Assembly: GCF_020510585.1 (NCBI RefSeq)
Contig: NZ_CP075190.1
Location: 3,346,001-3,410,000 of the forward strand
DNA: 64,000 nucleotides
DNA from: Ferribacterium limneticum
GTDB lineage: Bacteria > Pseudomonadota > Gammaproteobacteria > Burkholderiales > Rhodocyclaceae
Direction of reading: 5' to 3'
The position numbers were made by a program, and so were the translations under genes. Position 1 is the first letter of the stretch. Each line of letters opens with the position of its first letter. Of this stretch, positions 1 through 64,000 are shown one piece after another. The notes below the pieces were generated by a model, which was given only the letters and a program-made list of their open reading frames with translations, searched no databases and had not been told where the DNA came from.

Positions 1-108
1 TCAGCACGAACGACAAGGTTCCCGCCTACGATGTTTAGTCGATCCATCGACCAAAACAGCGGCGAAAGATGCGCGAGCCACGCTACGCGACTTGGCCCCG
101 CTCTGGCG
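1..108. other. Window edge, possible start of a minus-strand gene
   Basis: This is the stretch downstream of the acyl-CoA ligase stop. On the minus strand an ATG at 47-45 opens a frame reading MDRLNIVGGNLVVRA that leaves the window. No convincing ribosome binding site precedes it, and too little is visible to identify a family, so it is recorded only as a possible gene start. Confidence 0.2.
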
Positions 109-1635
109 TTATCGCTCTTCCGCCAAGGCTCGCCTGAGCTCCGTTTTGACTACTTTTCCATAGTTGTTTTTGGGCAGGCTCTGAAGGATTCTGTACTCCT
201 TGGGACGCTTAAAGCGAGCGATGTGTTTTAGACACAGCTTGTCGAGGGCTTCGAAATCCGGAGATTGGCCAGAGGCTGGAACAATGAACGCTATAACCTC
301 TTCACCCCATTCATGGCTTGGTCTACCGACCACCGAGACTTCTGCCACGCCGGGATGCAAAAGAAGTATTTCCTCAACCTCTCTGGGGTAGATATTTGAG
401 CCGCCACTGATGATTATGTCTTTAGAGCGATCTTTCAGTGAGAGGAAGCCATCCTGATCGAGTACACCGATATCCCCGGTATATAACCAACCATCGCGCA
501 GTGTATTGAGTGTTGCAGTTGGATTTCCCCAATACCCGCTCATGACCGTATCTCCGCGAACAATAATTTCTCCACTCTCTCCCGTGGGAAGCACTTGACC
601 GCTGATGTCGACAATTCGCACTTCTACCGCTGTCTGCGCAATACCGACTGAACCAAGCCTCTCAAAATAACGTGGATGCCCTGTGTTCCCGATGTGGAAT
701 TTGGACAAGGCAGAAATGGTCATTGGTGTTTCGCCTTGCCCGTAAATCTGGACAAAGCGATTACCCAACACGTCAAGCGCCCGCCGGATGTCCTCCAGGT
801 ACATGGGACCTCCACCATAAACCACCGTTTTAATGCTGGATGGATCACTATCGTGATTGGCACTATGCTCAACAAGGCGCCTCACCATGGTAGGTGCCGC
901 AAACATTGAGACATTGCGGTATTTCTGCGATAGCTCGAATATTTCCGCAGGAACAAAGCTGCCTGACTCCGGAACCAAATGGCGAGCGCCTGCAATCACG
1001 TGGGCAAAACTGTACAAGCCTGCTCCATGAGACATCGGTGCCGCGTACAGGATGCTACCTTCCTTACACGGAGTATCGACATCCGTGAAATAGCACATCG
1101 TCATTGACAATAGATTGGCGTGGGTCAACATGACCCCTTTTGGCTTTCCGGTGGTCCCGGAGGTATAGAACAGCCATGCCAAATCGCTCGGATCATTGGA
1201 TGCCATGGTGGCCTCACCGCCGTGGAAAAGTTCGGAATACTCCTTCGAGTCCGCATCAATAACCTGCAGCAGTTTGGCGCTATTCGACGAGAGAGTCTCG
1301 TGTTCCATACCTGCCGTGACAAACAACAAAGTGGCTCCTGAGTCTTCAAGTATGAACGCCACCTCTTTCGGATGAAGTTTATTGTTGATAGGAACCGCCG
1401 TTAGGCCGGCGTGCCAGATCGCGAAAAGTATCTCAAGGTAGTGCGGACTGTTCTGCATGAACAGCGCAACTCGCTCGCCACGGCGTAGCCCAAAATAGCC
1501 ACGCAAGCTCCCGGACAAAGCCAAAACTCGAGCCGCAAACTCACGATAGTTATAGAGCTCGCGATCACCGCAAGCAATCGCCGGCCGATCCGGAAAGACC
1601 TTGGCAGTTCGGAAAAGCAAATTCGACAAATTCAT
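109..1635 (-). CDS. AMP-forming acyl-CoA ligase (class I adenylate-forming)
   Basis: This 508-residue enzyme of the ANL superfamily forms an acyl-adenylate from a carboxylic acid and ATP, then the CoA thioester. The P-loop-like motif YTSGTTGKPKG is at about residues 157-167. The hinge region contains GWLYTGDIG and KDIIISGGSNIYPREVEE, and the C-terminal catalytic lysine region contains GKVVKTELRRAL. The start at 1635 was chosen over an upstream ATG at 1692 because GGAGG lies just before it and homologues begin near MNLSNLLFRTA. Its place in a regulon with a ketone carboxylase and a thiolase suggests that it activates the 3-oxo acid made by the carboxylase, as benzoylacetate-CoA ligase does in ethylbenzene degraders. 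That substrate is inferred. It is transcribed divergently from the thiolase operon. Confidence 0.88.
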   Translation of the reverse strand: MNLSNLLFRTAKVFPDRPAIACGDRELYNYREFAARVLALSGSLRGYFGLRRGERVALFMQNSPHYLEILFAIWHAGLTAVPINNKLHPKEVAFILEDSGATLLFVTAGMEHETLSSNSAKLLQVIDADSKEYSELFHGGEATMASNDPSDLAWLFYTSGTTGKPKGVMLTHANLLSMTMCYFTDVDTPCKEGSILYAAPMSHGAGLYSFAHVIAGARHLVPESGSFVPAEIFELSQKYRNVSMFAAPTMVRRLVEHSANHDSDPSSIKTVVYGGGPMYLEDIRRALDVLGNRFVQIYGQGETPMTISALSKFHIGNTGHPRYFERLGSVGIAQTAVEVRIVDISGQVLPTGESGEIIVRGDTVMSGYWGNPTATLNTLRDGWLYTGDIGVLDQDGFLSLKDRSKDIIISGGSNIYPREVEEILLLHPGVAEVSVVGRPSHEWGEEVIAFIVPASGQSPDFEALDKLCLKHIARFKRPKEYRILQSLPKNNYGKVVKTELRRALAEER

Positions 1636-2096
1636 GCATCCTCCATTTAGTGGCCCACCTTTGCCAGAAGCCACTGCAAAAACCATGCGCAACGCATCTG
1701 TAGATAGGTGCGAGAAGGTCCGAAAATCTTGCTCTCTCCCCTCTGAGCCAAGGAAACACGCGGTGTGAGTTGATTTTCCGGGTAAGTCCGGGCTATCAAA
1801 AATAGGGGCCGGAGCGAAGTTCGCTGCCCGCTCCCTTCGCCCAGAATTCGGACACGTCAGCCTTGCAGCCGTACGACGATAGGACGGCCCATCAAGTCAA
1901 AACCAAGCCGATAAACCTCGTCTCGCGCCCAACACGATCGCGGCTCGCATCTTTCTCGGCATTGAGGCCGGAGCAACAGCTTGAAAATAACGCATTGTTT
2001 TTATTTAACAATCCAAGCGACCTGCGCGATAGATACACGCCAAATCATTCTGCCCAGAACTCAACTCGGAGGTCATCTAATTTGGCAAACCACGAC
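1636..2096. other. Divergent intergenic region, acyl-CoA ligase / thiolase
   Basis: I find no convincing gene here. A 92-codon open frame ending at 2141 has unlikely composition and no ribosome binding site. The region must hold the ligase promoter, but I could not find a clear -24/-12 or -35/-10 element facing that way. Half-sites GTCCGA (1718-1723) and TCGGAC (1848-1853) resemble those upstream of the other sigma-54 promoters in this window. Confidence 0.4.
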
Positions 2097-2111
2097 TGGC
2101 ACTCATGTTGC
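2097..2111 (+). promoter_or_regulatory. Sigma-54 (-24/-12) promoter of the thiolase operon
   Basis: The sequence TGGCAC-TCATG-TTGC matches the sigma-54 consensus TGGCAC-N5-TTGC exactly. Transcription would start near 2123. The untranslated leader to the thiolase ATG at 2280 would be about 155 nt. The nearby AcoR-like activator gene is the obvious candidate regulator. Confidence 0.85.
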
Positions 2112-2279
2112 TGTGTAGTGGCAGAGAAATGGAAGGAGTAGGTGTTTGAAATACGGTCGCTCCATTCCAGCATCACCAAAAAACTTTCATTTCTCACCAC
2201 TCAACCGGCGACTTTGCTTCGTGACGGATTCATCTCTGTTTGCAAGAAAAGTCTGCCGCCAAGAAGGAAGTTTATAGAG

Positions 2280-3449
2280 ATGACGGTCTGCATAATTGGA
2301 TGGTCCCATGGCAATTTTGGACGGCAACCAGAGGAAAGCATTGAGTCACTTCTCAATGCAGTAGCAACAGATGCCTTGATAGATGCCGGCATTGACGCTT
2401 CTGACGTTGATGGAGGCTACGTTGGGATGTTGAACGTTGGCTTTTCTCGACAAGATTTTCCGTCACCCCTCCTTCTGCAAGCGAATGAGGGACTCCGCTT
2501 CAAGCCATTTACGCGCGTCGAAAACGCCTGCGCTAGCGGTTCAGCCGCCCTTTACGCGGGGATGAACTTCATCAAAGCGGGCGAAGGTCGCATTGCTTTG
2601 GTTGCGGGTGTAGAGAAGATGTCCGATGTGCCGACCGAGCAAGCCGGAGAAAATCTCCTCTGTTGCAGCTATCGTCCGGAAGAGGCCATGACCAAGGGAG
2701 GCTTTGCTGGCATATTTGCCGGGATTGCCGAACGCTACTTTCAGACCTATGGTGACAAGAGTGCCTCTCTTGCACGAATAGCCGCAAAAAATCATGCGAA
2801 TGCCATGGAAAACCCTTTCGCCCAGATGCGCAAGGATCTCGGCTTTGAATTCTGCAACACGGTGTCCGAGAAGAATCCATATGTCATCCAACCACTGCGC
2901 CGGACCGACTGCGCACCGATATCGGATGGTGCAGCAGCGATAGTCCTGGCTGACATCAAGACCGCAATGTCAATGCGCAAAGCGGTTGCACTTCGGGCGA
3001 CTCAGCAAGTAACGGACTTCATGCCATTAAGCCGCCGAAACCCTATTCGGTTTGAAGGTGCCAGCATGGCCTGGAGCCGCGCTCTGCAGTCTGCCCAGAT
3101 TTCCCTCAAGGAACTCTCGCTCGTTGAAGTACATGACTGTTTCACGATCGCCGAACTAATTTCCTACGAAGCCATGGGCCTGGTACCGCCAGGTGAGGGT
3201 GCGCGCGCAATTGACGAGGGCTGGGTACTTAAGGATGGGAGGCTGCCCATCAATCCATCTGGCGGATTAAAAGCCAAAGGACATCCGATCGGCGCAACTG
3301 GAATTTCGATGCACGCATTGGCAGCAATGCAGGTTACCGGAACGGCTGGAGGGATGCAGATTCCGGATGCGAACTTAGCCGGGGTTTTCAACATGGGCGG
3401 TTCAGCCGTAGCGAACTACGTAAGCATACTTGAGCCACTGCGCGCTTAA
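2280..3449 (+). CDS. Thiolase (acetyl-CoA acyltransferase, SCP-x-like)
   Basis: This 389-residue thiolase cleaves a 3-oxoacyl-CoA with CoA to acetyl-CoA and a shortened acyl-CoA. The nucleophilic cysteine is in ENACASGSAAL (Cys84), with HDCF at about 285-288 and GHPIG at about 334-338. The family is the SCP-x-like group often found in aromatic and steroid degradation. The start at the ATG 2280 (MTVCIIGWSHG) gives the usual family length. A GTG at 2142 directly after AGGAG could add 46 residues, but those residues do not look like thiolase sequence. It is the first gene of a sigma-54-driven operon with two CoA-transferase subunits and a DUF3135 gene. It is inferred to carry out the last step after ketone carboxylation and CoA activation. 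Confidence 0.9.
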   Translation: MTVCIIGWSHGNFGRQPEESIESLLNAVATDALIDAGIDASDVDGGYVGMLNVGFSRQDFPSPLLLQANEGLRFKPFTRVENACASGSAALYAGMNFIKAGEGRIALVAGVEKMSDVPTEQAGENLLCCSYRPEEAMTKGGFAGIFAGIAERYFQTYGDKSASLARIAAKNHANAMENPFAQMRKDLGFEFCNTVSEKNPYVIQPLRRTDCAPISDGAAAIVLADIKTAMSMRKAVALRATQQVTDFMPLSRRNPIRFEGASMAWSRALQSAQISLKELSLVEVHDCFTIAELISYEAMGLVPPGEGARAIDEGWVLKDGRLPINPSGGLKAKGHPIGATGISMHALAAMQVTGTAGGMQIPDANLAGVFNMGGSAVANYVSILEPLRA

Positions 3450-3491
3450 GTTGGCAATTTATTACTAACACCAGCTATCAGGAGGTAAGAG

Positions 3492-4214
3492 GTGGCAGTC
3501 AACAAGGTTTATCCACATGCAAGATCCGCGCTGAGCGGTCTATTACGCGATGGCATGACCATCATGTCAGGAGGATTTGGGGTCTGCGGTATCCCTTCAT
3601 TGCTAATCGAGGCAATTCGCGATTCAGGGGTGAAAGATCTAACCATCATTTCCAACAACCCTGGCATAGACAACTTCGGCCTCGGTTTGCTCCTGCCCAA
3701 AGGGCAGATACGAAAAATGATCGGTTCGTATATTGGAGAAAACGCAACTTTTGCGAAGCAATACCTTGCGGGAGAAATTGAGGTTGAATTCAACCCACAA
3801 GGCACCCTTGCCGAACGCATTCGCGCTGGCGGAGCAGGCATCCCGGCCTTTTTTACACGCACGGGTGTCGGCACGGTGATCGCTGAGGGTAAAGACATTC
3901 GCGAATTTGACGGAGCCAGGTATCTGATGGAAAAAAGCCTTCATGCAGATCTCGCTATCGTGCATGCATGGCGCGGCGATCCCGAGGGGAACCTTCAATT
4001 TCGCATGACTGCGAGAAACTTCAATCCCGTCATGGCAACTGCAGGCACAGTTACTGTGGCCGAAGTAGAGGAACTCGTCGCTCCAGGTGAAATTGATCCA
4101 GACCACATCATTACTCCGGGCATATTTGTCCAAAGGATTATCGAGGTCGGTCCGGGAGATAAACGGATCGAGCAACGCACGGTGCGTGCTCGCCTAACTG
4201 ATTGCAGGGAGTAA
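3492..4214 (+). CDS. scoA: 3-oxoacid CoA-transferase subunit A
   Basis: This is the 240-residue alpha subunit of a class I CoA-transferase (succinyl-CoA:3-oxoacid or acetate CoA-transferase type). With subunit B it moves CoA from a donor thioester to a 3-oxo acid. The family features are the N-terminal GGFGVCGIPSLLIEA and the glycine-rich RIRAGGAGIPAFFTRTGVGT region. It starts with GTG, supported by AGGAGGT at 3480-3486, five bases upstream. It lies 42 bp after the thiolase and 3 bp before subunit B, so the three are co-transcribed. The true acid substrate (acetoacetate, benzoylacetate or another) is not determined by the sequence. Confidence 0.9.
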   Translation: MAVNKVYPHARSALSGLLRDGMTIMSGGFGVCGIPSLLIEAIRDSGVKDLTIISNNPGIDNFGLGLLLPKGQIRKMIGSYIGENATFAKQYLAGEIEVEFNPQGTLAERIRAGGAGIPAFFTRTGVGTVIAEGKDIREFDGARYLMEKSLHADLAIVHAWRGDPEGNLQFRMTARNFNPVMATAGTVTVAEVEELVAPGEIDPDHIITPGIFVQRIIEVGPGDKRIEQRTVRARLTDCRE

Positions 4215-4217
4215 TTC

Positions 4218-4868
4218 ATGGCCTGGACTCGCGACCAGATGGCTGCACGAGCAGCCAAAGAAGTACGTGACGGTTACTACGTTAACCTTGGCATAGGAAT
4301 TCCAACACTAGTCGCCAATCACATCCCGGAAGGAATTTCTGCTCAGCTGCAGAGCGAAAACGGGATGTTAGGCATGGGGCCTTTCCCTTTTGAAGGGGAC
4401 GAAGATCCCGACCTGATTAACGCCGGCAAGCAAACCATTACAACTTTGCCAACAACCAGCTTTTTCGATAGCGCAACCTCATTTGCGATTATTCGGGGTG
4501 GCCATATTCAGCTCTCCATTCTCGGCGCGCTACAGGTCTCAGAAAAAGGGGATCTCGCAAATTGGGCGGTTCCGGGCAAGATGGTCAAGGGGATTGGAGG
4601 CGCAATGGATCTCGTTGCCGGGGTACCAAAGGTGGTGGTCCTAATGGAGCACTCATCTCGAGGTGAGGCAAAAATCGTGAAACAGTGCTCGCTCCCTCTC
4701 ACAGGTAGCGAAGTCGTTAGTTTGATCATCACTGACCTCTGCGTCTTTGAGGTAGGTCCGGATGGACTGTTACTAACTGAACTCGCTCCTGATGTCACCA
4801 TTGACGATATCGTTGCCAATACAGAAGCCAGCTTCTCGACTCACCCAAATTTTGATCGACACCACTAA
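4218..4868 (+). CDS. scoB: 3-oxoacid CoA-transferase subunit B
   Basis: This is the 216-residue beta subunit carrying the catalytic glutamate, in [10 protein letters not shown] (Glu47), which forms the enzyme-CoA thioester. Other family motifs are [15 protein letters not shown] near the N-terminus and GGAMDLVAG in the middle. It follows subunit A by 3 bp. Having both this transferase and a separate ATP-dependent ligase in the regulon means two ways of activating a 3-oxo acid. Confidence 0.92.
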
Positions 4869-4951
4869 GCAATACCGTATCGATTGATATCGCAATTTCG
4901 CTTGGGCGGACTTACCCGATCGCTCCGCTCAAGCAGTTGCAGGAGCGTAAA

Positions 4952-5233
4952 TTGAAGAACACTTTACCCACAAATTTGCCGGAGCTATGTTTCGATGAAT
5001 TGTCATTATTGGCTACAGCCAATCCCGTTGCATTCGAAGAACTGCGTTCTTCCTTGATCAATGAGGCGATTCAACTTGCTGGAAATAATGCCAATCTATT
5101 GAGCACCCTCCAAAATCGCCTTGACCAAGAGGCCGTTACTGACTCGCCTCGCTACGTATCTTATCTGCGCCTATCCAAATGGATTGATGACTATACAAAG
5201 GCTAGTCCGGGGACATTGCAAGCACTAACCTAA
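4952..5233 (+). CDS. DUF3135 family protein
   Basis: This small (93-residue) soluble protein matches the DUF3135 pattern: LPELCFDELSLLATANPVAFEELR, followed by a helical stretch ending in ALQTRL-like residues (here LLSTLQNRLDQ). The function of the family is unknown. I place the start at TTG 4952 because AGGAG at 4941-4945 is six bases upstream. An in-frame TTG at 4937 would put that Shine-Dalgarno inside the gene. It closes the thiolase/CoA-transferase operon and is followed by a terminator. Confidence 0.7.
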   Translation: MKNTLPTNLPELCFDELSLLATANPVAFEELRSSLINEAIQLAGNNANLLSTLQNRLDQEAVTDSPRYVSYLRLSKWIDDYTKASPGTLQALT

Positions 5234-5288
5234 GGCAGTAGTGCAAAGGGGGAAACTCCCCGGGGCCTGAGCAGGCTGCATCGAGAAT

Positions 5289-5328
5289 GCTACGGTCAAC
5301 CGGAAAAAAGCTTAAAAAACGAAAATGG
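5289..5328 (+). repeat. Partial copy of the dispersed ACGGTCAAC repeat
   Basis: GCTACGGTCAACCGGAAAAA matches the first 20 bases of the dispersed repeat annotated at 30934, 33035, 33188, 38334, 39891 and 53087. The second half (…AAAACGAAAATGG) is diverged and runs into the terminator hairpin. It is less certain than the other copies. Confidence 0.45.
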
Positions 5329-5351
5329 CGCAGATCAAACCTGCGCCATTT
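5323..5351. terminator. Bidirectional intrinsic terminator
   Basis: AAATGGCGCAG and CTGCGCCATTT form an 11-bp stem around a 7-nt loop, with A-rich sequence on one side and T-rich on the other. It lies between two convergent genes, the DUF3135 gene and the sigma-54 activator, and can serve both. Confidence 0.85.
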
Positions 5352-5384
5352 CTTCGCCCCTGTTAGCAAATCTCACTAGTTTGG

Positions 5385-7391
5385 TTATGTTGAGCGCCAA
5401 GAGTCCATCGACTCATCTAGTGAATATTTCTTGAGCTTTAGATACAAAGTGCTTTTTGCGATCCCCAATTGCTTGGCCGCAAGCGTCGCATTACCGGAGG
5501 TCTCCCGTAGCACCTTGCATATCTGTTCAAATTCGCTTTTTGCTAAGCCGCTCAAGTTGGCTACAGAGACATCATCGCGAGAATCATCGGCACCATGCGA
5601 ATCACTCAAAAACTCCGGCGGCAAATCATGATGACAAATAACATCCCCCGGAACGGTCAACACCAAGCCCTCAATCGTATTGCGAAGCTCACGGACATTG
5701 CCTGGCCAGGAATATTGCTCCAGCATTTCAAGAGCCTTTGGATCGAATATTTTCTCCTCGACTTCGTGCTGTTCACATAGTTGTCGAATGAACGACTTGG
5801 TCAACTCTCTGATATCGCCTTGACGGTCCCTAAGCGCAGGAATCCGGATGCTGGTCACAGAGACACGATAGAAAAGATCGATCCGGAATCGGCCTTCAGC
5901 CACCTCTTGCCGGAGATCTCGATTAGTTGCAGCGATCAAGCGAAACCGTACTTGCCTTGGCTTGGTATCGCCTAATCGATAAATCTGCCCATCTTCCAAG
6001 ACCCTCAGAAAATGGGGTTGCAAATCAAGAGGCATCTCCCCCAGTTCATCAAGGAAGAGGGTTCCACCATCGGCGGCTTCAATTTTCCCGGCAACACCTC
6101 CGCGACGAGAACCAGTAAACGCTCCTTCGACATGGCCGAACAACTCACTTGCCAATAGTTCGCGACTGAGCCCACCGCAATTCAGCGCGATAAATGGGCC
6201 ATCGCAGTACCTGCTCAATGAGTGAATTCCTTGTGCAAAAACCTCTTTCCCAACCCCGGTTTCACCTAACAACAGGATTGGAACTCGTGATTTTGCGAGT
6301 TGGGTAGCCTTGTCGATAGCCTGTTGCAGCTCTGGACTACTTCCCTTGGCGCCAGGGAAAGTAGCCTTTACATCAGCCGCTCCATGAGTAATAGACTGTG
6401 GCTTGCTCACACGGAATTTTGATTGTCGATTAGGAACCCTAACCACACTACCGACTCGTTCTCCGTTGTCGAAAATCGGCTCAACCCATTCCGACCGCAG
6501 CCAATCAGGCAAAGCATCTTTACAGGCAACCGGTTCTGCACCGGTTGAAATTCCTTCGATGCGATCCGGGTTATTCAGATCAATCCGACAACCCAAGGAG
6601 GTAAGCAAGGATGGTGCATTTTCGTTTAGCTTTATGGGAAACCCATGTCGATCAATCAGTATCGCACCAGCCCCGTCGGATGCGCTCAGTTGGGTTGTCG
6701 AGCGGTCCATCAAGCGGATTCGAAATTGCAACTCTTTCTTGGCCAAAAACGACTCAATTCGATTGGCAGTGGCAACGACCATAGAAAGACTATGGCGCGA
6801 GTAATTCCGACTCAGACCAGATACATCTATGACGCCAAGTATCTGACCATGAACGGGATCACGGATCACAGCAGCAGAGCATGTCCACCGCTTGATACCC
6901 TCGCAAAAATGCTCTTCAGAGTGAATTTGTACCGGCTGCCCCAATGAAATTGCAGTACCAATAGCGTTGGTCCCGCACTGAGCCTCATTCCAACTGGCCC
7001 CGGGAAGAAGATGTACCTTTTCCGCCGGCCCCATTGTGGAACTGTCACCTTCAACTTCAAGCACAATCCCTTTTTGATCTGTCAGGACCATCACAGTCCC
7101 CGTCTCGGAGAGAAAATCTCTCGCCAAAACCATCACGGGCTTACTGGCCTCAAGCAAATCCCGTAGTTGATATTTCAATATGGAAACATCGGGTCCAGCC
7201 AATGGGCTGGCAGCTTGACGAATCGAAGGGTCGACATTGGCGCCAAGGCATCGTTTCCAGGAGTCCTCAACCAAGCCGCGTAGCGAATCAGCGGAGGCAT
7301 CGCCATTGCTCAAGAAGCTTTCCCAGGAGGCACGTACTCTGCCGTCGTCCTCGGGCCTTGAGAACATATCTCGCACATTGCTGAAGTTCAT
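5385..7391 (-). CDS. Sigma-54-dependent transcriptional activator, AcoR/NtrC family
   Basis: This 668-residue enhancer-binding protein has a GAF-type sensory region at about residues 80-215 (including GASWNEAQCGTNAIGTAI, typical of AcoR-like regulators). The AAA+ domain carries Walker A GETGVGKE (376-383), the sigma-54 contact loop GAFTGS (423-428) and the Walker B region GGTLFLDELGEM. A Fis-type helix-turn-helix lies at about 634-655 (GNATLAAKQLGIAKSTLYLK). There is no receiver domain, so it should sense a small molecule directly, plausibly the ketone or its alcohol precursor. The start has AGGAGGAG upstream. It sits among operons with -24/-12 promoters and is the only sigma-54 activator visible, so it is inferred to control them. 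EtpR of Aromatoleum plays a comparable role for p-ethylphenol. Confidence 0.93.
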   Translation of the reverse strand: MNFSNVRDMFSRPEDDGRVRASWESFLSNGDASADSLRGLVEDSWKRCLGANVDPSIRQAASPLAGPDVSILKYQLRDLLEASKPVMVLARDFLSETGTVMVLTDQKGIVLEVEGDSSTMGPAEKVHLLPGASWNEAQCGTNAIGTAISLGQPVQIHSEEHFCEGIKRWTCSAAVIRDPVHGQILGVIDVSGLSRNYSRHSLSMVVATANRIESFLAKKELQFRIRLMDRSTTQLSASDGAGAILIDRHGFPIKLNENAPSLLTSLGCRIDLNNPDRIEGISTGAEPVACKDALPDWLRSEWVEPIFDNGERVGSVVRVPNRQSKFRVSKPQSITHGAADVKATFPGAKGSSPELQQAIDKATQLAKSRVPILLLGETGVGKEVFAQGIHSLSRYCDGPFIALNCGGLSRELLASELFGHVEGAFTGSRRGGVAGKIEAADGGTLFLDELGEMPLDLQPHFLRVLEDGQIYRLGDTKPRQVRFRLIAATNRDLRQEVAEGRFRIDLFYRVSVTSIRIPALRDRQGDIRELTKSFIRQLCEQHEVEEKIFDPKALEMLEQYSWPGNVRELRNTIEGLVLTVPGDVICHHDLPPEFLSDSHGADDSRDDVSVANLSGLAKSEFEQICKVLRETSGNATLAAKQLGIAKSTLYLKLKKYSLDESMDSWRST

Positions 7392-7718
7392 ATATCTCCT
7401 CCTGACTGCAAAATCATCAGCAATTTTTGGCTTTTATTAGGCTGATTCAACTGTCCAAGCGGGAGTGCGAAGCGCTTCCGCAAGTGCGCTAAAAACATCA
7501 ATGGATGCCTCATCACGCAGAATGACGAGCAAGCCGAAAAAATCAAAAAAAGGCTTACAAATCATCAATTCGTAATTCGTTAATTATAATGCAATCATAA
7601 GCCAATAACAAACTCAGGGGTAGCATCACCCTAAGCCTTCTGGCCTCCATATTTATCAGCAAAGAGTCGAGCGCTCTGTGCCACACTCATTGCAAAGACC
7701 AGGTTCTAATCAGGGGAC
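7392..7718. other. AT-rich intergenic region, no gene seen
   Basis: This region lies upstream of the sigma-54 activator and past the terminator of the EthD-ended operon. It must contain the promoter of the activator gene. I found no clear -35/-10 or -24/-12 pair and no open frame worth calling. Confidence 0.4.
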
Positions 7719-7742
7719 AAAAAAAAGCCCGCCGAAGCGGGC
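7719..7742 (-). terminator. Intrinsic terminator of the EthD-ended operon
   Basis: Read on the minus strand, GCCCGC-TTCG-GCGGGC is followed by eight T residues. It lies about 215 bp beyond the EthD-like stop codon and ends the operon that begins at the YCF48-like gene. Confidence 0.88.
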
Positions 7743-7957
7743 CAAAACCCGATTTATCAACCTTATCGCTTGCGCATGAAAAAGCCATAAGGCACCTGGG
7801 AATAGATAAACCGGGAACGCATTCGAAGTCACTGTTCATTCAAAAAAAATGACGTGCATGAAAACACGAATCGATGACTAAATTTCCCGAAAAATTGATT
7901 TAACTCGCAAGACCATTTCGAGAAAAACGGGGGCAGCCGCTCTCCTTGGGCTCTTCT

Positions 7958-8254
7958 TCATCGGCGTATTTCACTAACCTGCATGATCGGCTGCGAATCC
8001 GTGTAGATTGGGATATCTGCCTGGATCCTTTGTGCCTGAGGGCCACACGACGGCCAGAAGGAATCCATTGATTCGAAATGAAGGTGCGCCATTGCCACGA
8101 ACACCGGGTCTGTATTTCCCTCCCCAACCAGGCCAAAATCGACATCAATTTTCTTCAAATTATCGCCCAGAGCCTCCTGGACCATTGGGATGTGCTTGCT
8201 CACGTAATAATCCAAATCAAATACACAACCCCAACCCATTAACCCAATACGCAT
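7958..8254 (-). CDS. EthD-family protein
   Basis: This 98-residue dimeric ferredoxin-like-fold protein contains FDLDYYVSKHIPMVQEALG, the signature of the EthD family, followed by VAMAHLHFESMDSF and a C-terminal IPIYTDSQPIMQVSEI. EthD was named from ethyl tert-butyl ether degradation. Family members are small accessory or catalytic proteins in degradation operons, and their exact role is usually unknown. I used the ATG at 8254. A TTG at 8317 would add 21 residues that do not match the family, and neither start has a strong ribosome binding site. It is probably the last gene of the DUF1329/DUF1302/MMPL/YCF48 operon. Confidence 0.8.
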   Translation of the reverse strand: MRIGLMGWGCVFDLDYYVSKHIPMVQEALGDNLKKIDVDFGLVGEGNTDPVFVAMAHLHFESMDSFWPSCGPQAQRIQADIPIYTDSQPIMQVSEIRR

Positions 8255-8540
8255 ATCAAATTTACCGTACCGCTTCCGATCTATCAGCCTCTGCCTTTCA
8301 GGGCGAATAGAAATCAATACTTAATAAAATAATTACTTGAGCGGCAAATAGTAAGCTTATTGATGAATAATATATTTGTAACAGCCTACCAGAAATAACA
8401 CCTACGCCAGAAACTGACCAAATCCGGAATAATTATCAAAAATAAATTATTTATTTATTTTTTACACTATCGCCATAATTTGCTTCCGACAAATTCGCCT
8501 CAGGACAGATGCCCCGAGGCGAAAACCACTTATGCGCTAG

Positions 8541-9851
8541 TTAAGCTCCGCCCGTTGCAACCTGCTCAAGCTTTTCAAGGGAGACATCGGTGTCTTTAAC
8601 ACCCTTGGGGTTGGACTTCATATTTGAAGACCAGGTAGTCGAGTGCTTACGCTTCACGTCAATGACGTGGCCAACTACCGGCATGACCGCTTTGTAGCCA
8701 TCCTCGCCTACGTCAGGACGGTTCTGGAAAACCATAAATTTCCAGAATTCGCCCTTCTGGTCATACATTTCCCCCAAATACGGGCGGGGGAAATCCACCT
8801 CCATGTAAACCACTTTCTTGCTATAGGGGTGCTGTGGCGGCGGGGTTCCTTCAACTACATAGACCTCACGCGGCTCCCAGACAATATGCTTTGCGGGGAA
8901 GTAGTACGGCGCATCCTTCAAACCGATCGACGGGAACTCATCCAGTGTATCTTTCTTGGATAGATCCACGCTAACTTCAGGGCTATGGGCAATCGCAAAC
9001 ACCCAACGTTTGCCAACCAGTTTGTTTGCACGATACTTGGTCGGGAAAGCATCCCAAATATCCCAGTCATCATAAAGCTGATCAGTGCCACCGATCGGAT
9101 CCATCCAGGCGCCGCCGGAAAGGCGGCGGGTACGACGAACCGATTTCAGGTAAGCCCAGGTATCGTCCGGCTTAGCGGAATCAGCCTGGTTGTAGCGAAT
9201 AGAGAAGGTTCCCAGGCCACGGATATCCTGCGGGCTGGTAGCAAACAGATAGGTTTTCTGCGCAATGCTTCCATCGCCAACAGTGGTCGGCCCACCATCA
9301 AGACGGCCTTCCATGTAATACCGCCGCGACTGCCAGCGCTGGACCCGTTCGACGCCCTTGTCACCGGAGATAAAGGTGAAGGAAATATTCCGCAGATCCA
9401 TGGTCGCACCATAAGTAGCAGCACGAAGATTCCAGATTACCTTGTCGCCAGCATTAGGATCATCAAGCTTGATTGAGTCGGGCGGAAACGGCATCCCTGC
9501 CGTCCAACCACTCATCGTCCTGTCCGCTGGGTTGAATTTGACGTTTTTGGCAAGCTTCTGAGTCGCCTCAACATACTTCGGATCCATCTGGATTTTCTTG
9601 GAATGCGCAATCTTGAGCGTCAAGCCCTCGCTCTTGATCATCAACTCCATCTTTTCCGGAATCATGCTACCGATAGTCTTGCCCTCGAACGTATCGTTGC
9701 GAATTTTGTCGAGATTGTCCTTGCTGATGACAGTCCCTTCCGCAACTTCCGCTGCGTTGGCGATCCCTGCCGAGAGACCCATGGTTATTAGGACTGCTGC
9801 AATAGACCGCACCCCCAAACCAAGCTGAAAATTCTGCTTAATGGTTGTCAA
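8541..9851 (-). CDS. DUF1329 outer-membrane/periplasmic protein
   Basis: This 436-residue exported protein has a signal peptide (cut near ANAAEVAEG, about residue 33), then the DUF1329 fold, which is related to LolA/LolB-like lipid-binding barrels. Genes of this family nearly always sit beside DUF1302 and an RND/MMPL transporter in operons for steroids, hydrocarbons and other hydrophobic compounds. The start is TTG at 9851, supported by AAAGGAGAGG eight bases upstream. It lies 16 bp after the DUF1302 gene. A role in moving a hydrophobic ketone or its precursor across the envelope is inferred from context only. Confidence 0.88.
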   Translation of the reverse strand: MTTIKQNFQLGLGVRSIAAVLITMGLSAGIANAAEVAEGTVISKDNLDKIRNDTFEGKTIGSMIPEKMELMIKSEGLTLKIAHSKKIQMDPKYVEATQKLAKNVKFNPADRTMSGWTAGMPFPPDSIKLDDPNAGDKVIWNLRAATYGATMDLRNISFTFISGDKGVERVQRWQSRRYYMEGRLDGGPTTVGDGSIAQKTYLFATSPQDIRGLGTFSIRYNQADSAKPDDTWAYLKSVRRTRRLSGGAWMDPIGGTDQLYDDWDIWDAFPTKYRANKLVGKRWVFAIAHSPEVSVDLSKKDTLDEFPSIGLKDAPYYFPAKHIVWEPREVYVVEGTPPPQHPYSKKVVYMEVDFPRPYLGEMYDQKGEFWKFMVFQNRPDVGEDGYKAVMPVVGHVIDVKRKHSTTWSSNMKSNPKGVKDTDVSLEKLEQVATGGA

Positions 9852-9867
9852 TTTACCTCTCCTTTGG

Positions 9868-11442
9868 TTAAAACTGCCGAGTCAAGCGAACGACAAGTTG
9901 GTCGTTATTGGCGAAATAGCCCATCAACTGCGTTCCGGGAGCATCTGTATCAAACAGCTTTTTGCTGTCCTTCTGCGTCCAGAAAATATCTGCCTCCACC
10001 TTCAGTCGCCACTTGTCGCCAAGAACAAAATCGACAGCAGGAATGAAGAAACCACCACCGTTGGTCAGGTCAGTGCCAATTGCGAAGGATGGATTAATGG
10101 TGTCGCTATTGAAATTAAGAACGGTAAATGCCGTCAGGATAGTGCTGTGTTCCTTTTGCTTTGATCCATAGGCAAACAGGCGAGCCAGATCGTCCGAGTC
10201 CTGATAATTCAGGATCATCGTGTCGAACAGCTGGATCGACGAGAAAGACGGACGATTCGTACCCAGCAAACCCTGGAAGTCGATATTCTTGTCCGCGCGG
10301 ATCATGGTCGTCAGGGTGTCCTTCTTCATGATTCCGCCCAAACCCACCCCAGGAAAATTCCCAGGAACGCTTGGCGTCCCGAATCCACCAGTACCAATGT
10401 TGTATGGCTGATCCTTGGTGAACGCGACCTCGGCACTCAACACAGCATCAATTGCCGGCGCATACCCGCTTACCGAAACGCCAAACACATCGATTACCGG
10501 ATGAATCAAGTCAAAAAAAGCACCGGTCGGCGTTTTCTCATACGGCTTGAAGACCGAATTTGCGACCGGATCTGCGGCGAACGTCCTGATGTAGGCCAGC
10601 GAGTAATTAACCGGGCCAGCCTCTCCTGACCATTTGATGCCGCCAGTGACATCCCTCATATCCCCGTCCGGATGACGACAATCGTTGTCCGTAACAGCTG
10701 TCAGGTCATAGCCACGATATGGCTGGAAGAACCAGCGCCCCCCCCGAATATCGTAGGTATTACCGATATCCTTGCACTGGTCTATGCCAGGGCGAACAAA
10801 CGCATGAATCTGGCCGCTAGCTTCAGGAACCTGAACCTTGGTTGCGAGAAGCCAAAGCGGCTTGCGCCATTCCTCGTTCTCGCCCTCGAAGAAAAGGCGC
10901 CAACTCATGTCATAACCATGCACCACATCCATCGCATGGAAAAAGTCACTCTCGCCCCACACGATCTGTTGCTTACCGATGCGAAAACTAACCCTTTCGC
11001 CCAGATTGAACTCCGTCCATAGCTCGCGAAGATCAGCCTTGTTGTAGTTGTCCATAATGTTGCTGGACTGACCACCGGTTCCGGTCCCGTTTGTTGATCG
11101 CAGTTGCTCCAGATCCTTCAGATAGTCGGTCTTATATTCGCGATCAGCTCGGGCAACAGCCTTCCACTTCAATGGCCCCGTCCTGGCATCCATATCTAGA
11201 AGCAAGGACCCTCGCAACATTGATGGCTTCCATTTGTCATCGGCCGCGGTTTCTGGCTGGTCTTTCATATTGAAAGAAGACCAGCCTCGGACATAGCCAC
11301 CAAGGTGAAAACTGTTGCCATTTTCATCGGAACCGGAAGAGCTTGTTCCCTCGGCGCTTGCAGCTACATTCCATTGCGCCAGTGCCAGAGAAATTGCCAC
11401 CCCCAAAATACTTCGATACACACCACCACTTTTTTGTCTCAT
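9868..11442 (-). CDS. DUF1302 outer-membrane beta-barrel protein
   Basis: This 524-residue protein has a signal peptide (cleavage near NVAASAEG) and the DUF1302 pattern: SFRIGKQQIVWGESDFFHAMDVVHGYD and a C-terminal aromatic residue in VVRLTRQF, as expected for a barrel assembled by the BAM machinery. The ATG at 11442 (MRQKSGGVYRS) has AGAGGG six bases upstream and is preferred to a TTG at 11478. It is co-transcribed with DUF1329 (16 bp gap) and the MMPL transporter (64 bp). It is probably a porin-like channel or a sensor of hydrophobic substrates. Its substrate is unknown. Confidence 0.88.
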   Translation of the reverse strand: MRQKSGGVYRSILGVAISLALAQWNVAASAEGTSSSGSDENGNSFHLGGYVRGWSSFNMKDQPETAADDKWKPSMLRGSLLLDMDARTGPLKWKAVARADREYKTDYLKDLEQLRSTNGTGTGGQSSNIMDNYNKADLRELWTEFNLGERVSFRIGKQQIVWGESDFFHAMDVVHGYDMSWRLFFEGENEEWRKPLWLLATKVQVPEASGQIHAFVRPGIDQCKDIGNTYDIRGGRWFFQPYRGYDLTAVTDNDCRHPDGDMRDVTGGIKWSGEAGPVNYSLAYIRTFAADPVANSVFKPYEKTPTGAFFDLIHPVIDVFGVSVSGYAPAIDAVLSAEVAFTKDQPYNIGTGGFGTPSVPGNFPGVGLGGIMKKDTLTTMIRADKNIDFQGLLGTNRPSFSSIQLFDTMILNYQDSDDLARLFAYGSKQKEHSTILTAFTVLNFNSDTINPSFAIGTDLTNGGGFFIPAVDFVLGDKWRLKVEADIFWTQKDSKKLFDTDAPGTQLMGYFANNDQLVVRLTRQF

Positions 11443-11506
11443 CTTCTTTACCCTCTTCTCGTTGATAACCATGGACAAAGCGCTTCGAGAAACGCCATGG
11501 GTTTGG

Positions 11507-13888
11507 CTATGCCGGTTGAACTTCCTGCTCAGCGATCTCCACCGGATGCCTTTTGCTGCCTACAACAAACTCTGGTCTGAACACATAGACCAAGGCCGGC
11601 ATGACAAACAATGCAGATGCTGCAGAGATGCCCAGCCAGATTGCGATCAGGATTCCCATATCTGCTTGCAAACGCAGTGAAGAGAAACTCCAGATAATCA
11701 CGCTGGTAATCAGGGTGATTGCGGTAACCAGTACTCCCCTGCCTGCGCTGAGCAAAGCCTTGGTGATGGCCTGTTCAATGGTGCACTTGCCGTGATGTAG
11801 TTCTTCGCGAATGCCATCAACGATGTAGAAGGTGTAGTCGACACCGAGCCCGATGCCGAGAGCGACCACTGGCAGGGTATTGATGTTCATGCCTATGCCC
11901 TGCCATGCCATATAACTGAAGGTCAACGTATTGGAGAACAGCACCGGAACCATGAAGAACATTCCCGCCACGGTTGAGCGATATGTGAAAGCGCTACAAG
12001 CAACAAGCACCAACAAAGCCAGTGCAATAGCCTCAATCTGCCCGGACAGAATTACCTCATTGACCGCAGCAAGAACGCCGACCAAACCACCTGCGAGAAG
12101 TATCTCGGCATCCTTCATGGGATGCGCTTCAAGGTAGTCCTTGATGCGCTGAACTGCCGTGCTGATGGTGACGCCTTGGTGGTCGCGGAAATAAAGCGTA
12201 ATAGCGCCGTTTTTGGCTTGAGGATCGGCAAATCTATCCATGTCGCCGGGGTCGGTCCCCGAAACAAACATGTACACAAGTTCGCCGTTCTCATTGGCGC
12301 TGTTACCCAACTCCTGATAGCGGGAGTTGCCCTCTCGAACTACACGCTTCACAGCTGGTAAGACGTCAGCCAAGGAAATGCTTCCGCCGATCTCCGGCTG
12401 GGCCTCCATGTATTTCTGGAAGCTTTCCATGCCTTTCAATACTTCAGGTTCTCTGAGCGCACCCTCCGTCTTGCCTTCCACGACAACAAACATTCGATCG
12501 GAACCCTGGAATTTGCCATTGATTGCCGCGGCATCCTGGTTATATCTAGAGTCTGGCCAAAGGATGGGAGAACCAGGGTTGGCATCACCAACCTTCAAGT
12601 TGAACGCGTAAATTCCTGTCAGGACGAAGGCAATACCAGTGACACAGAGGACCACATAGCGCCAGCGAGTAGATACGACATGGATACAAACGCCGAGAAC
12701 TGCATCCAGAACTGGAGAAATATTGACGGGGTGAACTTTCTTGCCGCTGGTCGAAAACCAGGAGAGCAGAACCGGGGTCATCAACAGCGCAGAAATTACG
12801 ATAGAAAAAATCCACACCGTTCCGATATAAGAAATTTTTTCAAGCATCGGAATCGGCGTCAGCGCCACCACCAGGACGCAGCCAGCATCTGCAACAACCG
12901 CCAGCAGGCCTGGTTTAAACAAGTTCTGCAAACTGGCCTTTGCAGCAGCAGCCGCACTAGGCGTGCCATTGGCCACTTCATCATCGAATCGCGAAACCAG
13001 TTGAACAGAGTTCGAAATCGCTTGGGCTGTGATCAGAAACGCCACAACGATGACCAATGGATCAAGGTGGAAGCCCATGAGCTTGGCAGCTCCCAGCGCC
13101 CAGATTGCGCTCAGCGCTCCTGCCGACAACGGAAGAAGCGTGCCATGCCAACTCCGGGTAATCAGGAAGAGCAAGGCAACTAGTGCAGCTACGGTGATCA
13201 GGAAAAGATGCAGCGTTTCCGTCAGATAGTGCCCAACAATGCCATAGAGCAGAGGTTCGCCAACCATGCGTACCTTGACACCGTCGCCTTGGGCGGCATC
13301 AGTGATTGCACTAATCTGGTCATAGATCTTCGAGTAATTGATACCGGCATCTATAAAATCGACCGTAATCAGTGTGGCCTTCATATCCAGGGAGACATAG
13401 GCCCCGAATACCAAAGGATTGTTCAGCACCGACTCCTTAAGAACTCGCAGTTCGGTACTGTCTTTTGGAAGATCTGGCCACATCAGGGGACGCGACTCGA
13501 TTCCATCGGTCGAAGCCCTGACCTCCTTGATCTTTTTTGAGGCCAGGGAAACGATCTGATAGCTATCGACGTTGGATACTTGCTGAAGAGCCTTGGTGAT
13601 TGTCTGGACGCGCTCCAGCACCTTCATCTGGAATACGTCGCCATCCTCAACCTCCAACATGATGCTGATCATGTTGGAGCCACCGAATGTCTGCTTAAAC
13701 TGGTCGTTGACCTTGATGTACTGATGGTTGCGTGGAAGAAGGTCGCTGAATACGGTCTTAACCTCAATCTGCGCGGCCAGGTAGCCCATCAGCACGGTTA
13801 TAGCCATGACAAATGAGACAACCAGAACCCGATGGCGAATGAACCACTCAATCGCCCCCCCCACCATCTTGAAAGTTTTATTTTTCAT
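11507..13888 (-). CDS. RND-superfamily transporter, MMPL/HpnN-like
   Basis: This 793-residue inner-membrane protein has two RND halves, each with one isolated transmembrane helix, a large periplasmic loop and five to six clustered helices. The first helix is at about 18-38 (VLVVSFVMAITVLMGYLAA). The second half has the motif LGIGLGVDYTFYIVDGIREE. The size and lack of a separate adaptor gene fit the MMPL/HpnN group, which moves lipids and sterol-like molecules, rather than AcrB-type pumps. It is the second gene of the sigma-54 operon, 17 bp after the YCF48-like gene. With DUF1302 and DUF1329 it probably forms an envelope transport module. The direction (uptake or efflux) cannot be read from the sequence. 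Confidence 0.9.
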   Translation of the reverse strand: MKNKTFKMVGGAIEWFIRHRVLVVSFVMAITVLMGYLAAQIEVKTVFSDLLPRNHQYIKVNDQFKQTFGGSNMISIMLEVEDGDVFQMKVLERVQTITKALQQVSNVDSYQIVSLASKKIKEVRASTDGIESRPLMWPDLPKDSTELRVLKESVLNNPLVFGAYVSLDMKATLITVDFIDAGINYSKIYDQISAITDAAQGDGVKVRMVGEPLLYGIVGHYLTETLHLFLITVAALVALLFLITRSWHGTLLPLSAGALSAIWALGAAKLMGFHLDPLVIVVAFLITAQAISNSVQLVSRFDDEVANGTPSAAAAAKASLQNLFKPGLLAVVADAGCVLVVALTPIPMLEKISYIGTVWIFSIVISALLMTPVLLSWFSTSGKKVHPVNISPVLDAVLGVCIHVVSTRWRYVVLCVTGIAFVLTGIYAFNLKVGDANPGSPILWPDSRYNQDAAAINGKFQGSDRMFVVVEGKTEGALREPEVLKGMESFQKYMEAQPEIGGSISLADVLPAVKRVVREGNSRYQELGNSANENGELVYMFVSGTDPGDMDRFADPQAKNGAITLYFRDHQGVTISTAVQRIKDYLEAHPMKDAEILLAGGLVGVLAAVNEVILSGQIEAIALALLVLVACSAFTYRSTVAGMFFMVPVLFSNTLTFSYMAWQGIGMNINTLPVVALGIGLGVDYTFYIVDGIREELHHGKCTIEQAITKALLSAGRGVLVTAITLITSVIIWSFSSLRLQADMGILIAIWLGISAASALFVMPALVYVFRPEFVVGSKRHPVEIAEQEVQPA

Positions 13889-13905
13889 GAGATTTTCTCT
13901 GTCGA

Positions 13906-14943
13906 TCAGTCTGCTGAACGGCCGTACACGGTGAGACGGTCTGGCGTTAGAAGGGCCAGGCTAGCGCCCGCCAAAACGTAGTTGTTAGCCTTGCCAGAGC
14001 TTGGCACGCGCAAAACTTGTGTGTTCCAGCCCAAGTTGCCTTCACTAACTCGCGATGCCTTCCAGATGCGTCCATCCGCATCGCCGATGACAATCACCCC
14101 TTTGTCACCAACGGCAACCCATTGGGCTCCATCCCAAATCACATTGTTGAGATGTTCTCGAGTCTGACGCTCCACGGAAGCCCATTGCCGCCCACCGTCA
14201 CGGGTAACCAGAATCACGCCAGAGAGTCCAACAGCCACGCCGTTCAATTCATCGCGTAGATACACAGACATCAGACTGGACTGAACCCCGCTACTTGCAG
14301 CCTGCCAAGTTGCCCCACCATCAGCTGTTTTCATGGCCTGGCCGAACTCACCGACCAGTAGTCCAAAATTGCCAGAGAAACTGACATCGTTCCAAGCCTG
14401 GTCTTTTTCCGGGAATACCCGTTTCCAGGTATGGCCAAAGTCGAGTGTTTGCAGCGCCGCACCCAACTCACCAACCGCCCAGGCCTTTCCGTTGTCGTAG
14501 GCTCGGACGCTAAGTAGCTTATTTGCCACCTCTGATTTTGGGACCTGAATTTCACGCCAGGTCTTGCCTGCATCATCGGTTTGAATGAGAACCCCGTTTC
14601 CGCCAACCGCAATTGCCCGATTTACGTCCCAGGCAGCAATCCCCTGCAGATTTTCCACAGTCGGAATTGACTGGGCGGCCCAAGTCTTTCCAGCATCGTC
14701 GCTACGAACCACCTTGCCATTGCTGCCAGCTGCCCAAATAACATTCTCAGTTGGCATTGCGACGCCAAGAAAGCGATCGCGTCGTTCGATTTCGGGCGGC
14801 TTCACTGAAGACACCTCGGCCGTTGCTTTTACAAAAAATGCGGCATACAGCAGCGCACCGATAACTGCGATCGGGATCAATGATGTCGCGATGGTCACCC
14901 CCACCCGAGCCTGACTGTCGAAATTTTCAAATCTTGGTAGCAT
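13906..14943 (-). CDS. YCF48-like beta-propeller membrane protein
   Basis: This 345-residue protein has one N-terminal transmembrane segment (about residues 17-40) and a periplasmic seven-bladed propeller of BNR/YCF48-like repeats, seen as SDDAGKTW, TDDAGKTW, LDFGHTW, TADGGATW and TRDGGRQW. It has GGAGGG just before the ATG. YCF48 proteins assist photosystem II assembly in cyanobacteria. In proteobacteria they recur in operons with DUF1302, DUF1329 and MMPL proteins, where the role is unknown and may be assembly or scaffolding of the export complex. It is the first gene of the operon, with a -24/-12 promoter about 130 bp upstream. Confidence 0.87.
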   Translation of the reverse strand: MLPRFENFDSQARVGVTIATSLIPIAVIGALLYAAFFVKATAEVSSVKPPEIERRDRFLGVAMPTENVIWAAGSNGKVVRSDDAGKTWAAQSIPTVENLQGIAAWDVNRAIAVGGNGVLIQTDDAGKTWREIQVPKSEVANKLLSVRAYDNGKAWAVGELGAALQTLDFGHTWKRVFPEKDQAWNDVSFSGNFGLLVGEFGQAMKTADGGATWQAASSGVQSSLMSVYLRDELNGVAVGLSGVILVTRDGGRQWASVERQTREHLNNVIWDGAQWVAVGDKGVIVIGDADGRIWKASRVSEGNLGWNTQVLRVPSSGKANNYVLAGASLALLTPDRLTVYGRSAD

Positions 14944-15073
14944 TTACCCTCCCCTTCATGACCATCAAATGCCTGATTGGCTACTGCCGAATTGCGTACG
15001 AAATAGCCAGCTGCCGCCGCCCAACTCGCCCTAACATTCGTTGGGGACATAGCCATCCCCGCCATAACCAATA

Positions 15074-15088
15074 GCAACCTAGATGCCA
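15074..15088 (-). promoter_or_regulatory. Sigma-54 promoter of the YCF48/MMPL/DUF1302/DUF1329 operon
   Basis: On the minus strand TGGCAT-CTAGG-TTGC differs from the consensus TGGCAC-N5-TTGC at one position and keeps the invariant GG and GC. The start of transcription would be near 15063, about 120 bases before the YCF48 ATG. Confidence 0.78.
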
Positions 15089-15197
15089 AACAAAAACAAA
15101 TCGAGAAACATTCGCATAACAAATTGTTTTTATTAAACAAATTAAATTCACTTGGGATATTAAATTGGCCACAAAAAGGATATTGCGTCGCAGCAAT

Positions 15198-15213
15198 TCC
15201 GATGCAAGTCGGA
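15198..15213. promoter_or_regulatory. Palindrome, possible activator binding site
   Basis: TCCGA-TGCAAG-TCGGA is a perfect 5+5 dyad about 110 bp upstream of the -24/-12 promoter, a normal distance for an enhancer site. The half-site GTCCGA also occurs twice upstream of the apc promoter. The assignment to the AcoR-like protein is inferred. Confidence 0.4.
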
Positions 15214-15357
15214 CGCTCAAGGAGGGAAACGTTTGATTACCGGACGGCGAAAATTACAGTAGATGCAATCCGTTACGTCGCCGAACGGTATCGAGGAAGG
15301 ACTGCATTCCGCTGGGGTGGAATCTCTTTCGATTGCCCCTAAAAACCCACGCAAAGC

Positions 15358-15387
15358 AAAACGGGCCGTCGGAAAATCCGACAGCCC
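15358..15387 (-). terminator. Intrinsic terminator of the apc operon
   Basis: On the minus strand GGGCTGTCGGA-TTT-TCCGACGGCCC (11 positions, one mismatch) is followed by GTTTTGC. It lies about 90 bp past the apcE stop. Confidence 0.85.
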
Positions 15388-15478
15388 GCTCGCTGATACT
15401 TATCGTGCAGTTAAATCACCGGACATGACATCGTCCAACTACTGCAACAGCCTACCCTCCATGCGCCTTATGCTGGAG

Positions 15479-16345
15479 CTAACCCCGTAATCGGGCTAGG
15501 CAGTCCAAAACATGCTCAGGACGTTCATCGCTGGGCACTTCGGCGAAGTAGAACTGGTTTGCCATTAGCGGAATAAGCTGTTCATTGCTCCAGAGGGTGG
15601 AACTCACGTTCACTCCCTGCGCCATGCCACTCCTTTCTAGTCCAAATTCAGTAATCAAGACGTCAATCTCGGATAGCGCAGTATTGGCGACCAGCCCTGC
15701 ATCTCCAAGACGAACCGCCAAAGGCCAACGATAGTGCTTCGCCACGTTGATGATTGGACGATACAACTCAAGATCGATCGGCTCTGAGGATTGATCGCCC
15801 ACCGCCTCTTCGAATAAAAGACCACCAACCTCATAAACCGAAACAGCACGAGCCAGATCAGCGATATACATTGCGGCATCCTCGACGCTGTCTGAGTCAA
15901 CCTCCATTGCACCACGCCCAGCCAACCCATTAGCATGTTGCAGCCAATGCCGAGGGGACGGCATTGCCAATACCAGTGGTTTTTGGCCCCGCAGATGAGC
16001 CAGAACGGCTTCGACAACTTCAGCTAATAGCGCACGTGGTTGAGTCTGTTCAAGGAGCTTCCGCAGCGGGAAGGAAAGCTTCCGCTTCCCTCCCAGTTCA
16101 GGCTTCAACTCCGGATTTCGACTCAACCAAGAATCAAAGAGCTCGCCGACCTCAATCACTGCCACATCCGGCTTCAGCAAGCCTTGGGCCTGAGAGAAAT
16201 AGGAAAGGTATTGACTTGCGCTCTCCCACGGATCACCCGATGCTCCAAGAAGAAGGCGTCGGGTATAGGCAGAAGACTTAAGCCACATCCGGATCCCGGT
16301 AGGGACGCCATCAGCGCTTATGAGGTCGGCGAGGCTTTGGCTCAT
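15479..16345 (-). CDS. apcE: Ketone (acetophenone-type) carboxylase, small epsilon subunit
   Basis: This 288-residue protein (about 32 kDa) is the last gene of the carboxylase operon, and its ATG overlaps the apcD stop by 4 bp (ATGA). In Aromatoleum aromaticum acetophenone carboxylase, a fifth subunit of about 34 kDa is a separate component required for activity. Position, size and co-transcription match that subunit. I see no classical nucleotide-binding motif. The N-terminal half has KRKLSFPLRKLLEQTQPRAL and the sequence is rich in acidic and leucine residues. The presence of this subunit separates the acetophenone type from acetone carboxylase, which has only three subunits. Confidence 0.75.
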   Translation of the reverse strand: MSQSLADLISADGVPTGIRMWLKSSAYTRRLLLGASGDPWESASQYLSYFSQAQGLLKPDVAVIEVGELFDSWLSRNPELKPELGGKRKLSFPLRKLLEQTQPRALLAEVVEAVLAHLRGQKPLVLAMPSPRHWLQHANGLAGRGAMEVDSDSVEDAAMYIADLARAVSVYEVGGLLFEEAVGDQSSEPIDLELYRPIINVAKHYRWPLAVRLGDAGLVANTALSEIDVLITEFGLERSGMAQGVNVSSTLWSNEQLIPLMANQFYFAEVPSDERPEHVLDCLARLRG

Positions 16346-18618
16346 TTCTTTTCGTCCCCGTGTGCGCCAAGAGCTGCCAAGCGAGCTTCCAGTTCATCAA
16401 TCCGAACATCTTTGGGATTGCGCATGTAGTTCGGACGCGGTTCGTTTGCCTTGCGAGTAATGTCAGGACCGCCTGCGTATAGGGTGTCCACATCATCACC
16501 CCAGCATCCAAAATATTGCAGGTAAGCTGGTGGCTTCGGCTGGTTCCAAGTCTTGATAAATTCAGCGAACGGAACCCCACGAGCCAGACGAGCCTTTCGT
16601 TCATCGTTGCGGGCAGCCTTGGTGGCGTCATAATTCACGGACAAGGTCACTGGGTCGAATTTCACCTTGTAGAGCTGCTCAGCCACCCCTTGGGAGATCA
16701 AGTGCTCTTCAATATCCTTGATGACAGCATCCGGGTTCCGCTCAAGCAGGTCGCCATAACCTGCACCAGCCCCCTGCGAGATCATGAACAGCTCGCCCTT
16801 CTTGGAAATTTCGAAGCCCATACCCATGTGGTGGGTGGTATAGCTAGCGCCTTCAAATGGCTGCTCGTTCATGATTTCGGCGATCGAATGCTTGAACTTC
16901 TCAGGCTCGTTCAGCAGAACATCATAGACATTCACATCCTTAACCTTGCACAGCGGATAGGCGCCGCAGGCATAGCCGCCAAACAGCCCTTGGATGGGAG
17001 GAATCTTGGCTCCCTGGCAAACAGTCATGAAGCCCCACTGCTCGCTATCCTTGGTCGAAACCATCATGGTGTAGCCCTGTCCGCCCCGATACTTGCCTGG
17101 AGCAACAGCATCCATGGTCATCTTTTTCGAGACCAGTTGCAGGAAAGGTACGTCTTCCTCATTCAGTTCCTGTTCACCGATATCGGCCATTGTGGCAAAA
17201 ATCGGAGCCAAGGCGTGCTCGCCATCCATGTCGGAACGAGCGCCTGCACCCATGCCGTTCAAGTCAGCGCAGAGGTTGCCCAGTGTCTCGCCATGCTGAC
17301 TGACACCACCCCAAATGAAGGTGTTGATCATGTTAAAGGTCGGCGCGTGAACCTTGGTGTACTTCTCTGGGCAACTGTACAGGAACTTTGCCACAGCATG
17401 CTGGCCGGCGGTGAAGCCGGTAAAAATCGACATCAGGCTCTGCGAGTTCGGCGCATCGTACGAGCAATTAACGATCGAATGCGGATCGGTAATCACTTCG
17501 ATTGGCGCGAAAGCAGCCTGACCACGCGGCAAGTCCGGCCACACGTAGCAGAGGAACACCTGTGCCAGCATGCCCTTGAGGCCAGCCACAATGGTGTTAG
17601 TCGCTCGGTTTGTGAACTCCGGACTGGATCCCCGGAAGTCAAAGATGAGTCGATCACCGGTCTTGGTCAGTTTACAGTTGATCTTGACGACACAATTCTC
17701 GCGCAGGGTCGAATCCTGAATGATGTAAGTACGCACTGTCATGTCCGGCCATTCGCTGACGCGACGAACAACCTCAGCTCGGACATTCTCCATGGTTAGG
17801 CGCAGCGTCGAAATAAGCGCTTCAGGACCATCGGTATTCAGGGTTTCCTCGACGCGCTGCTTAATCCGCAGACAGGCATAGAGTTTGACCTTCATATCCT
17901 CGTACTGCAGCTTCGGCTCACGCACGGAGTTTTGCAGGAAGGTCAGAATGTCGCGCTTGATCTGATAGTTTTCAACAACGCGGAACGGGCTCATCTTCAA
18001 ACCTTCGTCGCAAGGACTTTCTGCCATGGAAGGCATACCGCCCGGCTCGATAGCGCCGTTCTCACCTTCATGCACCGTCGATGCAACCCAGCACACCAGC
18101 TCCCCTTTGTGGAAAATGGGGAGAATCATGCTTTGATCGGTGTTATGAACATTGCCGTAGCGCGAGTCGTTGTGGATGAAACCATCACCTTCGCGCACAC
18201 CGACCGTCGGATCGTTCATCCAGTTCTTGATAATGAACTTGATCGGGTGATGGACCAGGGTAGAAAAGATCAGAACGCCGCCCGCACTTGCGATGGCGAG
18301 GTCACCTGAAGCAGAGTACACGCCGGTAATGACGTCACCCCACTTTGCCCCCGGAGCTGCACCCATCTGCTCCACCATTTCATAGCCCTCATCACAACCC
18401 GCTTGAATGCGGTCGCGAATCTTGGCGATCATGTGGGTTTCGTTGACCTTCTTGATGCACTTATCTTCAACATCCGTTCGTGGCATCAAGTCATGGTTTT
18501 GCATAATTTCCGGGTCAGGACCCAGGAAAAGCGTCGTATCACTGAGGAACTTCTTAACCAGCTTGACATCCTCAGGGCTCAACGTTTTGGCCGCATTCGG
18601 CATTTTCATATCGCTCAT
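16342..18618 (-). CDS. apcD: Ketone (acetophenone-type) carboxylase, HyuB-like subunit
   Basis: This 758-residue protein of the hydantoinase B/oxoprolinase family is the large catalytic-type partner of HyuA-like subunits in acetone and acetophenone carboxylases. Family features are GVYSASGDLAIASAGGVLIF, HNDSRYGNVHNTDQ, DFRGSSPEFTNRATNT, and GGGQGYTMMV-like GKYRGGQGYTMMVSTKD. In acetone carboxylase the equivalent subunit binds the metal. Which residues bind metal here cannot be read with certainty. I start at ATG 18618 (MSDMKMPNAAK), with AAGGA six bases upstream, rather than at a TTG five codons earlier. It lies 44 bp after apcC and overlaps apcE. Confidence 0.86.
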   Translation of the reverse strand: MSDMKMPNAAKTLSPEDVKLVKKFLSDTTLFLGPDPEIMQNHDLMPRTDVEDKCIKKVNETHMIAKIRDRIQAGCDEGYEMVEQMGAAPGAKWGDVITGVYSASGDLAIASAGGVLIFSTLVHHPIKFIIKNWMNDPTVGVREGDGFIHNDSRYGNVHNTDQSMILPIFHKGELVCWVASTVHEGENGAIEPGGMPSMAESPCDEGLKMSPFRVVENYQIKRDILTFLQNSVREPKLQYEDMKVKLYACLRIKQRVEETLNTDGPEALISTLRLTMENVRAEVVRRVSEWPDMTVRTYIIQDSTLRENCVVKINCKLTKTGDRLIFDFRGSSPEFTNRATNTIVAGLKGMLAQVFLCYVWPDLPRGQAAFAPIEVITDPHSIVNCSYDAPNSQSLMSIFTGFTAGQHAVAKFLYSCPEKYTKVHAPTFNMINTFIWGGVSQHGETLGNLCADLNGMGAGARSDMDGEHALAPIFATMADIGEQELNEEDVPFLQLVSKKMTMDAVAPGKYRGGQGYTMMVSTKDSEQWGFMTVCQGAKIPPIQGLFGGYACGAYPLCKVKDVNVYDVLLNEPEKFKHSIAEIMNEQPFEGASYTTHHMGMGFEISKKGELFMISQGAGAGYGDLLERNPDAVIKDIEEHLISQGVAEQLYKVKFDPVTLSVNYDATKAARNDERKARLARGVPFAEFIKTWNQPKPPAYLQYFGCWGDDVDTLYAGGPDITRKANEPRPNYMRNPKDVRIDELEARLAALGAHGDEKK

Positions 18619-18662
18619 TTTTAATCCTTGCAATTATTTAAGGTCCGTCTAACCGGCATCGA

Positions 18663-20798
18663 TCAGGCTCGAAGGAACCAAGAGGCACCCTGCTTCGCGG
18701 ACACAAAGTTCCAGCCCGGATCAACCAGATAGGTGGTCACTTCCGAAGCGATGATGGCGGGGCCAGGAATCTGGACTCCCGGGACAATCGCGGCCCGATC
18801 CCAAACAGGGACGTCGAAAGACTCCTTATGGCCAACGAAGTAGCACTTGCGGGTAGAAGCCGGTGCCGGTGGCCCTTTACGCTCATGCGAAGGCACTGGT
18901 TTGATATCTTCGAATTGCACTGTCTCAAGGCGGACGAAGGCAGCCACGCGAATGGTGTTGATACGAATACCAGCCTCCGGCGCCTGGCTACCTTCACCAA
19001 AACGCTTGCCATAGTCGTTCGAGAACTGGGAAATAATCGCCAGCACATCGGCTGGGCCGTGCACTTCATGCGCAGGAATCACAGCCGTGGTCTGAACTAA
19101 TTGGTTGCCATAACGCAGGTCAAGCTCAAGGCTGTGGAAAATCTGCTCACGCGGCACCCCCTGACGGAGAAGATCCTGGGTTCCCAGCTCCTTCAGTTCG
19201 GCAACGATATCGTTAAAGCGATCGTAATCGTCAAAGATGTGGCGCGTATTGGAGTCATACAATACCATGTACAGCGATTGCTCATGGATGTGTAGCTGAT
19301 GCATATTTCCAGCACCCACCGCAGAAAACACCGAGCTAAACGGGGGAGCCAAAATCTTTTCGATACCCAGGTTTCGAGCAATCCCGCAACAGTGCAGCGG
19401 ACCATTGCCACCATAGGCCAGCATGGTGAAATCCTTGGGATCGTAGCCACGCGCACGGAGTTCGGTGAACAGGCCATTGGCCATATTGTCATCGACCTTT
19501 TCCCGAATAAGCATTGCAGCTTCGATAACGGAACAATCGAGATCGTCACACAGCGCATCTTCAATCGCCGATGCAGCACGCCGAGCATTTAGCGGAATCG
19601 ATCCGCCGGCGTAATTCTTGGCATCAAGGTAGCCGAGCACAAGGTCTGCATCTGTCACGGTCGGATTCATACCGCCGCGGTCGTAGCAGGCCGGCCCTGG
19701 ATCGGAGCCAGCACTTTGCGGACCACACTTGACGGTATCGTACATGCGGTCATAGCTGGCGATCGAGCCGCCACCGGCACCGAGTGTGACCAAGTGGACC
19801 ATTGGCACAGACACCAACCAGCGGTCGATGACCGGATTGAAGTCATAGTGCTTGATACCGCCGTCAACCACGATACCGATGTCGTAACTAGTACCCCCCA
19901 TATCGGTGGCTACCACGTTCCCCAGGCCTGCCTGCATTGCCAGATGCTCAGAAGCGGCAATACCGGAAACCGGACCGGAGTGGATCGTCTGCAGAGCATC
20001 TGTCGAATTCAGCTGCGCCATACCCCCAGAGTTATGAATCACCAGCATCGGCTTTTCATAGCGGTGCGCACGCAGGTTTTGCTCAAGGGCAGAAAGTGCG
20101 TGATACATGGTCGAGTGCAGATAGCCATCAACAATGGCAGAGGTAGCGCGGACATATTCACCCTTCCGGCCAGCCACCTGATGAGAGAGGATTACCGGGA
20201 TCGCGCCAAGCAGATGCGATGGGTACTCTTCAAGCAGGATTTCCTCGATACGCTGCTCATGAGCCGGATTAACCACACTGTTGACCAGCGCCACCACGAT
20301 GATTTCAGCACCCTTGTCAACCAAGGATCGAATTTGAACACGGACATCGTCTTCATCCAGAGCCATGACCAATTTGCCCTGAAAGTCGACACGCTCCCGA
20401 ACCCCCCGAATCATATGAGCCAGGACGAGCGGATCCGGGCGGCACGCATTTGGCATATCTGACTGACCCAGGCCATCGAGACCTTCGCCATATCCGCGAG
20501 CGCGGCTAAGGGGAACAGTTGCTTCAAAACCGGCAGTAACCAGCATGCCAATTTTCGGGCCTTTGTGCTCAATCAGCGCGTTGGTACCCAAGGTCGTGGC
20601 GTAACGGACAGAGTCCACTTCAGCCAGGATTTCCTCAAGCTCCAAGCCCAGGACGTGATACGCCTTGCTAAGGGCCTCGTTGAAGCCCAGCGCCAGATTA
20701 TGGTGAGTAGTCAGGGCTTTGGCTTCAATGTATTTGCCATCCCAAACCACGAAACAATCGGTGAAGGTACCACCGATATCAACAGAAACTCGCCTCAT
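18663..20798 (-). CDS. apcC: Ketone (acetophenone-type) carboxylase, HyuA-like subunit 2
   Basis: This 711-residue protein is of the hydantoinase A/oxoprolinase family, with an actin-like (ASKHA) ATPase fold. The first phosphate loop is VDIGGTFTDCFVVWDG at the N-terminus. A second, TDMGGTSYDIGIV, lies mid-protein, and AYGGNGPLHC is near the C-terminal third. In these carboxylases the HyuA-like subunits use ATP to activate the ketone enolate or bicarbonate. The ATG has GGAGATA upstream. This is the second HyuA-like subunit in the operon, a feature of acetophenone carboxylase rather than of acetone carboxylase. Confidence 0.87.
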   Translation of the reverse strand: MRRVSVDIGGTFTDCFVVWDGKYIEAKALTTHHNLALGFNEALSKAYHVLGLELEEILAEVDSVRYATTLGTNALIEHKGPKIGMLVTAGFEATVPLSRARGYGEGLDGLGQSDMPNACRPDPLVLAHMIRGVRERVDFQGKLVMALDEDDVRVQIRSLVDKGAEIIVVALVNSVVNPAHEQRIEEILLEEYPSHLLGAIPVILSHQVAGRKGEYVRATSAIVDGYLHSTMYHALSALEQNLRAHRYEKPMLVIHNSGGMAQLNSTDALQTIHSGPVSGIAASEHLAMQAGLGNVVATDMGGTSYDIGIVVDGGIKHYDFNPVIDRWLVSVPMVHLVTLGAGGGSIASYDRMYDTVKCGPQSAGSDPGPACYDRGGMNPTVTDADLVLGYLDAKNYAGGSIPLNARRAASAIEDALCDDLDCSVIEAAMLIREKVDDNMANGLFTELRARGYDPKDFTMLAYGGNGPLHCCGIARNLGIEKILAPPFSSVFSAVGAGNMHQLHIHEQSLYMVLYDSNTRHIFDDYDRFNDIVAELKELGTQDLLRQGVPREQIFHSLELDLRYGNQLVQTTAVIPAHEVHGPADVLAIISQFSNDYGKRFGEGSQAPEAGIRINTIRVAAFVRLETVQFEDIKPVPSHERKGPPAPASTRKCYFVGHKESFDVPVWDRAAIVPGVQIPGPAIIASEVTTYLVDPGWNFVSAKQGASWFLRA

Positions 20799-20870
20799 AT
20801 TATCTCCTTGATTCCTCGCTCCGGGCTGCGCTTGCCCCCTTCAACAGGGAAGCCATTTGCCCGGTCAGTT

Positions 20871-21272
20871 TTAGTGGTTGCCATGTCCAGTACCGCGGAC
20901 GACCTCAGGCCCAACCACCGGTTCAGGGACCTCTTCACGGGTCGACCACTGCGCCTTCAGGGCAGGGAGATCAACCTCCATGTCGTAGAGGGGCGGATGG
21001 CCAGGGATGGCATATTCGTTTTCCACCATGGTTCCGCAAGACGGGCAGTAGTACTCAAGAATACGAACCCACTCCGGATCCGGACTAAACGTAAATCGGT
21101 ACTTATCAGGGTCGATAATCGGCGGATGGATTTCACGCGGGTCGCGGTTATGGACCAGCATCCCTTCCTTGTAGCTCTTGGTAGCCGGGCCAACAACGTG
21201 ATTACAAACCCTGCATTCCCATTGCTCTTTCTCCAGATCGATACGGAGATATTCGGTCATCAATACTTTCAT
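20871..21272 (-). CDS. apcB: Ketone (acetophenone-type) carboxylase, small zinc-ribbon subunit
   Basis: This 133-residue protein is related to the acetone carboxylase gamma subunit. It has two cysteine pairs, WECRVC (Cys20, Cys23) and YYCPSCG (Cys76, Cys79), that make a four-cysteine zinc site. Zinc in the purified acetophenone carboxylase of Aromatoleum is consistent with this. It lies 5 bp after apcA and 72 bp before apcC. It is probably structural, or helps assemble the HyuA/HyuB core. Confidence 0.85.
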   Translation of the reverse strand: MKVLMTEYLRIDLEKEQWECRVCNHVVGPATKSYKEGMLVHNRDPREIHPPIIDPDKYRFTFSPDPEWVRILEYYCPSCGTMVENEYAIPGHPPLYDMEVDLPALKAQWSTREEVPEPVVGPEVVRGTGHGNH

Positions 21273-21277
21273 TTTTT

Positions 21278-23212
21278 TCAGCCTTTCTTGTTCAGCAGGA
21301 TGTCGCCCGCGTCGCTGATGACAAAGCCCCAGCCATCCAGCACTCGGCAGGTAAAGAAGTCTTCTTCGATAATGGCGGGACCAACACCGGTGTCACCAGT
21401 CTTCATGCTTGACAGCTTGTAGACGGGCACCTCAACTCGCCCCTTACCTTTCGTAAGAAGAGTCCGCGTGCCATCTGCATTTGCTTTTTTGCCCGCAACA
21501 AACGTGGCCTGCTTCTGGTTCTCAGTGCGCAGCTCCTTCACTGCGCTCAACTCCAGTTCCATCAGCGCAGTCCCCTTAAGGGCGTCCGGGATAACAGCGT
21601 CTTCACCCAGGTCGTAACCGACCTCTTTGCCATCGACCAAAACAACCAAACGAGCACGGATGTCATAGCTACCCTCGGCGAAACCTTCGGCGAACATGTC
21701 GCGAGATGCCTTGGTCTTCAGCGCCGAAAATGCCTCGCGCAAGCCCTTGTTGTCGCAGTCATGAAGGGTTGCGGCGTAGTGGTGAGAGATATCGCACTCG
21801 CCAATGCCGTAGGCACTAAATACGGCCGCCATCTTCGGCACGGCAACGCTGCTGATACCGGCTTTTTCAGCAATACCACAGGCATTTAGCGGGCCCGCAC
21901 CACCAAAAGCGAGAAGCTTCGTGTCTGGCGATACTTTGGTAAATCGATGCAGCTCAATGGCCACCTTTTCCTCATACGCGTGCTGCATATGCAACAAGGC
22001 ATCATCCAAGCCGAGGCCAAGTGGCTGAGCGATATTGAGATGAACAGCAGTTGCAGCTCGATCAATGTCCAGAGCTAAATCGCCGCCAAAATACGACTTT
22101 GGATCGAGAATGCCGCACAGCAGGCTGGCATCGGTAATGGTCGCTTCCTTGCCGCCTCGACCAAAAGAGGCCGGGCCAGGAACTGCACCAACGCTTTCAG
22201 GGCCAATCACAATGCGTCCTTCATGGGCCTTGAAAATCGAACTACCACCAACACCGGCGCTCATGACCTCGCACAGAGGGAAAGAAACCGAAATACCCTC
22301 GACATGACCACGGCGCTGCTCGGCAACCGTGCCGTTTACATACTGACCGATGTCGGTGGTTGTGCCACCAATATCGATAGCCACAACATCGGAAAAACCA
22401 TACAGGCGGGAGAAGGATTTCATACCCTCCATACCACCCCGAGGACCAGAGCTATAGGTCTTAATTGCTACAGTCTTGGCAACGCGCGACGAGTCGCCAT
22501 CATTACGGAAGATGAGCAACGGATTCTTTGTCCGATATTCACGCAGGCGATTTTCCGCGTTGAACAGGAAGGCTTCCATCGCAGGATGCAGGAAGGAGTT
22601 AATGAGCGCTGTCCAGGTACGGCGGACCACATCACGGTCGGAACCAAGGTCGCTGCCATAAAGAATTGGCACGGCCCCGAGAAGATGGCGAGGATATTTG
22701 CGGAGGGCAATCTTCCGGAACAGGTTTTCACCCTCGATAAAAGATTTGCCATCAAAACTGATAACAAGACGGTTCGCACCCGCTGCTGTGAGTTTATTGA
22801 TCGCCTTAACCGCGACCATCTGCGCATCGTCACGCTGCATCGCATCAGGATCAAGATGAACAACCCGGTCGCCCACCAATGCTGCGTAGAGTTCCTCATC
22901 CTGCTCTGCCAGACGAACCGCCAGATCATTGGCCGGACCGCAGTAGATCAGCCCCAAACGCGACCCTTTACGCTCGCAGATAGCATTCGTGCCCTGCGTC
23001 GTCGAATAGCGGATCAAGTCGACTTCTTCCAGCAAGCGAGCAACATCCTGCTCACCATAGATGACACCAGAAGCCTTTGTGAGTCCATCAAAAAAGCATT
23101 TGCTCAAATCATATGGAGTAGTCAGAACTTTGGTTTTACTGACTGATCCATCCTGAATGATGCAGATATCGGTAAGCGTTCCACCGTTATCTATATTGAT
23201 TTGCAATCCCAT
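21278..23212 (-). CDS. apcA: Ketone (acetophenone-type) carboxylase, HyuA-like subunit 1
   Basis: This 644-residue protein (about 70 kDa) of the hydantoinase A family is the first gene of the operon. The N-terminal phosphate loop reads INIDNGGTLTDICIIQDG, a variant of the usual DIGGTFTD with Asn in place of the second Ile. The internal loop VAIDIGGTTTDIGQYVNG is canonical, and FGGAGPLNACGIAEKAG follows near residue 455. Gene order and subunit lengths 644, 133, 711, 758 and 288 match apcABCDE of ethylbenzene-degrading Aromatoleum. There the enzyme carboxylates acetophenone to benzoylacetate at the cost of ATP. The actual ketone in this organism is not known. A perfect -24/-12 promoter is about 150 bp upstream. 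Confidence 0.86.
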   Translation of the reverse strand: MGLQINIDNGGTLTDICIIQDGSVSKTKVLTTPYDLSKCFFDGLTKASGVIYGEQDVARLLEEVDLIRYSTTQGTNAICERKGSRLGLIYCGPANDLAVRLAEQDEELYAALVGDRVVHLDPDAMQRDDAQMVAVKAINKLTAAGANRLVISFDGKSFIEGENLFRKIALRKYPRHLLGAVPILYGSDLGSDRDVVRRTWTALINSFLHPAMEAFLFNAENRLREYRTKNPLLIFRNDGDSSRVAKTVAIKTYSSGPRGGMEGMKSFSRLYGFSDVVAIDIGGTTTDIGQYVNGTVAEQRRGHVEGISVSFPLCEVMSAGVGGSSIFKAHEGRIVIGPESVGAVPGPASFGRGGKEATITDASLLCGILDPKSYFGGDLALDIDRAATAVHLNIAQPLGLGLDDALLHMQHAYEEKVAIELHRFTKVSPDTKLLAFGGAGPLNACGIAEKAGISSVAVPKMAAVFSAYGIGECDISHHYAATLHDCDNKGLREAFSALKTKASRDMFAEGFAEGSYDIRARLVVLVDGKEVGYDLGEDAVIPDALKGTALMELELSAVKELRTENQKQATFVAGKKANADGTRTLLTKGKGRVEVPVYKLSSMKTGDTGVGPAIIEEDFFTCRVLDGWGFVISDAGDILLNKKG

Positions 23213-23359
23213 CCTGCATTTCCTCCTACCAAGGTTTGCTAATTAGTTTCCTTGCCCGTATCACCGCACCCCAAGAGGTAAACCGTGTGAACGCTGTGAG
23301 TTTCCGGGTCTGGGTCTTGTCCATCCGATTCAGTCACCGGCTGGGTCACACACCCTTTC

Positions 23360-23374
23360 GCAAAGGGCGTGCCA
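23360..23374 (-). promoter_or_regulatory. Sigma-54 promoter of the apcABCDE operon
   Basis: On the minus strand TGGCAC-GCCCT-TTGC is a perfect match to the -24/-12 consensus. Transcription would start near 23349, about 135 bases before the apcA ATG. Confidence 0.88.
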
Positions 23375-23689
23375 CGGCACACTTAAATCGCAACTAATTG
23401 AATTAACTGAATTTAATTTAATCAACGTCATCCTGAATAAGAATTTCTGGCGTCCGATTTCCGGATGAGCGTCCGATTGTTGGATGGCCATTCGCGCCAA
23501 CAATCCGGCCTGCCGAGGACATTGACCAACGCCCGCATCCACGACCGGAAATTGGTCACTGGCGTACGAAAATGTCCGGAAGTCCTACGCGTGGGGATGG
23601 ACGAGCAAAATCCGCCCACAAGGCAAACGATTCGATTTTTCCATAAGAATCAATTTCGTAAGCCGACCAAGGCGAATGCACATTGATGC
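23375..23689. other. Region between two divergent sigma-54 promoters
   Basis: This region has no gene that I can support. Short open frames on both strands (23465-23686 plus, 23428-23619 minus) show no recognisable domain. It has a run of related GTCCGAT and TCCGGA words, which could be enhancer sites or a decayed insertion-sequence end. I could not decide between these. Confidence 0.4.
23452..23484. promoter_or_regulatory. Tandem GTCCGA sites, possible enhancer
   Basis: GTCCGATTTCCGGA (23452-23465) and GTCCGATTGTTGGA (23471-23484) are direct repeats 19 bp apart, nearly two helical turns. Each contains an imperfect TCCG-N5-CGGA or TCCG-N5-TGGA dyad. They lie about 80-110 bp from the apc -24/-12 promoter and about 210 bp from the cobW one. 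They are proposed as binding sites of the AcoR-like activator. Confidence 0.4.
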
Positions 23690-23704
23690 CGGCACACGTC
23701 TTGC
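23690..23704 (+). promoter_or_regulatory. Sigma-54 promoter upstream of the CobW-like gene
   Basis: CGGCAC-ACGTC-TTGC keeps the invariant GG and GC elements with the correct 10-bp gap, and differs from TGGCAC-N5-TTGC only at the first base. Transcription would start near 23715, giving a leader of about 150 nt that contains an intrinsic terminator. Confidence 0.7.
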
Positions 23705-23796
23705 TGTTTATGGGGGAGGGTGAATCCGGCGTTTGCCCCTCACCACATCTGTCTCCTCTGCTAGGCCTTGCCCCTCGGCTGGTCTATGGCAGTTTC

Positions 23797-23822
23797 GCCG
23801 GGGCTAAGCCCCGGCTTTTTTT
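23797..23822 (+). terminator. Intrinsic terminator in the cobW leader
   Basis: GCCGGGGC-TAA-GCCCCGGC is followed by seven T residues. It lies 45 bp before the cobW ATG and about 80 bp after the predicted sigma-54 start. It could end a small RNA or act as an attenuator for cobW. Confidence 0.85.
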
Positions 23823-23866
23823 CTTTTGCTTGTGGTTAGCCAGGCCAGAGATAAAAGGCATACAAA

Positions 23867-25153
23867 ATGAACACAGATTCTCTCTCCGCCAGCCCTCGTC
23901 CATCCACCTTGGAAGACAAACGAATACCTGTGACCCTGCTCACCGGTTTCCTCGGCGCAGGAAAAACCACACTGCTTAACCATCTCGTACACCTTCCGGA
24001 GATGACTGGTGCAGCGGTATTGATCAATGAATTTGGAGAGATTGGAATCGACCATCATCTGGTCGATAAGGTAGATGAGACCTTAATGATTCTTGACTCG
24101 GGTTGTCTGTGCTGCAGCGTTCAAGGAGATCTGCTAAAGGCACTCAAGAATCTTGCTGACAGAAGCTCAAAACGTGAAATCCCCCCTGTATCTAGAGTAC
24201 TCATCGAAACCACGGGGCTTGCCGATCCCATACCGGTGATTTACACGCTTATGCAGGAATGGTTCATCTCGGCCCGCTACCGCTGCGATGGCGTCATAAC
24301 TGCAGTTGACGCCACGCATGCCACGATGCAACTGGAGTCCCATCCTGAAGCCGTGCGCCAGGTTGCAATGGCTGATCGATTGCTGATTACCAAAGGCGAC
24401 CTTGCTGATACCAACACCCGATTAGAGCTAAACAGAAAGCTAGACACCCTTAATCCAAGCGCAAAAAGAATCGAGGTTCCGCATGGCCGTGTTAGCCCGG
24501 ATGCATTATTTGGATGCGGCATCTACACGTCAGTCGGCAAAGTATCTGATGTCGCGACTTGGCTCGGGGAAGAACAAATTCGCGATCAGAATATCCGTCA
24601 AGCCGAACTAAATGGCCCGTTGAACTGGCGAGGCAAGGGAACACGTGTAACACAGGAAAATAGGCACAATGCGGGAAGACATGACAACTCGGTCAAGAGT
24701 TTTGTTGTCGAGTTCAACACGCAAACTCCTTGGTACGAGTTCGCGCAAGCCATGGGCCATGTCCTTGCAACATACGGTACTCGAATACTCAGGGTCAAAG
24801 GCCTTATGGACATAATTGGCGACCCACTTCCACGTGTAATCCACTGCGTGCAAGACGTCGCCTACCCTCCCATCAATCTCGCAAAATGGCCAACCCAAAG
24901 CCCTTTTGTTGATCATCGAGGCCGGCTAGTTTTTATTGTTCGGGACTTAAGTCAGGCCGAGGTTGAAGATATAAAAGGGGCTTTTGAAAATCTTTCAAGC
25001 AAAGCTTCTAGACAGCTAAAAGATACACCTTTCCCTTTACCGACTATCTGCTGGCTAAGCCATAACACGCCAAGTAGCCATTCATCCGCTATTCAACTAG
25101 ATGGATGGAACATACAAGTCAAGGGTTTGGGAAAACGGCAAACATACACTTAG
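23867..25153 (+). CDS. CobW/COG0523-family GTPase, putative metallochaperone
   Basis: This 428-residue P-loop GTPase has Walker A GFLGAGKTT (residues 27-35), the metal-binding CLCC motif (80-83, followed by SVQGDL), the switch-like ETTGLADP (114-121) and TKGDLAD as the guanine-specificity region. A C-terminal CobW domain follows. COG0523 proteins deliver zinc, cobalt or iron to client enzymes. Its position divergent to apcABCDE, with its own -24/-12 promoter, suggests that the client is the metal-containing carboxylase. This is inferred, since no Zur box was seen. The charged histidine segments common in the family are weak here. AAAAGG precedes the ATG by about nine bases. Confidence 0.85.
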   Translation: MNTDSLSASPRPSTLEDKRIPVTLLTGFLGAGKTTLLNHLVHLPEMTGAAVLINEFGEIGIDHHLVDKVDETLMILDSGCLCCSVQGDLLKALKNLADRSSKREIPPVSRVLIETTGLADPIPVIYTLMQEWFISARYRCDGVITAVDATHATMQLESHPEAVRQVAMADRLLITKGDLADTNTRLELNRKLDTLNPSAKRIEVPHGRVSPDALFGCGIYTSVGKVSDVATWLGEEQIRDQNIRQAELNGPLNWRGKGTRVTQENRHNAGRHDNSVKSFVVEFNTQTPWYEFAQAMGHVLATYGTRILRVKGLMDIIGDPLPRVIHCVQDVAYPPINLAKWPTQSPFVDHRGRLVFIVRDLSQAEVEDIKGAFENLSSKASRQLKDTPFPLPTICWLSHNTPSSHSSAIQLDGWNIQVKGLGKRQTYT

Positions 25154-25220
25154 CCGGTATCGCAGCACTGAAAAACATTGTCGCAGTCTGCAAGCGGTCG
25201 TTATTAACCCGGAAATAAAA

Positions 25221-25246
25221 TCCGTCACTCCCGCTTTTGCGGGAAT
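25221..25246. repeat. REP-like hairpin
   Basis: TCCCGC-TTTT-GCGGGA, preceded by CCGTCAC and followed by AATT, resembles the dispersed CGTCATTCCCGC-type palindromes found between genes in many proteobacteria. It lies 70 bp downstream of the CobW-like gene. It might help end that transcript, but it has no T-tract. Confidence 0.4.
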
Positions 25247-25401
25247 TACTAAGTCTCGTCCAAAAGATTGCCTATTTAATATAACCGTTCGCTAAGTTAT
25301 CAATTGGCCGCGCGTATCCGGAGATGGAATTAGTTACTAGAAATCAATTAGAAGCGCGATTCGATGCGCCAAGAATATATATCACACCAAAGGAGATAAT
25401 A

Positions 25402-26703
25402 ATGTGGGTAAGACGAAAAACCTTGAACTCCTCCTTGGAGAAGGCTGCTACGGCATTGCTTCAAGAGGAGATTATTCAAGGTGAAGCAAAAGCCGGGGTT
25501 ACTAGCCTCTTAGTGGAGGCATCCAATAAGACTTTGGGAAATCTCCGCGATGCGAGGCTTGCGGTAGTTGATGCGTTGAAAAATAACCATATCCTATCTG
25601 GACGGGTAATGGCGCTAGAGGCCGAGAAGGAGCTTCTCCAAACCAGACTGGATCTAATACTTCGTGCGACCAACGATGGTCTCTGGGACATGCTAAATCC
25701 AACGCAACCAATTGGTATGGAGCATGAAATTTGGTGGTCAGATCAGCTCCGAAATTTACTCGGATTTCAATGCGAGGAAGAATTTCCTAATGTACTAAAT
25801 AGCTGGGCCGAGAGATTGCATCCAGAAGATAGGTCGATGGCACTATCGGCTTTTTCATCTCATCTAAACGATTACTCTGGTCGGACACCATACGATGTCA
25901 CTTACCGGCTCGCCACAAAAAGTGGTGAATACCGCTGGTTCAGGGCGCGCGGGGAAACGATTCGCGATAGCTCGGGAAAACCTTTGCGGGTTGCTGGCTC
26001 GATGACCGACATTTCGGATGAAATGGCGTCTAGAAAGGAATTGGACACTGCATTGACGCGCTTTGAACTTTCCTTGGAAATGTTAAGTGATGGCTTGTGG
26101 GATATGGAGGTGGTTGCCGGAGATCCAGTCAATTCAAAAAATGCATTCTGGTGGTCAAATCAACTGCGAAGACTATTGGGGTATGCAACTGTTGAAGAAT
26201 TTCCAGATGTCCTGGACAGTTGGTTGTCCAAAGTCCATCCAGACGATAAAAAGGAGGTTCTAGACGCATTTACTCAGCATCTTTCGGATCGAACCGGTAG
26301 AACACCTTATGACATCGAATACCGTATCTGTTGTAAAGATGGCGCCTATCGTTGGTTTAGGGCCAAGGGGCAGACGAGGCGCGGTCCAGATGGGACGCCG
26401 CTACGTGTAGTGGGAGCTTTAACAAATATCCAGGCAGCAAGGCATGAACAAGAGCTTCAACAAAGCGAAATGACGCAGCGTATTCAGCTCGAAAACCACC
26501 TTGCAAAGGTGTCTGAGATTATGCTGACAATTAAAGATATAGCTAATCAGACTAATCTCTTGGCCCTTAATGCCGCAATTGAAGCTGCTCGAGCCGGAGA
26601 ATGGGGCCGGGGCTTTGCCGTTGTTGCCGACGAAGTCCGGAAACTTGCTGAGCGAACTCGAGAAGCGACAGAGTATGTGGCGAAAATGAGGCCGCCCCAA
26701 TAA
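25402..26703 (+). CDS. Cytoplasmic PAS-PAS chemoreceptor-like protein, C-terminally truncated
   Basis: This 433-residue protein has no transmembrane segments. An N-terminal helical region is followed by two closely similar PAS (PAS_3-type) domains at about 83-203 and 220-342 (both with GLWDM, WWS-QLR-LLG, HPEDR/HPDDK, YRWFRA). Next comes the hairpin tip of a methyl-accepting chemotaxis domain at about 365-430 ([20 protein letters not shown] and [18 protein letters not shown]). It stops at MRPPQ, soon after the tip, so the returning coiled-coil helix is mostly missing. The ATG at 25402 has AAAGGAG six bases upstream. The 3-prime end abuts sequence that looks like a recombination scar beside a tRNA-Leu. 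Some short receptors of this type may be functional, so loss of function is not certain. Confidence 0.8.
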
Positions 26704-26894
26704 CAACTCAATGCGCATGGCATTCCATTCAAAAATGCCATGGCCCTTTCTTTCCAGGCTTGGCATTGCGTATGGCCGAATCGGTAAGCGGCGCTGGTAG
26801 CTCCCTTTGGCTATCATGAGTTACCCCATAGAGTTACCCCTGACAAAGTGCGGGTGCTGTTGGACGAAGTCCCCGCTTACCGGATAAATAGGCG
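26704..26894. other. Probable recombination scar next to tRNA-Leu(GAG)
   Basis: On the minus strand two GGGGTAACTC words (26817-26842) are followed by an ATG at 26817 opening a frame of about 45 sensible codons (MIAKGSYQRRLPIRPYAMP…). That frame then runs into the antisense of the chemoreceptor-like gene. The layout (tRNA, terminator, GGGGTAAC repeats, open frame) mirrors that downstream of tRNA-Leu(CAA) at 57575, where an integrase follows. I read it as the remnant of a departed or deleted integrative element. Confidence 0.4.
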
Positions 26895-26920
26895 ATAAAA
26901 AACCCGCACTTAGGCGGGTT
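26895..26920 (-). terminator. Terminator of tRNA-Leu(GAG)
   Basis: On the minus strand AACCCGC-CTAAGT-GCGGGTT is followed by TTTT, starting 36 nt beyond the tRNA 3-prime end. Confidence 0.85.
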
Positions 26921-26955
26921 ATCAGGACTTCAACGTACTGCATAAAACTAGTTAT

Positions 26956-27040
26956 TGGTGCCTTGGGCGAGACTCGAACTCGCACAGCTTGCGCCACTAC
27001 CCCCTCAAGATAGCGTGTCTACCAATTTCACCACCAAGGC
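26956..27040 (-). tRNA. tRNA-Leu(GAG)
   Basis: This is an 85-nt tRNA on the minus strand. The acceptor stem GCCTTGG pairs with CCAAGGC, with the discriminator A and an encoded CCA end. The D-arm contains AAATTGGTAGACAC. The anticodon stem CTATC/GGTAG encloses TTGAGGG, giving the anticodon GAG. A long variable arm and the T-arm GCGAGTTCGAGTCTCGC are present, as in class II leucine tRNAs. Confidence 0.95.
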
Positions 27041-27187
27041 TACGGCATCCGGGGATGCTTGCGTGTTTTGTACATCGAGGAAGGGGCGCGATTCTAGCGG
27101 GAAATCGGCGCGCCGTTAAGCCCCTTGGCGAGAAAAAAGTTTGCAAGAGCACTCATCAATTCGCTTTTCATCGACAAGGAGAGCAAT

Positions 27188-29608
27188 TCACACCGCCGCC
27201 ACATGAGGTGGCGTTGCCTTGGAAATTTTGTCATTGGCTGATTCTTTCCCGCCCCCGCTTTTCGCAACCCATTTGTACAGGGTTGCGTAGAGATGTTCCG
27301 GACTGACCGGCTTGCTGATGAAATCGTTCATCCCGGCATCCAGACATTTCACCTTGTCTTCCGCAAAGGTGTTGGCGGTCATGGCCAGGATGGGCGTGGT
27401 TGCGCACTTGGCCAGGCGCCGGATACGCTGCGTGGCTTCGATGCCGTCCATATTGGGCATCTGCATGTCCATCAGGATCAGCGCGTAGTTGTTTTTCCCG
27501 GCCAGAGCCAGGGCCTCGACACCATCGGCTGCGGTGTCCACCTGCCAGTCGATATCGGTCAGCAGTTCCCTGGTGATTTCCTGGTTGATCGGTTCGTCCT
27601 CGGCGAGCAGGACTGACAGCGCCGGGTAGTCGTGCTTGAGGCGAAGTTCTGCGGCATCGGGCAAGGGAGCTTGAACCACCTCTTCATTGCCAGCCGGGTT
27701 CTTGCGGAGTCGCACGGTGAACCAGAAGGTGCTGCCGACCCCCTGGCGACTTTCGGCCCCGGCCTCACCGCCCATCAACCTGGCCAGTCGCTTGGTAATG
27801 GCCAGCCCCAGTCCGGTGCCGCCGTATTTCCGGGTGGTGCTGTTGTCGGCCTGCTCGAAAGCCGAGAACAGCCGGCCCATGGCTTCCTTGGCGATACCGA
27901 TACCGGTATCGACGACTTCGAAACGTAGCATGACGCTGTCGTCAGCTTCATCAACCAGTTTTACCCGGAGCGTGACACTGCCGGTTTCGGTGAACTTGAC
28001 GGCGTTGATGGCGTAATTGAGCAGCGCCTGTTGCAGCCGGGTGACGTCACCCAACAGGTGGGCCGGCAGCGGGTCGACTTCGCTGCGCAGATCCAGACCT
28101 TTGGCCTCGACCTGTTCGCGCAGCATGGAGGCAACATTGCCGAGAATGGCCTCGATCTTGACCGCCGACTCTTCCAGCTCGAATTTACCAGCCTCGACTT
28201 TCGAGATATCCAGAATGGTGTTGATGATATTGAGCAGGTGGGTGCTGGCCCCTTGCAGCTTGTCGAGGCGCTCGCTCTGTTCGGGTGTCAGGCCGCCGCG
28301 CCGGATCATGTGGGCGAGGCCGGTAATGGCGTTGAGCGGTGTGCGGATTTCGTGCGACATGTTGGCCAGGAATGTGCTCTTCGCGATATTGGCAGCTTCG
28401 GCCTCTTCCTTGGCCTGCGAGAGTTCGGCCGTGCGCACGGCGACCAGTTGTTCGAGATGAACCCGGTAGCGTTCGAGTTCCTCGGCGGCATGCTTGACAT
28501 CGGTGATGTCCTCGGAAATGCCGAGCAGGAACACAGGCTTACCTTCGGCATTGCGTAGTGCCAATTTCTTGGTGTGCAGGATGCGCGGTTGACCGTGGCG
28601 CGGCGTGATGTTTTCTTCCGGAATGTCGGTGAGCGCGGTCGAGGCGAGTACTTCGCGATCCTTGCTGGAAAAGAAGTCAGCCTGTTCCTTGGTGAAGAAG
28701 TCGTGGTCGTTCTTGCCCAGGAGTTCCTGGCGGTCATAGCCGAGCAATTGTTCCCCGGCCTTGTTGAAGAGCACGAAGCGCAAATCGTCGGCACGCTTCA
28801 GGAAGATCATGTTGGGGATATTTTCGATGATCGAATTGAGCAGATGGCTGGAACTACGGATTTCCTCTTCGTTGCGGCGGTGTTGCTTGAGCAATTCGCC
28901 GACCTTTTCGGTCATCGAGTTGATGCCGTACTGCAATTCGCCCAACTCGTCGTTTGTCGATACAGGGATGCGGGCATCTAGGTTGCCACCCTCGACCTGT
29001 TTGAGGATGGTGAGCGAGTGCCGAATGCGGCGGGTGACCAGGCGTTGGGCGAAAAACAGGATGGCCAGCGAACTGAGCAAAATGAACAGCGCCGAGCCGA
29101 AGATGCCCCACTGGGCGATTGAGCGCTTTTGGGCGTTGATTGCGCTGATATCGATCTGGAACGCGGCGATATAGAGAAGCGCGTTGCTGACCGGATGATG
29201 GATATGCATGACGGCGGTCAGACTATCGCCGTTGATTATCGACTGCTGATCGGGGGCGTCGGCGGCCAGCCAGCGCTCGTCGAATCCGGGAACACTGCCT
29301 GCCTTGCGGCCGAGATGAACCGGGTCGGTCGAGATAATGACGCGGCCATTGCCGCCGACAACAACCGCCTGGGTGCAGGGCGCAGCGAGCAATTGGCCGA
29401 TCAGTTCGCGCCGCGACAGGGCGGTTGGTGCCAGTTCATCGTTACTGATCATGCGCCCGAGCAATTGGAGGCGCGACTGGAGATACTCATCGGCGGCGGT
29501 GCTGTAGCGGTCGATGTAGAAGCCGCCGAGAGCGCCAAAGGCGGCAAGTTCGACACCGATGACGAGCAAGGCGATGCGGGCGATGAGACCAAAATGGAAA
29601 ATTTTCAT
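27188..29608 (-). CDS. Hybrid sensor histidine kinase (HAMP-PAS-HisKA-HATPase-REC)
   Basis: This 806-residue membrane kinase has transmembrane helices at about 9-30 and 166-188 around a periplasmic domain of about 135 residues. HAMP (about 190-240), PAS (about 255-375), a coiled coil and HisKA with the phospho-acceptor His419 in [12 protein letters not shown] follow. HATPase has DTGIGI and [10 protein letters not shown], and a C-terminal receiver domain has the phospho-acceptor Asp in [14 protein letters not shown]. Its start overlaps the stop of the preceding periplasmic binding protein gene by 4 bp, so the two are translated together and the binding protein probably feeds a ligand signal to this kinase. 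There is no output domain and no response regulator gene nearby. Confidence 0.92.
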
Positions 29609-30873
29609 GGGGTGTTGCGGGGCGTGCTGCTCAGCGGCTCCAGACGTGTTGCGGTTTCACCCTCGAAGCGGGATTGCTCGGGCGGAATATGGCCGAGAAT
29701 TTCCAGACCGAGCTCAGGGCGGGCTGCCCGCGGGTTCCAGCGGGCAATGTAGATGCTCTGTTGAACGTGGTGGCTGACCGGATCCATGAAGGCATCGGAA
29801 TCCTGCATGCCGTCCCGCGCCGTCCGCCGGTATTTTTCGAGTTGGGCGATGACGGCATGGTTGTCAGTCGTCCCGGCTTTTTCAATCGCGGCGAGCAGGG
29901 CCTTGGTGGCGAGATAGGCGGCGTGGGTCACATCGCCCGGATAATCCAGCTTGGTGTGGCCATAGCGCTGGCGATAACGCGCGACGAATTCGGCGGTGCC
30001 CGGGGTTTTCAGGTTCCAGGCCCAGGTCGTGGCAAACAGCGGTCGTGGCGTTCCTGGCGCCGGATAGAGCTCCTCCCAGTCCACTTCGCCGACGATCCAA
30101 GATTGCCGTTCAAGAACTTGCGGATCAATCTGGGCAAAAAGCTTGATCTGGTTGTCGCCGCTGATGCTGGTTACCACCGCATCAGCCGGGATGGCGGCGA
30201 CTTTGGTCAGGATCGCAGTCGGGTCGGGCAAGGTCTCGGGGGCCAGCACTTCGCCAACCACCGTGCCGCCGGATTCGGCGATGTATTGACGGCTGGCGGC
30301 CGCGTTGTCCTTGCCCCAGACATTGTCCTCGGTCAGCAGCACCACCCGTTTTGACTGGCGATTGGCTAGGGCGTACTTGATCAGGGCGCGATAAACATTG
30401 GCTCCATGCGCGTCGAAAACAAACTTTGTGCGATGGGCGTTCTCGACCGATTCGGAAGGCGCCGAGGAATTGGTATTGATGAAAATGGTGCCGTATTTCT
30501 GGCAAACGGCCGACATGCTGGCGGCCACGCCGGAACTGATGGCTCCGACGAGAAAGGCCGCCTTGGTCCGGGTAATCAGTTCATCGGCGACCCGTGCCGC
30601 CTGTTTTCCATCCAGGCTCGGGTCGCGCGCAACGAGGATGATTTCGCGTCCGAGAACACCGCCGCGCTGGTTGAATTCTTCAATCGCCAACTCGCTGCCA
30701 CGGCGGTCGGCCTCGGCGTGCAGGGCGAAACGCCCGGTGGTCGGCGCGACGTGGGCGATAACCAGCGGCTCGCCACGTTCGGCGGCGTGCGCCAGCCAAC
30801 CCGGCCCGTTGCCTAAAACCAGCAACAGGATAATCAACGCCCTCCCGAACGTTGTCGGCATGCATTTAGTCAT
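29605..30873 (-). CDS. Periplasmic binding protein (Leu/Ile/Val-type), sensor partner
   Basis: This 422-residue type I periplasmic binding protein has a signal peptide of about 30 residues ([19 protein letters not shown]). The two-lobe fold is seen as [38 protein letters not shown] and [20 protein letters not shown]. No permease or ATPase genes are adjacent. The gene is instead coupled (ATGA overlap) to a hybrid histidine kinase, so ligand sensing rather than uptake is likely. The ligand is unknown, though the family binds branched amino acids, amides and aromatic acids. A copy of the dispersed 37-bp repeat lies between it and the upstream SpmAB gene. Confidence 0.88.
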
Positions 30874-30933
30874 GACGAGCCATCACCTTTACGGTTGTTT
30901 GTATCTATTCTAGTCGCGGAGTGCGAGATCGGT

Positions 30934-30970
30934 ATTTCGTTTTTGGCCGTTTTTTCCAGTTGACCGTAGC
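30934..30970 (+). repeat. Dispersed repeat, copy A
   Basis: Read on the minus strand it begins GCTACGGTCAACTGGAAAAA and ends CGGCCAAAAACGAAAT. It differs from copy E (39891) at only three of about 37 positions. It fills the gap between the SpmAB-fusion stop and the binding-protein gene. In the plus frame it would read YFVFGRFFQLTVAN. Confidence 0.8.
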
Positions 30971-30979
30971 AAACCCTTG

Positions 30980-32224
30980 CTAGTGGTAGAAGGCGTAGCC
31001 GATCAGAATGGCGCCGACCAGCCCGACGGCGTCGGCGATCAGGCCACAGGCCAGGGCGTAGCGGGTTTTGGTGATATTCACGCTGCCGAAATAGACAGCC
31101 AGGACGTAGAAGGTGGTTTCGGTCGAACCCTGGATGATGGCGGCGAGTTTGCCCTGGAAGGAATCGACGCCGTAGGTGGTCATGACGTCGACCATGAGGC
31201 CACGGGCGCCGCTGCCGGAGAGCGTTTTCATGAGGCCGACCGGCAGCGCCGGGACGAAATCGTCGTTCATGCCGAGCGCCAGGACGAGGCTGCGGATGGC
31301 GCCGATCAGGTAATCCATGCCGCCGGTCGTGCGAAAAACCGAGATGGCAACGAGCATGGCGATCAGGTAGGGGATGATCTGCACTGCGACGCCGAAACCT
31401 TCCTTGGCGCCCTCGACGAAGCTTTCGTAGACGTCGATGCCGCGCCACGCGGCAACCGCGACAAAAAGGGCGATGATCGAGACGATCAAACCGCTGCCGA
31501 GCAGGCCGATCATTTGCGCCATTTGTTCCGGCGGCATGCCGGCCAGACAGAAATACAGCCCGCCCATGAGTGCCGCGAAGCCGGCGAAGAAGGCGAGAAC
31601 CGGTTTGCAGAACAGATTGATGCGCTGCCAGATGGCGACGGCGATCAGCCCGGCGCAGAAGGAAACGAAGGTGCCGAGGAGCGTCGGCAGAAAGATGTCG
31701 GCAGCGTTGAAGCCGACCAAGCCCTGCTTGAGGGCGATACTCTGGCGGATGGCGATGACCGTCGTCGGGATCAGCGTGATGCCGGCCGTATTGAGGACCA
31801 GGAACATGATCATCGGGTTGCTGGCGGTGTCCTTCTGCGGGTTGATTTCCTGCAGTTCGCGCATGGCCTTGAGACCGAGCGGGGTCGCCGCGTTGTCGAG
31901 GCCGAGCATGTTGGCGCTGACGTTCATGACGATGCTGCCGCTGGCCGGATGGCCAGCCGGAATGTCGGGAAAAACGCGGCGGAAGAAAGGCGCGACGAGG
32001 CGGCTGAAGAGTTCGATCAGCCCGCCCTTTTCACCGATTTTCATGATGCCCAGCCACAGGCTCATGACGCCGACCAGGCCGAGCGAAATGTCGAAACCGG
32101 TTTTGGCCGTATCGAACAGCCCGGTCAGGACGCGCGTGAAGATGTCGAGGTCGCCCTGCAGCAACTGCGCCACCGCCGCAACGAAGCCGACGAGGATGAA
32201 GGCGACCCAGATTTTATTGAGCAC
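30980..32224 (-). CDS. SpmA/SpmB fused nucleoside-recognition membrane protein
   Basis: This 414-residue inner-membrane protein has two Gate/nucleoside-recognition domains. The N-terminal half matches SpmA (SIVMNVSANMLGLDNAATPLG) and the C-terminal half SpmB (GSTETTFYVLAVYFGSVNITK near the end). The two are separate genes in Bacillus, where they affect spore core dehydration, and fused in many Gram-negatives, where the role is unknown and may be transport of small molecules. There is no sporulation context here, as expected. It is single or loosely linked to the downstream binding-protein/kinase pair, 106 bp away. Confidence 0.88.
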   Translation of the reverse strand: MLNKIWVAFILVGFVAAVAQLLQGDLDIFTRVLTGLFDTAKTGFDISLGLVGVMSLWLGIMKIGEKGGLIELFSRLVAPFFRRVFPDIPAGHPASGSIVMNVSANMLGLDNAATPLGLKAMRELQEINPQKDTASNPMIMFLVLNTAGITLIPTTVIAIRQSIALKQGLVGFNAADIFLPTLLGTFVSFCAGLIAVAIWQRINLFCKPVLAFFAGFAALMGGLYFCLAGMPPEQMAQMIGLLGSGLIVSIIALFVAVAAWRGIDVYESFVEGAKEGFGVAVQIIPYLIAMLVAISVFRTTGGMDYLIGAIRSLVLALGMNDDFVPALPVGLMKTLSGSGARGLMVDVMTTYGVDSFQGKLAAIIQGSTETTFYVLAVYFGSVNITKTRYALACGLIADAVGLVGAILIGYAFYH

Positions 32225-32281
32225 AGGCGGCGACGCGGGATGGTTGAAAGGCAGCCAGTCTAGCCGGCCGGCCGAGGACTG

Positions 32282-33007
32282 TCACCGCATTGGCATCGAG
32301 CAGGTTGGCAAACCCCAGGCAGCGCGCCGGGCTGCGTATTCCGCCTGCGGCAGTTGGACCAGCAAAGGCGCCGCCGAAGCATCGAGCCAGCCGGCGATTT
32401 CGCTCATGTCGGCCAGCGCCATCGCCGTGCAGCCGGCGGTCGGCACGCCCTGCCCCGCCCAGACATGCAGGAAGATGCACGAGCCGGCGCCGGGCACCGA
32501 CGGCTCGGCATTATGGGCGACGACGGCACCGACGGCATAGCGTTCGTCAGGCCTCAGCATGTCCTCGCACGACGCCCAGTCGGGGTCGGCCACGGTGGAT
32601 TGATCGACGATCCGGTTGTAATGCGCCGAAGCCGGGTCGTCGATGGCCTTGAGGTCAGGCGTCGCGGCCAGGTAGGTCAGCTTGGCAGCACGGGCAAACG
32701 GGCTGTCCGGCGCGGCGTAACCAAACAGCGCCGTGATGGCGAATATGCCGGCCGGCGCACAACCATCGCCCTCGCTCTTTTCCCGACCCTCGACCGGCGG
32801 GTGAAAGCCACGCCCCCAGGCCAGCCCGGCGCGGCCGAGGCTCACCGCAATCGCCGGCCCGACTGGCTGCCAGTCGCCGTCGTACCCCGTGCGCTCGAAG
32901 CGCTGCAACTGCGCAGCCTTGCTGTTCCAAGCTGGTGCAACGACGAGGATCAATTGCCGAGACGATGCAGCGATTGGCGAAGAGACGGTTGTAGGCGACG
33001 GCGGCAT
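32282..33007 (-). CDS. L,D-transpeptidase-like (YkuD-family) protein
   Basis: This 241-residue protein resembles the YkuD-type family with SRQLILVVAPAWNSKAAQLQRFE at the start of the domain. Other motifs are GDGCAPAGIFAITALFGYA and a catalytic-type motif C-terminal to HNAEPSVPGAGSCIFLHVW, namely GVPTAGCTAM (His, Gly and Cys as expected). The family acts on peptidoglycan peptides in the periplasm, but this reading has no signal peptide. The only in-frame ATG is at 33007 and a stop lies just upstream, within or beside repeat copy B. The 5-prime end may have been altered by the repeat, or the start lies in another frame through a frameshift. Confidence 0.75.
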   Translation of the reverse strand: MPPSPTTVSSPIAASSRQLILVVAPAWNSKAAQLQRFERTGYDGDWQPVGPAIAVSLGRAGLAWGRGFHPPVEGREKSEGDGCAPAGIFAITALFGYAAPDSPFARAAKLTYLAATPDLKAIDDPASAHYNRIVDQSTVADPDWASCEDMLRPDERYAVGAVVAHNAEPSVPGAGSCIFLHVWAGQGVPTAGCTAMALADMSEIAGWLDASAAPLLVQLPQAEYAARRAAWGLPTCSMPMR

Positions 33008-33034
33008 GCGGGCAACTCGGAAAGGTGATCGATG

Positions 33035-33071
33035 ATTTCATTTTTGGCCGATTTTTCCCGTCGACCGTGGG
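33035..33071 (+). repeat. Dispersed repeat, copy B
   Basis: Read on the minus strand it begins CCCACGGTCGACGGGAAAAA and ends CGGCCAAAAATGAAAT. It lies immediately upstream of the L,D-transpeptidase-like gene. In the plus frame it would read DFIFGRFFPSTVGLAN. Confidence 0.8.
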
Positions 33072-33187
33072 ACTCGCCAATTTTATGCCCGGCCCCGCGT
33101 CGCGTCTCGCCTGACGCCAACCCATGCCAAATCAATGCGCATCACTGCGGCATATCAGCACCCGCCGCCGCAACCGCTACTAAGTAC

Positions 33188-33223
33188 ATTTCAATTTTGG
33201 CCGTTTTCCCCGGTTGACCGTGG
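33188..33223 (+). repeat. Dispersed repeat, copy C
   Basis: Read on the minus strand it begins CCCACGGTCAACCGGGGAAA and ends CGGCCAAAATTGAAAT. It is the second copy within 155 bp and has the same orientation as copy B. The plus frame reads HFNFGRFPRLTVGLA. Confidence 0.78.
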
Positions 33224-33283
33224 GATTGGCGGCAAGATGGCAAACGAATAGCCAGCAGCCGGTCCACTCAGATTTCTGCCGCT

Positions 33284-33321
33284 CGGCATCGGCATCGGCA
33301 TCGGCATCGGCATCGGCATCG
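33284..33321. repeat. Hexanucleotide microsatellite (CGGCAT)6
   Basis: There are just over six perfect tandem copies of CGGCAT in the intergenic region, about 90 bp beyond the stop of the MASE3 hybrid kinase. Perfect tandem units can vary in number by slipped-strand mispairing. The location is not inside a convincing gene. Confidence 0.9.
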
Positions 33322-33410
33322 TCAGATAACGGCAGTGCGCAAAAAATGCGAAAAAGATATTTACATACCCTTTGACCGCCACCCTCTACAAACCGGGACT
33401 TTTCGCTTGC

Positions 33411-35897
33411 TCAGGCCTGAGACCTAGGCAGCCACTTCAGCAAAATCTCGAACAGTTGTTCGGGGTCAACCGGCTTGCCGATATGGTCGTTCATTCCTGC
33501 GTTCAGGCAGCCTCTACGATCTTCGTCGAATGCGTTGGCCGTTATGGCCAGAATCGGGGTGCCCTGGTATCCGGGCAGGGCACGGATTTCCCGTGTCGCA
33601 TCAACGCCGTTGAGGTTGGGCATCTGCATATCCATCAGGATTAGGGCGTAACGATTTTGTTTAGCCAGCTCTACGGCCTTTTTTCCGTCTTCGGCCAGAT
33701 CGACAACCAGACCAACATCTTCCAACAGCTCCCTTGCGACCTCTTGATTAATCGGCTCGTCCTCCGCCAACAGAATGCGTGTGTTGGCATGCTCGATTCT
33801 CAAGCGATCTTCTGCGGAATGAATGTTTTTCGCCTGTACCGGCATAACGACTTCTGTCGAGTTATCCATCCTGGCGGTGAACCAGAACGTGCTTCCCGAA
33901 CCTGGCACGCTCTCGACCCCGATATCGCCCGCCATCAGATGCACAAGCCGCTTGCTGATCGCCAGCCCGAGGCCCGTACCTCCATACTTGCGCGTCATGG
34001 AGCCATCAGCCTGCTCGAAGGCATTAAAGATGCGTTTTTGATTCTCAGCCGAGATGCCGATACCGGTGTCCTGTATCTCGAAGCGCAGCATTAAGTCGTC
34101 CGGGCTTTCTTCGGCCACCCTGATGCGAATAGTGACTGATCCATGCGTAGTAAATTTGAGGGCGTTCCCGGTCAGGTTGAGCAGAATCTGGCCGAGGCGC
34201 AGAGGATCTCCTTTCATTGAAAGATGAGCAACTTCTGCTGGCAAATCGACCTGTAGCTTGATCCCCTTCTCCTGGAAGCGATGGCTGACCAAGCTCAGGA
34301 GATTTTCCAGAACTTCGCCAAGCTTGAAGCTCCTCTTTTCCAGCGTCAGATGGTCGGCCTCGATCTTTGAAATGTCGAGGATGTCGTTGATGACCCGAAG
34401 CAGGTGATGGGAGGCGTTCGTGACTTTGGTCAGTTGGTCGATGAGTTTCGGGTCGCGGGCGTGGCGCAATGCCAGTGCGGTCATGCCGATAACGGCGTTC
34501 ATGGGTGTACGCAACTCGTGGCTCATGTTGGCCAGAAACGTGCTCTTGGCGACATTGGAAGCTTCGGCAGCCTCCCTGGCACGTTCCAAATCGGCAGTGC
34601 GCTTTTTGACGAGCCCTTCGAGGTGTTTTCGGTGATTCTCAAGTTCGGCCTGGGCTAGCTTGAGGGGCGTAATGTCCGACACCAGGACATAAAAGCCTCG
34701 TACTTCTCCATCCTGTGCATCCGGAATGTAATGCGCTTGGGAATGTCGTACGACCGAGCCGTCTGGCGCGGGAATATCACGCTCGAAAATCTGCGGTTCG
34801 CCTCGCAACGCGGCCTCGATATACGGAAGGTTGAGGCGGAAACGCTCTTCGCCGATGACGTCGCGGATATGCTTGCCGGGAATCTGTTCGGGATTGATTC
34901 CAAACCAGGTGGCGTAGGCGTGATTGGCAAATCGGTTGTGTAAAGTTGCATCCCAGTAACCGATCATCGAGGGCAGGTTATCGAGGATCGACCTGAGGTC
35001 GCGCTCGCTCTGTCGCAGCCGAGAACGTTCAATATCGAGTTCGCGATACGGTGCCTGGACTCCCGCAACAAACAAGGCGCGATAAATCATCACATAGGCA
35101 ATTGCCTTATATACATGGCCTAACAGATTGAAAACATCGGTTACGTCTGCGTAGATCGTAAAGAACATTTCGGCCAACCCCTGAATCCAGGCGGCGGCCG
35201 CGAGCCAACGCAAATCCTTATTGTCGGTATGACGGCTAATCACATAAAACCGAATGGCTGCCATGCCATAGACCGCGGCAAGAAGATATTCGAAACCGAT
35301 CTTGAATGCCGTAAGTCCTTGCCCCTCAATGAACGTACGAGGCAGCCACTCAGCATGACCCAAACCGACCCACCAGATCGTGGCGGCAAGGGCGAGAGCT
35401 GATCCAATAACAGCATTACTGGTTGTAGATGGCCATTGCCTTGGCGGCAATACAGCCACTGCGAGAAGCACTCCTGCTGCGATATAACGTCCAGCCAGCC
35501 AAAAGTTGATGGCCTTCTCCGGGCTGCTTGGTGTCAGCAGGGCCGGCATTCCGGCATAAGACAGGGCGTGAGCAAAATCGACGAGGGCAACGGCAAGAAA
35601 TCCGGCGCCGAGTATGACTCGATGACTGTTTATGCCTTGGTTTCGAAGGTTCCACGCCAGCGCAAATACCATCGCCGAAACTGCCATAGCGATGAATTCG
35701 AGGAGGGTATGCAGCGGCAAGTAATTCGAGGGTGAGTCAAAGAGCTTTGCCGCCGGAAGCATCTGGCCAAATACCAAAATGAGCGTCAGGCCGGCCGCCC
35801 AAAATACTTCCGGCGAATAGCCGACTAACCAGCCCTTGACTATGACATCGTCGATTTGCTTAATTGGAGTACCAGACGCCAACGGTTGAATCTGCAT
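33411..35897 (-). CDS. Hybrid sensor histidine kinase with MASE3-type membrane domain
   Basis: This 828-residue membrane kinase has an N-terminal domain of about seven helices (residues 30-275), which resembles MASE3 ([25 protein letters not shown]). It is followed by PAS (about 300-415), a coiled coil and HisKA with His460 in [12 protein letters not shown]. HATPase has DTGIGI and [10 protein letters not shown], and a receiver domain carries Asp in [14 protein letters not shown]. It shares the HisKA-to-REC architecture with the kinase at 27188-29608, but the sensing part is different. No separate response regulator is adjacent, so the phosphate path is unknown. It is monocistronic as far as I can see. 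Confidence 0.92.
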
Positions 35898-36182
35898 TTT
35901 TCGCTCAGTGATTCAATCTGAATTGCGCCATTATCTCCGAAACCTTACCGAGAATCTTAGTCTTCGGACATGAACGGGAAACCCCTGCGCTCGAACGAAA
36001 TTCGAGCCATTTGAGCGGTGTCATTCCCGAATACCGGTCCCTCAAATTCAATTCCTATCTCTGCCTTTGGTCAGCATCGAGGAGCAAAGATGGCCAACCC
36101 AGTTGATTTTCCGCGGAAAACGGCACTTATCTTCGGCGCTGTGGTCTCTGAGCCAGGACAATCATCAGCGCACGGGGGAAAC

Positions 36183-36776
36183 ATGGGCAAAGGCCGCCTG
36201 GAGGCATTCAGCGATGGCGTCATGGCCATCATCATCACGATCATGGTTCTGGAACTCAAGGTGCCGCATGGCGAACGCCTCGATACGCTAACCGCCTTGA
36301 TTCCGGTGTTTTTCAGTTACGTGCTGAGCTTCGTGTACGTCGGCATTTACTGGAACAACCATCACCACATGCTGCACACGGCGCAAAAGGTCACCGGGCC
36401 TATCCTCTGGGCCAACCTGCATTTGCTTTTCTGGCTATCGCTGTTCCCGTTTGCTACCGGCTGGATGGGCGAAAACCACTTCGCGGCCGTACCGTCGGCA
36501 CTTTACGGCGGGGTGCTGTTCATGGCCGCGGTTGCCTACTGGATACTGCAGGAAACCATCGTCGCCTCGCAAGGCGACAACTCCCTGTTGCGCAAGGCGC
36601 TGGGGCGGGACTGGAAGGGGAAGTCTTCACCAGCGGTCTACGCCGTTGCCATGGTGGCGGCCTTCTGGTCGCCCTCCCTGGCGCAAGGCCTGTACGTGTT
36701 GCTGGCACTGGTCTGGCTGATTCCCGACAGGCGCATCGAGAAGGCGCTGGCGAGCAAGGGAAGCCCGGCCGGTTAA
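36183..36776 (+). CDS. TMEM175-type (DUF1211) membrane protein
   Basis: This 197-residue inner-membrane protein has about six helices. It starts with the family signature GRLEAFSDGVMAIIITIMVLE, which in bacterial TMEM175 lines the potassium channel pore. The YWNNHHHMLHT segment after helix 2 is also typical. The ATG at 36183 has GGGGGA immediately upstream. A longer frame from 36018 adds 55 residues without family similarity. Homologues conduct potassium, but selectivity is not established for this one. It has no clear operon partner. Confidence 0.87.
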   Translation: MGKGRLEAFSDGVMAIIITIMVLELKVPHGERLDTLTALIPVFFSYVLSFVYVGIYWNNHHHMLHTAQKVTGPILWANLHLLFWLSLFPFATGWMGENHFAAVPSALYGGVLFMAAVAYWILQETIVASQGDNSLLRKALGRDWKGKSSPAVYAVAMVAAFWSPSLAQGLYVLLALVWLIPDRRIEKALASKGSPAG

Positions 36777-36921
36777 AGCAAGCCGCGGCAATCGACATTG
36801 CAGGGCACATGCGGCACCATGAGGATGCACTTGAATTCGCCAGCCGGATCGCCGGGCGCTTCGCCCAAAACATACAAATTCACCGGCTGCCTTGAATGGC
36901 CGGGTCAAGGAGGAAACGATC

Positions 36922-37395
36922 GTGACTGCAGTGAGAAAATCCGCGGCCGCATTGGGCCTGGCCGGCATGCTCGCCCTCACCGGCTGCGCGCCGATGCACG
37001 GCCCGGGCTGGGAGCGTGACTACCCGCCGGTAGCCTATTCGCGCGACCTTTATCCGGGCTACGGCTCGGTATATGCCATCGACCTGGTTCGCCCCGAGCA
37101 AAACAGCGGCATTGGCGTCGGGGCCGTTGCCGGCGCCGTGATCGGCGGGTTGATCGGCCATCAGGTTGGCGAAGGCAGCGGCAACACGGCAGCTACGGTG
37201 ATCGGCGCAGCGGGCGGCGCCTTGATCGGACATCAGATTGAGAAAGCGAACCAGCCGCAGGGCGACCAGTTCCGGCTGACCATCCGAATGGAAAACGGCG
37301 GCTACCAGACCTTGATCCAGAACACCGATTTCGTCGATCTGCGCGTCGGCGACCGCCTGCACATAGACAACGGCGGCGCCGTTCGGCGCTATTGA
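36922..37395 (+). CDS. Glycine-zipper (SlyB/17-kDa antigen-like) outer-membrane lipoprotein
   Basis: This 157-residue lipoprotein has a signal peptide ending in the lipobox LTGC (Cys at about residue 22). It has two glycine-zipper hairpins, GVGAVAGAVIGGLIGHQVG and ATVIGAAGGALIGHQIE, and a C-terminal SH3-like segment (FRLTIRMENGGYQTLIQ…). The GTG start at 36922 has AGGAGG seven bases upstream. It is a structural or stress-related envelope protein by family. There is no operon partner. Confidence 0.87.
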   Translation: MTAVRKSAAALGLAGMLALTGCAPMHGPGWERDYPPVAYSRDLYPGYGSVYAIDLVRPEQNSGIGVGAVAGAVIGGLIGHQVGEGSGNTAATVIGAAGGALIGHQIEKANQPQGDQFRLTIRMENGGYQTLIQNTDFVDLRVGDRLHIDNGGAVRRY

Positions 37396-37494
37396 TCTAC
37401 CGACTCAGACGAATAGCCGGCAGGACCAGGAGCAGCGGGGTTTGATTTTTCTCATTCTCCCCGGCCTCCTGGCCTTTGCTTGTCGGCACTCAGC

Positions 37495-37659
37495 CTAATG
37501 AACACCAGCCACGTGCTTGTGCGAGCTGAGCTCCTTCTCCTCCTGCTTGGCGTGCTGCATTGCGTAGCGCCAGATGTAGACTGCCATGACCAGAATGAAG
37601 CCAATGGTGATCAAGCTGAGTATGCCGATGTCGGACGTGAATAAGAGTTCCCATGCCAT
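37495..37659 (-). CDS. DUF3149 small membrane protein
   Basis: This 54-residue peptide begins MAWELLFTSDIGILSLITIG, typical of DUF3149. It has one transmembrane helix (about residues 13-35) and a charged, His-containing tail. GGAG lies eight bases before the ATG at 37659. The function is unknown. The family is common in betaproteobacteria. Confidence 0.78.
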   Translation of the reverse strand: MAWELLFTSDIGILSLITIGFILVMAVYIWRYAMQHAKQEEKELSSHKHVAGVH

Positions 37660-38333
37660 GAGTCTTCTCCAGTAAATGGTGAATAGGGATGAATTCGTTT
37701 TGCTGCCGGCGTTTATGTGCAAGACATATGCCCGGTGCGCGCCAGGACAAAAATGCCAGACGGTGGCGACCGGGAAACGACTCGGCAGGAAATAATGGGG
37801 TCTGCCGAATTCGGCAGCACGACAGGCTGCCCGGCTGTTGGCCAAGGCTTTCGTGACGGTGATTCGCCACTTTTCCGCTGGCGAAACATCAGGCTTTACG
37901 AACGCGCATGACTGCCAGTTATGTCAATCAATAATATTGCACTGCCAGAAATGACACGAACTACCCGGCCCTCCGGCAGGTCAACGGACACCTGAGCCGA
38001 GCTGATGCAACACCCCGAACACCTCTTCGTGTTCGCCGAGGCACTCGGGTTGGAAGCCGGCATTCCCCTGCTGTGACGCATTTCCGGTTCGCAGCGTGGT
38101 CAGGAAAAAGTCGTCGAATTTCAATGGCGGTGGTTCGGCACCTCTTCCCCTGGGAGGAAAGGAAGAGGCGCCTTTGGGTACTGCCAGCTTCCGGAGAGTT
38201 TTATAGCCAGATACGTGCCAAAAGCATAACAAAGAACTAAATCATTAAAAATCAACAACCTGAAAAATTACAGATGAAAAACCTCGGCCATTTACGTCAA
38301 AATTGTCAGTCATGGCTGACGAAACCAAGCCTT
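37660..38333. other. Intergenic region without a supported gene
   Basis: This 670-bp gap has no gene that I can defend. On the minus strand 37920-38100 carries codon-like sequence (QPECLGEHEEVFGVLHQLGS, then RVVRVISGSAILLID in another frame) that may be a decayed gene. An inverted repeat CCTCTTCC/GGAAGAGG is at 38140-38168. The part next to nirN (38200-38300) is AT-rich. Confidence 0.35.
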
Positions 38334-38369
38334 CCACGGTCAACCGGAATTTTTGCCCGAAATTGAAAT
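38334..38369 (-). repeat. Dispersed repeat, copy D (diverged)
   Basis: CCACGGTCAACCGGAATTTT followed by TGCCCGAAATTGAAAT keeps both ends of the repeat, with changes in the middle. It lies 5 bp beyond the nirN stop codon. Together with copy E in the nirN signal peptide, the gene is flanked by two copies. Confidence 0.65.
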
Positions 38370-38374
38370 GCCAC

Positions 38375-39949
38375 TCAATGGCTGGTGCCCTCTGATTTCG
38401 TGATCTTGTTCCAGACGTTGTACTTGCCGACCGGCTTCTTCATCGGCAGACGCTTCACCTCCTTGAGCGTCACGGCATCGTAGATGATCAGCGCGCCGTC
38501 CATTTCCCACAGGCTGGCCAGCACGTACTTGCCATCCTTGGTGAACTCGACGTGGGCGAAGGTCTTGCCCGGTTCCGGCTTCAGTTCGGCGACGATCTCC
38601 AGCGTTTCCTTGTCGATGATCTGCATGGTGTCCTTGAACTCCTTGCTCATCATCGAATCGGTCCACGCGTAGCGGCTGTTTTCGTGGCTGCGCATGAAGA
38701 AGCCGGGACCGCGCGTCTTGATCTGCTTGATGGTCTGCCAGGTCTGCATGTCGATGATGCTGATCAGGCCTTCGTTGAGATTCGGCGTTGCCATCACCGT
38801 TTTACCCTGCCATGTCCAGCTGATGCCGGAACCGAGGTGCGGCATGCCTGGCAATTCGAGGTCGGCAATTTTCTTGCGCGCGTCGAGATTGACCACCTGG
38901 CCGGTCACTGCCGCCTTGGCATCATTGCGCGAAGCGCCCATCACCTCGTCGTAGCCCTGAGTGAAATAGAAATCGTCGAGGTAGTCGTCGAGCTGCGTAC
39001 GTTGCGGATTGAGGAAGCCTGGGATGAACGCGCCTTCCTGATACTTGTAGTCGTGGATCATGCCGGCCGGAATGGCATCGGCTTTCGGGTTGTACGAGAT
39101 TTCCCAGACCTCTTTTACATCCTTCAGCGCGGCGACGAAGCTCTGGCGCGGCGAAGCGTCGTAGACGGCCGAGACGCGCGACGATACCTTGCCGTCCTTC
39201 TCACTGACCGGCAGGATTTTCTGCAGCTTGAGATCGGCGTCGAGAATGACCAGGCTGTGCGGCAGATAGTTGGCCACCGCCACCCACTTGCCGTCGCCCG
39301 ACACTGCGGCATTGCGCGTGTTGATGCCGGCGCGCACTTCGGCGACGACCTTGAGGTTCCAGAGGTCGAATTTAGTGATCCAGCCGTCGCGCGAGGCAAA
39401 AAAGACGTAGCGCCCATCCGGCGTGAATTTCGGCCCGCCGTGCAAGGCGAAGCGGGACTGGAAGCGATGGATCGGTTCGAGCTTGTCGCCGTCAAGGATG
39501 GACACATGGTGATCGCCGCTTTCGACGACGACAAACAGGTTGAGCGGATCGGCCGTGAACTGCGGTTTGTCGGGCAGGCTGCCCGGCGCGTAGTTGACGA
39601 TACGCGAGGCGTTGATTTCCTTCTCGCCCCAGGCCGGCATCGGCTTGATCGGCGTATAGACGTAATCGACCAGCGCCTTGATCTCGTCGGCCGCCAAGGT
39701 CTGGCCAATGCCGAGCATCTGCGTCGCCGGCCGGCCGTCACGGATGACCTTTTCGGCCTCAGGCTTGCGCAGGCGGGCGAGGTTCTCCGGGATCAGGGCC
39801 GGGCCGATGCCGCCCAGCCGGTCAGCACCATGACAGGCGGCGCAGTGCTGCTTGAAGTTTTCGCCAACATCGGCCGCCCCGGCGCTGTTTGCTACGGTCA
39901 ACTGGAAAAAAAGGCCAAAAATGAAAAGCCCCGACGCCCGGATTTTCAT
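38375..39949 (-). CDS. nirN: NirN, cytochrome c / d1-domain protein
   Basis: This 524-residue periplasmic protein has a signal peptide, a cytochrome c domain with haem motif CAACH (Cys36-His40), and a d1-type eight-bladed propeller (LFVVVESGDHHVSILDGDKL, GGPKFTPDGRYVFFASRDG). NirN resembles NirS but lacks nitrite reductase activity. In Pseudomonas it converts dihydro-haem d1 to haem d1 and hands it to NirS. The hydrophobic core of its signal peptide, FIFGLFFQLTVA, is encoded by a copy of the dispersed repeat. It overlaps the nirJ stop by 4 bp, forming nirJN. Confidence 0.9.
   Translation of the reverse strand: MKIRASGLFIFGLFFQLTVANSAGAADVGENFKQHCAACHGADRLGGIGPALIPENLARLRKPEAEKVIRDGRPATQMLGIGQTLAADEIKALVDYVYTPIKPMPAWGEKEINASRIVNYAPGSLPDKPQFTADPLNLFVVVESGDHHVSILDGDKLEPIHRFQSRFALHGGPKFTPDGRYVFFASRDGWITKFDLWNLKVVAEVRAGINTRNAAVSGDGKWVAVANYLPHSLVILDADLKLQKILPVSEKDGKVSSRVSAVYDASPRQSFVAALKDVKEVWEISYNPKADAIPAGMIHDYKYQEGAFIPGFLNPQRTQLDDYLDDFYFTQGYDEVMGASRNDAKAAVTGQVVNLDARKKIADLELPGMPHLGSGISWTWQGKTVMATPNLNEGLISIIDMQTWQTIKQIKTRGPGFFMRSHENSRYAWTDSMMSKEFKDTMQIIDKETLEIVAELKPEPGKTFAHVEFTKDGKYVLASLWEMDGALIIYDAVTLKEVKRLPMKKPVGKYNVWNKITKSEGTSH
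39891..39926 (-). repeat. Dispersed repeat, copy E (inside nirN signal peptide)
   Basis: GCTACGGTCAACTGGAAAAA followed by AAGGCCAAAAATGAAA on the plus strand. Read in the nirN frame, it encodes FIFGLFFQLTVAN. It is nearly identical to intergenic copy A. Confidence 0.85.
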
Positions 39950-41085
39950 AGCCCGATTTCCTCGTCGGACAGGTAGCAGCCGGGATCTTCCGCCCAGGCA
40001 TCACCGGTCATCTGCTGCGCGCGAACGCGGGTGTTGCCGTTGCAGATGCCGAGATAAGCACAAGCCCCGCAGCGCCCCTTGACCGCCCGCGGCTGCTGTT
40101 TCAGGCCGGCCATCAGCGCATCCGAGGTATCCGGCCAGATCTGCGAAAAAGGCCGATCCTTGACGTTGCCCAGGTTGTGGTGCCACCACATGGTGTCCGG
40201 ATGGACGTTGCCGAGGTTGTCGATATTGGCGACATTGACGCCCGACGAGTTGCCGCCCCACTGGCGCAGCTTGGCCTCGACATGCGCCGCGCTTTCCGGG
40301 AAACGCCGGCGCACCCAGTGCAGGAAATAGACGCCGTCGGCATCGTTGTTGCCGGTCGTGAACTCCTTGTTGAGCCCGCGCTGGTTGTATTCCCAGCAGG
40401 TCTCGAACAGCAGGTCCATCGCCGAGCGCGTTAGCTGGTATTGCGCGTCGTCCTTGCGGTTCTTGTTGCCGCGCCCGGCATAGTTGAGGTGAGAAAAGTA
40501 GAAGCGGTCGATGCCCTCTTCCTCGACCAGTTTGAGCAAGTCCGGCAAGTCGTGCGCATTGTCCTGCGTCATCGTGAAGCGGACGCCGATCTTCAAACCG
40601 AGATCGCGGCACAGCCGAATCCCCTTCAGCGAAGCCGCAAAAGCGCCTTCCATACGGCGAAACTTGTCATGAGTTTCACCAATGCCGTCGAGTGACACAC
40701 CAACGTAGTTGAAATCGCACTCGGCGATCCGCTCGATATTGCTTTCATCGATCAAGGTGCCGTTCGACGACAGCCCGACGTAGAACCCCTTGGCCTTGGC
40801 CCGCTTGGCGATGTCGTAGATATCCGGCCGGAGCAGCGGTTCACCGCCGGACAGAATAAGCACCGGCACCTTGAAGCCCCTGAGGTCGTCCATCACCGTG
40901 AAAACCTGCTCGGTATTCAGCTCGCCTGGGAAATTGGTGTCGGCCGAAATTGAATAACAATGCTTGCAAGTCAGGTTACAGCGCCGAATCAGGTTCCAGA
41001 TCACCACCGGACCGGGCGGATTGCGCTTGGGGCCGAGCGGGGTCGGCGCGGCGATTTCCTGCATGTATTGGGAGATGCGAAACAT
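39946..41085 (-). CDS. nirJ: NirJ, radical SAM enzyme of haem d1 synthesis
   Basis: This 379-residue radical SAM/SPASM protein has an N-terminal cluster motif in RRCNLTCKHCYS (CxxxCxxC), SGGEPLLRPD and a C-terminal cysteine-rich region CGACAYLGICNGNTR. NirJ removes the propionate side chains of 12,18-didecarboxysirohaem during haem d1 assembly. I start at ATG 41085 (MFRISQYMQEIA), with AAGGA six bases upstream, rather than at 41118. It forms a two-gene unit with nirN. A DNR/FNR-type box lies about 55 bp upstream. Confidence 0.93.
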   Translation of the reverse strand: MFRISQYMQEIAAPTPLGPKRNPPGPVVIWNLIRRCNLTCKHCYSISADTNFPGELNTEQVFTVMDDLRGFKVPVLILSGGEPLLRPDIYDIAKRAKAKGFYVGLSSNGTLIDESNIERIAECDFNYVGVSLDGIGETHDKFRRMEGAFAASLKGIRLCRDLGLKIGVRFTMTQDNAHDLPDLLKLVEEEGIDRFYFSHLNYAGRGNKNRKDDAQYQLTRSAMDLLFETCWEYNQRGLNKEFTTGNNDADGVYFLHWVRRRFPESAAHVEAKLRQWGGNSSGVNVANIDNLGNVHPDTMWWHHNLGNVKDRPFSQIWPDTSDALMAGLKQQPRAVKGRCGACAYLGICNGNTRVRAQQMTGDAWAEDPGCYLSDEEIGL

Positions 41086-41140
41086 GAACGTCCTTGTTCT
41101 GGGCTTTCGGCCATTCAACGGCAGCCAGCCCCCTCATTCC

Positions 41141-41154
41141 TTGATACGAGTCAA
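41141..41154. promoter_or_regulatory. DNR/FNR-type box, nirJN and ABC transporter
   Basis: TTGAT-ACGA-GTCAA differs from the consensus TTGAT-N4-ATCAA at one base. It lies between the divergent nirJ (55 bp away) and the cyanophycin-cluster ABC transporter (58 bp away), so it could control one or both under low oxygen or nitric oxide. Confidence 0.65.
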
Positions 41155-41211
41155 CCGCTGGAATAATGAGGCGTTAGATGGGCACCCCAAGCCCTGCGGT
41201 ATACTTCACCG

Positions 41212-43509
41212 ATGAATCCGAACGCACAGAATTTAGCCGGCAACGAGCCGACCCTCCCAAGCCACTGGGCGGCCGAGGTAGAGGCAAAGCTGGCCGCTGG
41301 TGAAAAGACCCAGGCCTGGGTCGAGATAGACCTCGACAATCGGCTGCGGTTCGCTTCCGGCCTGGTCCTCGTCACCGACCGGCGGTTCCTCGCCTACGCA
41401 CCGGGCGATACCAGTTGGCAGGAATGGCCGCTACGCGGCGGGCTGACGCTCAACCACAACGATCACGCCGGCGTCGGCGCGCTCGAACTGATCGACGAAA
41501 AGGGCCTGCTCGCTACCTGGCGCTACACGCTGGCCAAGAACCTCGCCGCCCTGCGCGTCATCAACGAATTCGACCTCAATCGCGACAGCATCGTCAGCGG
41601 CCAGGCCGTGCTCAGGGCAAGCGACGAAGATTGCTGCCCGCAATGCAAGGCGCCGCTGCCACCCGGCGAAGACGAATGTCCGGTATGCAATCGCGAAGCG
41701 ACGGTTGCCCCATCTACATGGACACTGTTCCGCCTCTGGCGTTTTGCCCGCCCCTACCGCTGGCAACTGATTACAGGTTTTGCCCTGACCCTGGCGTCGA
41801 CTGCCGCCCAGCTCGTTCCGCCCTACCTGACCATGCCGCTCATGGACGAGGTGCTGATTCCCTTCCAGAACGGCAAACCAATCGACTGGCCGCTGGTCCT
41901 CACCTACCTTGGCGGCCTGTTCGGCGCCGCCGTGCTGGCCTGGGGCCTCGGCTGGATCCGCACCTACATCCTGTCGCTCGTTTCTGAACGCATGGGCCGC
42001 GACCTGCGCACGCAGACCTACGACCACCTGTTGGGCCTCTCGCTCGAATATTTCGGTGGCAAACGGACCGGCGACCTCATGGCGCGCATCGGCAACGAAA
42101 CCGACCGCATCAACATCTTCCTCTCGCTTGACCTGCTCAACTTCGCCACCGACGTGCTGATGATCGTGATGACCGCGGTCATCCTGTTCAGCATCAACCC
42201 GTGGCTGGCGCTCGTCACCCTGCTGCCGCTGCCGATCATCGGCTGGCTCATCCACTTCGTCCGCGAAAAGCTGCGTACCGGTTTCGAGAAAATCGACCGC
42301 GTCTGGGCCGAAGTGACCAACGTGCTGGCCGACACCATTCCCGGTATTCGCGTCGTCAAGGCATTTGCCCAGGAAAAACGCGAAGGCGAGCGTTTCCGCG
42401 CCGCCAACGAGCACAACCTGCAGATGAACGACAAGCTCAACAAGACCTGGTCGCTGTTCACGCCGACCGTGACGCTGCTCACCGAAGTCGGCCTGCTTGT
42501 CGTCTGGGTCTTCGGCATCTGGCAAATTTCCAAGGGGGCCAGCACCGTCGGCGTGCTTACCGCCTTCCTCGCCTACATCGGCCGCTTCTACACCCGCCTC
42601 GATTCAATGAGCCGCATCGTCTCGGCCACCCAGCGCGCCGCGTCGAGCACCAAGCGGATCTTCGACATTCTCGACCACGTGTCGAGCGTCCCCGAACCGA
42701 CCAACCCGGTGCACCTCGAAAAAGTCACCGGCCAGCTCGAACTCAAGAAAGCCAGCTTCCGCTACGGCACGCGCTCGGTCACCCGCGACGTCGATCTGGT
42801 CATCCAGCCCGGCGAAATGATCGGTCTGGTTGGCCATTCCGGCTCCGGCAAATCGACGCTGGTCAATCTGATCTGCCGCTTCTACGACGTCTCCGAAGGC
42901 CAGGTCCTGATCGACGGCGTCGATGTCCGTTCCGTGCCGGTCGCCGAATTCCGCCAGCACATCGGCCTGGTGCTGCAGGAACCCTTCCTCTTCTTCGGCA
43001 CCATCGCCGACAACATCGCCTACGGCAAGCCGAAAGCGACGCGCCAGGAAGTCATCGCCGCCGCCCGTGCCGCCCACGCCCACGAGTTCATCCTGCGCCT
43101 GCCGCACGGCTACGACTCGCTGGTCGGCGAACGCGGCCAGGGCCTGTCCGGCGGCGAGCGCCAGCGCATCTCCATCGCGCGAGCCCTGTTGATTGACCCA
43201 CGCATCCTGATCCTCGACGAAGCGACTTCGGCCGTCGACACCGAGACCGAGAAGGAAATCCAGAAAGCGCTCGACAATCTGGTCAAGGGTCGCACCACCA
43301 TCGCCATCGCTCACCGCCTGAGCACGCTGCGCAAGGCCGACCGGCTGGTCGTCATGGACCGTGGCCGCATCGTCGAAGTCGGCAACCACGACCAACTGAT
43401 GGCCGTTGAAGGCCATTACTTCAAGCTCTACATGGCCCAGGCCCGCAACGTCGACACCGAACCCATGCTGCCGCGCTCGACCAGCCAGCCCAAATCTCAC
43501 GCGGAATAA
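41212..43509 (+). CDS. Cyanophycin-cluster ABC transporter (fused permease-ATPase with N-terminal extension)
   Basis: This 765-residue protein has an N-terminal domain of about 130 residues that looks PH-like (LVLVTDRRFLAYAPGD). It is followed by a zinc-ribbon pattern CPQC…CPVC (about 142-159), a six-helix type IV exporter domain (about 180-480) and an ATPase domain with Walker A GHSGSGKST, signature LSGGERQ and Walker B RILILDEATSA. Proteins of this layout are found next to cyanophycin synthetase genes in proteobacteria and are annotated as cyanophycin-associated. Their cargo is unknown. It is 2 bp from the DUF1854 gene and upstream of both cphA genes, all in one direction. Confidence 0.88.
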   Translation: MNPNAQNLAGNEPTLPSHWAAEVEAKLAAGEKTQAWVEIDLDNRLRFASGLVLVTDRRFLAYAPGDTSWQEWPLRGGLTLNHNDHAGVGALELIDEKGLLATWRYTLAKNLAALRVINEFDLNRDSIVSGQAVLRASDEDCCPQCKAPLPPGEDECPVCNREATVAPSTWTLFRLWRFARPYRWQLITGFALTLASTAAQLVPPYLTMPLMDEVLIPFQNGKPIDWPLVLTYLGGLFGAAVLAWGLGWIRTYILSLVSERMGRDLRTQTYDHLLGLSLEYFGGKRTGDLMARIGNETDRINIFLSLDLLNFATDVLMIVMTAVILFSINPWLALVTLLPLPIIGWLIHFVREKLRTGFEKIDRVWAEVTNVLADTIPGIRVVKAFAQEKREGERFRAANEHNLQMNDKLNKTWSLFTPTVTLLTEVGLLVVWVFGIWQISKGASTVGVLTAFLAYIGRFYTRLDSMSRIVSATQRAASSTKRIFDILDHVSSVPEPTNPVHLEKVTGQLELKKASFRYGTRSVTRDVDLVIQPGEMIGLVGHSGSGKSTLVNLICRFYDVSEGQVLIDGVDVRSVPVAEFRQHIGLVLQEPFLFFGTIADNIAYGKPKATRQEVIAAARAAHAHEFILRLPHGYDSLVGERGQGLSGGERQRISIARALLIDPRILILDEATSAVDTETEKEIQKALDNLVKGRTTIAIAHRLSTLRKADRLVVMDRGRIVEVGNHDQLMAVEGHYFKLYMAQARNVDTEPMLPRSTSQPKSHAE

Positions 43510-43511
43510 CC

Positions 43512-43982
43512 ATGTCGAACCCCAATTTCCAGCTGCAACGCGACTCCTACGGTCGACTGGTATTAACGGCCGAAAATGGAATCATCCACGCCGGCGTCAC
43601 ACCGGTGCGCGCCTTTCCCATCGCCGCCCCCGACGAAGGCCTGTCGCTGGTCAATTACGAAGGCCACGAAGTCGCCTGGATCGACAGCCTTGCCGACCTG
43701 CCGCCAAGCATAGCCGCCTTGATCGAGGCCGATCTCGCCAGTCGCGAGTTCGTGCCGGAAATCGAAGGCATCGAGGATGTTTCGAGCTTCGCCTGCCCCA
43801 GCACCTGGCGGCTACGGACCAATCGCGGCCCGGCCGAGCTGATCCTCAAAGGCGAGGAAGACATCCGCCGCCTGAGCCAGACGCGTCTGCTCATCGCCGA
43901 CGCCCATGGAATCCAGTTCCTGATCCGCGATCTGAGCACGCTCGACCGGCACAGCCGCAAGCTTCTCGACCGCTTCCTGTAA
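43512..43982 (+). CDS. DUF1854 protein, cyanophycin-cluster
   Basis: This 156-residue soluble protein matches DUF1854: FQLQRDSYGRLVLTAENG, GVTPVRAFPIAAPDEGLSLV near the start and HGIQFLIRDLSTLDRHSRKLLDRFL at the end. It nearly always follows the cyanophycin-associated ABC transporter. A partnership with the transporter is inferred from the conserved pairing. The function is unknown. Confidence 0.85.
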   Translation: MSNPNFQLQRDSYGRLVLTAENGIIHAGVTPVRAFPIAAPDEGLSLVNYEGHEVAWIDSLADLPPSIAALIEADLASREFVPEIEGIEDVSSFACPSTWRLRTNRGPAELILKGEEDIRRLSQTRLLIADAHGIQFLIRDLSTLDRHSRKLLDRFL

Positions 43983-44100
43983 CGCTTTGTCCGCGTGCGT
44001 GACATTTTTAGACGGCCGTCAGCCGCAAGCGGACTAAAGCGTTAATAATGCTGCACTCAAACATTCATCACCGCAGGCCAACGGAGCCAGAGCCAAGAGC

Positions 44101-46353
44101 ATGAAGAAAAAGGACATCATTTTCCGGGACACGATTTCACTGCGTGGCCCCAATATCTGGACCTACCCCCCGGTCATCGAGACCTGGATCGACATCGGCG
44201 AACTCGAAGACTTTCCCTCAAGCAAGATACCCGGCCTCTACGAGCGCCTGAGCGCCTGGCTACCGGGCCTCGTCGAACATCGCTGCAGCTACGACGAACG
44301 CGGCGGCTTCCTGCGCCGTCTCGAAGAAGGCACCTGGGCCGGCCACATCCTCGAACACATCGTGCTCGAACTGATGACCCTGGCCGGTTTGCCCGACGGT
44401 TTCGGCCGCACCCGCGAAACCACGACGCGCGGCGTCTACAAGCTGGTCGTCTCCAACTTCCACGAAGAAGTCACCCGCATGGCGCTCGACGTCGGCCGCG
44501 AACTGCTGCTCGCCGCCATCGACAGCCAGCCCTACGACCTCGACGAAGCCGTCAGGCTGCTGCGCCGCAAGGTTGACCGCAAATACCTCGGCCCATCGAC
44601 CGCCGCCATCGTGCAGGCCGGCGAGAAGCGCGGCATTCCGCACATCCGCCTGCTCGACGACGGCAACCTCGTCCAGCTCGGCTACGGTGCCGCCATGCGC
44701 CGCATCTGGACGGCCGAAACCGACCAGACCAGCGCCATCGCCGAAACCATTTCGCGCGACAAGGATTTGACCAAGGAGCTGATCTCCTCGGTCGGCGTCC
44801 CGGTGCCGGAAGGCCGCGAAGTTAACAGCGCCGACGACGCCTGGGATGCCGCCGAAGACATCGGCGTGCCGGTCGTCGTCAAGCCGACCGACGGCAACCA
44901 CGGTCGCGGCGTCTTCATCGACCTGACGACCAAAGAGGAAGTCGCCAAGGCCTACGCCATCGCCGTCGAGGAAGGCTCCGGCGTGCTCGTCGAACGCTCC
45001 ATCCAGGGCATCGAACATCGTCTGCTGGTCGTCGGCGGCAAGCTGGTCGCGGCCAATCGCAGCGACCTGATCACTGTCATCGGCGACGGCAAATCCACCG
45101 TTCAGTCGCTGATCGACAGCCAGGTCAACGTCGACCCGCGCCGCGGCACGACCGAACTGCATCCGCTGTCAATCATCAAGATCGACACTGCCGCCAGGAT
45201 CGAACTCGAACGCCAGGGCCTCAGCGCCGATAGCGTCCCGGCCAGCGAGCGCGAAGTGCTGATCCAGCGCAACGCCAACCACGCCTTCGACTGCACCGAC
45301 GAAGTCCACCCCGAAACTGCCCAGGTCGCCGCGCTGGCGGCCCGTGTCGTCGGACTCGACATCGCCGGCATCGACCTGGTTTGCCAGGATGTCTCGAAGC
45401 CGCTGGCCGAACAGGGCGGCGCCATCGTTGAAGTCAATGCCGGCCCCAGCCTGCTCATGCACATCAAGCCGGGCATCGGCAAGCCGCGCCCGGTCGGCCA
45501 GGCCATCGTCAACAACCTGTTCGCCGAAAACGAGAGCGGCCGCGTGCCGCTGGTCGGCGTCACCGGCACCCACGGCAAGAACGCTGTCGCCAAGATGGTC
45601 GCCCACCTCATCTACCTTTCCGGCCAGCAAGGCGGCCTGGCCTGCAAGGACGGCATTTACCTCGGCCGCCGCCAGGTCCAGAAAACCAACGCCGCCAACT
45701 GGGAAGGCGGTCGCCGCCTGCTCCTCAACCGCTCGGTTCAGGCCGCGGTGATCGAAAACGGCTCCTCAGTCATTCTCGGCGAAGGCCTGCCCTACGACCG
45801 CTGCTCGGTCGGCATCGTCACCAACATCGTCTCGGATGAAGAAGACCTGTCGCGCTGGGATACCCAGCCGACCGGCGGCGAGTACTACACGACGCCGCGT
45901 TCGATCTACCGGACGCAGGTCGATGTCGTGCTGCCCAGCGGCCACGCCGTGCTCAACGCCGAAGATGAACTGGTCGCCGACTTTGCCGAATTGTGCGACG
46001 GCGAGGTGATCTTCTTTGCCTGCAACCCGGCCAACCCGACGCTGCTCGCCCATCTGGCGGCCGGCAAGCGGGGCGTCACCGTCGCCGACAACCGCATCGT
46101 GCTGCGCTCGGGCGCTGATGAAACACGCCTCTGCCGTCTGGTCGATGCGCCGTATATCGGCAAGGCCAAGCAGCCGAAAAACATTGCCAACGTGCTGGCC
46201 GGCATCGCTGCCGGCTGGGCCATGGGGCTGAGCCAGGAAGTGATGACGACGGGTCTCAAGACCTTCGGTCTCGAACTGATCGACCCTGCCTCGCTGATAC
46301 AGCAGCCCGCCAAAAAGTCGCAACCCAAGAAGCCGGCCACCGCCCGGAAATAA
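44101..46353 (+). CDS. CphA-prime, second cyanophycin synthetase-like protein
   Basis: This 750-residue protein resembles CphA over its N-terminal domain, the ATP-grasp domain (PVVVKPTDGNHGRGVFIDLT, IVEVNAGPSLLMHIKPG) and the start of the Mur-ligase-like domain. The Mur P-loop reads GTHGKNAVA (489-497) instead of GTNGKTTTS, and the C-terminal Mur lobe is shortened: 750 residues against 857 in the neighbour. Cupriavidus has a comparable CphA/CphA-prime pair. The ATP-grasp half (aspartate addition) looks intact, while the Mur half (arginine addition) is probably weakened or changed. It lies 118 bp after the DUF1854 gene and 16 bp before cphA. Confidence 0.87.
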   Translation: MKKKDIIFRDTISLRGPNIWTYPPVIETWIDIGELEDFPSSKIPGLYERLSAWLPGLVEHRCSYDERGGFLRRLEEGTWAGHILEHIVLELMTLAGLPDGFGRTRETTTRGVYKLVVSNFHEEVTRMALDVGRELLLAAIDSQPYDLDEAVRLLRRKVDRKYLGPSTAAIVQAGEKRGIPHIRLLDDGNLVQLGYGAAMRRIWTAETDQTSAIAETISRDKDLTKELISSVGVPVPEGREVNSADDAWDAAEDIGVPVVVKPTDGNHGRGVFIDLTTKEEVAKAYAIAVEEGSGVLVERSIQGIEHRLLVVGGKLVAANRSDLITVIGDGKSTVQSLIDSQVNVDPRRGTTELHPLSIIKIDTAARIELERQGLSADSVPASEREVLIQRNANHAFDCTDEVHPETAQVAALAARVVGLDIAGIDLVCQDVSKPLAEQGGAIVEVNAGPSLLMHIKPGIGKPRPVGQAIVNNLFAENESGRVPLVGVTGTHGKNAVAKMVAHLIYLSGQQGGLACKDGIYLGRRQVQKTNAANWEGGRRLLLNRSVQAAVIENGSSVILGEGLPYDRCSVGIVTNIVSDEEDLSRWDTQPTGGEYYTTPRSIYRTQVDVVLPSGHAVLNAEDELVADFAELCDGEVIFFACNPANPTLLAHLAAGKRGVTVADNRIVLRSGADETRLCRLVDAPYIGKAKQPKNIANVLAGIAAGWAMGLSQEVMTTGLKTFGLELIDPASLIQQPAKKSQPKKPATARK

Positions 46354-46369
46354 CGAGGAATAAAGCGTC

Positions 46370-48943
46370 ATGGACGTTTCCCGCATTCGCGCCCTGCGCG
46401 GCCCCAATCTGTGGAGCCGGCACACCGCCATTCAGGCCATCGTCACCTGTGAAGGTGGCGAAGTCGCTATCGCCAATCTGCCCAATTTCGAAGCACGCCT
46501 GCGCGAACGCTTCCCGGAACTTGGCGACCTGATTCCCTCCGATCACCTCGACACCGTGTCGATGGCCCACGCGCTGGAATTCGCTGCGCTCGGTCTGCAA
46601 GCCCAGGCCGGTTGCCCGGTCACTTTCAGCCGGACGGCACAAACCGTCGATCAGGGCGTATATCAGGTCGTCGTCGAATACACCGAGGAAGACGTCGGCC
46701 GCCTGGCCTTCGAGCGTGCCGAGCAGCTTTGCCTCGCCGCCCTCAACGACACGCCTTTCGATCTGGACGGTGTCCTCAAGGAACTGCGCGACCTCGACGA
46801 AGACATCCGCCTCGGCCCGTCGACCGGTGCCATCGTCTCGGCTGCTCTGGCCCGTGGCATCCCGATCCGCCGCCTGACGCAGGGCAGCCTCGTCCAATTC
46901 GGCTGGGGCAGCAAGCAGAAGCGCATCCAGGCCGCCGAAACCAGCCTGACCAGCGCCATCGGCGAATCGATTGCCCAGGACAAGGAACTGACCAAGAAAC
47001 TGCTGCACGCCTCCGGCGTTGCCGTGCCTCATGGCCGCCCGGTCGAAGACGAAGACGACGCCTGGGTCGCCGCACTTGAAGTCGGCCTGCCGGTCGTCGT
47101 CAAGCCGCAGGACGGCAATCAGGGCAAGGGTATTTCGGTCAATCTGACGACCGAGGAACAAGTCCGTCGCGCCTACCGCGTCGCCATCGAATTCCGCGAC
47201 GACATCATGGTCGAGAAATTCCTCTCCGGCCACGACTGGCGTCTGCTGGTCATCGGCGACAAGCTGATCGCCGCCGCCCGCCGCGACCCGCCACTGGTCA
47301 TCGGCGACGGCACGCATACCGTCCGCGAACTGGTCGACATCGTCAATCGCGACCCGCGCCGTTCGGATGGCCATGCCACCTCACTGACCAAGATCCGCTT
47401 TGACGAAATCGCCCTCGCCCGCCTCGAAGAGCAAGGCTACAGCGCCGATTCCGTGCCCGGCCGCGGCGTTCGCGTTGTCCTGCGCAACAACGCCAACCTG
47501 TCGACCGGCGGCACCGCCACCGATGTCACCGACGACGTCCATCCCGAACTCGCTGCCGCCGCCGTCGCTGCCGCCCAGACCGTCGGCCTCGACATCTGCG
47601 GCATCGACGTCGTTTGCGACACCATGCACAAGCCGCTCGAAGAGCAAGGCGGCGGCATCGTCGAATGCAATGCCGCCCCCGGCCTGCGCATGCACCTCGA
47701 CCCATCCTTCGGCAAGGGCCGCGCTGTCGGTGAAGCCATCGTCGGCATGATGTTCCCGGATGGCGACAATGCCCGCATCCCGGTCGTCGCCATCGCCGGC
47801 ACCAACGGCAAGACGACGACCAGCCGCCTGATCGGCCGCATTTTCGAGTCGAACGGCCTGCGTGTCGGCATGACCAGCACCGACGGCATCTACGTCGAAG
47901 GTCGCCGCATCGATACCGGCGACTGCTCCGGCCCGCGCAGCGCCCGCAACGTCCTGATGCACCCCGATGTCGATGCCGCCGTTTTCGAAACGGCGCGTGG
48001 CGGCGTGCTGCGCGAAGGCCTCGGCTTCGACATGTGCGACGTGGCGGTCATCACCAACATCGGCCTTGGCGACCATCTCGGCCTCAACTACATCACGACG
48101 GTCGACGAACTGGCCGTGGTCAAACGCGTCATTGTCGAAAATGTCGCGCCGAACGGCACGGCAGTACTCAACGCGGCCGACCCGGTGGTGGCTTCGATGG
48201 CCCACCACTGCCACGGCGACGTCATCTTCTTCGCCCGCGACCGCATGAACCCGGTGCTCGCCACCCACCGTGCCCAGGGCAAGCGAGTCGTCCATGTCGA
48301 GCGCGACGCCATCATCTGCAGCGAAGGCCGCAAGAAACAGCGCATCCCGCTGGCCAATATCCCGCTGACCCGCAACGGCACCATCGGCTTCCAGGTCGAG
48401 AACGCCATGGCTGCCATCGCCACTGGCTGGGCACTTGGCTATGCCTGGGAAGTCATCGAGCGCGCCCTGGCCAATTTCGTCAGCGATGCGGCGACCGCCC
48501 CTGGCCGTTTCAACGTTTTCGACTACAAGGGCGCGACGCTGATCGCCGACTACGGCCACAACCCGGACGCCATCCAGGCGCTGGTCGGCGCCATCAACAA
48601 CATGCCGGCGGTACGCCGCTCGGTGGTGATCAGCGGCGCCGGCGACCGGCGTGACGATGACATCCGCCAGCAGACCGAAATCCTCGGCGATGCCTTCGAC
48701 GACGTGATTCTTTACCAGGACGCCTGCCAGCGCGGCCGCCAAGACGGCGAAGTGATCGGCCTGTTGCGCGAAGGTCTGGCCAATGCCCGCCGCACCAAGC
48801 AGATCGACGCCATCACCGGCGAATTCATCGCCATCGATACGGCGCTGGCCCGCCTGCAGCCGGGCGACCTCTGCCTGATCCTGATCGACCAGGTCGAAGA
48901 GGCACTGGCGCATATCGCCCAGCGGATCGGCGAAGCACGCTGA
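46370..48943 (+). CDS. cphA: Cyanophycin synthetase
   Basis: This 857-residue enzyme polymerises aspartate and arginine into cyanophycin using ATP. It has an N-terminal domain beginning RALRGPNLWSRHTAIQ and an ATP-grasp domain (PVVVKPQDGNQGKGISVNLT, IVECNAAPGLRMHLDPS). A complete Mur-ligase-like domain has P-loop GTNGKTTTS (477-485), NIGLGDHLGLNYI and ISGAGDRRDDDIRQQ in the C-terminal lobe. It ends a four-gene cluster (ABC transporter, DUF1854, CphA-prime, CphA) and is followed by a strong hairpin. No cyanophycinase gene is in the window. Confidence 0.95.
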   Translation: MDVSRIRALRGPNLWSRHTAIQAIVTCEGGEVAIANLPNFEARLRERFPELGDLIPSDHLDTVSMAHALEFAALGLQAQAGCPVTFSRTAQTVDQGVYQVVVEYTEEDVGRLAFERAEQLCLAALNDTPFDLDGVLKELRDLDEDIRLGPSTGAIVSAALARGIPIRRLTQGSLVQFGWGSKQKRIQAAETSLTSAIGESIAQDKELTKKLLHASGVAVPHGRPVEDEDDAWVAALEVGLPVVVKPQDGNQGKGISVNLTTEEQVRRAYRVAIEFRDDIMVEKFLSGHDWRLLVIGDKLIAAARRDPPLVIGDGTHTVRELVDIVNRDPRRSDGHATSLTKIRFDEIALARLEEQGYSADSVPGRGVRVVLRNNANLSTGGTATDVTDDVHPELAAAAVAAAQTVGLDICGIDVVCDTMHKPLEEQGGGIVECNAAPGLRMHLDPSFGKGRAVGEAIVGMMFPDGDNARIPVVAIAGTNGKTTTSRLIGRIFESNGLRVGMTSTDGIYVEGRRIDTGDCSGPRSARNVLMHPDVDAAVFETARGGVLREGLGFDMCDVAVITNIGLGDHLGLNYITTVDELAVVKRVIVENVAPNGTAVLNAADPVVASMAHHCHGDVIFFARDRMNPVLATHRAQGKRVVHVERDAIICSEGRKKQRIPLANIPLTRNGTIGFQVENAMAAIATGWALGYAWEVIERALANFVSDAATAPGRFNVFDYKGATLIADYGHNPDAIQALVGAINNMPAVRRSVVISGAGDRRDDDIRQQTEILGDAFDDVILYQDACQRGRQDGEVIGLLREGLANARRTKQIDAITGEFIAIDTALARLQPGDLCLILIDQVEEALAHIAQRIGEAR

Positions 48944-48963
48944 CCGCCGTCAGGCGCCCGTCC

Positions 48964-48992
48964 CAGAAAGCCCGGCCAGTCCGGGCTTTCTG
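48964..48992 (+). terminator. Terminator after cphA
   Basis: CAGAAAGCCCGG and CCGGGCTTTCTG form a perfect 12-bp stem with a 5-nt loop, 21 bp past the cphA stop. The T-run is weak. Confidence 0.78.
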
Positions 48993-49084
48993 CATTCAGC
49001 GCTGGGTTTGCCGGTGATCCACCGTCAACGGCATTTCACATTGCCGACGCAGAATGCCCCTGTCGCCTGAACCAGACCTGCCGC

Positions 49085-49741
49085 ATGAAACCCCTCCTTG
49101 CCCTCCTGCTCCTGCTCGCCAGCGCTGTCGCCGGGGCCGACAACGACAGTTTCAAGGTGCGCTGCGAAAAACTGGCGGCGGAAGCAAATTTCACGGCCGT
49201 ATTCGAGGACAGGCCGGTAAGTCGCGACGACGGCATCCGGATGGCTGACCTGGCGCGCTTTGCCAAGGCGGGCAGCAGCCTGAACCACAGCACGCTGGGT
49301 GTAACGCGGGCCGAACCGGCCGCCAGCATGGCGCTTTCCGTCCGCACCTTGAGCAATCGCGATGGCCGGGTGTGCGCCGTACCGTCGCTGCAACTAAAAC
49401 TCGGCTTTTCGAGTTTCGAGGTCCTTCTTGCCCGGGAACTTGGCCCCCATCCCTGCCGGCGGCGCATCGTGGACGAACACGAGCAGGAGCACGTCACGGT
49501 CTGGCGCAACCATCTCAGGATAGGCGCCCGGCTGATGCCGGTTGCGCTACGCCAGTCGCTCGGCCAGGCGGCTTATTTTTCCAGCATCGGTGAAGCCGAA
49601 TCCGTGCTGCGCCAACGCGCCGACCACCAACTCGCCAGCCTGCTGGACAGGCTCAAGGAAGGGATCAATGCCGCACAACAGCAAATCGACTCGGCGGCAT
49701 CCTATCGCGCTGCGGAAAACCGGATGCGGGCCTGTCCTTAG
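49085..49741 (+). CDS. Exported protein with HExxH motif (DUF922-like)
   Basis: This 218-residue secreted protein has a signal peptide (LLALLLLLASAVAGA) and the zinc-protease-like motif HEQEH at residues 132-136, with further acidic and His residues nearby. It resembles DUF922-type proteins, although the match is loose. There is an N-terminal pair of repeated basic-acidic segments and two cysteines (Cys97, Cys124) able to form a disulphide. The 3-prime end meets the convergent nirH gene with a 4-bp overlap. Its function is unknown, and it is probably unrelated to denitrification. Confidence 0.7.
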   Translation: MKPLLALLLLLASAVAGADNDSFKVRCEKLAAEANFTAVFEDRPVSRDDGIRMADLARFAKAGSSLNHSTLGVTRAEPAASMALSVRTLSNRDGRVCAVPSLQLKLGFSSFEVLLARELGPHPCRRRIVDEHEQEHVTVWRNHLRIGARLMPVALRQSLGQAAYFSSIGEAESVLRQRADHQLASLLDRLKEGINAAQQQIDSAASYRAAENRMRACP

Positions 49742-50214
49742 CTGCCTATCCTCAGCCCGGTCTTTTTGAGGATTCGAGTCGAGTAGAGAATGTCGTTTCC
49801 GCGGCAGGCCTCACCGAGCAAGCGGCGGATTTCGCCAGCCTTGGTCGCGCATTCATCGCGCGATGCGCCGTGCACCATGGCGAACAGGTTGTACGGCCAG
49901 GCTGGCAGGGCGCGCGGGCGGCGGTAGCAGTGGGTGACAAAACCGAGGGCGCCGATGCGCTCGCCGAATTCGTCGACCAATTCGTCCGCGACATCCCACA
50001 CCGTCATGCCGTTGGCCGTCCAGCCGATGGCGTAGTGATTGGGGACGGCACCGATGCGGCGGATGACGCCGGTTTCGAGCATGCCTTTCAGCCGGCTCAT
50101 GACTTCGTCGGCCGGCAAACCCAGTTGCTCGGCGATGGCTTGATAGGGGCGCGCCACCAGTGGCAAGCCGCCCTGGGTGGCGACGATCAGGGCGCGATCG
50201 ATATCGTCGATCAC
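49738..50214 (-). CDS. nirH: NirH, haem d1 biosynthesis decarboxylase subunit
   Basis: This 158-residue Lrp/AsnC-like protein of the siroheme decarboxylase family contains an N-terminal winged helix (VARPYQAIAEQLGLPADEVMSRL) and the CYRRPRALPAWPYNLFAMVHG segment that marks NirD/L/G/H. It helps convert sirohaem to 12,18-didecarboxysirohaem. The start is GTG at 50214, overlapping the nirG stop (GTGA). A longer reading to 50352 would lie inside nirG. Confidence 0.88.
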   Translation of the reverse strand: MIDDIDRALIVATQGGLPLVARPYQAIAEQLGLPADEVMSRLKGMLETGVIRRIGAVPNHYAIGWTANGMTVWDVADELVDEFGERIGALGFVTHCYRRPRALPAWPYNLFAMVHGASRDECATKAGEIRRLLGEACRGNDILYSTRILKKTGLRIGS

Positions 50215-50669
50215 AGCCGGGCCTCGAGTTTCATTTCGACGAAAAATTCGCGTTCCTTGGGGAAGGCATAGACCGCCAGGCCCGTGTCGCGCTCGATGCG
50301 GGCAATGGCTTCGGCAATGCCGTCCTTCGTTTCGGTAGCGAGCACGAACCACATGTTGAGCGCGTGTTCGCGGCGGTAGTTATGGGCGACCGCGGGCAAT
50401 TCGTTGACCAGCGCCGTCACCTCGTCGTAACGCGCCTCCGGGGCGGCCAGGGCGGCCAGCACGAAGGCGCCGCCCATTTCTTCGATCTGGAACATCGGGC
50501 CGAAGCGGGTCAGTACTTTATCTGCCAACAATTGCCCGATTCTCTGCAGCAATTCCTCCTCGCTGATGCCCAGTTGCCCGGCGGCCTCGGCGTAGGGGCG
50601 TTCGCAGATCGGGAAATCACCTTGCAATTTTGCGAGAATTTTCCGGTCGACCGTGGAAAGCTCACGCAT
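50211..50669 (-). CDS. nirG: NirG, haem d1 biosynthesis decarboxylase subunit
   Basis: This 152-residue Lrp/AsnC-like member of the NirDLGH group has FPICERPYAEAAGQLGISEEELLQRI as the helix-turn-helix region and AVAHNYRREHALNMWFVLA as the family core. Its start overlaps the end of nirDL by 8 bp and its stop overlaps nirH, so translation of the set is coupled. It acts in sirohaem decarboxylation in the cytoplasm. Confidence 0.9.
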   Translation of the reverse strand: MRELSTVDRKILAKLQGDFPICERPYAEAAGQLGISEEELLQRIGQLLADKVLTRFGPMFQIEEMGGAFVLAALAAPEARYDEVTALVNELPAVAHNYRREHALNMWFVLATETKDGIAEAIARIERDTGLAVYAFPKEREFFVEMKLEARL

Positions 50670-51648
50670 AGCGTGCGCCGTTCTGCTTGAAGCGGGTCAG
50701 CGAGAACAGCACCTCGTGGGCGGCCGTTTCAAGGCCGTGGCGCTGGCGCAAGTCGGCGATGATGGTCTCGACTTCGCCGCGTTCGCGACCGTGGATCATG
50801 CAGAACAGGTTGTACGGCCAGTCGGGCAGGCGGCGCGGCCGGCGGTAGCACAGCGTCACCGCCGGCTCTTCGGCCAGGGCGCGGCCGATGTCGCTGACCT
50901 GCTCGTCCGGAATGTCATGAACCAGCATGGCGTTGGCACGGTAACCGAGCTCCTGGTGGCGAACGACGACGCCGAAGCGCTTGATGGCGCCCTCTTCGAG
51001 CCAGCGGCGAATGCGGCCGAGGACTTCCGGTTCCGAGGCGCCGATGCGCTCGGCGATCAGCGCGAAGGGCCGGATGAACAGCGGCAGGCCTTCCTGCAAC
51101 ACGGAAACGAGACGACGCTCGGCCTCGTCGATGAGGGCCGTCGGCTGCACCGGCTGAGCCGTGGCAACGCATTTTTTCTTGTCGCCATTCAGGCAGAAAC
51201 CGAGATCGATGTGAAACTCTTCGAGCAGCGGCAGCGCCAGCAGCGGGTAACCGGCCGCCTTCTCGATGGCACCGAGGCTGGCCTGCAGGCGCCCTTCGGT
51301 CGCGGCGGTGACGACGAACCACAGGTTGTAGCGGTGCTCGCGTTCGTAGTTGTGATTGACCTCGGGGAAGCGGTTGACCGCAGCCGCCACGGCTTCGAGC
51401 TTTTCCGGCGGCACGGCCATCGCCGCCAGCGTCGAGGCGCCGATGCGCTTGGGGGCGAAGACGGCACCGACGCGCGAAATCTTGCCTTCGCGGCGCAGGT
51501 TTTCGAGGCGGCCGAGAACGACCTTTTCCGCCACGCCGAGACGTGCTGCCAATTCGGCAAACGGCGCCGAGACCAGCGGAAAGTCGCGCTGGAAATCGTT
51601 GAGCAACTGGAAGTCGAGGCTGCTGCTGTTCATGGCCAAAGCGTCCAT
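50662..51648 (-). CDS. nirDL: NirDL fusion, sirohaem decarboxylase
   Basis: This 328-residue protein joins NirD-like (residues 1-160, HNYEREHRYNLWFVV) and NirL-like (175-328, CYRRPRRLPDWPYNLFCMIHG) halves, each with an Lrp-type winged helix and an AsnC-like domain. The fusion occurs in several betaproteobacteria and in Hydrogenobacter, and the purified protein decarboxylates sirohaem. The ATG overlaps the nirF stop (TGATG). Confidence 0.93.
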   Translation of the reverse strand: MDALAMNSSSLDFQLLNDFQRDFPLVSAPFAELAARLGVAEKVVLGRLENLRREGKISRVGAVFAPKRIGASTLAAMAVPPEKLEAVAAAVNRFPEVNHNYEREHRYNLWFVVTAATEGRLQASLGAIEKAAGYPLLALPLLEEFHIDLGFCLNGDKKKCVATAQPVQPTALIDEAERRLVSVLQEGLPLFIRPFALIAERIGASEPEVLGRIRRWLEEGAIKRFGVVVRHQELGYRANAMLVHDIPDEQVSDIGRALAEEPAVTLCYRRPRRLPDWPYNLFCMIHGRERGEVETIIADLRQRHGLETAAHEVLFSLTRFKQNGARYA

Positions 51649-52811
51649 CAGAAACCGATGCGCACGGCGCGCGAGGTGAAGAAAATGCCGGACGGGCTTT
51701 CGGCCGGAATTTCGCCCAGTTTGGCAAAATTTTCGGTGTTGTAAATCAAAACCTTGTTGTCATCGCGCGCCGAGAGCCAGACGTTTTCACCGCGCGGGGC
51801 GAATTCCATGTGCAGGATGCCCTTGCCCGGCTCCATCTGGTGCGTGACTTTGCCGACGAGGGTGTCGATGACATCGACCTTGGCGTTGTCCGGGAAGGCG
51901 AGATTGACCCAGATCTGGCGGCCATCGGGGCGGGCCATGACGAAGACCGGCTGGCCGCGCACGGGAATGCGGCCAACTTCCTTCCAGGTCACGACATCGA
52001 CGACCAGCACTTCGTGGCGACCGATCGCCGGCAGATAGGCCTTGCCCTGCGCCACCGACCAGCCGCGCAGGTGCGGCATCTTGAAGACGGGCAATTTTTC
52101 CTGCCCGCGGCCGTAGTTTTCGAGAATCTTCTTCGCCCCCTTTTCCGGCTGCCAGAGGTCGAGCATGGCGACACCGTCCTCGCCGAACAGGCCAGCCAGG
52201 AAATAGCGGCCGTCCGGCGTGACGAGGCCGTCGTAGGGCTGGCTGCCGGCCGGGAAGCGTTGCGTTGTAGGTTTCCGCGGGTTGCTGAAGTCGGTGACGC
52301 GGATTTCGCCACCGTCGAACAACGCGTAGGCAAACTTGTTGCCGCCTGTATCGGCCAGGCCGACGACCTTGGAGAACTGGCCGGGCGCGAATTCAGCCGG
52401 CACTTCGGAGAGCAGTTCGAGCGTGTCGCTGTCGAAAGCCTTGATGCCGCCCGGCGTGTAGTTCTGGGCGACGACGATGCGGCCGTCCTGCGAAATCGAG
52501 CCGCCGATGGCGTTGCCGGACTGGATGATGCGTTTGACGATTTTCGCTTCAAGCAGATCGATCTTGGTCAGCCCGCCGTCGCGGCCGAAGATGAAGGCGT
52601 AGCGGCCATCGCGCGAATAGACGGCGGAGGCGTGCGAGAGGTCGCCAAGGCCGCCGATGCGAGCATAGGGCTGACGCGCCGTGGTGTTGACCAGGGTGAC
52701 GTATCCACTGGCCCGCTCGATGATCAGGCCGAGGTCGCCGGTGCCGCGAAGTTGCGGCCCGGCGCAGGCATTTAGCACGAGGGCAAACAAGGCGATCAGC
52801 AGCAGGCGCAT
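51648..52811 (-). CDS. nirF: NirF, haem d1 biosynthesis lipoprotein
   Basis: This 387-residue d1-propeller protein has a lipoprotein signal ending LNAC (Cys16), so it is membrane-anchored in the periplasm. Propeller repeats are seen in ASAVYSRDGRYAFIFGRDGG, NAIGGSISQDGRIVVAQ and TPDGRYFLAGLFGEDG. NirF catalyses a late step of haem d1 formation and contacts NirS and NirN. It is 7 bp after nirC and overlaps nirDL. Confidence 0.92.
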   Translation of the reverse strand: MRLLLIALFALVLNACAGPQLRGTGDLGLIIERASGYVTLVNTTARQPYARIGGLGDLSHASAVYSRDGRYAFIFGRDGGLTKIDLLEAKIVKRIIQSGNAIGGSISQDGRIVVAQNYTPGGIKAFDSDTLELLSEVPAEFAPGQFSKVVGLADTGGNKFAYALFDGGEIRVTDFSNPRKPTTQRFPAGSQPYDGLVTPDGRYFLAGLFGEDGVAMLDLWQPEKGAKKILENYGRGQEKLPVFKMPHLRGWSVAQGKAYLPAIGRHEVLVVDVVTWKEVGRIPVRGQPVFVMARPDGRQIWVNLAFPDNAKVDVIDTLVGKVTHQMEPGKGILHMEFAPRGENVWLSARDDNKVLIYNTENFAKLGEIPAESPSGIFFTSRAVRIGF

Positions 52812-52818
52812 GGCGTTC

Positions 52819-53136
52819 TCACTGGGGGAATTCGGTCATCAGTTTATCGACTATCCACGCCGCTTCGGCTTCGGATAGGAAGGCTTTCCACGGCGGCATC
52901 GGCGTGCCGGGGCGGCCGTAGTAGATCGTCGCGGCGAGGCCCTCGGCCGGCTTGTCGCGCAGGGTTTCGGGCAGCAGCGCCGGACCAAGCCCGCCTTTGA
53001 GCGTCATGCCGTGGCAGGAGCCGCAATCCTGGCGGACGAGGTGCACGAGTTCCTTCTGGCGTGACGCTTCCGGTTCGCCGGCCAATCCCACGGTCGACAG
53101 GAAAAAAAGGCCAAAAATGAAATTACTCGGCGACAA
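52819..53136 (-). CDS. nirC: NirC, small c-type cytochrome
   Basis: This 105-residue monohaem cytochrome has the motif CGSCH (Cys38-His42) and the distal ligand region around GTPMPPWKAFLSEAEA. I start at TTG 53136: GGAAGGGG lies six bases upstream and the reading gives a signal peptide MSPSNFIFGLFFLSTVGLAG. It overlaps the cupredoxin stop by 14 bp. The signal peptide core is encoded by dispersed-repeat copy F and is almost the same as that of NirN. NirC donates electrons in haem d1 maturation or to NirS. Confidence 0.87.
   Translation of the reverse strand: MSPSNFIFGLFFLSTVGLAGEPEASRQKELVHLVRQDCGSCHGMTLKGGLGPALLPETLRDKPAEGLAATIYYGRPGTPMPPWKAFLSEAEAAWIVDKLMTEFPQ
53087..53123 (-). repeat. Dispersed repeat, copy F (inside nirC signal peptide)
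   Basis: CCCACGGTCGACAGGAAAAA followed by AAGGCCAAAAATGAAAT on the plus strand. Read in the nirC frame, it encodes FIFGLFFLSTVG. The repeat end touches the stop codon of the cupredoxin gene. Confidence 0.85.
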
Positions 53137-53455
53137 GGACGACCCCTTCCATTTCAGGGTGCGGCCCACAGTGATAAGGGTAGCGACCCGGCTTATCGAA
53201 ACGACGCTGCCAGCTTTCTTCGGGGAACATCCGCTCGGACTCCAGTCCGCCTTCGGCCGGGAAAACAACCGAATGGCTGGTCCGCTTTTCGTGATTGGTC
53301 CACCGCACGCTGTCGCCCGCCTTGATGCTCACTTCGGCCGGCAGGTATTTGTAGCCCTCGATCCGCACCTCGGCCACGTTTTCGGCCAGCACGGAAAAAG
53401 AAAAGAGCGCCAGCACAAGCGGCGCTCTTTTCAGGCACAGCCATCCGGGATGCAT
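53123..53455 (-). CDS. Cupredoxin-domain protein of the nir operon
   Basis: This 110-residue periplasmic blue-copper-like protein has a signal peptide (LVLALFSFSVLA) and a cupredoxin domain with type 1 copper ligands visible as His in RTSHSVVF, then Cys, His and Met in YHCGPHPEMEG. It is shorter than azurin and pseudoazurin and closer to plastocyanin-like domains. The start at ATG 53455 gives a normal signal peptide, and 53473 is possible. It lies between the di-haem cytochrome and nirC genes, so it is inferred to be an electron donor to NirS or a partner in d1 maturation. Confidence 0.83.
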   Translation of the reverse strand: MHPGWLCLKRAPLVLALFSFSVLAENVAEVRIEGYKYLPAEVSIKAGDSVRWTNHEKRTSHSVVFPAEGGLESERMFPEESWQRRFDKPGRYPYHCGPHPEMEGVVLVAE

Positions 53456-53479
53456 GACGAGTCCGGATGGCATTTGGCT

Positions 53480-54313
53480 TTACTGCTTGGCAGCCTTCAC
53501 ATCGCCGTCGGCACCCAGACCAATCGTGTGGCCGAAGGAAACGTGATGGAAACGACCGCCGGCGTTGTCGGCGTGAATGGCGATGCCGAACGGCACAGCC
53601 TTGCCCGGGGCCAGAACGGCGTTACCAGCCAGCTTGCGGGTGAAGGTCACGGTGTAGGTATCGCCCGCCTTGGCGCCTTCCGCCGTCGCCCCTGCCTTGC
53701 CGCCTTCCATGCTGCGCTTGTCGGCGACGAAACCGTCAGCCGACTTGCCACTGCTCTTCCACTGCACCAGGTCCATGGCGCCGGCGGAGACATACTTGGT
53801 CTTGTCCTTGCCCTTAGGCATGCCCTTGGCGTCTTCATGGCAGGCTGCCCAGCAACCGGCCTGATCGCCCAGCGGCACCTTGTCGTTCGGGAACATGACG
53901 GTAGCCTTGAGCTCGTTGTCCTTGTCGGACTTGTCGAAGCCGCCCGTCGGCGCCTTGAAGGTCAGGCGAACATATAGATTGCTGGCATCGTAGGCAGCCT
54001 GCACGGTAACCGGGTAGCTCATCGTCTTGGGCGCGCCCTTCGGCTCCATTTCCTTGCTGGCCAGGCGTTTCAGATCAAGACTCAGCTTGCCGTCCTCGAC
54101 GTGGCAGCCGGCGCAGGTTTCGCCTTTTTTCAGGCCGCTGGCACCGCTGTGCTCACCCTTGCCCTGAATCCACTCGATCGGCGCAGCGCCCGGGTGGAAA
54201 ACGTGGATCGTGCTCTTGGCAGCCTTGTTCCAGTCCGGCGCCGCGATGGCCGATTGCGAACCGAGGGCGACAAAGGCGCCAAACACTGCCAGGGAAACGA
54301 GATTCTTTTTCAT
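53480..54313 (-). CDS. Di-haem cytochrome with ethylbenzene-dehydrogenase-type haem domain
   Basis: This 277-residue exported protein has a signal peptide (cut near SAIAAPDW) and a first haem c motif CAGCH (Cys67-His71). A second site, CWAACH (Cys154-His159), is of the unusual CX3CH form. The C-terminal part resembles the haem-binding domain of ethylbenzene dehydrogenase/DMSO reductase gamma subunits (GNAVLAPGKAVPFGIAIHAD). The ATG at 54313 has GGAGATA upstream. Similar proteins stand next to nirS in other betaproteobacteria. No nirM is seen, so this or the cupredoxin may carry electrons to NirS. Confidence 0.82.
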   Translation of the reverse strand: MKKNLVSLAVFGAFVALGSQSAIAAPDWNKAAKSTIHVFHPGAAPIEWIQGKGEHSGASGLKKGETCAGCHVEDGKLSLDLKRLASKEMEPKGAPKTMSYPVTVQAAYDASNLYVRLTFKAPTGGFDKSDKDNELKATVMFPNDKVPLGDQAGCWAACHEDAKGMPKGKDKTKYVSAGAMDLVQWKSSGKSADGFVADKRSMEGGKAGATAEGAKAGDTYTVTFTRKLAGNAVLAPGKAVPFGIAIHADNAGGRFHHVSFGHTIGLGADGDVKAAKQ

Positions 54314-54389
54314 CGTGCTTATCTCCACCAAAATAATTTGCTCACCACGCAGGCCGTGTCCCCCTGCGCAAATTGCTGCTGTTTCATAT

Positions 54390-54415
54390 GCTACGGGGGC
54401 TTGCGCCCCCGTAGC
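54390..54415. other. Strong intercistronic hairpin downstream of nirS
   Basis: GCTACGGGGGC-TTGC-GCCCCCGTAGC is a perfect 11-bp stem between nirS and the cytochrome gene. On the minus strand it has no T-tract, so it may protect the nirS message 3-prime end or set partial termination rather than stop transcription fully. Confidence 0.75.
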
Positions 54416-54445
54416 TTTAAGTCACATCAAACAATCAGCAGTCGA

Positions 54446-56131
54446 TCAATAGATGTCGTGCTGGGTGTTGTAGACGTTGAACTTGCCGGTCGGCGTGATC
54501 ATCTTCGGATCGGTGATGACCTTCTTCAGGGTCAGCGTCGCATCGTCATAGACGACGATGGCCGACTGGTCAGCCTTGCCACCCCACAGCGAGATCCAGA
54601 CTTCCTTGCCGTCGGCGCTGTATTCCGGATGCACGGCGCGCTTGGTGGCCTTGGTTTCCGGCAGGCCGGAATCCTTCGCCACGTTGATCACCTTGACCGG
54701 TTTGGACAGGTCAGCCACGTCCCAGATGGCGACGGATTCAGCCAGCGTCTTGTCCGGGTTCTGTGGCGAGTCAGCCCACAGGTGCTTGGACTTCGGATGG
54801 GTCTTGACGAACAGGTTGCCCGGTACGTGTTTGACTTCCTGAACCACCTTCCAGTTGAACTCCTTGAACTTGGCATCCGACTTCTTATCCGACGGCGTAC
54901 TGATCAGGGTCAGGACATCGGCACCGAGGTGCCCCGTCGTCCATACCGGACCGAATTTCGGATGGGTAAAGTTGGCGCCACGACCCGGGTGCGGGATCTT
55001 GGCGGTATCGACCAGCGCAGCCAGCTTGCCGGTCTTGGTATCAACCGCAGCGATCTTGTTGGAGGCGTTGGCGGCCACCAGGAAGTAACGCTTGGAAGCA
55101 TCCCAGCCGCCGTCATGCAGGAACTTGGCGGAACCGACCGTGGTCGTCTTGAGGTTTTCGATATCGGAATAATCGACCAGCAGAATCTGACCGGTTTCCT
55201 TGATGTTGATAACCCATTCCGGCTTGATGAAGGAGGCGACGATCGAGGCGACGCGCGGCTCCGGATGGTATTCGCCATCGACGGTCATGCCACGGGTGGA
55301 CACGACCTTGCGCGGCTTGAGCGTGTCGCCGTCCATGATCACGTACTGGGGCGGCCAGTAGGAGCCTGCCACGGCGTACTTGTCTTCAAAGCCCTTGAAC
55401 TTGGAGGTATCGACCGAGCGGGCATCGAAGCCGATCTTGACTTCAGCCACCACCGCCGGATTTTCCATCCACAGGTCGATCAGCGACAGACGGCCATCGC
55501 GACCGATCACGTAAACATAACGGCCGGAAGCGGACAGACGCGAAATGTGCACCGCGTAGCCGGTCTTGACGATACTGCGGATTTCCTTGGTATCGCCGTC
55601 GATCAGGGCCACTTCGCCGGTATCGCGCAGGGTGACCGAGAACATGTTCTTGAGGTTGTACTTGTTCATCTGCTTGGTCGGACGCTGATCGACCGGCACG
55701 ATGACCTTCCACGAATCGAGTGTTTCCTTGAAGCTGTACTCCGGCGGAACGTCCGGCGTGTTCTGGATATACTTGGCCATCAGCGACAGTTCTTCCTTGG
55801 TCAGGATGTCGTCGAAATTGACCATGCCACCATCGGTACCGTAGCCGATGATCTTTTCAAGCCGGTTCTGGCCGAGCTTGAGCGTGCCGCCTTCGGTCAC
55901 GTTGCCGTCCTTGTCCTTCTTCGACCAGTGCGGCTCCAGGTTCTTGCCGGTGGCGCCCTTGCGCAGCACGCCGTGGCAACCGGCGCAACGTTCGAAGTAA
56001 ATCTTCTTGGCGGTTTCTTTTTCAGCAGCCGTCATGCTCGGTGCCGCCTTGGCGGTTTCCTGAGCGAAGGCCGAACCCATGGCAACAACCATGGCGCTAA
56101 GTGCAAGCATCCCCACTACTGTTTTCTTCAT
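54446..56131 (-). CDS. nirS: Cytochrome cd1 nitrite reductase
   Basis: This 561-residue periplasmic enzyme reduces nitrite to nitric oxide. It has a signal peptide (cut near GSAFAQE), a cytochrome c domain with CAGCH (Cys49-His53), and the d1 propeller (YVYVIGRDGRLSLIDLWM, SYWPPQYVIMDGDTLKPRKV, EYHPEPRVASIVAS, NFTHPKFGPVW). ATG 56131 has AGGAGA upstream and gives a proper signal peptide. A frame from 56215 adds residues before it that do not belong. It is the first gene of nirS-cyt-cupredoxin-nirCF(DL)GH, with a perfect DNR/FNR box 87 bp upstream. Confidence 0.97.
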   Translation of the reverse strand: MKKTVVGMLALSAMVVAMGSAFAQETAKAAPSMTAAEKETAKKIYFERCAGCHGVLRKGATGKNLEPHWSKKDKDGNVTEGGTLKLGQNRLEKIIGYGTDGGMVNFDDILTKEELSLMAKYIQNTPDVPPEYSFKETLDSWKVIVPVDQRPTKQMNKYNLKNMFSVTLRDTGEVALIDGDTKEIRSIVKTGYAVHISRLSASGRYVYVIGRDGRLSLIDLWMENPAVVAEVKIGFDARSVDTSKFKGFEDKYAVAGSYWPPQYVIMDGDTLKPRKVVSTRGMTVDGEYHPEPRVASIVASFIKPEWVINIKETGQILLVDYSDIENLKTTTVGSAKFLHDGGWDASKRYFLVAANASNKIAAVDTKTGKLAALVDTAKIPHPGRGANFTHPKFGPVWTTGHLGADVLTLISTPSDKKSDAKFKEFNWKVVQEVKHVPGNLFVKTHPKSKHLWADSPQNPDKTLAESVAIWDVADLSKPVKVINVAKDSGLPETKATKRAVHPEYSADGKEVWISLWGGKADQSAIVVYDDATLTLKKVITDPKMITPTGKFNVYNTQHDIY

Positions 56132-56217
56132 CTTTCTATCTCCTGGATCGAAATAATTCGCGCCCATCTCCCTCAACGCGATGTCCGCAAGGTTGAACCT
56201 GAGCCCCTTCTGCATCC

Positions 56218-56231
56218 TTGATGCTCATCAA
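56218..56231. promoter_or_regulatory. DNR/FNR box between nirS and nirE
   Basis: TTGAT-GCTC-ATCAA is a perfect FNR/DNR-family site. Its centre is 87-100 bp from the nirS ATG, which puts transcription start near 56183 for a -41.5 arrangement. It may also serve the divergent nirE, whose ATG is 160 bp away. Confidence 0.88.
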
Positions 56232-56389
56232 TCTTTTCCAGCAGATAAATCCATTACATTCAAATGGTTATAGTTATTTATAACTACATAATTAATACTT
56301 TAGGTGTATATCGATCATTCATTGACTTCCCGCTATTGGCAGGCGCCCTGTCCCGCATTAGGATGGCCGCCCAAAGGCAGGGATTACGC

Positions 56390-57154
56390 ATGAACAAGCT
56401 GAACAAACTCGCAGCCGGAAAAGTCTGGCTGGTTGGCGCCGGCCCCGGCGATCCGGACTTGCTGACCGTCAAGGCGGCGCGCCTGATAGCGGCCGCCGAT
56501 GCACTCGTCTACGACCATCTGGTCAGCGATGGAATCATGGATCTGGCCCGCGCCGATGCCCGTCGCATCTACGCCGGCAAGGAAGCGTCGAAGCACACGC
56601 TGCCCCAGGATTCGATCAACGAATTGCTGGTCAAACTCGCCCGGGAAGGCCTCTCGGTCGTCCGCCTCAAGGGCGGCGACCCGTTCATTTTCGGCCGCGG
56701 CGGCGAAGAACTCGAAACCCTGGTCGCCTCCGGAATTCCCTTCGAAGTCGTCCCCGGCGTTACCGCCGCTGCCGGCTGCGCCGCCTATTCCGGCTTCCCG
56801 CTCACCCACCGCGATCACGCCCAATCGGTCACCTTTGTCACCGGGCATCTCAAGGACGGCACGGTCAATCTCGACTGGCCGGCGCTGGCCCGGCCGCGGC
56901 AGACCGTCGTCTTCTACATGGGCATCGGTGCCGTCGAAGAAATCTGCCGGCAGATGATCAACCACGGCCTGCCCTCGCTGACCCCGGCCGCGGTGATTCG
57001 CAACGGCACCCAGGCCGATCAGAAAACCCTGCTGGCCACGCTCGGCACCCTGCCCCATCGCATTGCCGAATCTGGCATCAAGCCACCGGCACTGATCGTC
57101 GTCGGCAGCGTCGTCGGCCTGCACGAAAAACTCAACTGGTTCGAAAAACAATGA
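56390..57154 (+). CDS. nirE: Uroporphyrinogen-III C-methyltransferase (SUMT)
   Basis: This 254-residue SAM-dependent enzyme makes precorrin-2, the first step from uroporphyrinogen III towards sirohaem and haem d1. Motifs are VWLVGAGPGDPDLLTVKA, VYDHLVSDGIM, LKGGDPFIFGRGGEE and VVPGVTAAAGCAAYSG. The ATG at 56390 has AGGG eight bases upstream, and an upstream frame to 56264 was rejected. Its position next to nirS supports the nirE name. By sequence alone it could also be called cobA. Confidence 0.92.
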   Translation: MNKLNKLAAGKVWLVGAGPGDPDLLTVKAARLIAAADALVYDHLVSDGIMDLARADARRIYAGKEASKHTLPQDSINELLVKLAREGLSVVRLKGGDPFIFGRGGEELETLVASGIPFEVVPGVTAAAGCAAYSGFPLTHRDHAQSVTFVTGHLKDGTVNLDWPALARPRQTVVFYMGIGAVEEICRQMINHGLPSLTPAAVIRNGTQADQKTLLATLGTLPHRIAESGIKPPALIVVGSVVGLHEKLNWFEKQ

Positions 57155-57549
57155 AACTTCTCTGGCTTATCGCCCTCCTCTTCGCCACCTCGGCGCAGGC
57201 CTATACCGGCCAGGAACTGCGCGGCGACTGCCAGGTGGCAAATGAAATGTACGCCGGACAAAAGTCCAGCGACCCTTTCCAGGCCATTCGCAGCGCCCGC
57301 TGCATCGCCTACGTCGCCGGCTTTGCCGACAGCTACGGGGTCAGTGACTATCTGGCCGAACAGGTCGGCGTCAAACTCAACGCCTTCTGCCTGCCGAAAG
57401 ACCCCGACCTGTCGATGCGCCTCGTCCGTGCCGTCGTCATCCATGTCGAACGCGTACCGCCCAACACGACCGTCAGCCCGGCCACACTGGTCGCCGGCGC
57501 ACTGGCCAAAGCCTTCCCCTGCAGCGATTCACTTGAACCAAAGAAGTGA
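57151..57549 (+). CDS. Rap1a/Tai-like exported protein
   Basis: This 132-residue secreted protein has a signal peptide (LIALLFATSAQA) and the Rap1a/Tai pattern LRGDCQVANEMYAG…CIAYVAGFADSYG…FCLPKD…PCS, with four conserved cysteines. Rap1a is an immunity protein against a type VI effector in Serratia, but most family members have no known effector nearby, and none is seen here. The start overlaps the nirE stop (ATGA). Confidence 0.78.
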   Translation: MKLLWLIALLFATSAQAYTGQELRGDCQVANEMYAGQKSSDPFQAIRSARCIAYVAGFADSYGVSDYLAEQVGVKLNAFCLPKDPDLSMRLVRAVVIHVERVPPNTTVSPATLVAGALAKAFPCSDSLEPKK

Positions 57550-57574
57550 TTCGTGGATAATCCGCGCTCCGAAT

Positions 57575-57659
57575 GCCCCGGTGGCGGAATCGGTAGACGC
57601 AGCGGATTCAAAATCCGCCGCCGAAAGGTGTGCCGGTTCGAGTCCGGCCCGGGGCACCA
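57575..57659 (+). tRNA. tRNA-Leu(CAA)
   Basis: This is an 85-nt class II tRNA. The acceptor stem GCCCCGG pairs with CCGGGGC, and CCA is encoded. The anticodon stem GCGGA/TCCGC encloses TTCAAAA, giving the anticodon CAA. The T-arm is GCCGGTTCGAGTCCGGC. It is the attachment site of the downstream integrative element. Confidence 0.96.
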
Positions 57660-57695
57660 AATAGCATTTCCAAGCAACATCAGAAGCACCCAAGA

Positions 57696-57719
57696 ACCCG
57701 CGTAAATGCGGGTTTTTTA
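57696..57719 (+). terminator. Terminator of tRNA-Leu(CAA)
   Basis: AACCCGC-GTAAAT-GCGGGTT is followed by TTTT, starting 37 nt after the tRNA. It is nearly the same sequence and spacing as downstream of tRNA-Leu(GAG). Confidence 0.88.
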
Positions 57720-57770
57720 TTGCCTTTCGTTCTCATAGGTTCTAGGATATTCCCATACCATCCTAGCCCT

Positions 57771-57838
57771 TGTGGGGGTAACTCAGGGGGTAACAGCACC
57801 TACCCCCAAGGGTGTTACCCCCAAACACTTACCCCCAC
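57771..57838. repeat. GGGGGTAAC repeats, probable integrase arm sites
   Basis: Within 70 bp there are two GGGGGTAAC words, one CCTACCCCC, one GTTACCCCC and one CTTACCCCC, arranged as direct and inverted repeats. They lie between the tRNA and the integrase start. Arm-type binding sites of tyrosine integrases look like this. Similar GGGGTAACTC words occur at the same distance from tRNA-Leu(GAG). Confidence 0.6.
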
Positions 57839-57879
57839 TGGCTACGGCGCATCTTCGACGTTTCGACGGAGTAACAGCC

Positions 57880-59094
57880 ATGCCATTGACCGAAGTAGCT
57901 ATTCGCACAGCGAAACCGGGCGAAAAACCCTACAAGCTGGCAGACGAAAAGGGGTTATTTCTGCTGATCAACCCCAGCGGCTCCAAGTGGTGGCGCCTGA
58001 AATTCCGTGTCGACGGCAAAGAAAAGCTCCTGTCGCTTGGCACGTACCCGGATATTGGTTTGAAAAAGGCCCGGGCGGATCGTGACGACGCCCGGAAGAT
58101 GCTGGCCATTGGCATTGACCCCAGCCAGCATAGAAAGGCAACCAAAGCGGCCCGGGTGGAGTTGTCCGCCAATAGTTTCGAGGTCATCTGCCGCGAATGG
58201 CTTGAGAACAAGCGCAGCAACGTTGAAGAGGCGCAATACAAGAAAGCCCTTGCCCGTCTCGCGAAGGATGTTTTCCCCTGGATGGGAAGCCGGCCAATTG
58301 CCGAAATCACCGCCCCCGAGGTACTGACCACCCTTCGCCGGATCGATGCACGGGGCGCCCGCTACACCGCCCACAAGGTGAAAAGCGAAATCAGCCAGTG
58401 TTTCCGCTACGCCATCGCCACCGGCCGGGCAGAACGCGACCCGTGCCCAGACCTGCGGGGGGCCATTCCCGCCCCCAAGGAGGACAATCGTCCATCCATC
58501 ACCGACCCCAAGGGCGTAAGCGAGCTGCTACGGGCTATCGATGGATTCAAAGGCACGTTCGTTGTCCGCTGCGCCCTGCTACTCGCCCCGCTGCTGTTCG
58601 TGCGCCCTGGCGAGCTACGCAAGGCCGATTGGGATGGCTTCGACCTGGACAAGGGGGAGTGGCGCTACTTCATCAACAAGACAAAGACGGAACATCTGGT
58701 CCCGCTGGCTGCGCAAGCCGTGGCCATCCTGCGAGAACTGCACGCCCTGACCGGACACGGCCGCTACGTATTCCCCGGCCGCGATCCCCAATTGCCCATG
58801 AGTGATGCTGCCGTCAATGCAGCCCTGCGCCGCATGGGGTACGACACAAAGACCGAAATTACCGGGCACGGTTTCCGGGCGATGGCCCGCACCATCCTGC
58901 ATGAAGAACTGCACCAAAAGCCGGAAGTCATTGAACACCAGCTAGCTCACAGCGTTTCGGATGCCCTGGGCACCGCCTACAACCGCACCAAGTTCCTGAA
59001 GGAGCGCAAGGCGATGATGCAGCTATGGGCTGACTACTTGGACAAGCTGAAGGCGGGGGCGGACGTCATTCCGCTTCACGGTAGCGCCGCGTAA
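57880..59094 (+). CDS. Tyrosine-type site-specific integrase, P4-like
   Basis: This 404-residue recombinase has an N-terminal DUF4102 domain (MPLTEVAIRTAKPGEKPYKL) and a core-binding SAM-like domain. In the catalytic domain Arg242 is in VRPGELR, His330 and Arg333 are in GHGFR, and His356 and Tyr367 are in LAHSVSDALGTAYNR. ATG 57880 with GGAG eight bases upstream fits the family start, and an upstream frame from 57772 crosses the arm-site repeats. It lies 220 bp after tRNA-Leu(CAA) and is the likely integrase of this element. Confidence 0.95.
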   Translation: MPLTEVAIRTAKPGEKPYKLADEKGLFLLINPSGSKWWRLKFRVDGKEKLLSLGTYPDIGLKKARADRDDARKMLAIGIDPSQHRKATKAARVELSANSFEVICREWLENKRSNVEEAQYKKALARLAKDVFPWMGSRPIAEITAPEVLTTLRRIDARGARYTAHKVKSEISQCFRYAIATGRAERDPCPDLRGAIPAPKEDNRPSITDPKGVSELLRAIDGFKGTFVVRCALLLAPLLFVRPGELRKADWDGFDLDKGEWRYFINKTKTEHLVPLAAQAVAILRELHALTGHGRYVFPGRDPQLPMSDAAVNAALRRMGYDTKTEITGHGFRAMARTILHEELHQKPEVIEHQLAHSVSDALGTAYNRTKFLKERKAMMQLWADYLDKLKAGADVIPLHGSAA

Positions 59095-59097
59095 CCC

Positions 59098-59216
59098 TGT
59101 GGATAACTTTGCACATAATCACATGAAAATTATTGCCTATTATTTAAGCAAATCAGCAACACCCGGAAAGCCTTGCGCGGCAATGATTTTCGAAGGATGA
59201 CGAAAATTTATCCACA
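59098..59216. other. Candidate replication origin with two DnaA boxes
   Basis: The perfect DnaA box TTATCCACA occurs on the minus strand at 59098-59106 and on the plus strand at 59208-59216. The boxes face each other around about 100 bp, much of it AT-rich (AAAATTATTGCCTATTATTT). It lies 4 bp past the integrase stop in an element that encodes its own primase-helicase, so an autonomous or inducible origin is plausible. Confidence 0.5.
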
Positions 59217-59228
59217 GACGAATGCACG

Positions 59229-59244
59229 CATAACTAGCGTTATG
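59229..59244. promoter_or_regulatory. Palindromic operator candidate
   Basis: CATAAC-TAGC-GTTATG is a perfect 6+6 inverted repeat about 110 bp upstream of the HTH regulator gene. It may be the operator of that regulator or of another element protein. Confidence 0.4.
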
Positions 59245-59286
59245 TTAAATACAAATGCACATTATTTGTGACGTTTATTGATTAAA

Positions 59287-59315
59287 TTGCACACTTGATG
59301 TGAATGCTCTATAGT
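59287..59315 (+). promoter_or_regulatory. Sigma-70 promoter of the element HTH gene
   Basis: TTGCAC, a 17-bp spacer and TATAGT form a good -35/-10 pair. The predicted start is near 59322, 32 bp before the ATG. Confidence 0.65.
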
Positions 59316-59353
59316 TTGCAAAGTCTCGCGCGCACGAAGAGGAAAATGGAACG

Positions 59354-59644
59354 ATGACAGGTGAAGAGTTCAAAGGAGCGCTAGCCGCCCTGGGGTGGAA
59401 GCAAGCCGACATTGTCCGAAAGTTGGGCGTGCATCGAAACACCGTGAGCGGGTGGGCGGCCGATGGCGCCCCCTTGTGGGTTTCGGAATACATTGGTGCG
59501 CTACTCGGCATCAAGTGTCTGCATGATGCGTTTGTCTCTGCCCCGCCCCGCCAGCGCCTTGAATCACTAGATGATGAACCGCTTGAAGGGAGCCGTGCTG
59601 CGCAGATTGCGGCCGGCCTAATTGAGCGCAAACAGGATGAGTAA
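59354..59644 (+). CDS. Small helix-turn-helix regulator of the element
   Basis: This 96-residue protein has an XRE-like helix-turn-helix at about residues 5-30 (FKGALAALGWKQADIVRKLGVHRNTVSGWA). The tail (ESLDDEPLEGSRAAQIAAGLIE) has no known domain. A clear sigma-70 promoter lies upstream. It probably controls element genes. Confidence 0.75.
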   Translation: MTGEEFKGALAALGWKQADIVRKLGVHRNTVSGWAADGAPLWVSEYIGALLGIKCLHDAFVSAPPRQRLESLDDEPLEGSRAAQIAAGLIERKQDE

Positions 59645-59734
59645 CCGCGCCTGACGGAATCAGGCAAAGCGGGCCAAGAAGGGGTTGCAGCCCCGACCGG
59701 GCCCTGACCAATCATCACTTAATTGGAGTGAATC

Positions 59735-60496
59735 ATGGCTTCGTCAAATTCTACGGCAAACCCAGATGAGTTCTTCGAGTACAACGAGCTCGTTTGGGGC
59801 GACCTGATCCATGGCACAAAGCATCTACTGCAGAAAATCGGCATAGGTATTGGAATGGCTTTCCCTGGCGAAGAGGGGGGACCAAAAAGAACGCTCAACG
59901 TAATTGACCCGCGAGGATTCAGGTGCAGGATCAGAAAATCATGGCACAGTGGGCCGGACATTTTCTGCGCGTCAATCCAGTTTCCCGGGAGAGAGAAAAG
60001 CTTTGGGGTTGGTGACTGGGAGTACTTCTCCCCCGGAATTCAACGAAAAGAAATGTTTTGGACAGATGATTTCATGGGTACCGCTGAAGCCCTGGTCGCT
60101 GCCGGCCTTGTACCTGCAGGCTACTTCCCCGGTTTTCCCGGCATGCGAAAAACCAGAGTAACCATTCTCCCAAATGGTTCGCTTCCGCAAGGTTCAGAAA
60201 AAAACCACGGGGCTGGCACTAAACTGATTGAACGATGCGCGGGCAAGAAATACCGCCTATCAGTCACCATCCCCGATGAGCTTGGTGAGCAACGGTTGGC
60301 ATTGTCGTGGCGCGCAGATGAAGTATGGGAGGCAAAAATGAAATCACTACCCCGCCCGCCAAGGATAGACGGGCCTCTTCGCCTTGCTCGCAGCCAAGCT
60401 GCAGATGTGCGACGCTCAGCGCTTCGCCTGATCTGGTCTCGCCCCAAGTTTGTACCCCAATTCAACATCCCGCCCCAAGGGCCGTTCGCGAGATAG
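59735..60496 (+). CDS. Hypothetical protein of the element
   Basis: This 253-residue protein has no family that I recognise. It has no signal peptide or membrane segment, and its composition is rich in Gly, Trp and Phe in the first half (RKSWHSGPDIFCASIQFPGR, GFPGMRKTRVTILPNG). The last 60 residues are basic and proline-rich (RPPRIDGPLRLARSQAADVRRSALRLIWSRPK). The ATG follows TTGGAGTGAATC, a usable ribosome binding site. Two short hairpins lie in the 90 bp before it. Confidence 0.6.
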   Translation: MASSNSTANPDEFFEYNELVWGDLIHGTKHLLQKIGIGIGMAFPGEEGGPKRTLNVIDPRGFRCRIRKSWHSGPDIFCASIQFPGREKSFGVGDWEYFSPGIQRKEMFWTDDFMGTAEALVAAGLVPAGYFPGFPGMRKTRVTILPNGSLPQGSEKNHGAGTKLIERCAGKKYRLSVTIPDELGEQRLALSWRADEVWEAKMKSLPRPPRIDGPLRLARSQAADVRRSALRLIWSRPKFVPQFNIPPQGPFAR

Positions 60497-60593
60497 CTGA
60501 GCACGCCGCCCCCCTAGTCCGGCCAGACGAAAAGCGGGAATCCTTCGCCCGCCTGGGTGGCTTCTTTTGAGGGAGTGCACAAAGAGGCGCCGC

Positions 60594-61106
60594 ATGTTCA
60601 ATCCATGGGAATCTACGTTTAACGAAGCCAAGGCGGCACATGAGTCATCGGAATATGGCCTCAATGACCCGACCGGACCATTATTCCAATGGGCAGGGGC
60701 AGAGAGAGTAAAGCAAGCCAAGGGCAGCATTGAAAACGGCGATGGGTTTGCGGTTTTGACGTGTATCCGAATCTGCGTAACAAATGGTTTAGTCGCCCCG
60801 AAGTGGTTGGCTTACGCCTTCAATAGGCGCTATGACGCCGTAAATAATGGGAGAGCAATAAGCTGGGATGACCCATTGGCATTTGGAAAACCATACAAGA
60901 CAGGCACTCACAAAAACTCGGTAAAAAAGAGACGCATGGTGGATTTGTCCGCCTGGAATATCGCCACATCGATACAAAGCGAGGAACCTAGCACACCAAT
61001 TGATGCGGCTTTCTTTGAGCGAGTCGGAAAATCGACAACCCCACCTGTAGGAAAAACGGAAGCCGAGAAAGCGTACTACCGCGCAAAAAAATACTTGGAT
61101 CGATAA
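60594..61106 (+). CDS. Hypothetical protein of the element
   Basis: This 170-residue soluble protein has no family that I recognise. The first part (MFNPWESTFNEAKAAHESSEYG) is acidic, the middle has WLAYAFNRRYDAVNNGRAISWDDPLAFGKP, and the end is charged and helical. The middle segment resembles uncharacterised proteins of islands that carry AlpA and primase genes. ATG 60594 was preferred to a TTG nine codons earlier. Confidence 0.6.
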   Translation: MFNPWESTFNEAKAAHESSEYGLNDPTGPLFQWAGAERVKQAKGSIENGDGFAVLTCIRICVTNGLVAPKWLAYAFNRRYDAVNNGRAISWDDPLAFGKPYKTGTHKNSVKKRRMVDLSAWNIATSIQSEEPSTPIDAAFFERVGKSTTPPVGKTEAEKAYYRAKKYLDR

Positions 61107-61128
61107 GGGCTACCGCCATTCCCACAAT

Positions 61129-61148
61129 TTCCGCAAACTTTGCGGGAA
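61129..61148. promoter_or_regulatory. Palindromic operator upstream of the AlpA-like gene
   Basis: TTCCGCAAA-C-TTTGCGGGAA is a nearly perfect dyad with a one-base centre, so it is a protein site rather than an RNA hairpin. It lies about 80 bp before the AlpA-like start. Confidence 0.5.
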
Positions 61149-61225
61149 TACACAACAAAAAGAGGTAATGAATATGTGAATCCTAGTTCATGCAATCGCA
61201 TGAATACCTACTAGGAGTCACGCAA

Positions 61226-61438
61226 ATGCAAGAGAATCAAAAGCCGCTTGTTATTCTTCGACGCGGCCAAGTAGAGGCACGCACTGGCCTTTCAGTTTCG
61301 ACCATCTATCGACGTATTGCAGATGGTTCGTTTCCAGCGCCTATTGATCTAGGCGGCGGGCGCTCGGTTGGGTGGCTTGAGCACGAAATCGAGGCTTTCA
61401 TTGCATCCCGTGTCGAAGCCAGTCGCAAGACTGCGTAA
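61226..61438 (+). CDS. AlpA-family DNA-binding regulator
   Basis: This 70-residue protein is of the AlpA/MerR-like winged helix group: RRGQVEARTGLSVSTIYRRI, then GSFPAPIDLGGGRSVGWLEHEIEAFI. AlpA proteins activate integrase or excision genes of P4-like islands. ATG 61226 has AGGAG eight bases upstream. Confidence 0.85.
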   Translation: MQENQKPLVILRRGQVEARTGLSVSTIYRRIADGSFPAPIDLGGGRSVGWLEHEIEAFIASRVEASRKTA

Positions 61439-61447
61439 GGGGGCGCC

Positions 61448-61795
61448 ATGTGCACATCAAAAATGCAGTGTGGGGCCGGCTGCACCCCACCCGGACAGAT
61501 GCCTCTCGACGGCATACCGTTACCCTCCTTGGCACCATTCAACACGAACAACCAAAGAGAGCTACGCATCATCCGTGCGCTGGCTACAGGGGCACGCACC
61601 CGCGAAGAACTGGACGCCATAGCTGGCGCCTCAAATGTCCCGGACGCCATCGCTGTGCTGCGCCGCAAAGGGCTGGCGATACCTGCACACCGTGAGCCGG
61701 TTATTGATCGCGACCAGGCAGTGGTCTATCGCGGCCGCTACCGCTTCACTGACTTGGATCTGATCCGCACTCGTCATCTTTGGGAGTCCGCATGA
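61448..61795 (+). CDS. Hypothetical protein, possible winged-helix
   Basis: This 115-residue protein has four closely spaced cysteines or prolines at the N-terminus (MCTSKMQCGAGCTPPG) and a predicted winged-helix segment (LRIIRALATGARTREELDAIAGASNVPDAIAVLRRKGL). It has 9 bp to the AlpA-like gene and a 4-bp overlap with the next gene, so it belongs to the same operon as the primase. Confidence 0.65.
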   Translation: MCTSKMQCGAGCTPPGQMPLDGIPLPSLAPFNTNNQRELRIIRALATGARTREELDAIAGASNVPDAIAVLRRKGLAIPAHREPVIDRDQAVVYRGRYRFTDLDLIRTRHLWESA

Positions 61796-62058
61796 AAGCC
61801 GCTACAGCCTTCGGAAGAACCTACGGCGATGCAATAGAGCCGGAAACCAGCCAGACACTTCGTGTTCAAGAATGCTTCAGGCGTCACAGCGGAAGAGCTA
61901 TCGCTATTCGGCCGGGATGTGCTGGCGCTCGCCGCTTCATGCGTGGTCTGCACGTTGAACCGGACATGCTTCCCGCCTTGATTGCCGCACTACAAGCCGC
62001 CCAACGTCACACCGAAGCGCTACAAGAACTAGAAAAGGAGCTCAACGCCAATGGCTGA
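61792..62058 (+). CDS. Hypothetical protein of the element
   Basis: This 88-residue protein has no family that I recognise. The C-terminal half (MLPALIAALQAAQRHTEALQELEKELN) is a predicted amphipathic helix or coiled coil. Its ATG overlaps the preceding stop (ATGA), and its end overlaps the primase start by 8 bp. Confidence 0.6.
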   Translation: MKAATAFGRTYGDAIEPETSQTLRVQECFRRHSGRAIAIRPGCAGARRFMRGLHVEPDMLPALIAALQAAQRHTEALQELEKELNANG

Positions 62059-64000
62059 GCCGTTCATTACGCAAGTTGTCGCCTCCGCCCTCGCCAACTT
62101 CGACACCGTCATGGAGCATTGCGGCATGGCCGGCGGCAAAGACCAGGCCCGTGAATACCTGGCACTCAACCCCAAGCGCTCAGATAGCAAACTGGGCAGT
62201 CTCTCGACCAATCGCGACACGGGGGCGGGTGGTGACTTCGCAACCGGCGAGACTTGGGGCGACTTGGTAGCGATGACAGCATGGCGCTTTGACTGCTCCC
62301 AGATGGATGCAGCAGAGCGCCTCGCCGACCTCCTCGGCATTCAAAAGCCGAACCGCCAGAAACGCGCCACAAGCGGCGAACGCCCGGCCGGCAACACCAA
62401 CACAGCGACCGCCCCGAGAAAACCAGCCCCAGCCGCCCCCAGCCGCAAGCCTGCGCCGGATGCCGACGGCTGGGAATGCGTTATTCCAGCTCCTGAAGAT
62501 GCAGCCGCCCCTCCTGTTGCGAATCCACGCCAAGGCCAGCCATCGATCCGCTATGAATACCGGACGGAAGCCGGCCGCCTCGGCTTCTTCATTGATCGCT
62601 ATCAGGGCAAGGATGGTAAGAGTTTTGCCCAGCTTACGTTTTGGCGGAACGCAGCCGGCCGCACTGAATGGCGCTGGAAATCGCCACCGGCCCCGCGCCT
62701 GCTGTATGGCCTTGATCTGCTCGCCGCCCGGCCGGATGCGCCGGTCATCGTGTGCGAAGGCGAGAAGGCCGCCGACGCCGCCCGCCCGCTGTTTCCCGGC
62801 TTCGTTTGTGTGAGCTGGCCGGGTGGTTCCAATGCCGTGGATAAGGCCGGCTGGCTTCCGCTGGCGGGCCGTGACGTCACCTTGTGGCCTGACCTGGACG
62901 AACCGGGGGCGGCATGCATGGCCAAGCTGACAGGCATCCTCTCAACCCTCGCCAAGGCGCCGGCCGCGCTCTACCAGGTGCAGCCGCAAGCCTTTGGCCT
63001 GAGTGACAAGGGTGACGATGCTGCCGATTTGCTGGGCTGGGATGCTGCACGCTGCGCAGACGTATGCACTAGCGTCGCGTGGCGTGCTGCGGTCGACGTA
63101 CCAAAGCCAGCAAAAACCGAAGCGCCCGGCGCCAAGGCGAGCAAGCCGGACAAGGGCGGCGCTCCGGCAGGCGGGCCCCGCACCTGCTACAGCCTTGAGG
63201 TGGGTGGCGTGTATTTCACCGACACGGATCGCGACGGCAACCAGGGCGCTCCAAAGTGGATTTGCTCTTACCTTGAGCCCGTCGCCCGTGTGCGTAACCC
63301 GGATAACCAGGGCTGGGGCTTGCTGGTCCGCCTCTACGACGCCGACAAGGTAGAGCACAAGCTGGTTATTCCGATGACGCTATTTCGCGGCGATGGTCTC
63401 GAAGTGGCTGGCATGCTGTTGGATGCTGGCCTGACCATGGCGACGGGCGGCCGGCAGAAGGTTATTGCCTACCTGCAGAGCGCCCGACCGGATGCCCGGG
63501 CCCGGATCACCAGCCGCACCGGGTGGCATGCCACAAGCGACGGCCCGGCCGTCTATGTGTTGCCAAATCGAGCCTTTGGAAACGAAGCCGACGAATGGCT
63601 GTATGAGGCAGAAGGCAGCAGTGTGCATGCCTTCAAGGCCAAAGGCACGGCGGACGAATGGCGAGACCACGTGGGGCGCCTGTGCCGTGGCAATTCCCGC
63701 CTGCTATTTGCCGTGTCCGTGGCCTTCGCTTCCCCGCTGTTGCACCTGGTGGGCGGTGAGTCGGGCGGTTTTCACTACCGCAGTAATTCCAGCGACGGCA
63801 AGACCACAGCGCTACGTGTGGCGTGCTCTGTCTGTGGCGATGGCGGCTATATGCAGCGCTGGCGAGCGACTGATAACGGCCTTGAGGCACTGGCAATGCA
63901 GCACTGTGATTCGCTGCTCGCCCTTGACGAGTTGGCCCAGCTTGACCCCAAGGTAGCAGGGGAGACCGCTTACATGCTCGCCAACGGAGCGGGCAAGACC
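62051..64000 (+). CDS. Primase-helicase with TOPRIM and DUF927 domains (partial)
   Basis: This protein is cut by the window end, and 650 codons are visible. The N-terminal part (residues 20-100) precedes a proline-rich linker. A TOPRIM-like segment has VIVCEGEKAADAARP and LWPDLDEPGAA. A DUF927 domain follows, with RITSRTGWH, FHYRSNSSDGKTTALRVACS as the P-loop and LLALDELAQLDP as the Walker B-like motif. This pattern is typical of replication proteins of integrative elements and satellites. The ATG at 62051 has AAGGAG nine bases upstream. It supports self-replication of the element after excision. Confidence 0.88.
   Translation, partial: MAEPFITQVVASALANFDTVMEHCGMAGGKDQAREYLALNPKRSDSKLGSLSTNRDTGAGGDFATGETWGDLVAMTAWRFDCSQMDAAERLADLLGIQKPNRQKRATSGERPAGNTNTATAPRKPAPAAPSRKPAPDADGWECVIPAPEDAAAPPVANPRQGQPSIRYEYRTEAGRLGFFIDRYQGKDGKSFAQLTFWRNAAGRTEWRWKSPPAPRLLYGLDLLAARPDAPVIVCEGEKAADAARPLFPGFVCVSWPGGSNAVDKAGWLPLAGRDVTLWPDLDEPGAACMAKLTGILSTLAKAPAALYQVQPQAFGLSDKGDDAADLLGWDAARCADVCTSVAWRAAVDVPKPAKTEAPGAKASKPDKGGAPAGGPRTCYSLEVGGVYFTDTDRDGNQGAPKWICSYLEPVARVRNPDNQGWGLLVRLYDADKVEHKLVIPMTLFRGDGLEVAGMLLDAGLTMATGGRQKVIAYLQSARPDARARITSRTGWHATSDGPAVYVLPNRAFGNEADEWLYEAEGSSVHAFKAKGTADEWRDHVGRLCRGNSRLLFAVSVAFASPLLHLVGGESGGFHYRSNSSDGKTTALRVACSVCGDGGYMQRWRATDNGLEALAMQHCDSLLALDELAQLDPKVAGETAYMLANGAGKT

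Follow-up and report, generated by a model that had tools for sequence, protein, structure and literature searches.

In the stretch of DNA analysed here (64 kb, referred to as the window), parts of the signal peptides of NirN and of a NirC-like cytochrome are encoded by a sequence that also recurs between genes. The question is what this repeat is and how it came to lie in two exported proteins. The first-pass annotation of the window offered two answers: a mobile repeat taken over as an export signal, or signal-coding DNA that has spread. We prefer a third one, with a probability of about 0.8, namely that the repeat is a motif of the DNA-uptake-sequence type belonging to the Dechloromonas/Azonexus lineage.

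Motif copies in the window

The matching pattern has 29 positions, and the window scan was cut at 4 mismatches. For the seven copies reported earlier, the strand given is the T-rich one. The copies and the genes that contain or adjoin them are listed below.

5285..5325, minus strand: degenerate motif copy, 4 mismatches
30934..30974, plus strand: intergenic motif copy matching all 29 pattern positions; orthologues in L080, L081 and L084
33035..33075, plus strand: intergenic motif copy, 0 mismatches; orthologues in L080, L081 and L084; ungapped against the motif-less L096
33188..33228, plus strand: intergenic motif copy, 2 mismatches
38328..38368, minus strand: weak motif copy just beyond the nirN 3' end, 5 mismatches (counted by eye)
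38375..39949, minus strand: nirN, 524 aa, Cytochrom_D1 (PF02239) and Cytochrome_CBB3 (PF13442)
39887..39927, minus strand: in-frame copy within the signal-peptide region of nirN, 0 mismatches
43512..43982, plus strand: DUF1854 protein, 156 aa, containing the 43542 copy
43542..43582, minus strand: weak coding copy, antisense, 4 mismatches; alignment across the site ungapped in 24 of 30 relatives
50211..50669, minus strand: NirDL-like siroheme decarboxylase gene
50621..50661, plus strand: weak copy with 4 mismatches, lying antisense within the start region of the NirDL-like gene
52819..53136, minus strand: NirC-like small c-type cytochrome, 105 aa, TTG start, Cytochrome_CBB3 (PF13442)
53083..53123, minus strand: in-frame copy within the signal-peptide region of the NirC-like gene, 0 mismatches

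All seven copies reported earlier are present, with positions right to within a few bases, and those at 30934 and 39887 are near-identical, as had been claimed (95% over 40 bp). The dispersed repeat is confirmed; however, its length is about 41 bp instead of 37 bp, and it is far commoner than was supposed (442 copies in the genome). Two weak copies, at 43542 and 50621, both within genes, were missing from the earlier list. The 38328 copy failed the 4-mismatch cut of the window scan, and the 5285 copy is the sole one at ≤4 mismatches in the low-GC stretch at 1–26.9 kb. The name NirC is taken from the first-pass annotation, where it was based on gene context.

Abundance and anatomy of the motif

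At ≤3 mismatches, the 4.42-Mb genome contains 220 forward and 222 reverse copies, so both orientations are used without overall strand bias; a reversed-pattern control gave 0 matches genome-wide at the same threshold. The motif is asymmetric and sharp-edged and consists of a core, GGTTGACCGTRG, and AT-rich segments separated by about one helical turn. The AT segments have their centres at positions 7.5 and 18.5 of 41 (11 bp apart), and the core begins at about position 24. The core consensus is very strong: in an 864-kb sample, the exact core was counted 97 times versus 2 for the control, and the one-off core 86 times versus 31. The information content is about 54 bits over 41 bp, which is an upper value given that the copies were picked at ≤3 mismatches. 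When the T-rich strand is in frame, it reads F-x-F-G-x-F-F-x-L-T-V-A. Two contigs with an exact 19-base match were noted in a viral collection.

Both the hundreds of copies with a very strong core and the pairing of this core with AT segments about a helical turn apart are what is expected of uptake sequences, the latter of the USS type in particular. According to the available text of PMC1626085, the USS has a 9-bp core flanked on one side by two AT-rich segments, at intervals of roughly single helical turns, and likewise shows many copies, a very strong core, an intergenic excess with many coding copies, an origin by point mutation and clade-specific types. The Pasteurellaceae USS types (Hin-type AAGTGCGGT, Apl-type ACAAGCGGT) have a core unrelated to that of the motif and extend up to 32 nt, whereas the motif has 41 bp. 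Their hosts belong to a different class of bacteria, and the motif described here is known from sequence alone. The DUS of Neisseriaceae resembles the motif in being dispersed, in its clade-specific dialects and in the permissiveness of intergenic DNA, as far as the available text of PMC3630211 describes it, where inverted DUS pairs at terminators are mentioned as well; however, it lacks AT segments and is no longer than about 13 nt, and the sequences are unrelated. With about 100–126 copies per Mb, the motif is less frequent than the uptake sequences of Haemophilus or Neisseria.

Distribution and dialects

The motif is abundant in 34 of the 60 genomes of the genus Dechloromonas/Azonexus and is at background in 297 genomes from other genera of the order. 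Core-pattern matches number 136 in D. denitrificans ATCC BAA-841 and 124 in D. hortensis, versus 3 in D. agitata is5 and 4 in D. hankyongensis. Dialects can be noted, GTCGACCGCAG being one example. Another, GTCGACCGCA, heads the 10-mer lists of G030 and G034, and GTCGACCGCTG is frequent among the G063 10-mers listed; among the top 10-mers of G071, no form of the dialect core was found. The T-tract of the dialect consensuses is there by construction, since the sites were chosen for it. On a single-gene thiC tree, high and low motif counts are interspersed, which forces at least six changes among 30 genomes. Such clade restriction with dialects is a property of uptake sequences.

Placement of the copies in the genome

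Placement was analysed in the 864-kb sample, which holds 90 copies and was divided into 43 stretches counted per 20 kb; the gene calls are approximate, having been made with a home-made hexamer gene finder. Fifty of the 90 copies are wholly intergenic versus 12% expected, 29 are wholly coding and 11 are partial. Convergent gaps contain 20 of 48 copies versus 27% of the space, a further point in favour of the uptake-sequence reading. The wholly coding copies (16 antisense, 13 sense) are found in all six orientation/frame classes, and a minority of coding copies encode signal peptides. Six of the 13 sense copies lie in the first 30 codons versus 9% expected (p 0.0005), as do two of the 16 antisense ones. 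The enrichment of the sense copies resembles the preference of the reverse-complement USS, with AT segments upstream of the core, for gene 5' ends, which the available text of PMC2346458 reports for most Pasteurellaceae tested, A. pleuropneumoniae being a departure from it.

Only seven copies were found in the 11 low-GC stretches versus 83 in the 32 others; low GC was used as a stand-in for newly acquired DNA. In addition, 0 copies were found in 29.5 kb of the element inside the comEC gene of G002. Scarcity in newly acquired segments is reported for USS/DUS (PMC7811141, available text), so that the intergenic excess with many coding copies and the depletion in presumably new DNA both fit the uptake-sequence type. 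The counts per 20 kb have a variance/mean ratio of 1.59 over the 43 stretches and 1.17 among the 32 with GC ≥ 0.585, and are not more regular than random. The spacing of USS/DUS is described as more regular than random in the available text of PMC1626085 and as uneven in that of PMC7811141.

The motif might instead be the binding site of a chromosomal protein (a nucleoid organiser, or a recombination or segregation factor of the Chi or KOPS kind), kept by selection at hundreds of sites. Phased AT-rich tracts are typical of DNA-bending sites, and an origin by point mutation (see below) would agree with such a role. However, orientation shows no overall bias (220:222) and no clear one between replication arms (a tally of the sample table gives 37 leading-strand and 53 lagging-strand copies), and a replication-linked motif was rejected on these grounds. 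Moreover, the information content far exceeds what a host site needs, it is hard to see how selection could be strong enough, with no drive behind it, to rewrite single sites in thiC and tldD, and the low-GC scarcity and the clade dialects match uptake sequences. We therefore consider this explanation unlikely. HIP1 and Chi/KOPS-type motifs are short, over-represented motifs that arise by point mutation, Chi/KOPS being strand-biased; none of these is known to have the 41-bp modular anatomy seen here.

A transcription terminator or RNA element is very improbable: convergent gaps are enriched and the T-rich strand has T runs, but both strands are equally used, genes contain many copies in either orientation, and only three pairs ≤250 bp apart occur in the sample.

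Origin of the copies at coding sites

REP/MITE-type repeats and Rickettsia palindromic elements are dispersed in and between genes and spread by insertion. A small mobile repeat of this kind would account for hundreds of similar dispersed copies with sharp edges and for very different numbers between congeners. At the coding sites, however, the alignments of relatives contradict it. The thiC site is gapless in 30 of 30 sequences and so is the tldD site (the best 30 of the 59 genomes with a match, own included), and an insertion of 41 bp, a length not divisible by three, would break both frames. The motif at these sites appears through substitution, mostly in motif-rich genomes, and site mismatches drop as the genome motif count rises (rho −0.62 for thiC and −0.77 for tldD). 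Dialect half-forms sit in place in thiC. Exceptions can be noted: the thiC of motif-poor G025 has only 4 mismatches, and motif-rich G061 and G014 are without the site. Gapless alignment is the test that showed USS not to be insertions (PMC1626085, available text).

Around NirN, 348 flank pairs were compared. The flank match ended >25 bp from the element in 221, which were dropped; 53 had the motif, 57 lacked it, and 17 with 5–7 mismatches were left uncounted. A gain of about 41 bp was seen in none of the 57 comparisons of motif-bearing with motif-less sequences (51 at the NirN site itself), and no empty-site-like abutting flanks were found when abutting or overlapping flanks were allowed. The motif is more identical than its flanks in 43 of 51 pairings, a biased measure, because the pairs were picked for having the motif and were counted both ways.

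Thus, at four coding sites (thiC, tldD, nirN and nirC), point mutations turned existing sequence into the motif, and the DUF1854 site agrees with this. The statement rests on coding sites; between genes there is one ungapped case, the 33035 copy against L096. Insertions with empty sites in relatives were absent at the coding sites tested, where the mobile-element reading is rejected; in general it is very improbable, and the earlier proposal of a mobile repeat recruited for export loses its support. The motif is dispersed like such elements but arises in place.

Signal peptides of NirN and NirC

In the signal peptides, the motif reads MKIRASGLFIFGLFFQLTVANSAGAA in NirN and MSPSNFIFGLFFLSTVGLAGEP in the NirC-like cytochrome. 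As had been proposed, a dispersed motif does provide their hydrophobic cores. Starts were read in 41 NirN and 20 NirC loci. The distance from the NirN start to QHC is 33 residues in the own protein and in five motif-less NirN read that far; the NirC signal peptide of motif-less relatives is within one residue of the own length. Since motif-poor relatives have signal peptides of nearly equal length, the motif appears to have been written over pre-existing export signals, and it is largely the outcome that the first-pass annotation had itself named as speaking against its proposal.

At least seven sense copies of the 864-kb sample (one frame examined) lie in signal-peptide- or anchor-like N-termini, and six of these seven were called N-terminal in the same frame in a separate gene-call listing too. 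The enrichment of sense copies in the first 30 codons likewise supports part of the earlier interpretation. A spread of signal-peptide-coding DNA from gene to gene, or recruitment of a repeat for new export signals, is the least probable reading. The relatives refute it for NirN and NirC, and the 50 of 90 intergenic and 16 of 29 antisense wholly coding copies count against it.

Competence genes and the proposed mechanism

The type IV pilus and ComEC genes that an uptake sequence calls for are present in the host genus: comEC and ComP_DUS-type pilins were each found in 56 of 60 genomes. In G000, comEC is at 2764275. A cluster of minor-pilin genes lies at about 3.112–3.115 Mb, its members besides the ComP_DUS pilin being named by eye. 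Both genes also occur in motif-poor congeners, and therefore neither separates motif-rich from motif-poor genomes. Among the 60 genomes, only G002, G076 and G021 encode relatives of the G000 PilE-like ComP_DUS pilin at 61–83% identity; weaker relatives occur in motif-rich and motif-poor genomes alike. A receptor identified by gene content was thus rejected; binding of the motif by pilins of this family, shared with Neisseriaceae, is a candidate role. In G002, which has 524 copies, comEC is interrupted by about 33 kb, so competence there would have to be recently lost. No report of competence in any Dechloromonas or Azonexus was found in the literature search.

From the properties described, we infer an uptake role, a receptor and a drive. 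Most likely, the motif is a tag by which DNA of the bacterium's own kind is selected when DNA is taken up from the environment. The core would be read during uptake, and the AT-rich segments would aid DNA bending or melting at the pore. Recombination of imported fragments would turn chance near-matches more motif-like, and through this molecular drive copies would accumulate by point changes at sites that the host can spare, namely intergenic DNA, the regions beyond convergent gene ends, variable loops and signal peptides. The T-rich strand peptide would be a ready-made hydrophobic core for the latter, and NirN and NirC may be two such tolerant places.

Implications

A strong sequence preference in DNA uptake has been documented in species from two families, the Pasteurellaceae and the Neisseriaceae (PMC7811141, available text), and the motif is most likely an uptake sequence in a third. 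The wider scenario is rather likely, if less so than the uptake-sequence assignment itself: self-DNA uptake specificity would have a third origin, in free-living Betaproteobacteria, and would have converged on the Pasteurellaceae plan with an unrelated core. It would have at least three dialects in one genus; the drive would have rewritten conserved-enzyme codons and whole signal-peptide cores, with decay in lineages such as G035 that lost intact comEC.

If true, a third case of this kind, unrelated to the other two and from an environmental genus, would mean that uptake specificity can arise outside mucosal bacteria, and it would provide a fresh comparison for the function of the AT segments. 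Ready controls are the motif-rich D. denitrificans ATCC BAA-841 and D. hortensis versus the motif-poor D. agitata is5 and D. hankyongensis. Signal peptides of exported proteins could then be recast by a force unrelated to export, and a possible route to genetics in the genus Dechloromonas/Azonexus would be available.

Structure and Abundance of the Repeat

The copies that the first-pass annotation placed in the window as a 37-bp repeat are confirmed, with positions off by at most a few bases. A profile of 90 copies (three mismatches or fewer), drawn from 864 kb of the 4.42-Mb genome (the window and 40 systematically placed 20-kb stretches), revealed a single asymmetric unit of ~41 bp with sharp edges, ATTTCAATTTTGGCCnTTTTTTCCGGTTGACCGTRGnAntC. 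The centres of its AT segments are 11 bp apart, and both segments lie on one side of the core. Counting across the whole genome with a 29-position pattern (≤3 mismatches) bears out the dispersed repeat: 220 forward and 222 reverse copies were found, compared with 0 for the same pattern read backwards. Cores that match exactly (97; control 2) are more numerous than those with one mismatch (86; control 31).

Genomic Placement

According to a home-made gene finder, 50 of the 90 copies are wholly intergenic, 11 are partly so and 29 lie wholly within predicted genes; the random expectation is 12% intergenic. Copies are over-represented between convergent genes, where 20/48 fall in 27% of the space (p = 0.018), and under-represented between divergent ones (4/48 vs. 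19%, p = 0.032). The coding copies, 13 sense and 16 antisense, represent all six frame classes. The first 30 codons hold 6 of the 13 sense copies (p = 0.0005); antisense copies show no preference for them (2/16). At least seven N-terminal sense copies resemble export signals or anchors; a patatin/Omp85 protein, NirN and the NirC-like cytochrome are among the proteins concerned. Directly beside the copy at 33188, GGCATC is repeated in a short tandem run (33277-33322).

Low-GC stretches are poor in copies, with 7 in the 11 stretches below 58.5% GC versus 83 in the 32 above. Positions 1-26900 of the window have a GC content of about 0.50-0.54, compared with 0.57-0.65 beyond, and encode hydantoinase/oxoprolinase, MMPL, DUF1329, a sigma-54 activator and thiolase. 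The sole copy there within four mismatches is a degenerate one at 5285, and this stretch is probably an acquired, nearly motif-free island. Its end adjoins the following feature:

26956-27040: tRNA-Leu(gag)

Origin of the Copies

One copy is antisense within the radical-SAM enzyme gene thiC (ESLRSTGKMGEKMA), and another is sense within tldD (NSNFGQFFPSTVAR). Among the best 30 of 59 matching genomes for each gene, own included, protein alignments are gapless across the motif site (thiC 30/30, tldD 30/30), and the gaps in the tldD nucleotide alignment cancel out. Mismatches at the site drop with a rising core-match count of the genome (rho = -0.62, p = 0.0003 for thiC; rho = -0.77, p = 8e-7 for tldD), the p values being optimistic owing to kinship among the genomes. 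In tldD, three or fewer mismatches are confined to the seven genomes whose core matches number 371 or more; thiC has exceptions in both directions (4 mismatches in G025, with 9 matches; 13 in G014, with 162). Intermediate forms stand in place, for example CTGCGGTCGACTGG...GGGCGAAAAAATGG in thiC of G030. A second thiC-like gene is present in the own genome (C1:2991541-2993409; 92% identity over residues 13-636).

At the DUF1854 site (43542), 24 of 30 relatives align without a gap. Sites with and without the motif were compared 57 times around NirN, 51 of these at NirN itself. The net length difference was 0 in 25 comparisons and below zero in the others; a gain near +41 is absent from all 57, and no abutting flanks resembling an empty site occur. 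Intergenic copies are hardly covered, as 221 of the 348 flank pairs had a match that ended short of the element and were left out; the one clear intergenic case, the copy at 33035 compared with locus L096, is ungapped. At the tested coding sites, the motif copies are not insertions, contrary to the mobile repeat suggested previously. The same kind of test was used by Redfield and colleagues to show that Haemophilus uptake signal sequences (USS) are not insertions, according to the available text (PMC1626085).

NirN and NirC Signal Peptides

MSWRILIPAGFAAYFLFGMAQLAEA is an example of a NirN signal peptide from a congener without the motif. The distance from the NirN start to the haem site (QHC) is 33 residues in the own protein and in five motif-less relatives; other relatives are a few residues longer. 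NirN of L082 and L084 is motif-less, although their genomes are motif-rich (556 and 530 matches). Among 20 NirC orthologues, 7 of them judged from DNA only, the copy is perfect in G076 and G002, with one mismatch in G080, two in G067 and three in G034 and G005; dialect genomes, G030 and G015 for example, carry their own form (GTCTGTCGACCGCAG, CTGTCGACCGCAG). NirC of the motif-poor G071, G068 and G035 has a motif-less signal peptide, and the distance up to the EPDA...RQ sequence is unchanged to within one residue. The near-equal lengths in motif-less relatives argue that both export signals came before the motif. The motif does lie within the NirN and NirC signal regions, as first described, but the repeat as the origin of these signals is not upheld.

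Distribution and Dialects

The core pattern TTTTNNCNGTYGACCGYRG (≤1 mismatch) was counted in 60 Dechloromonas/Azonexus genomes, a draw from a larger group that includes the own genome; at least 38 matches were found in 34, 19 in two and fewer than 10 in 24, with 0-2 per strand in reversed controls. Among 300 genomes of the order, all 297 outside the genus have at most 6 matches, like controls; named records of Thauera, Ottowia and Azoarcus have 0-1. Records of the NirN locus label the group as Dechloromonas, Azonexus and members of Azonexaceae/Rhodocyclaceae. Counts for named records are 136 in D. denitrificans ATCC BAA-841, 124 in D. hortensis, 4 in D. hankyongensis and 3 in D. agitata is5.

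Dialects can be noted: GGTTGACCGTRG in the own genome, GTCGACCGCA(G) in G030 and G034, and a frequent GTCGACCGCTG form in G063; no motif form is among the top 10-mers of G071. At sites preselected for a T-tract, G034 shows the other AT segment clearly, G030 and G063 less so. In a 400-kb sample of G063 (L298-L317), a CRISPR-like repeat of ~90 copies dominates the 10-mer count (e.g., CCCCCGCGTT, GGATAGGCCC). Two IMG/VR viral contigs (L338, L339), possibly phages of these bacteria, contain one exact TTTTTCCGGTTGACCGTRG each.

Competence Genes

The own genome has a pilin-like gene cluster that includes a pilin of the ComP_DUS type. comEC is present in 56 of the 60 genomes, as are such pilins, so neither explains the motif-poor genomes. 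The comEC loci are as follows:

G000 (own genome), 2764275: comEC
G002, C33:108775-144579: interrupted comEC (L340, L341, L347, L348)
G068, C1:2217911-2252395: interrupted comEC (L342, L343)
G018, C8:1083501-1089000: comEC fragment (L344), codons 279-501 being the sole part found in this stretch
G035, C1:1957001-1962000: two overlapping comEC matches, each in another frame (L346)

In G002 and G068, the gene is split near codon 280 by ~33 kb with a GC content of 0.52-0.53. One ORF of the interrupting element starts like a tyrosine integrase (by eye), the G002 element has no motif copies within three mismatches across 29.5 kb, and some 28 codons of comEC occur on both of its sides. This looks like site-specific integration into the gene of the DNA-uptake channel; as G002 is motif-rich, the loss there would be recent. 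The one-contig G035 genome has 8 core matches, and its tldD (7 mismatches, FGQF kept) and thiC (8 mismatches) sites look like worn motif relics. The bearing of comEC losses on motif-poor genomes is suggestive only.

A Putative Uptake Sequence

In the available text of PMC1626085, PMC7811141, PMC3630211 and PMC12616744, the traits of USS and of DNA uptake sequences (DUS) are hundreds of copies with a strong consensus, origin by point mutation, both orientations, intergenic excess, placement at convergent gene ends, rarity in acquired DNA, restriction to a clade, and dialects. The motif described here shows that whole set, from abundance and origin to orientation, placement, clade limits and dialects. 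Judging from sequence, it is probably an uptake sequence (probability about 0.8, allowing for an insertion test that covers coding sites only and for a biased comparison of motif with flank); we infer its function, receptor and drive. A binding site for a chromosomal protein seems unlikely, and all other readings together account for little.

Strong sequence preference in uptake is attributed to two families in the accessible part of PMC7811141. A literature search for uptake sequences, competence or repeats in Dechloromonas/Rhodocyclales found no report, subscription papers being mostly beyond reach, and neither competence nor repeats came up in a term search of the accessible text of the D. 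aromatica genome paper (PMC2907700).

According to the available text of PMC2346458, most of the Pasteurellaceae tested show a preference for 5' gene ends in the reverse-complement USS, whose AT segments lie upstream of its core. The sense copies described here have the same orientation, and their 5'-end pattern is what had been taken for signal-peptide cores.
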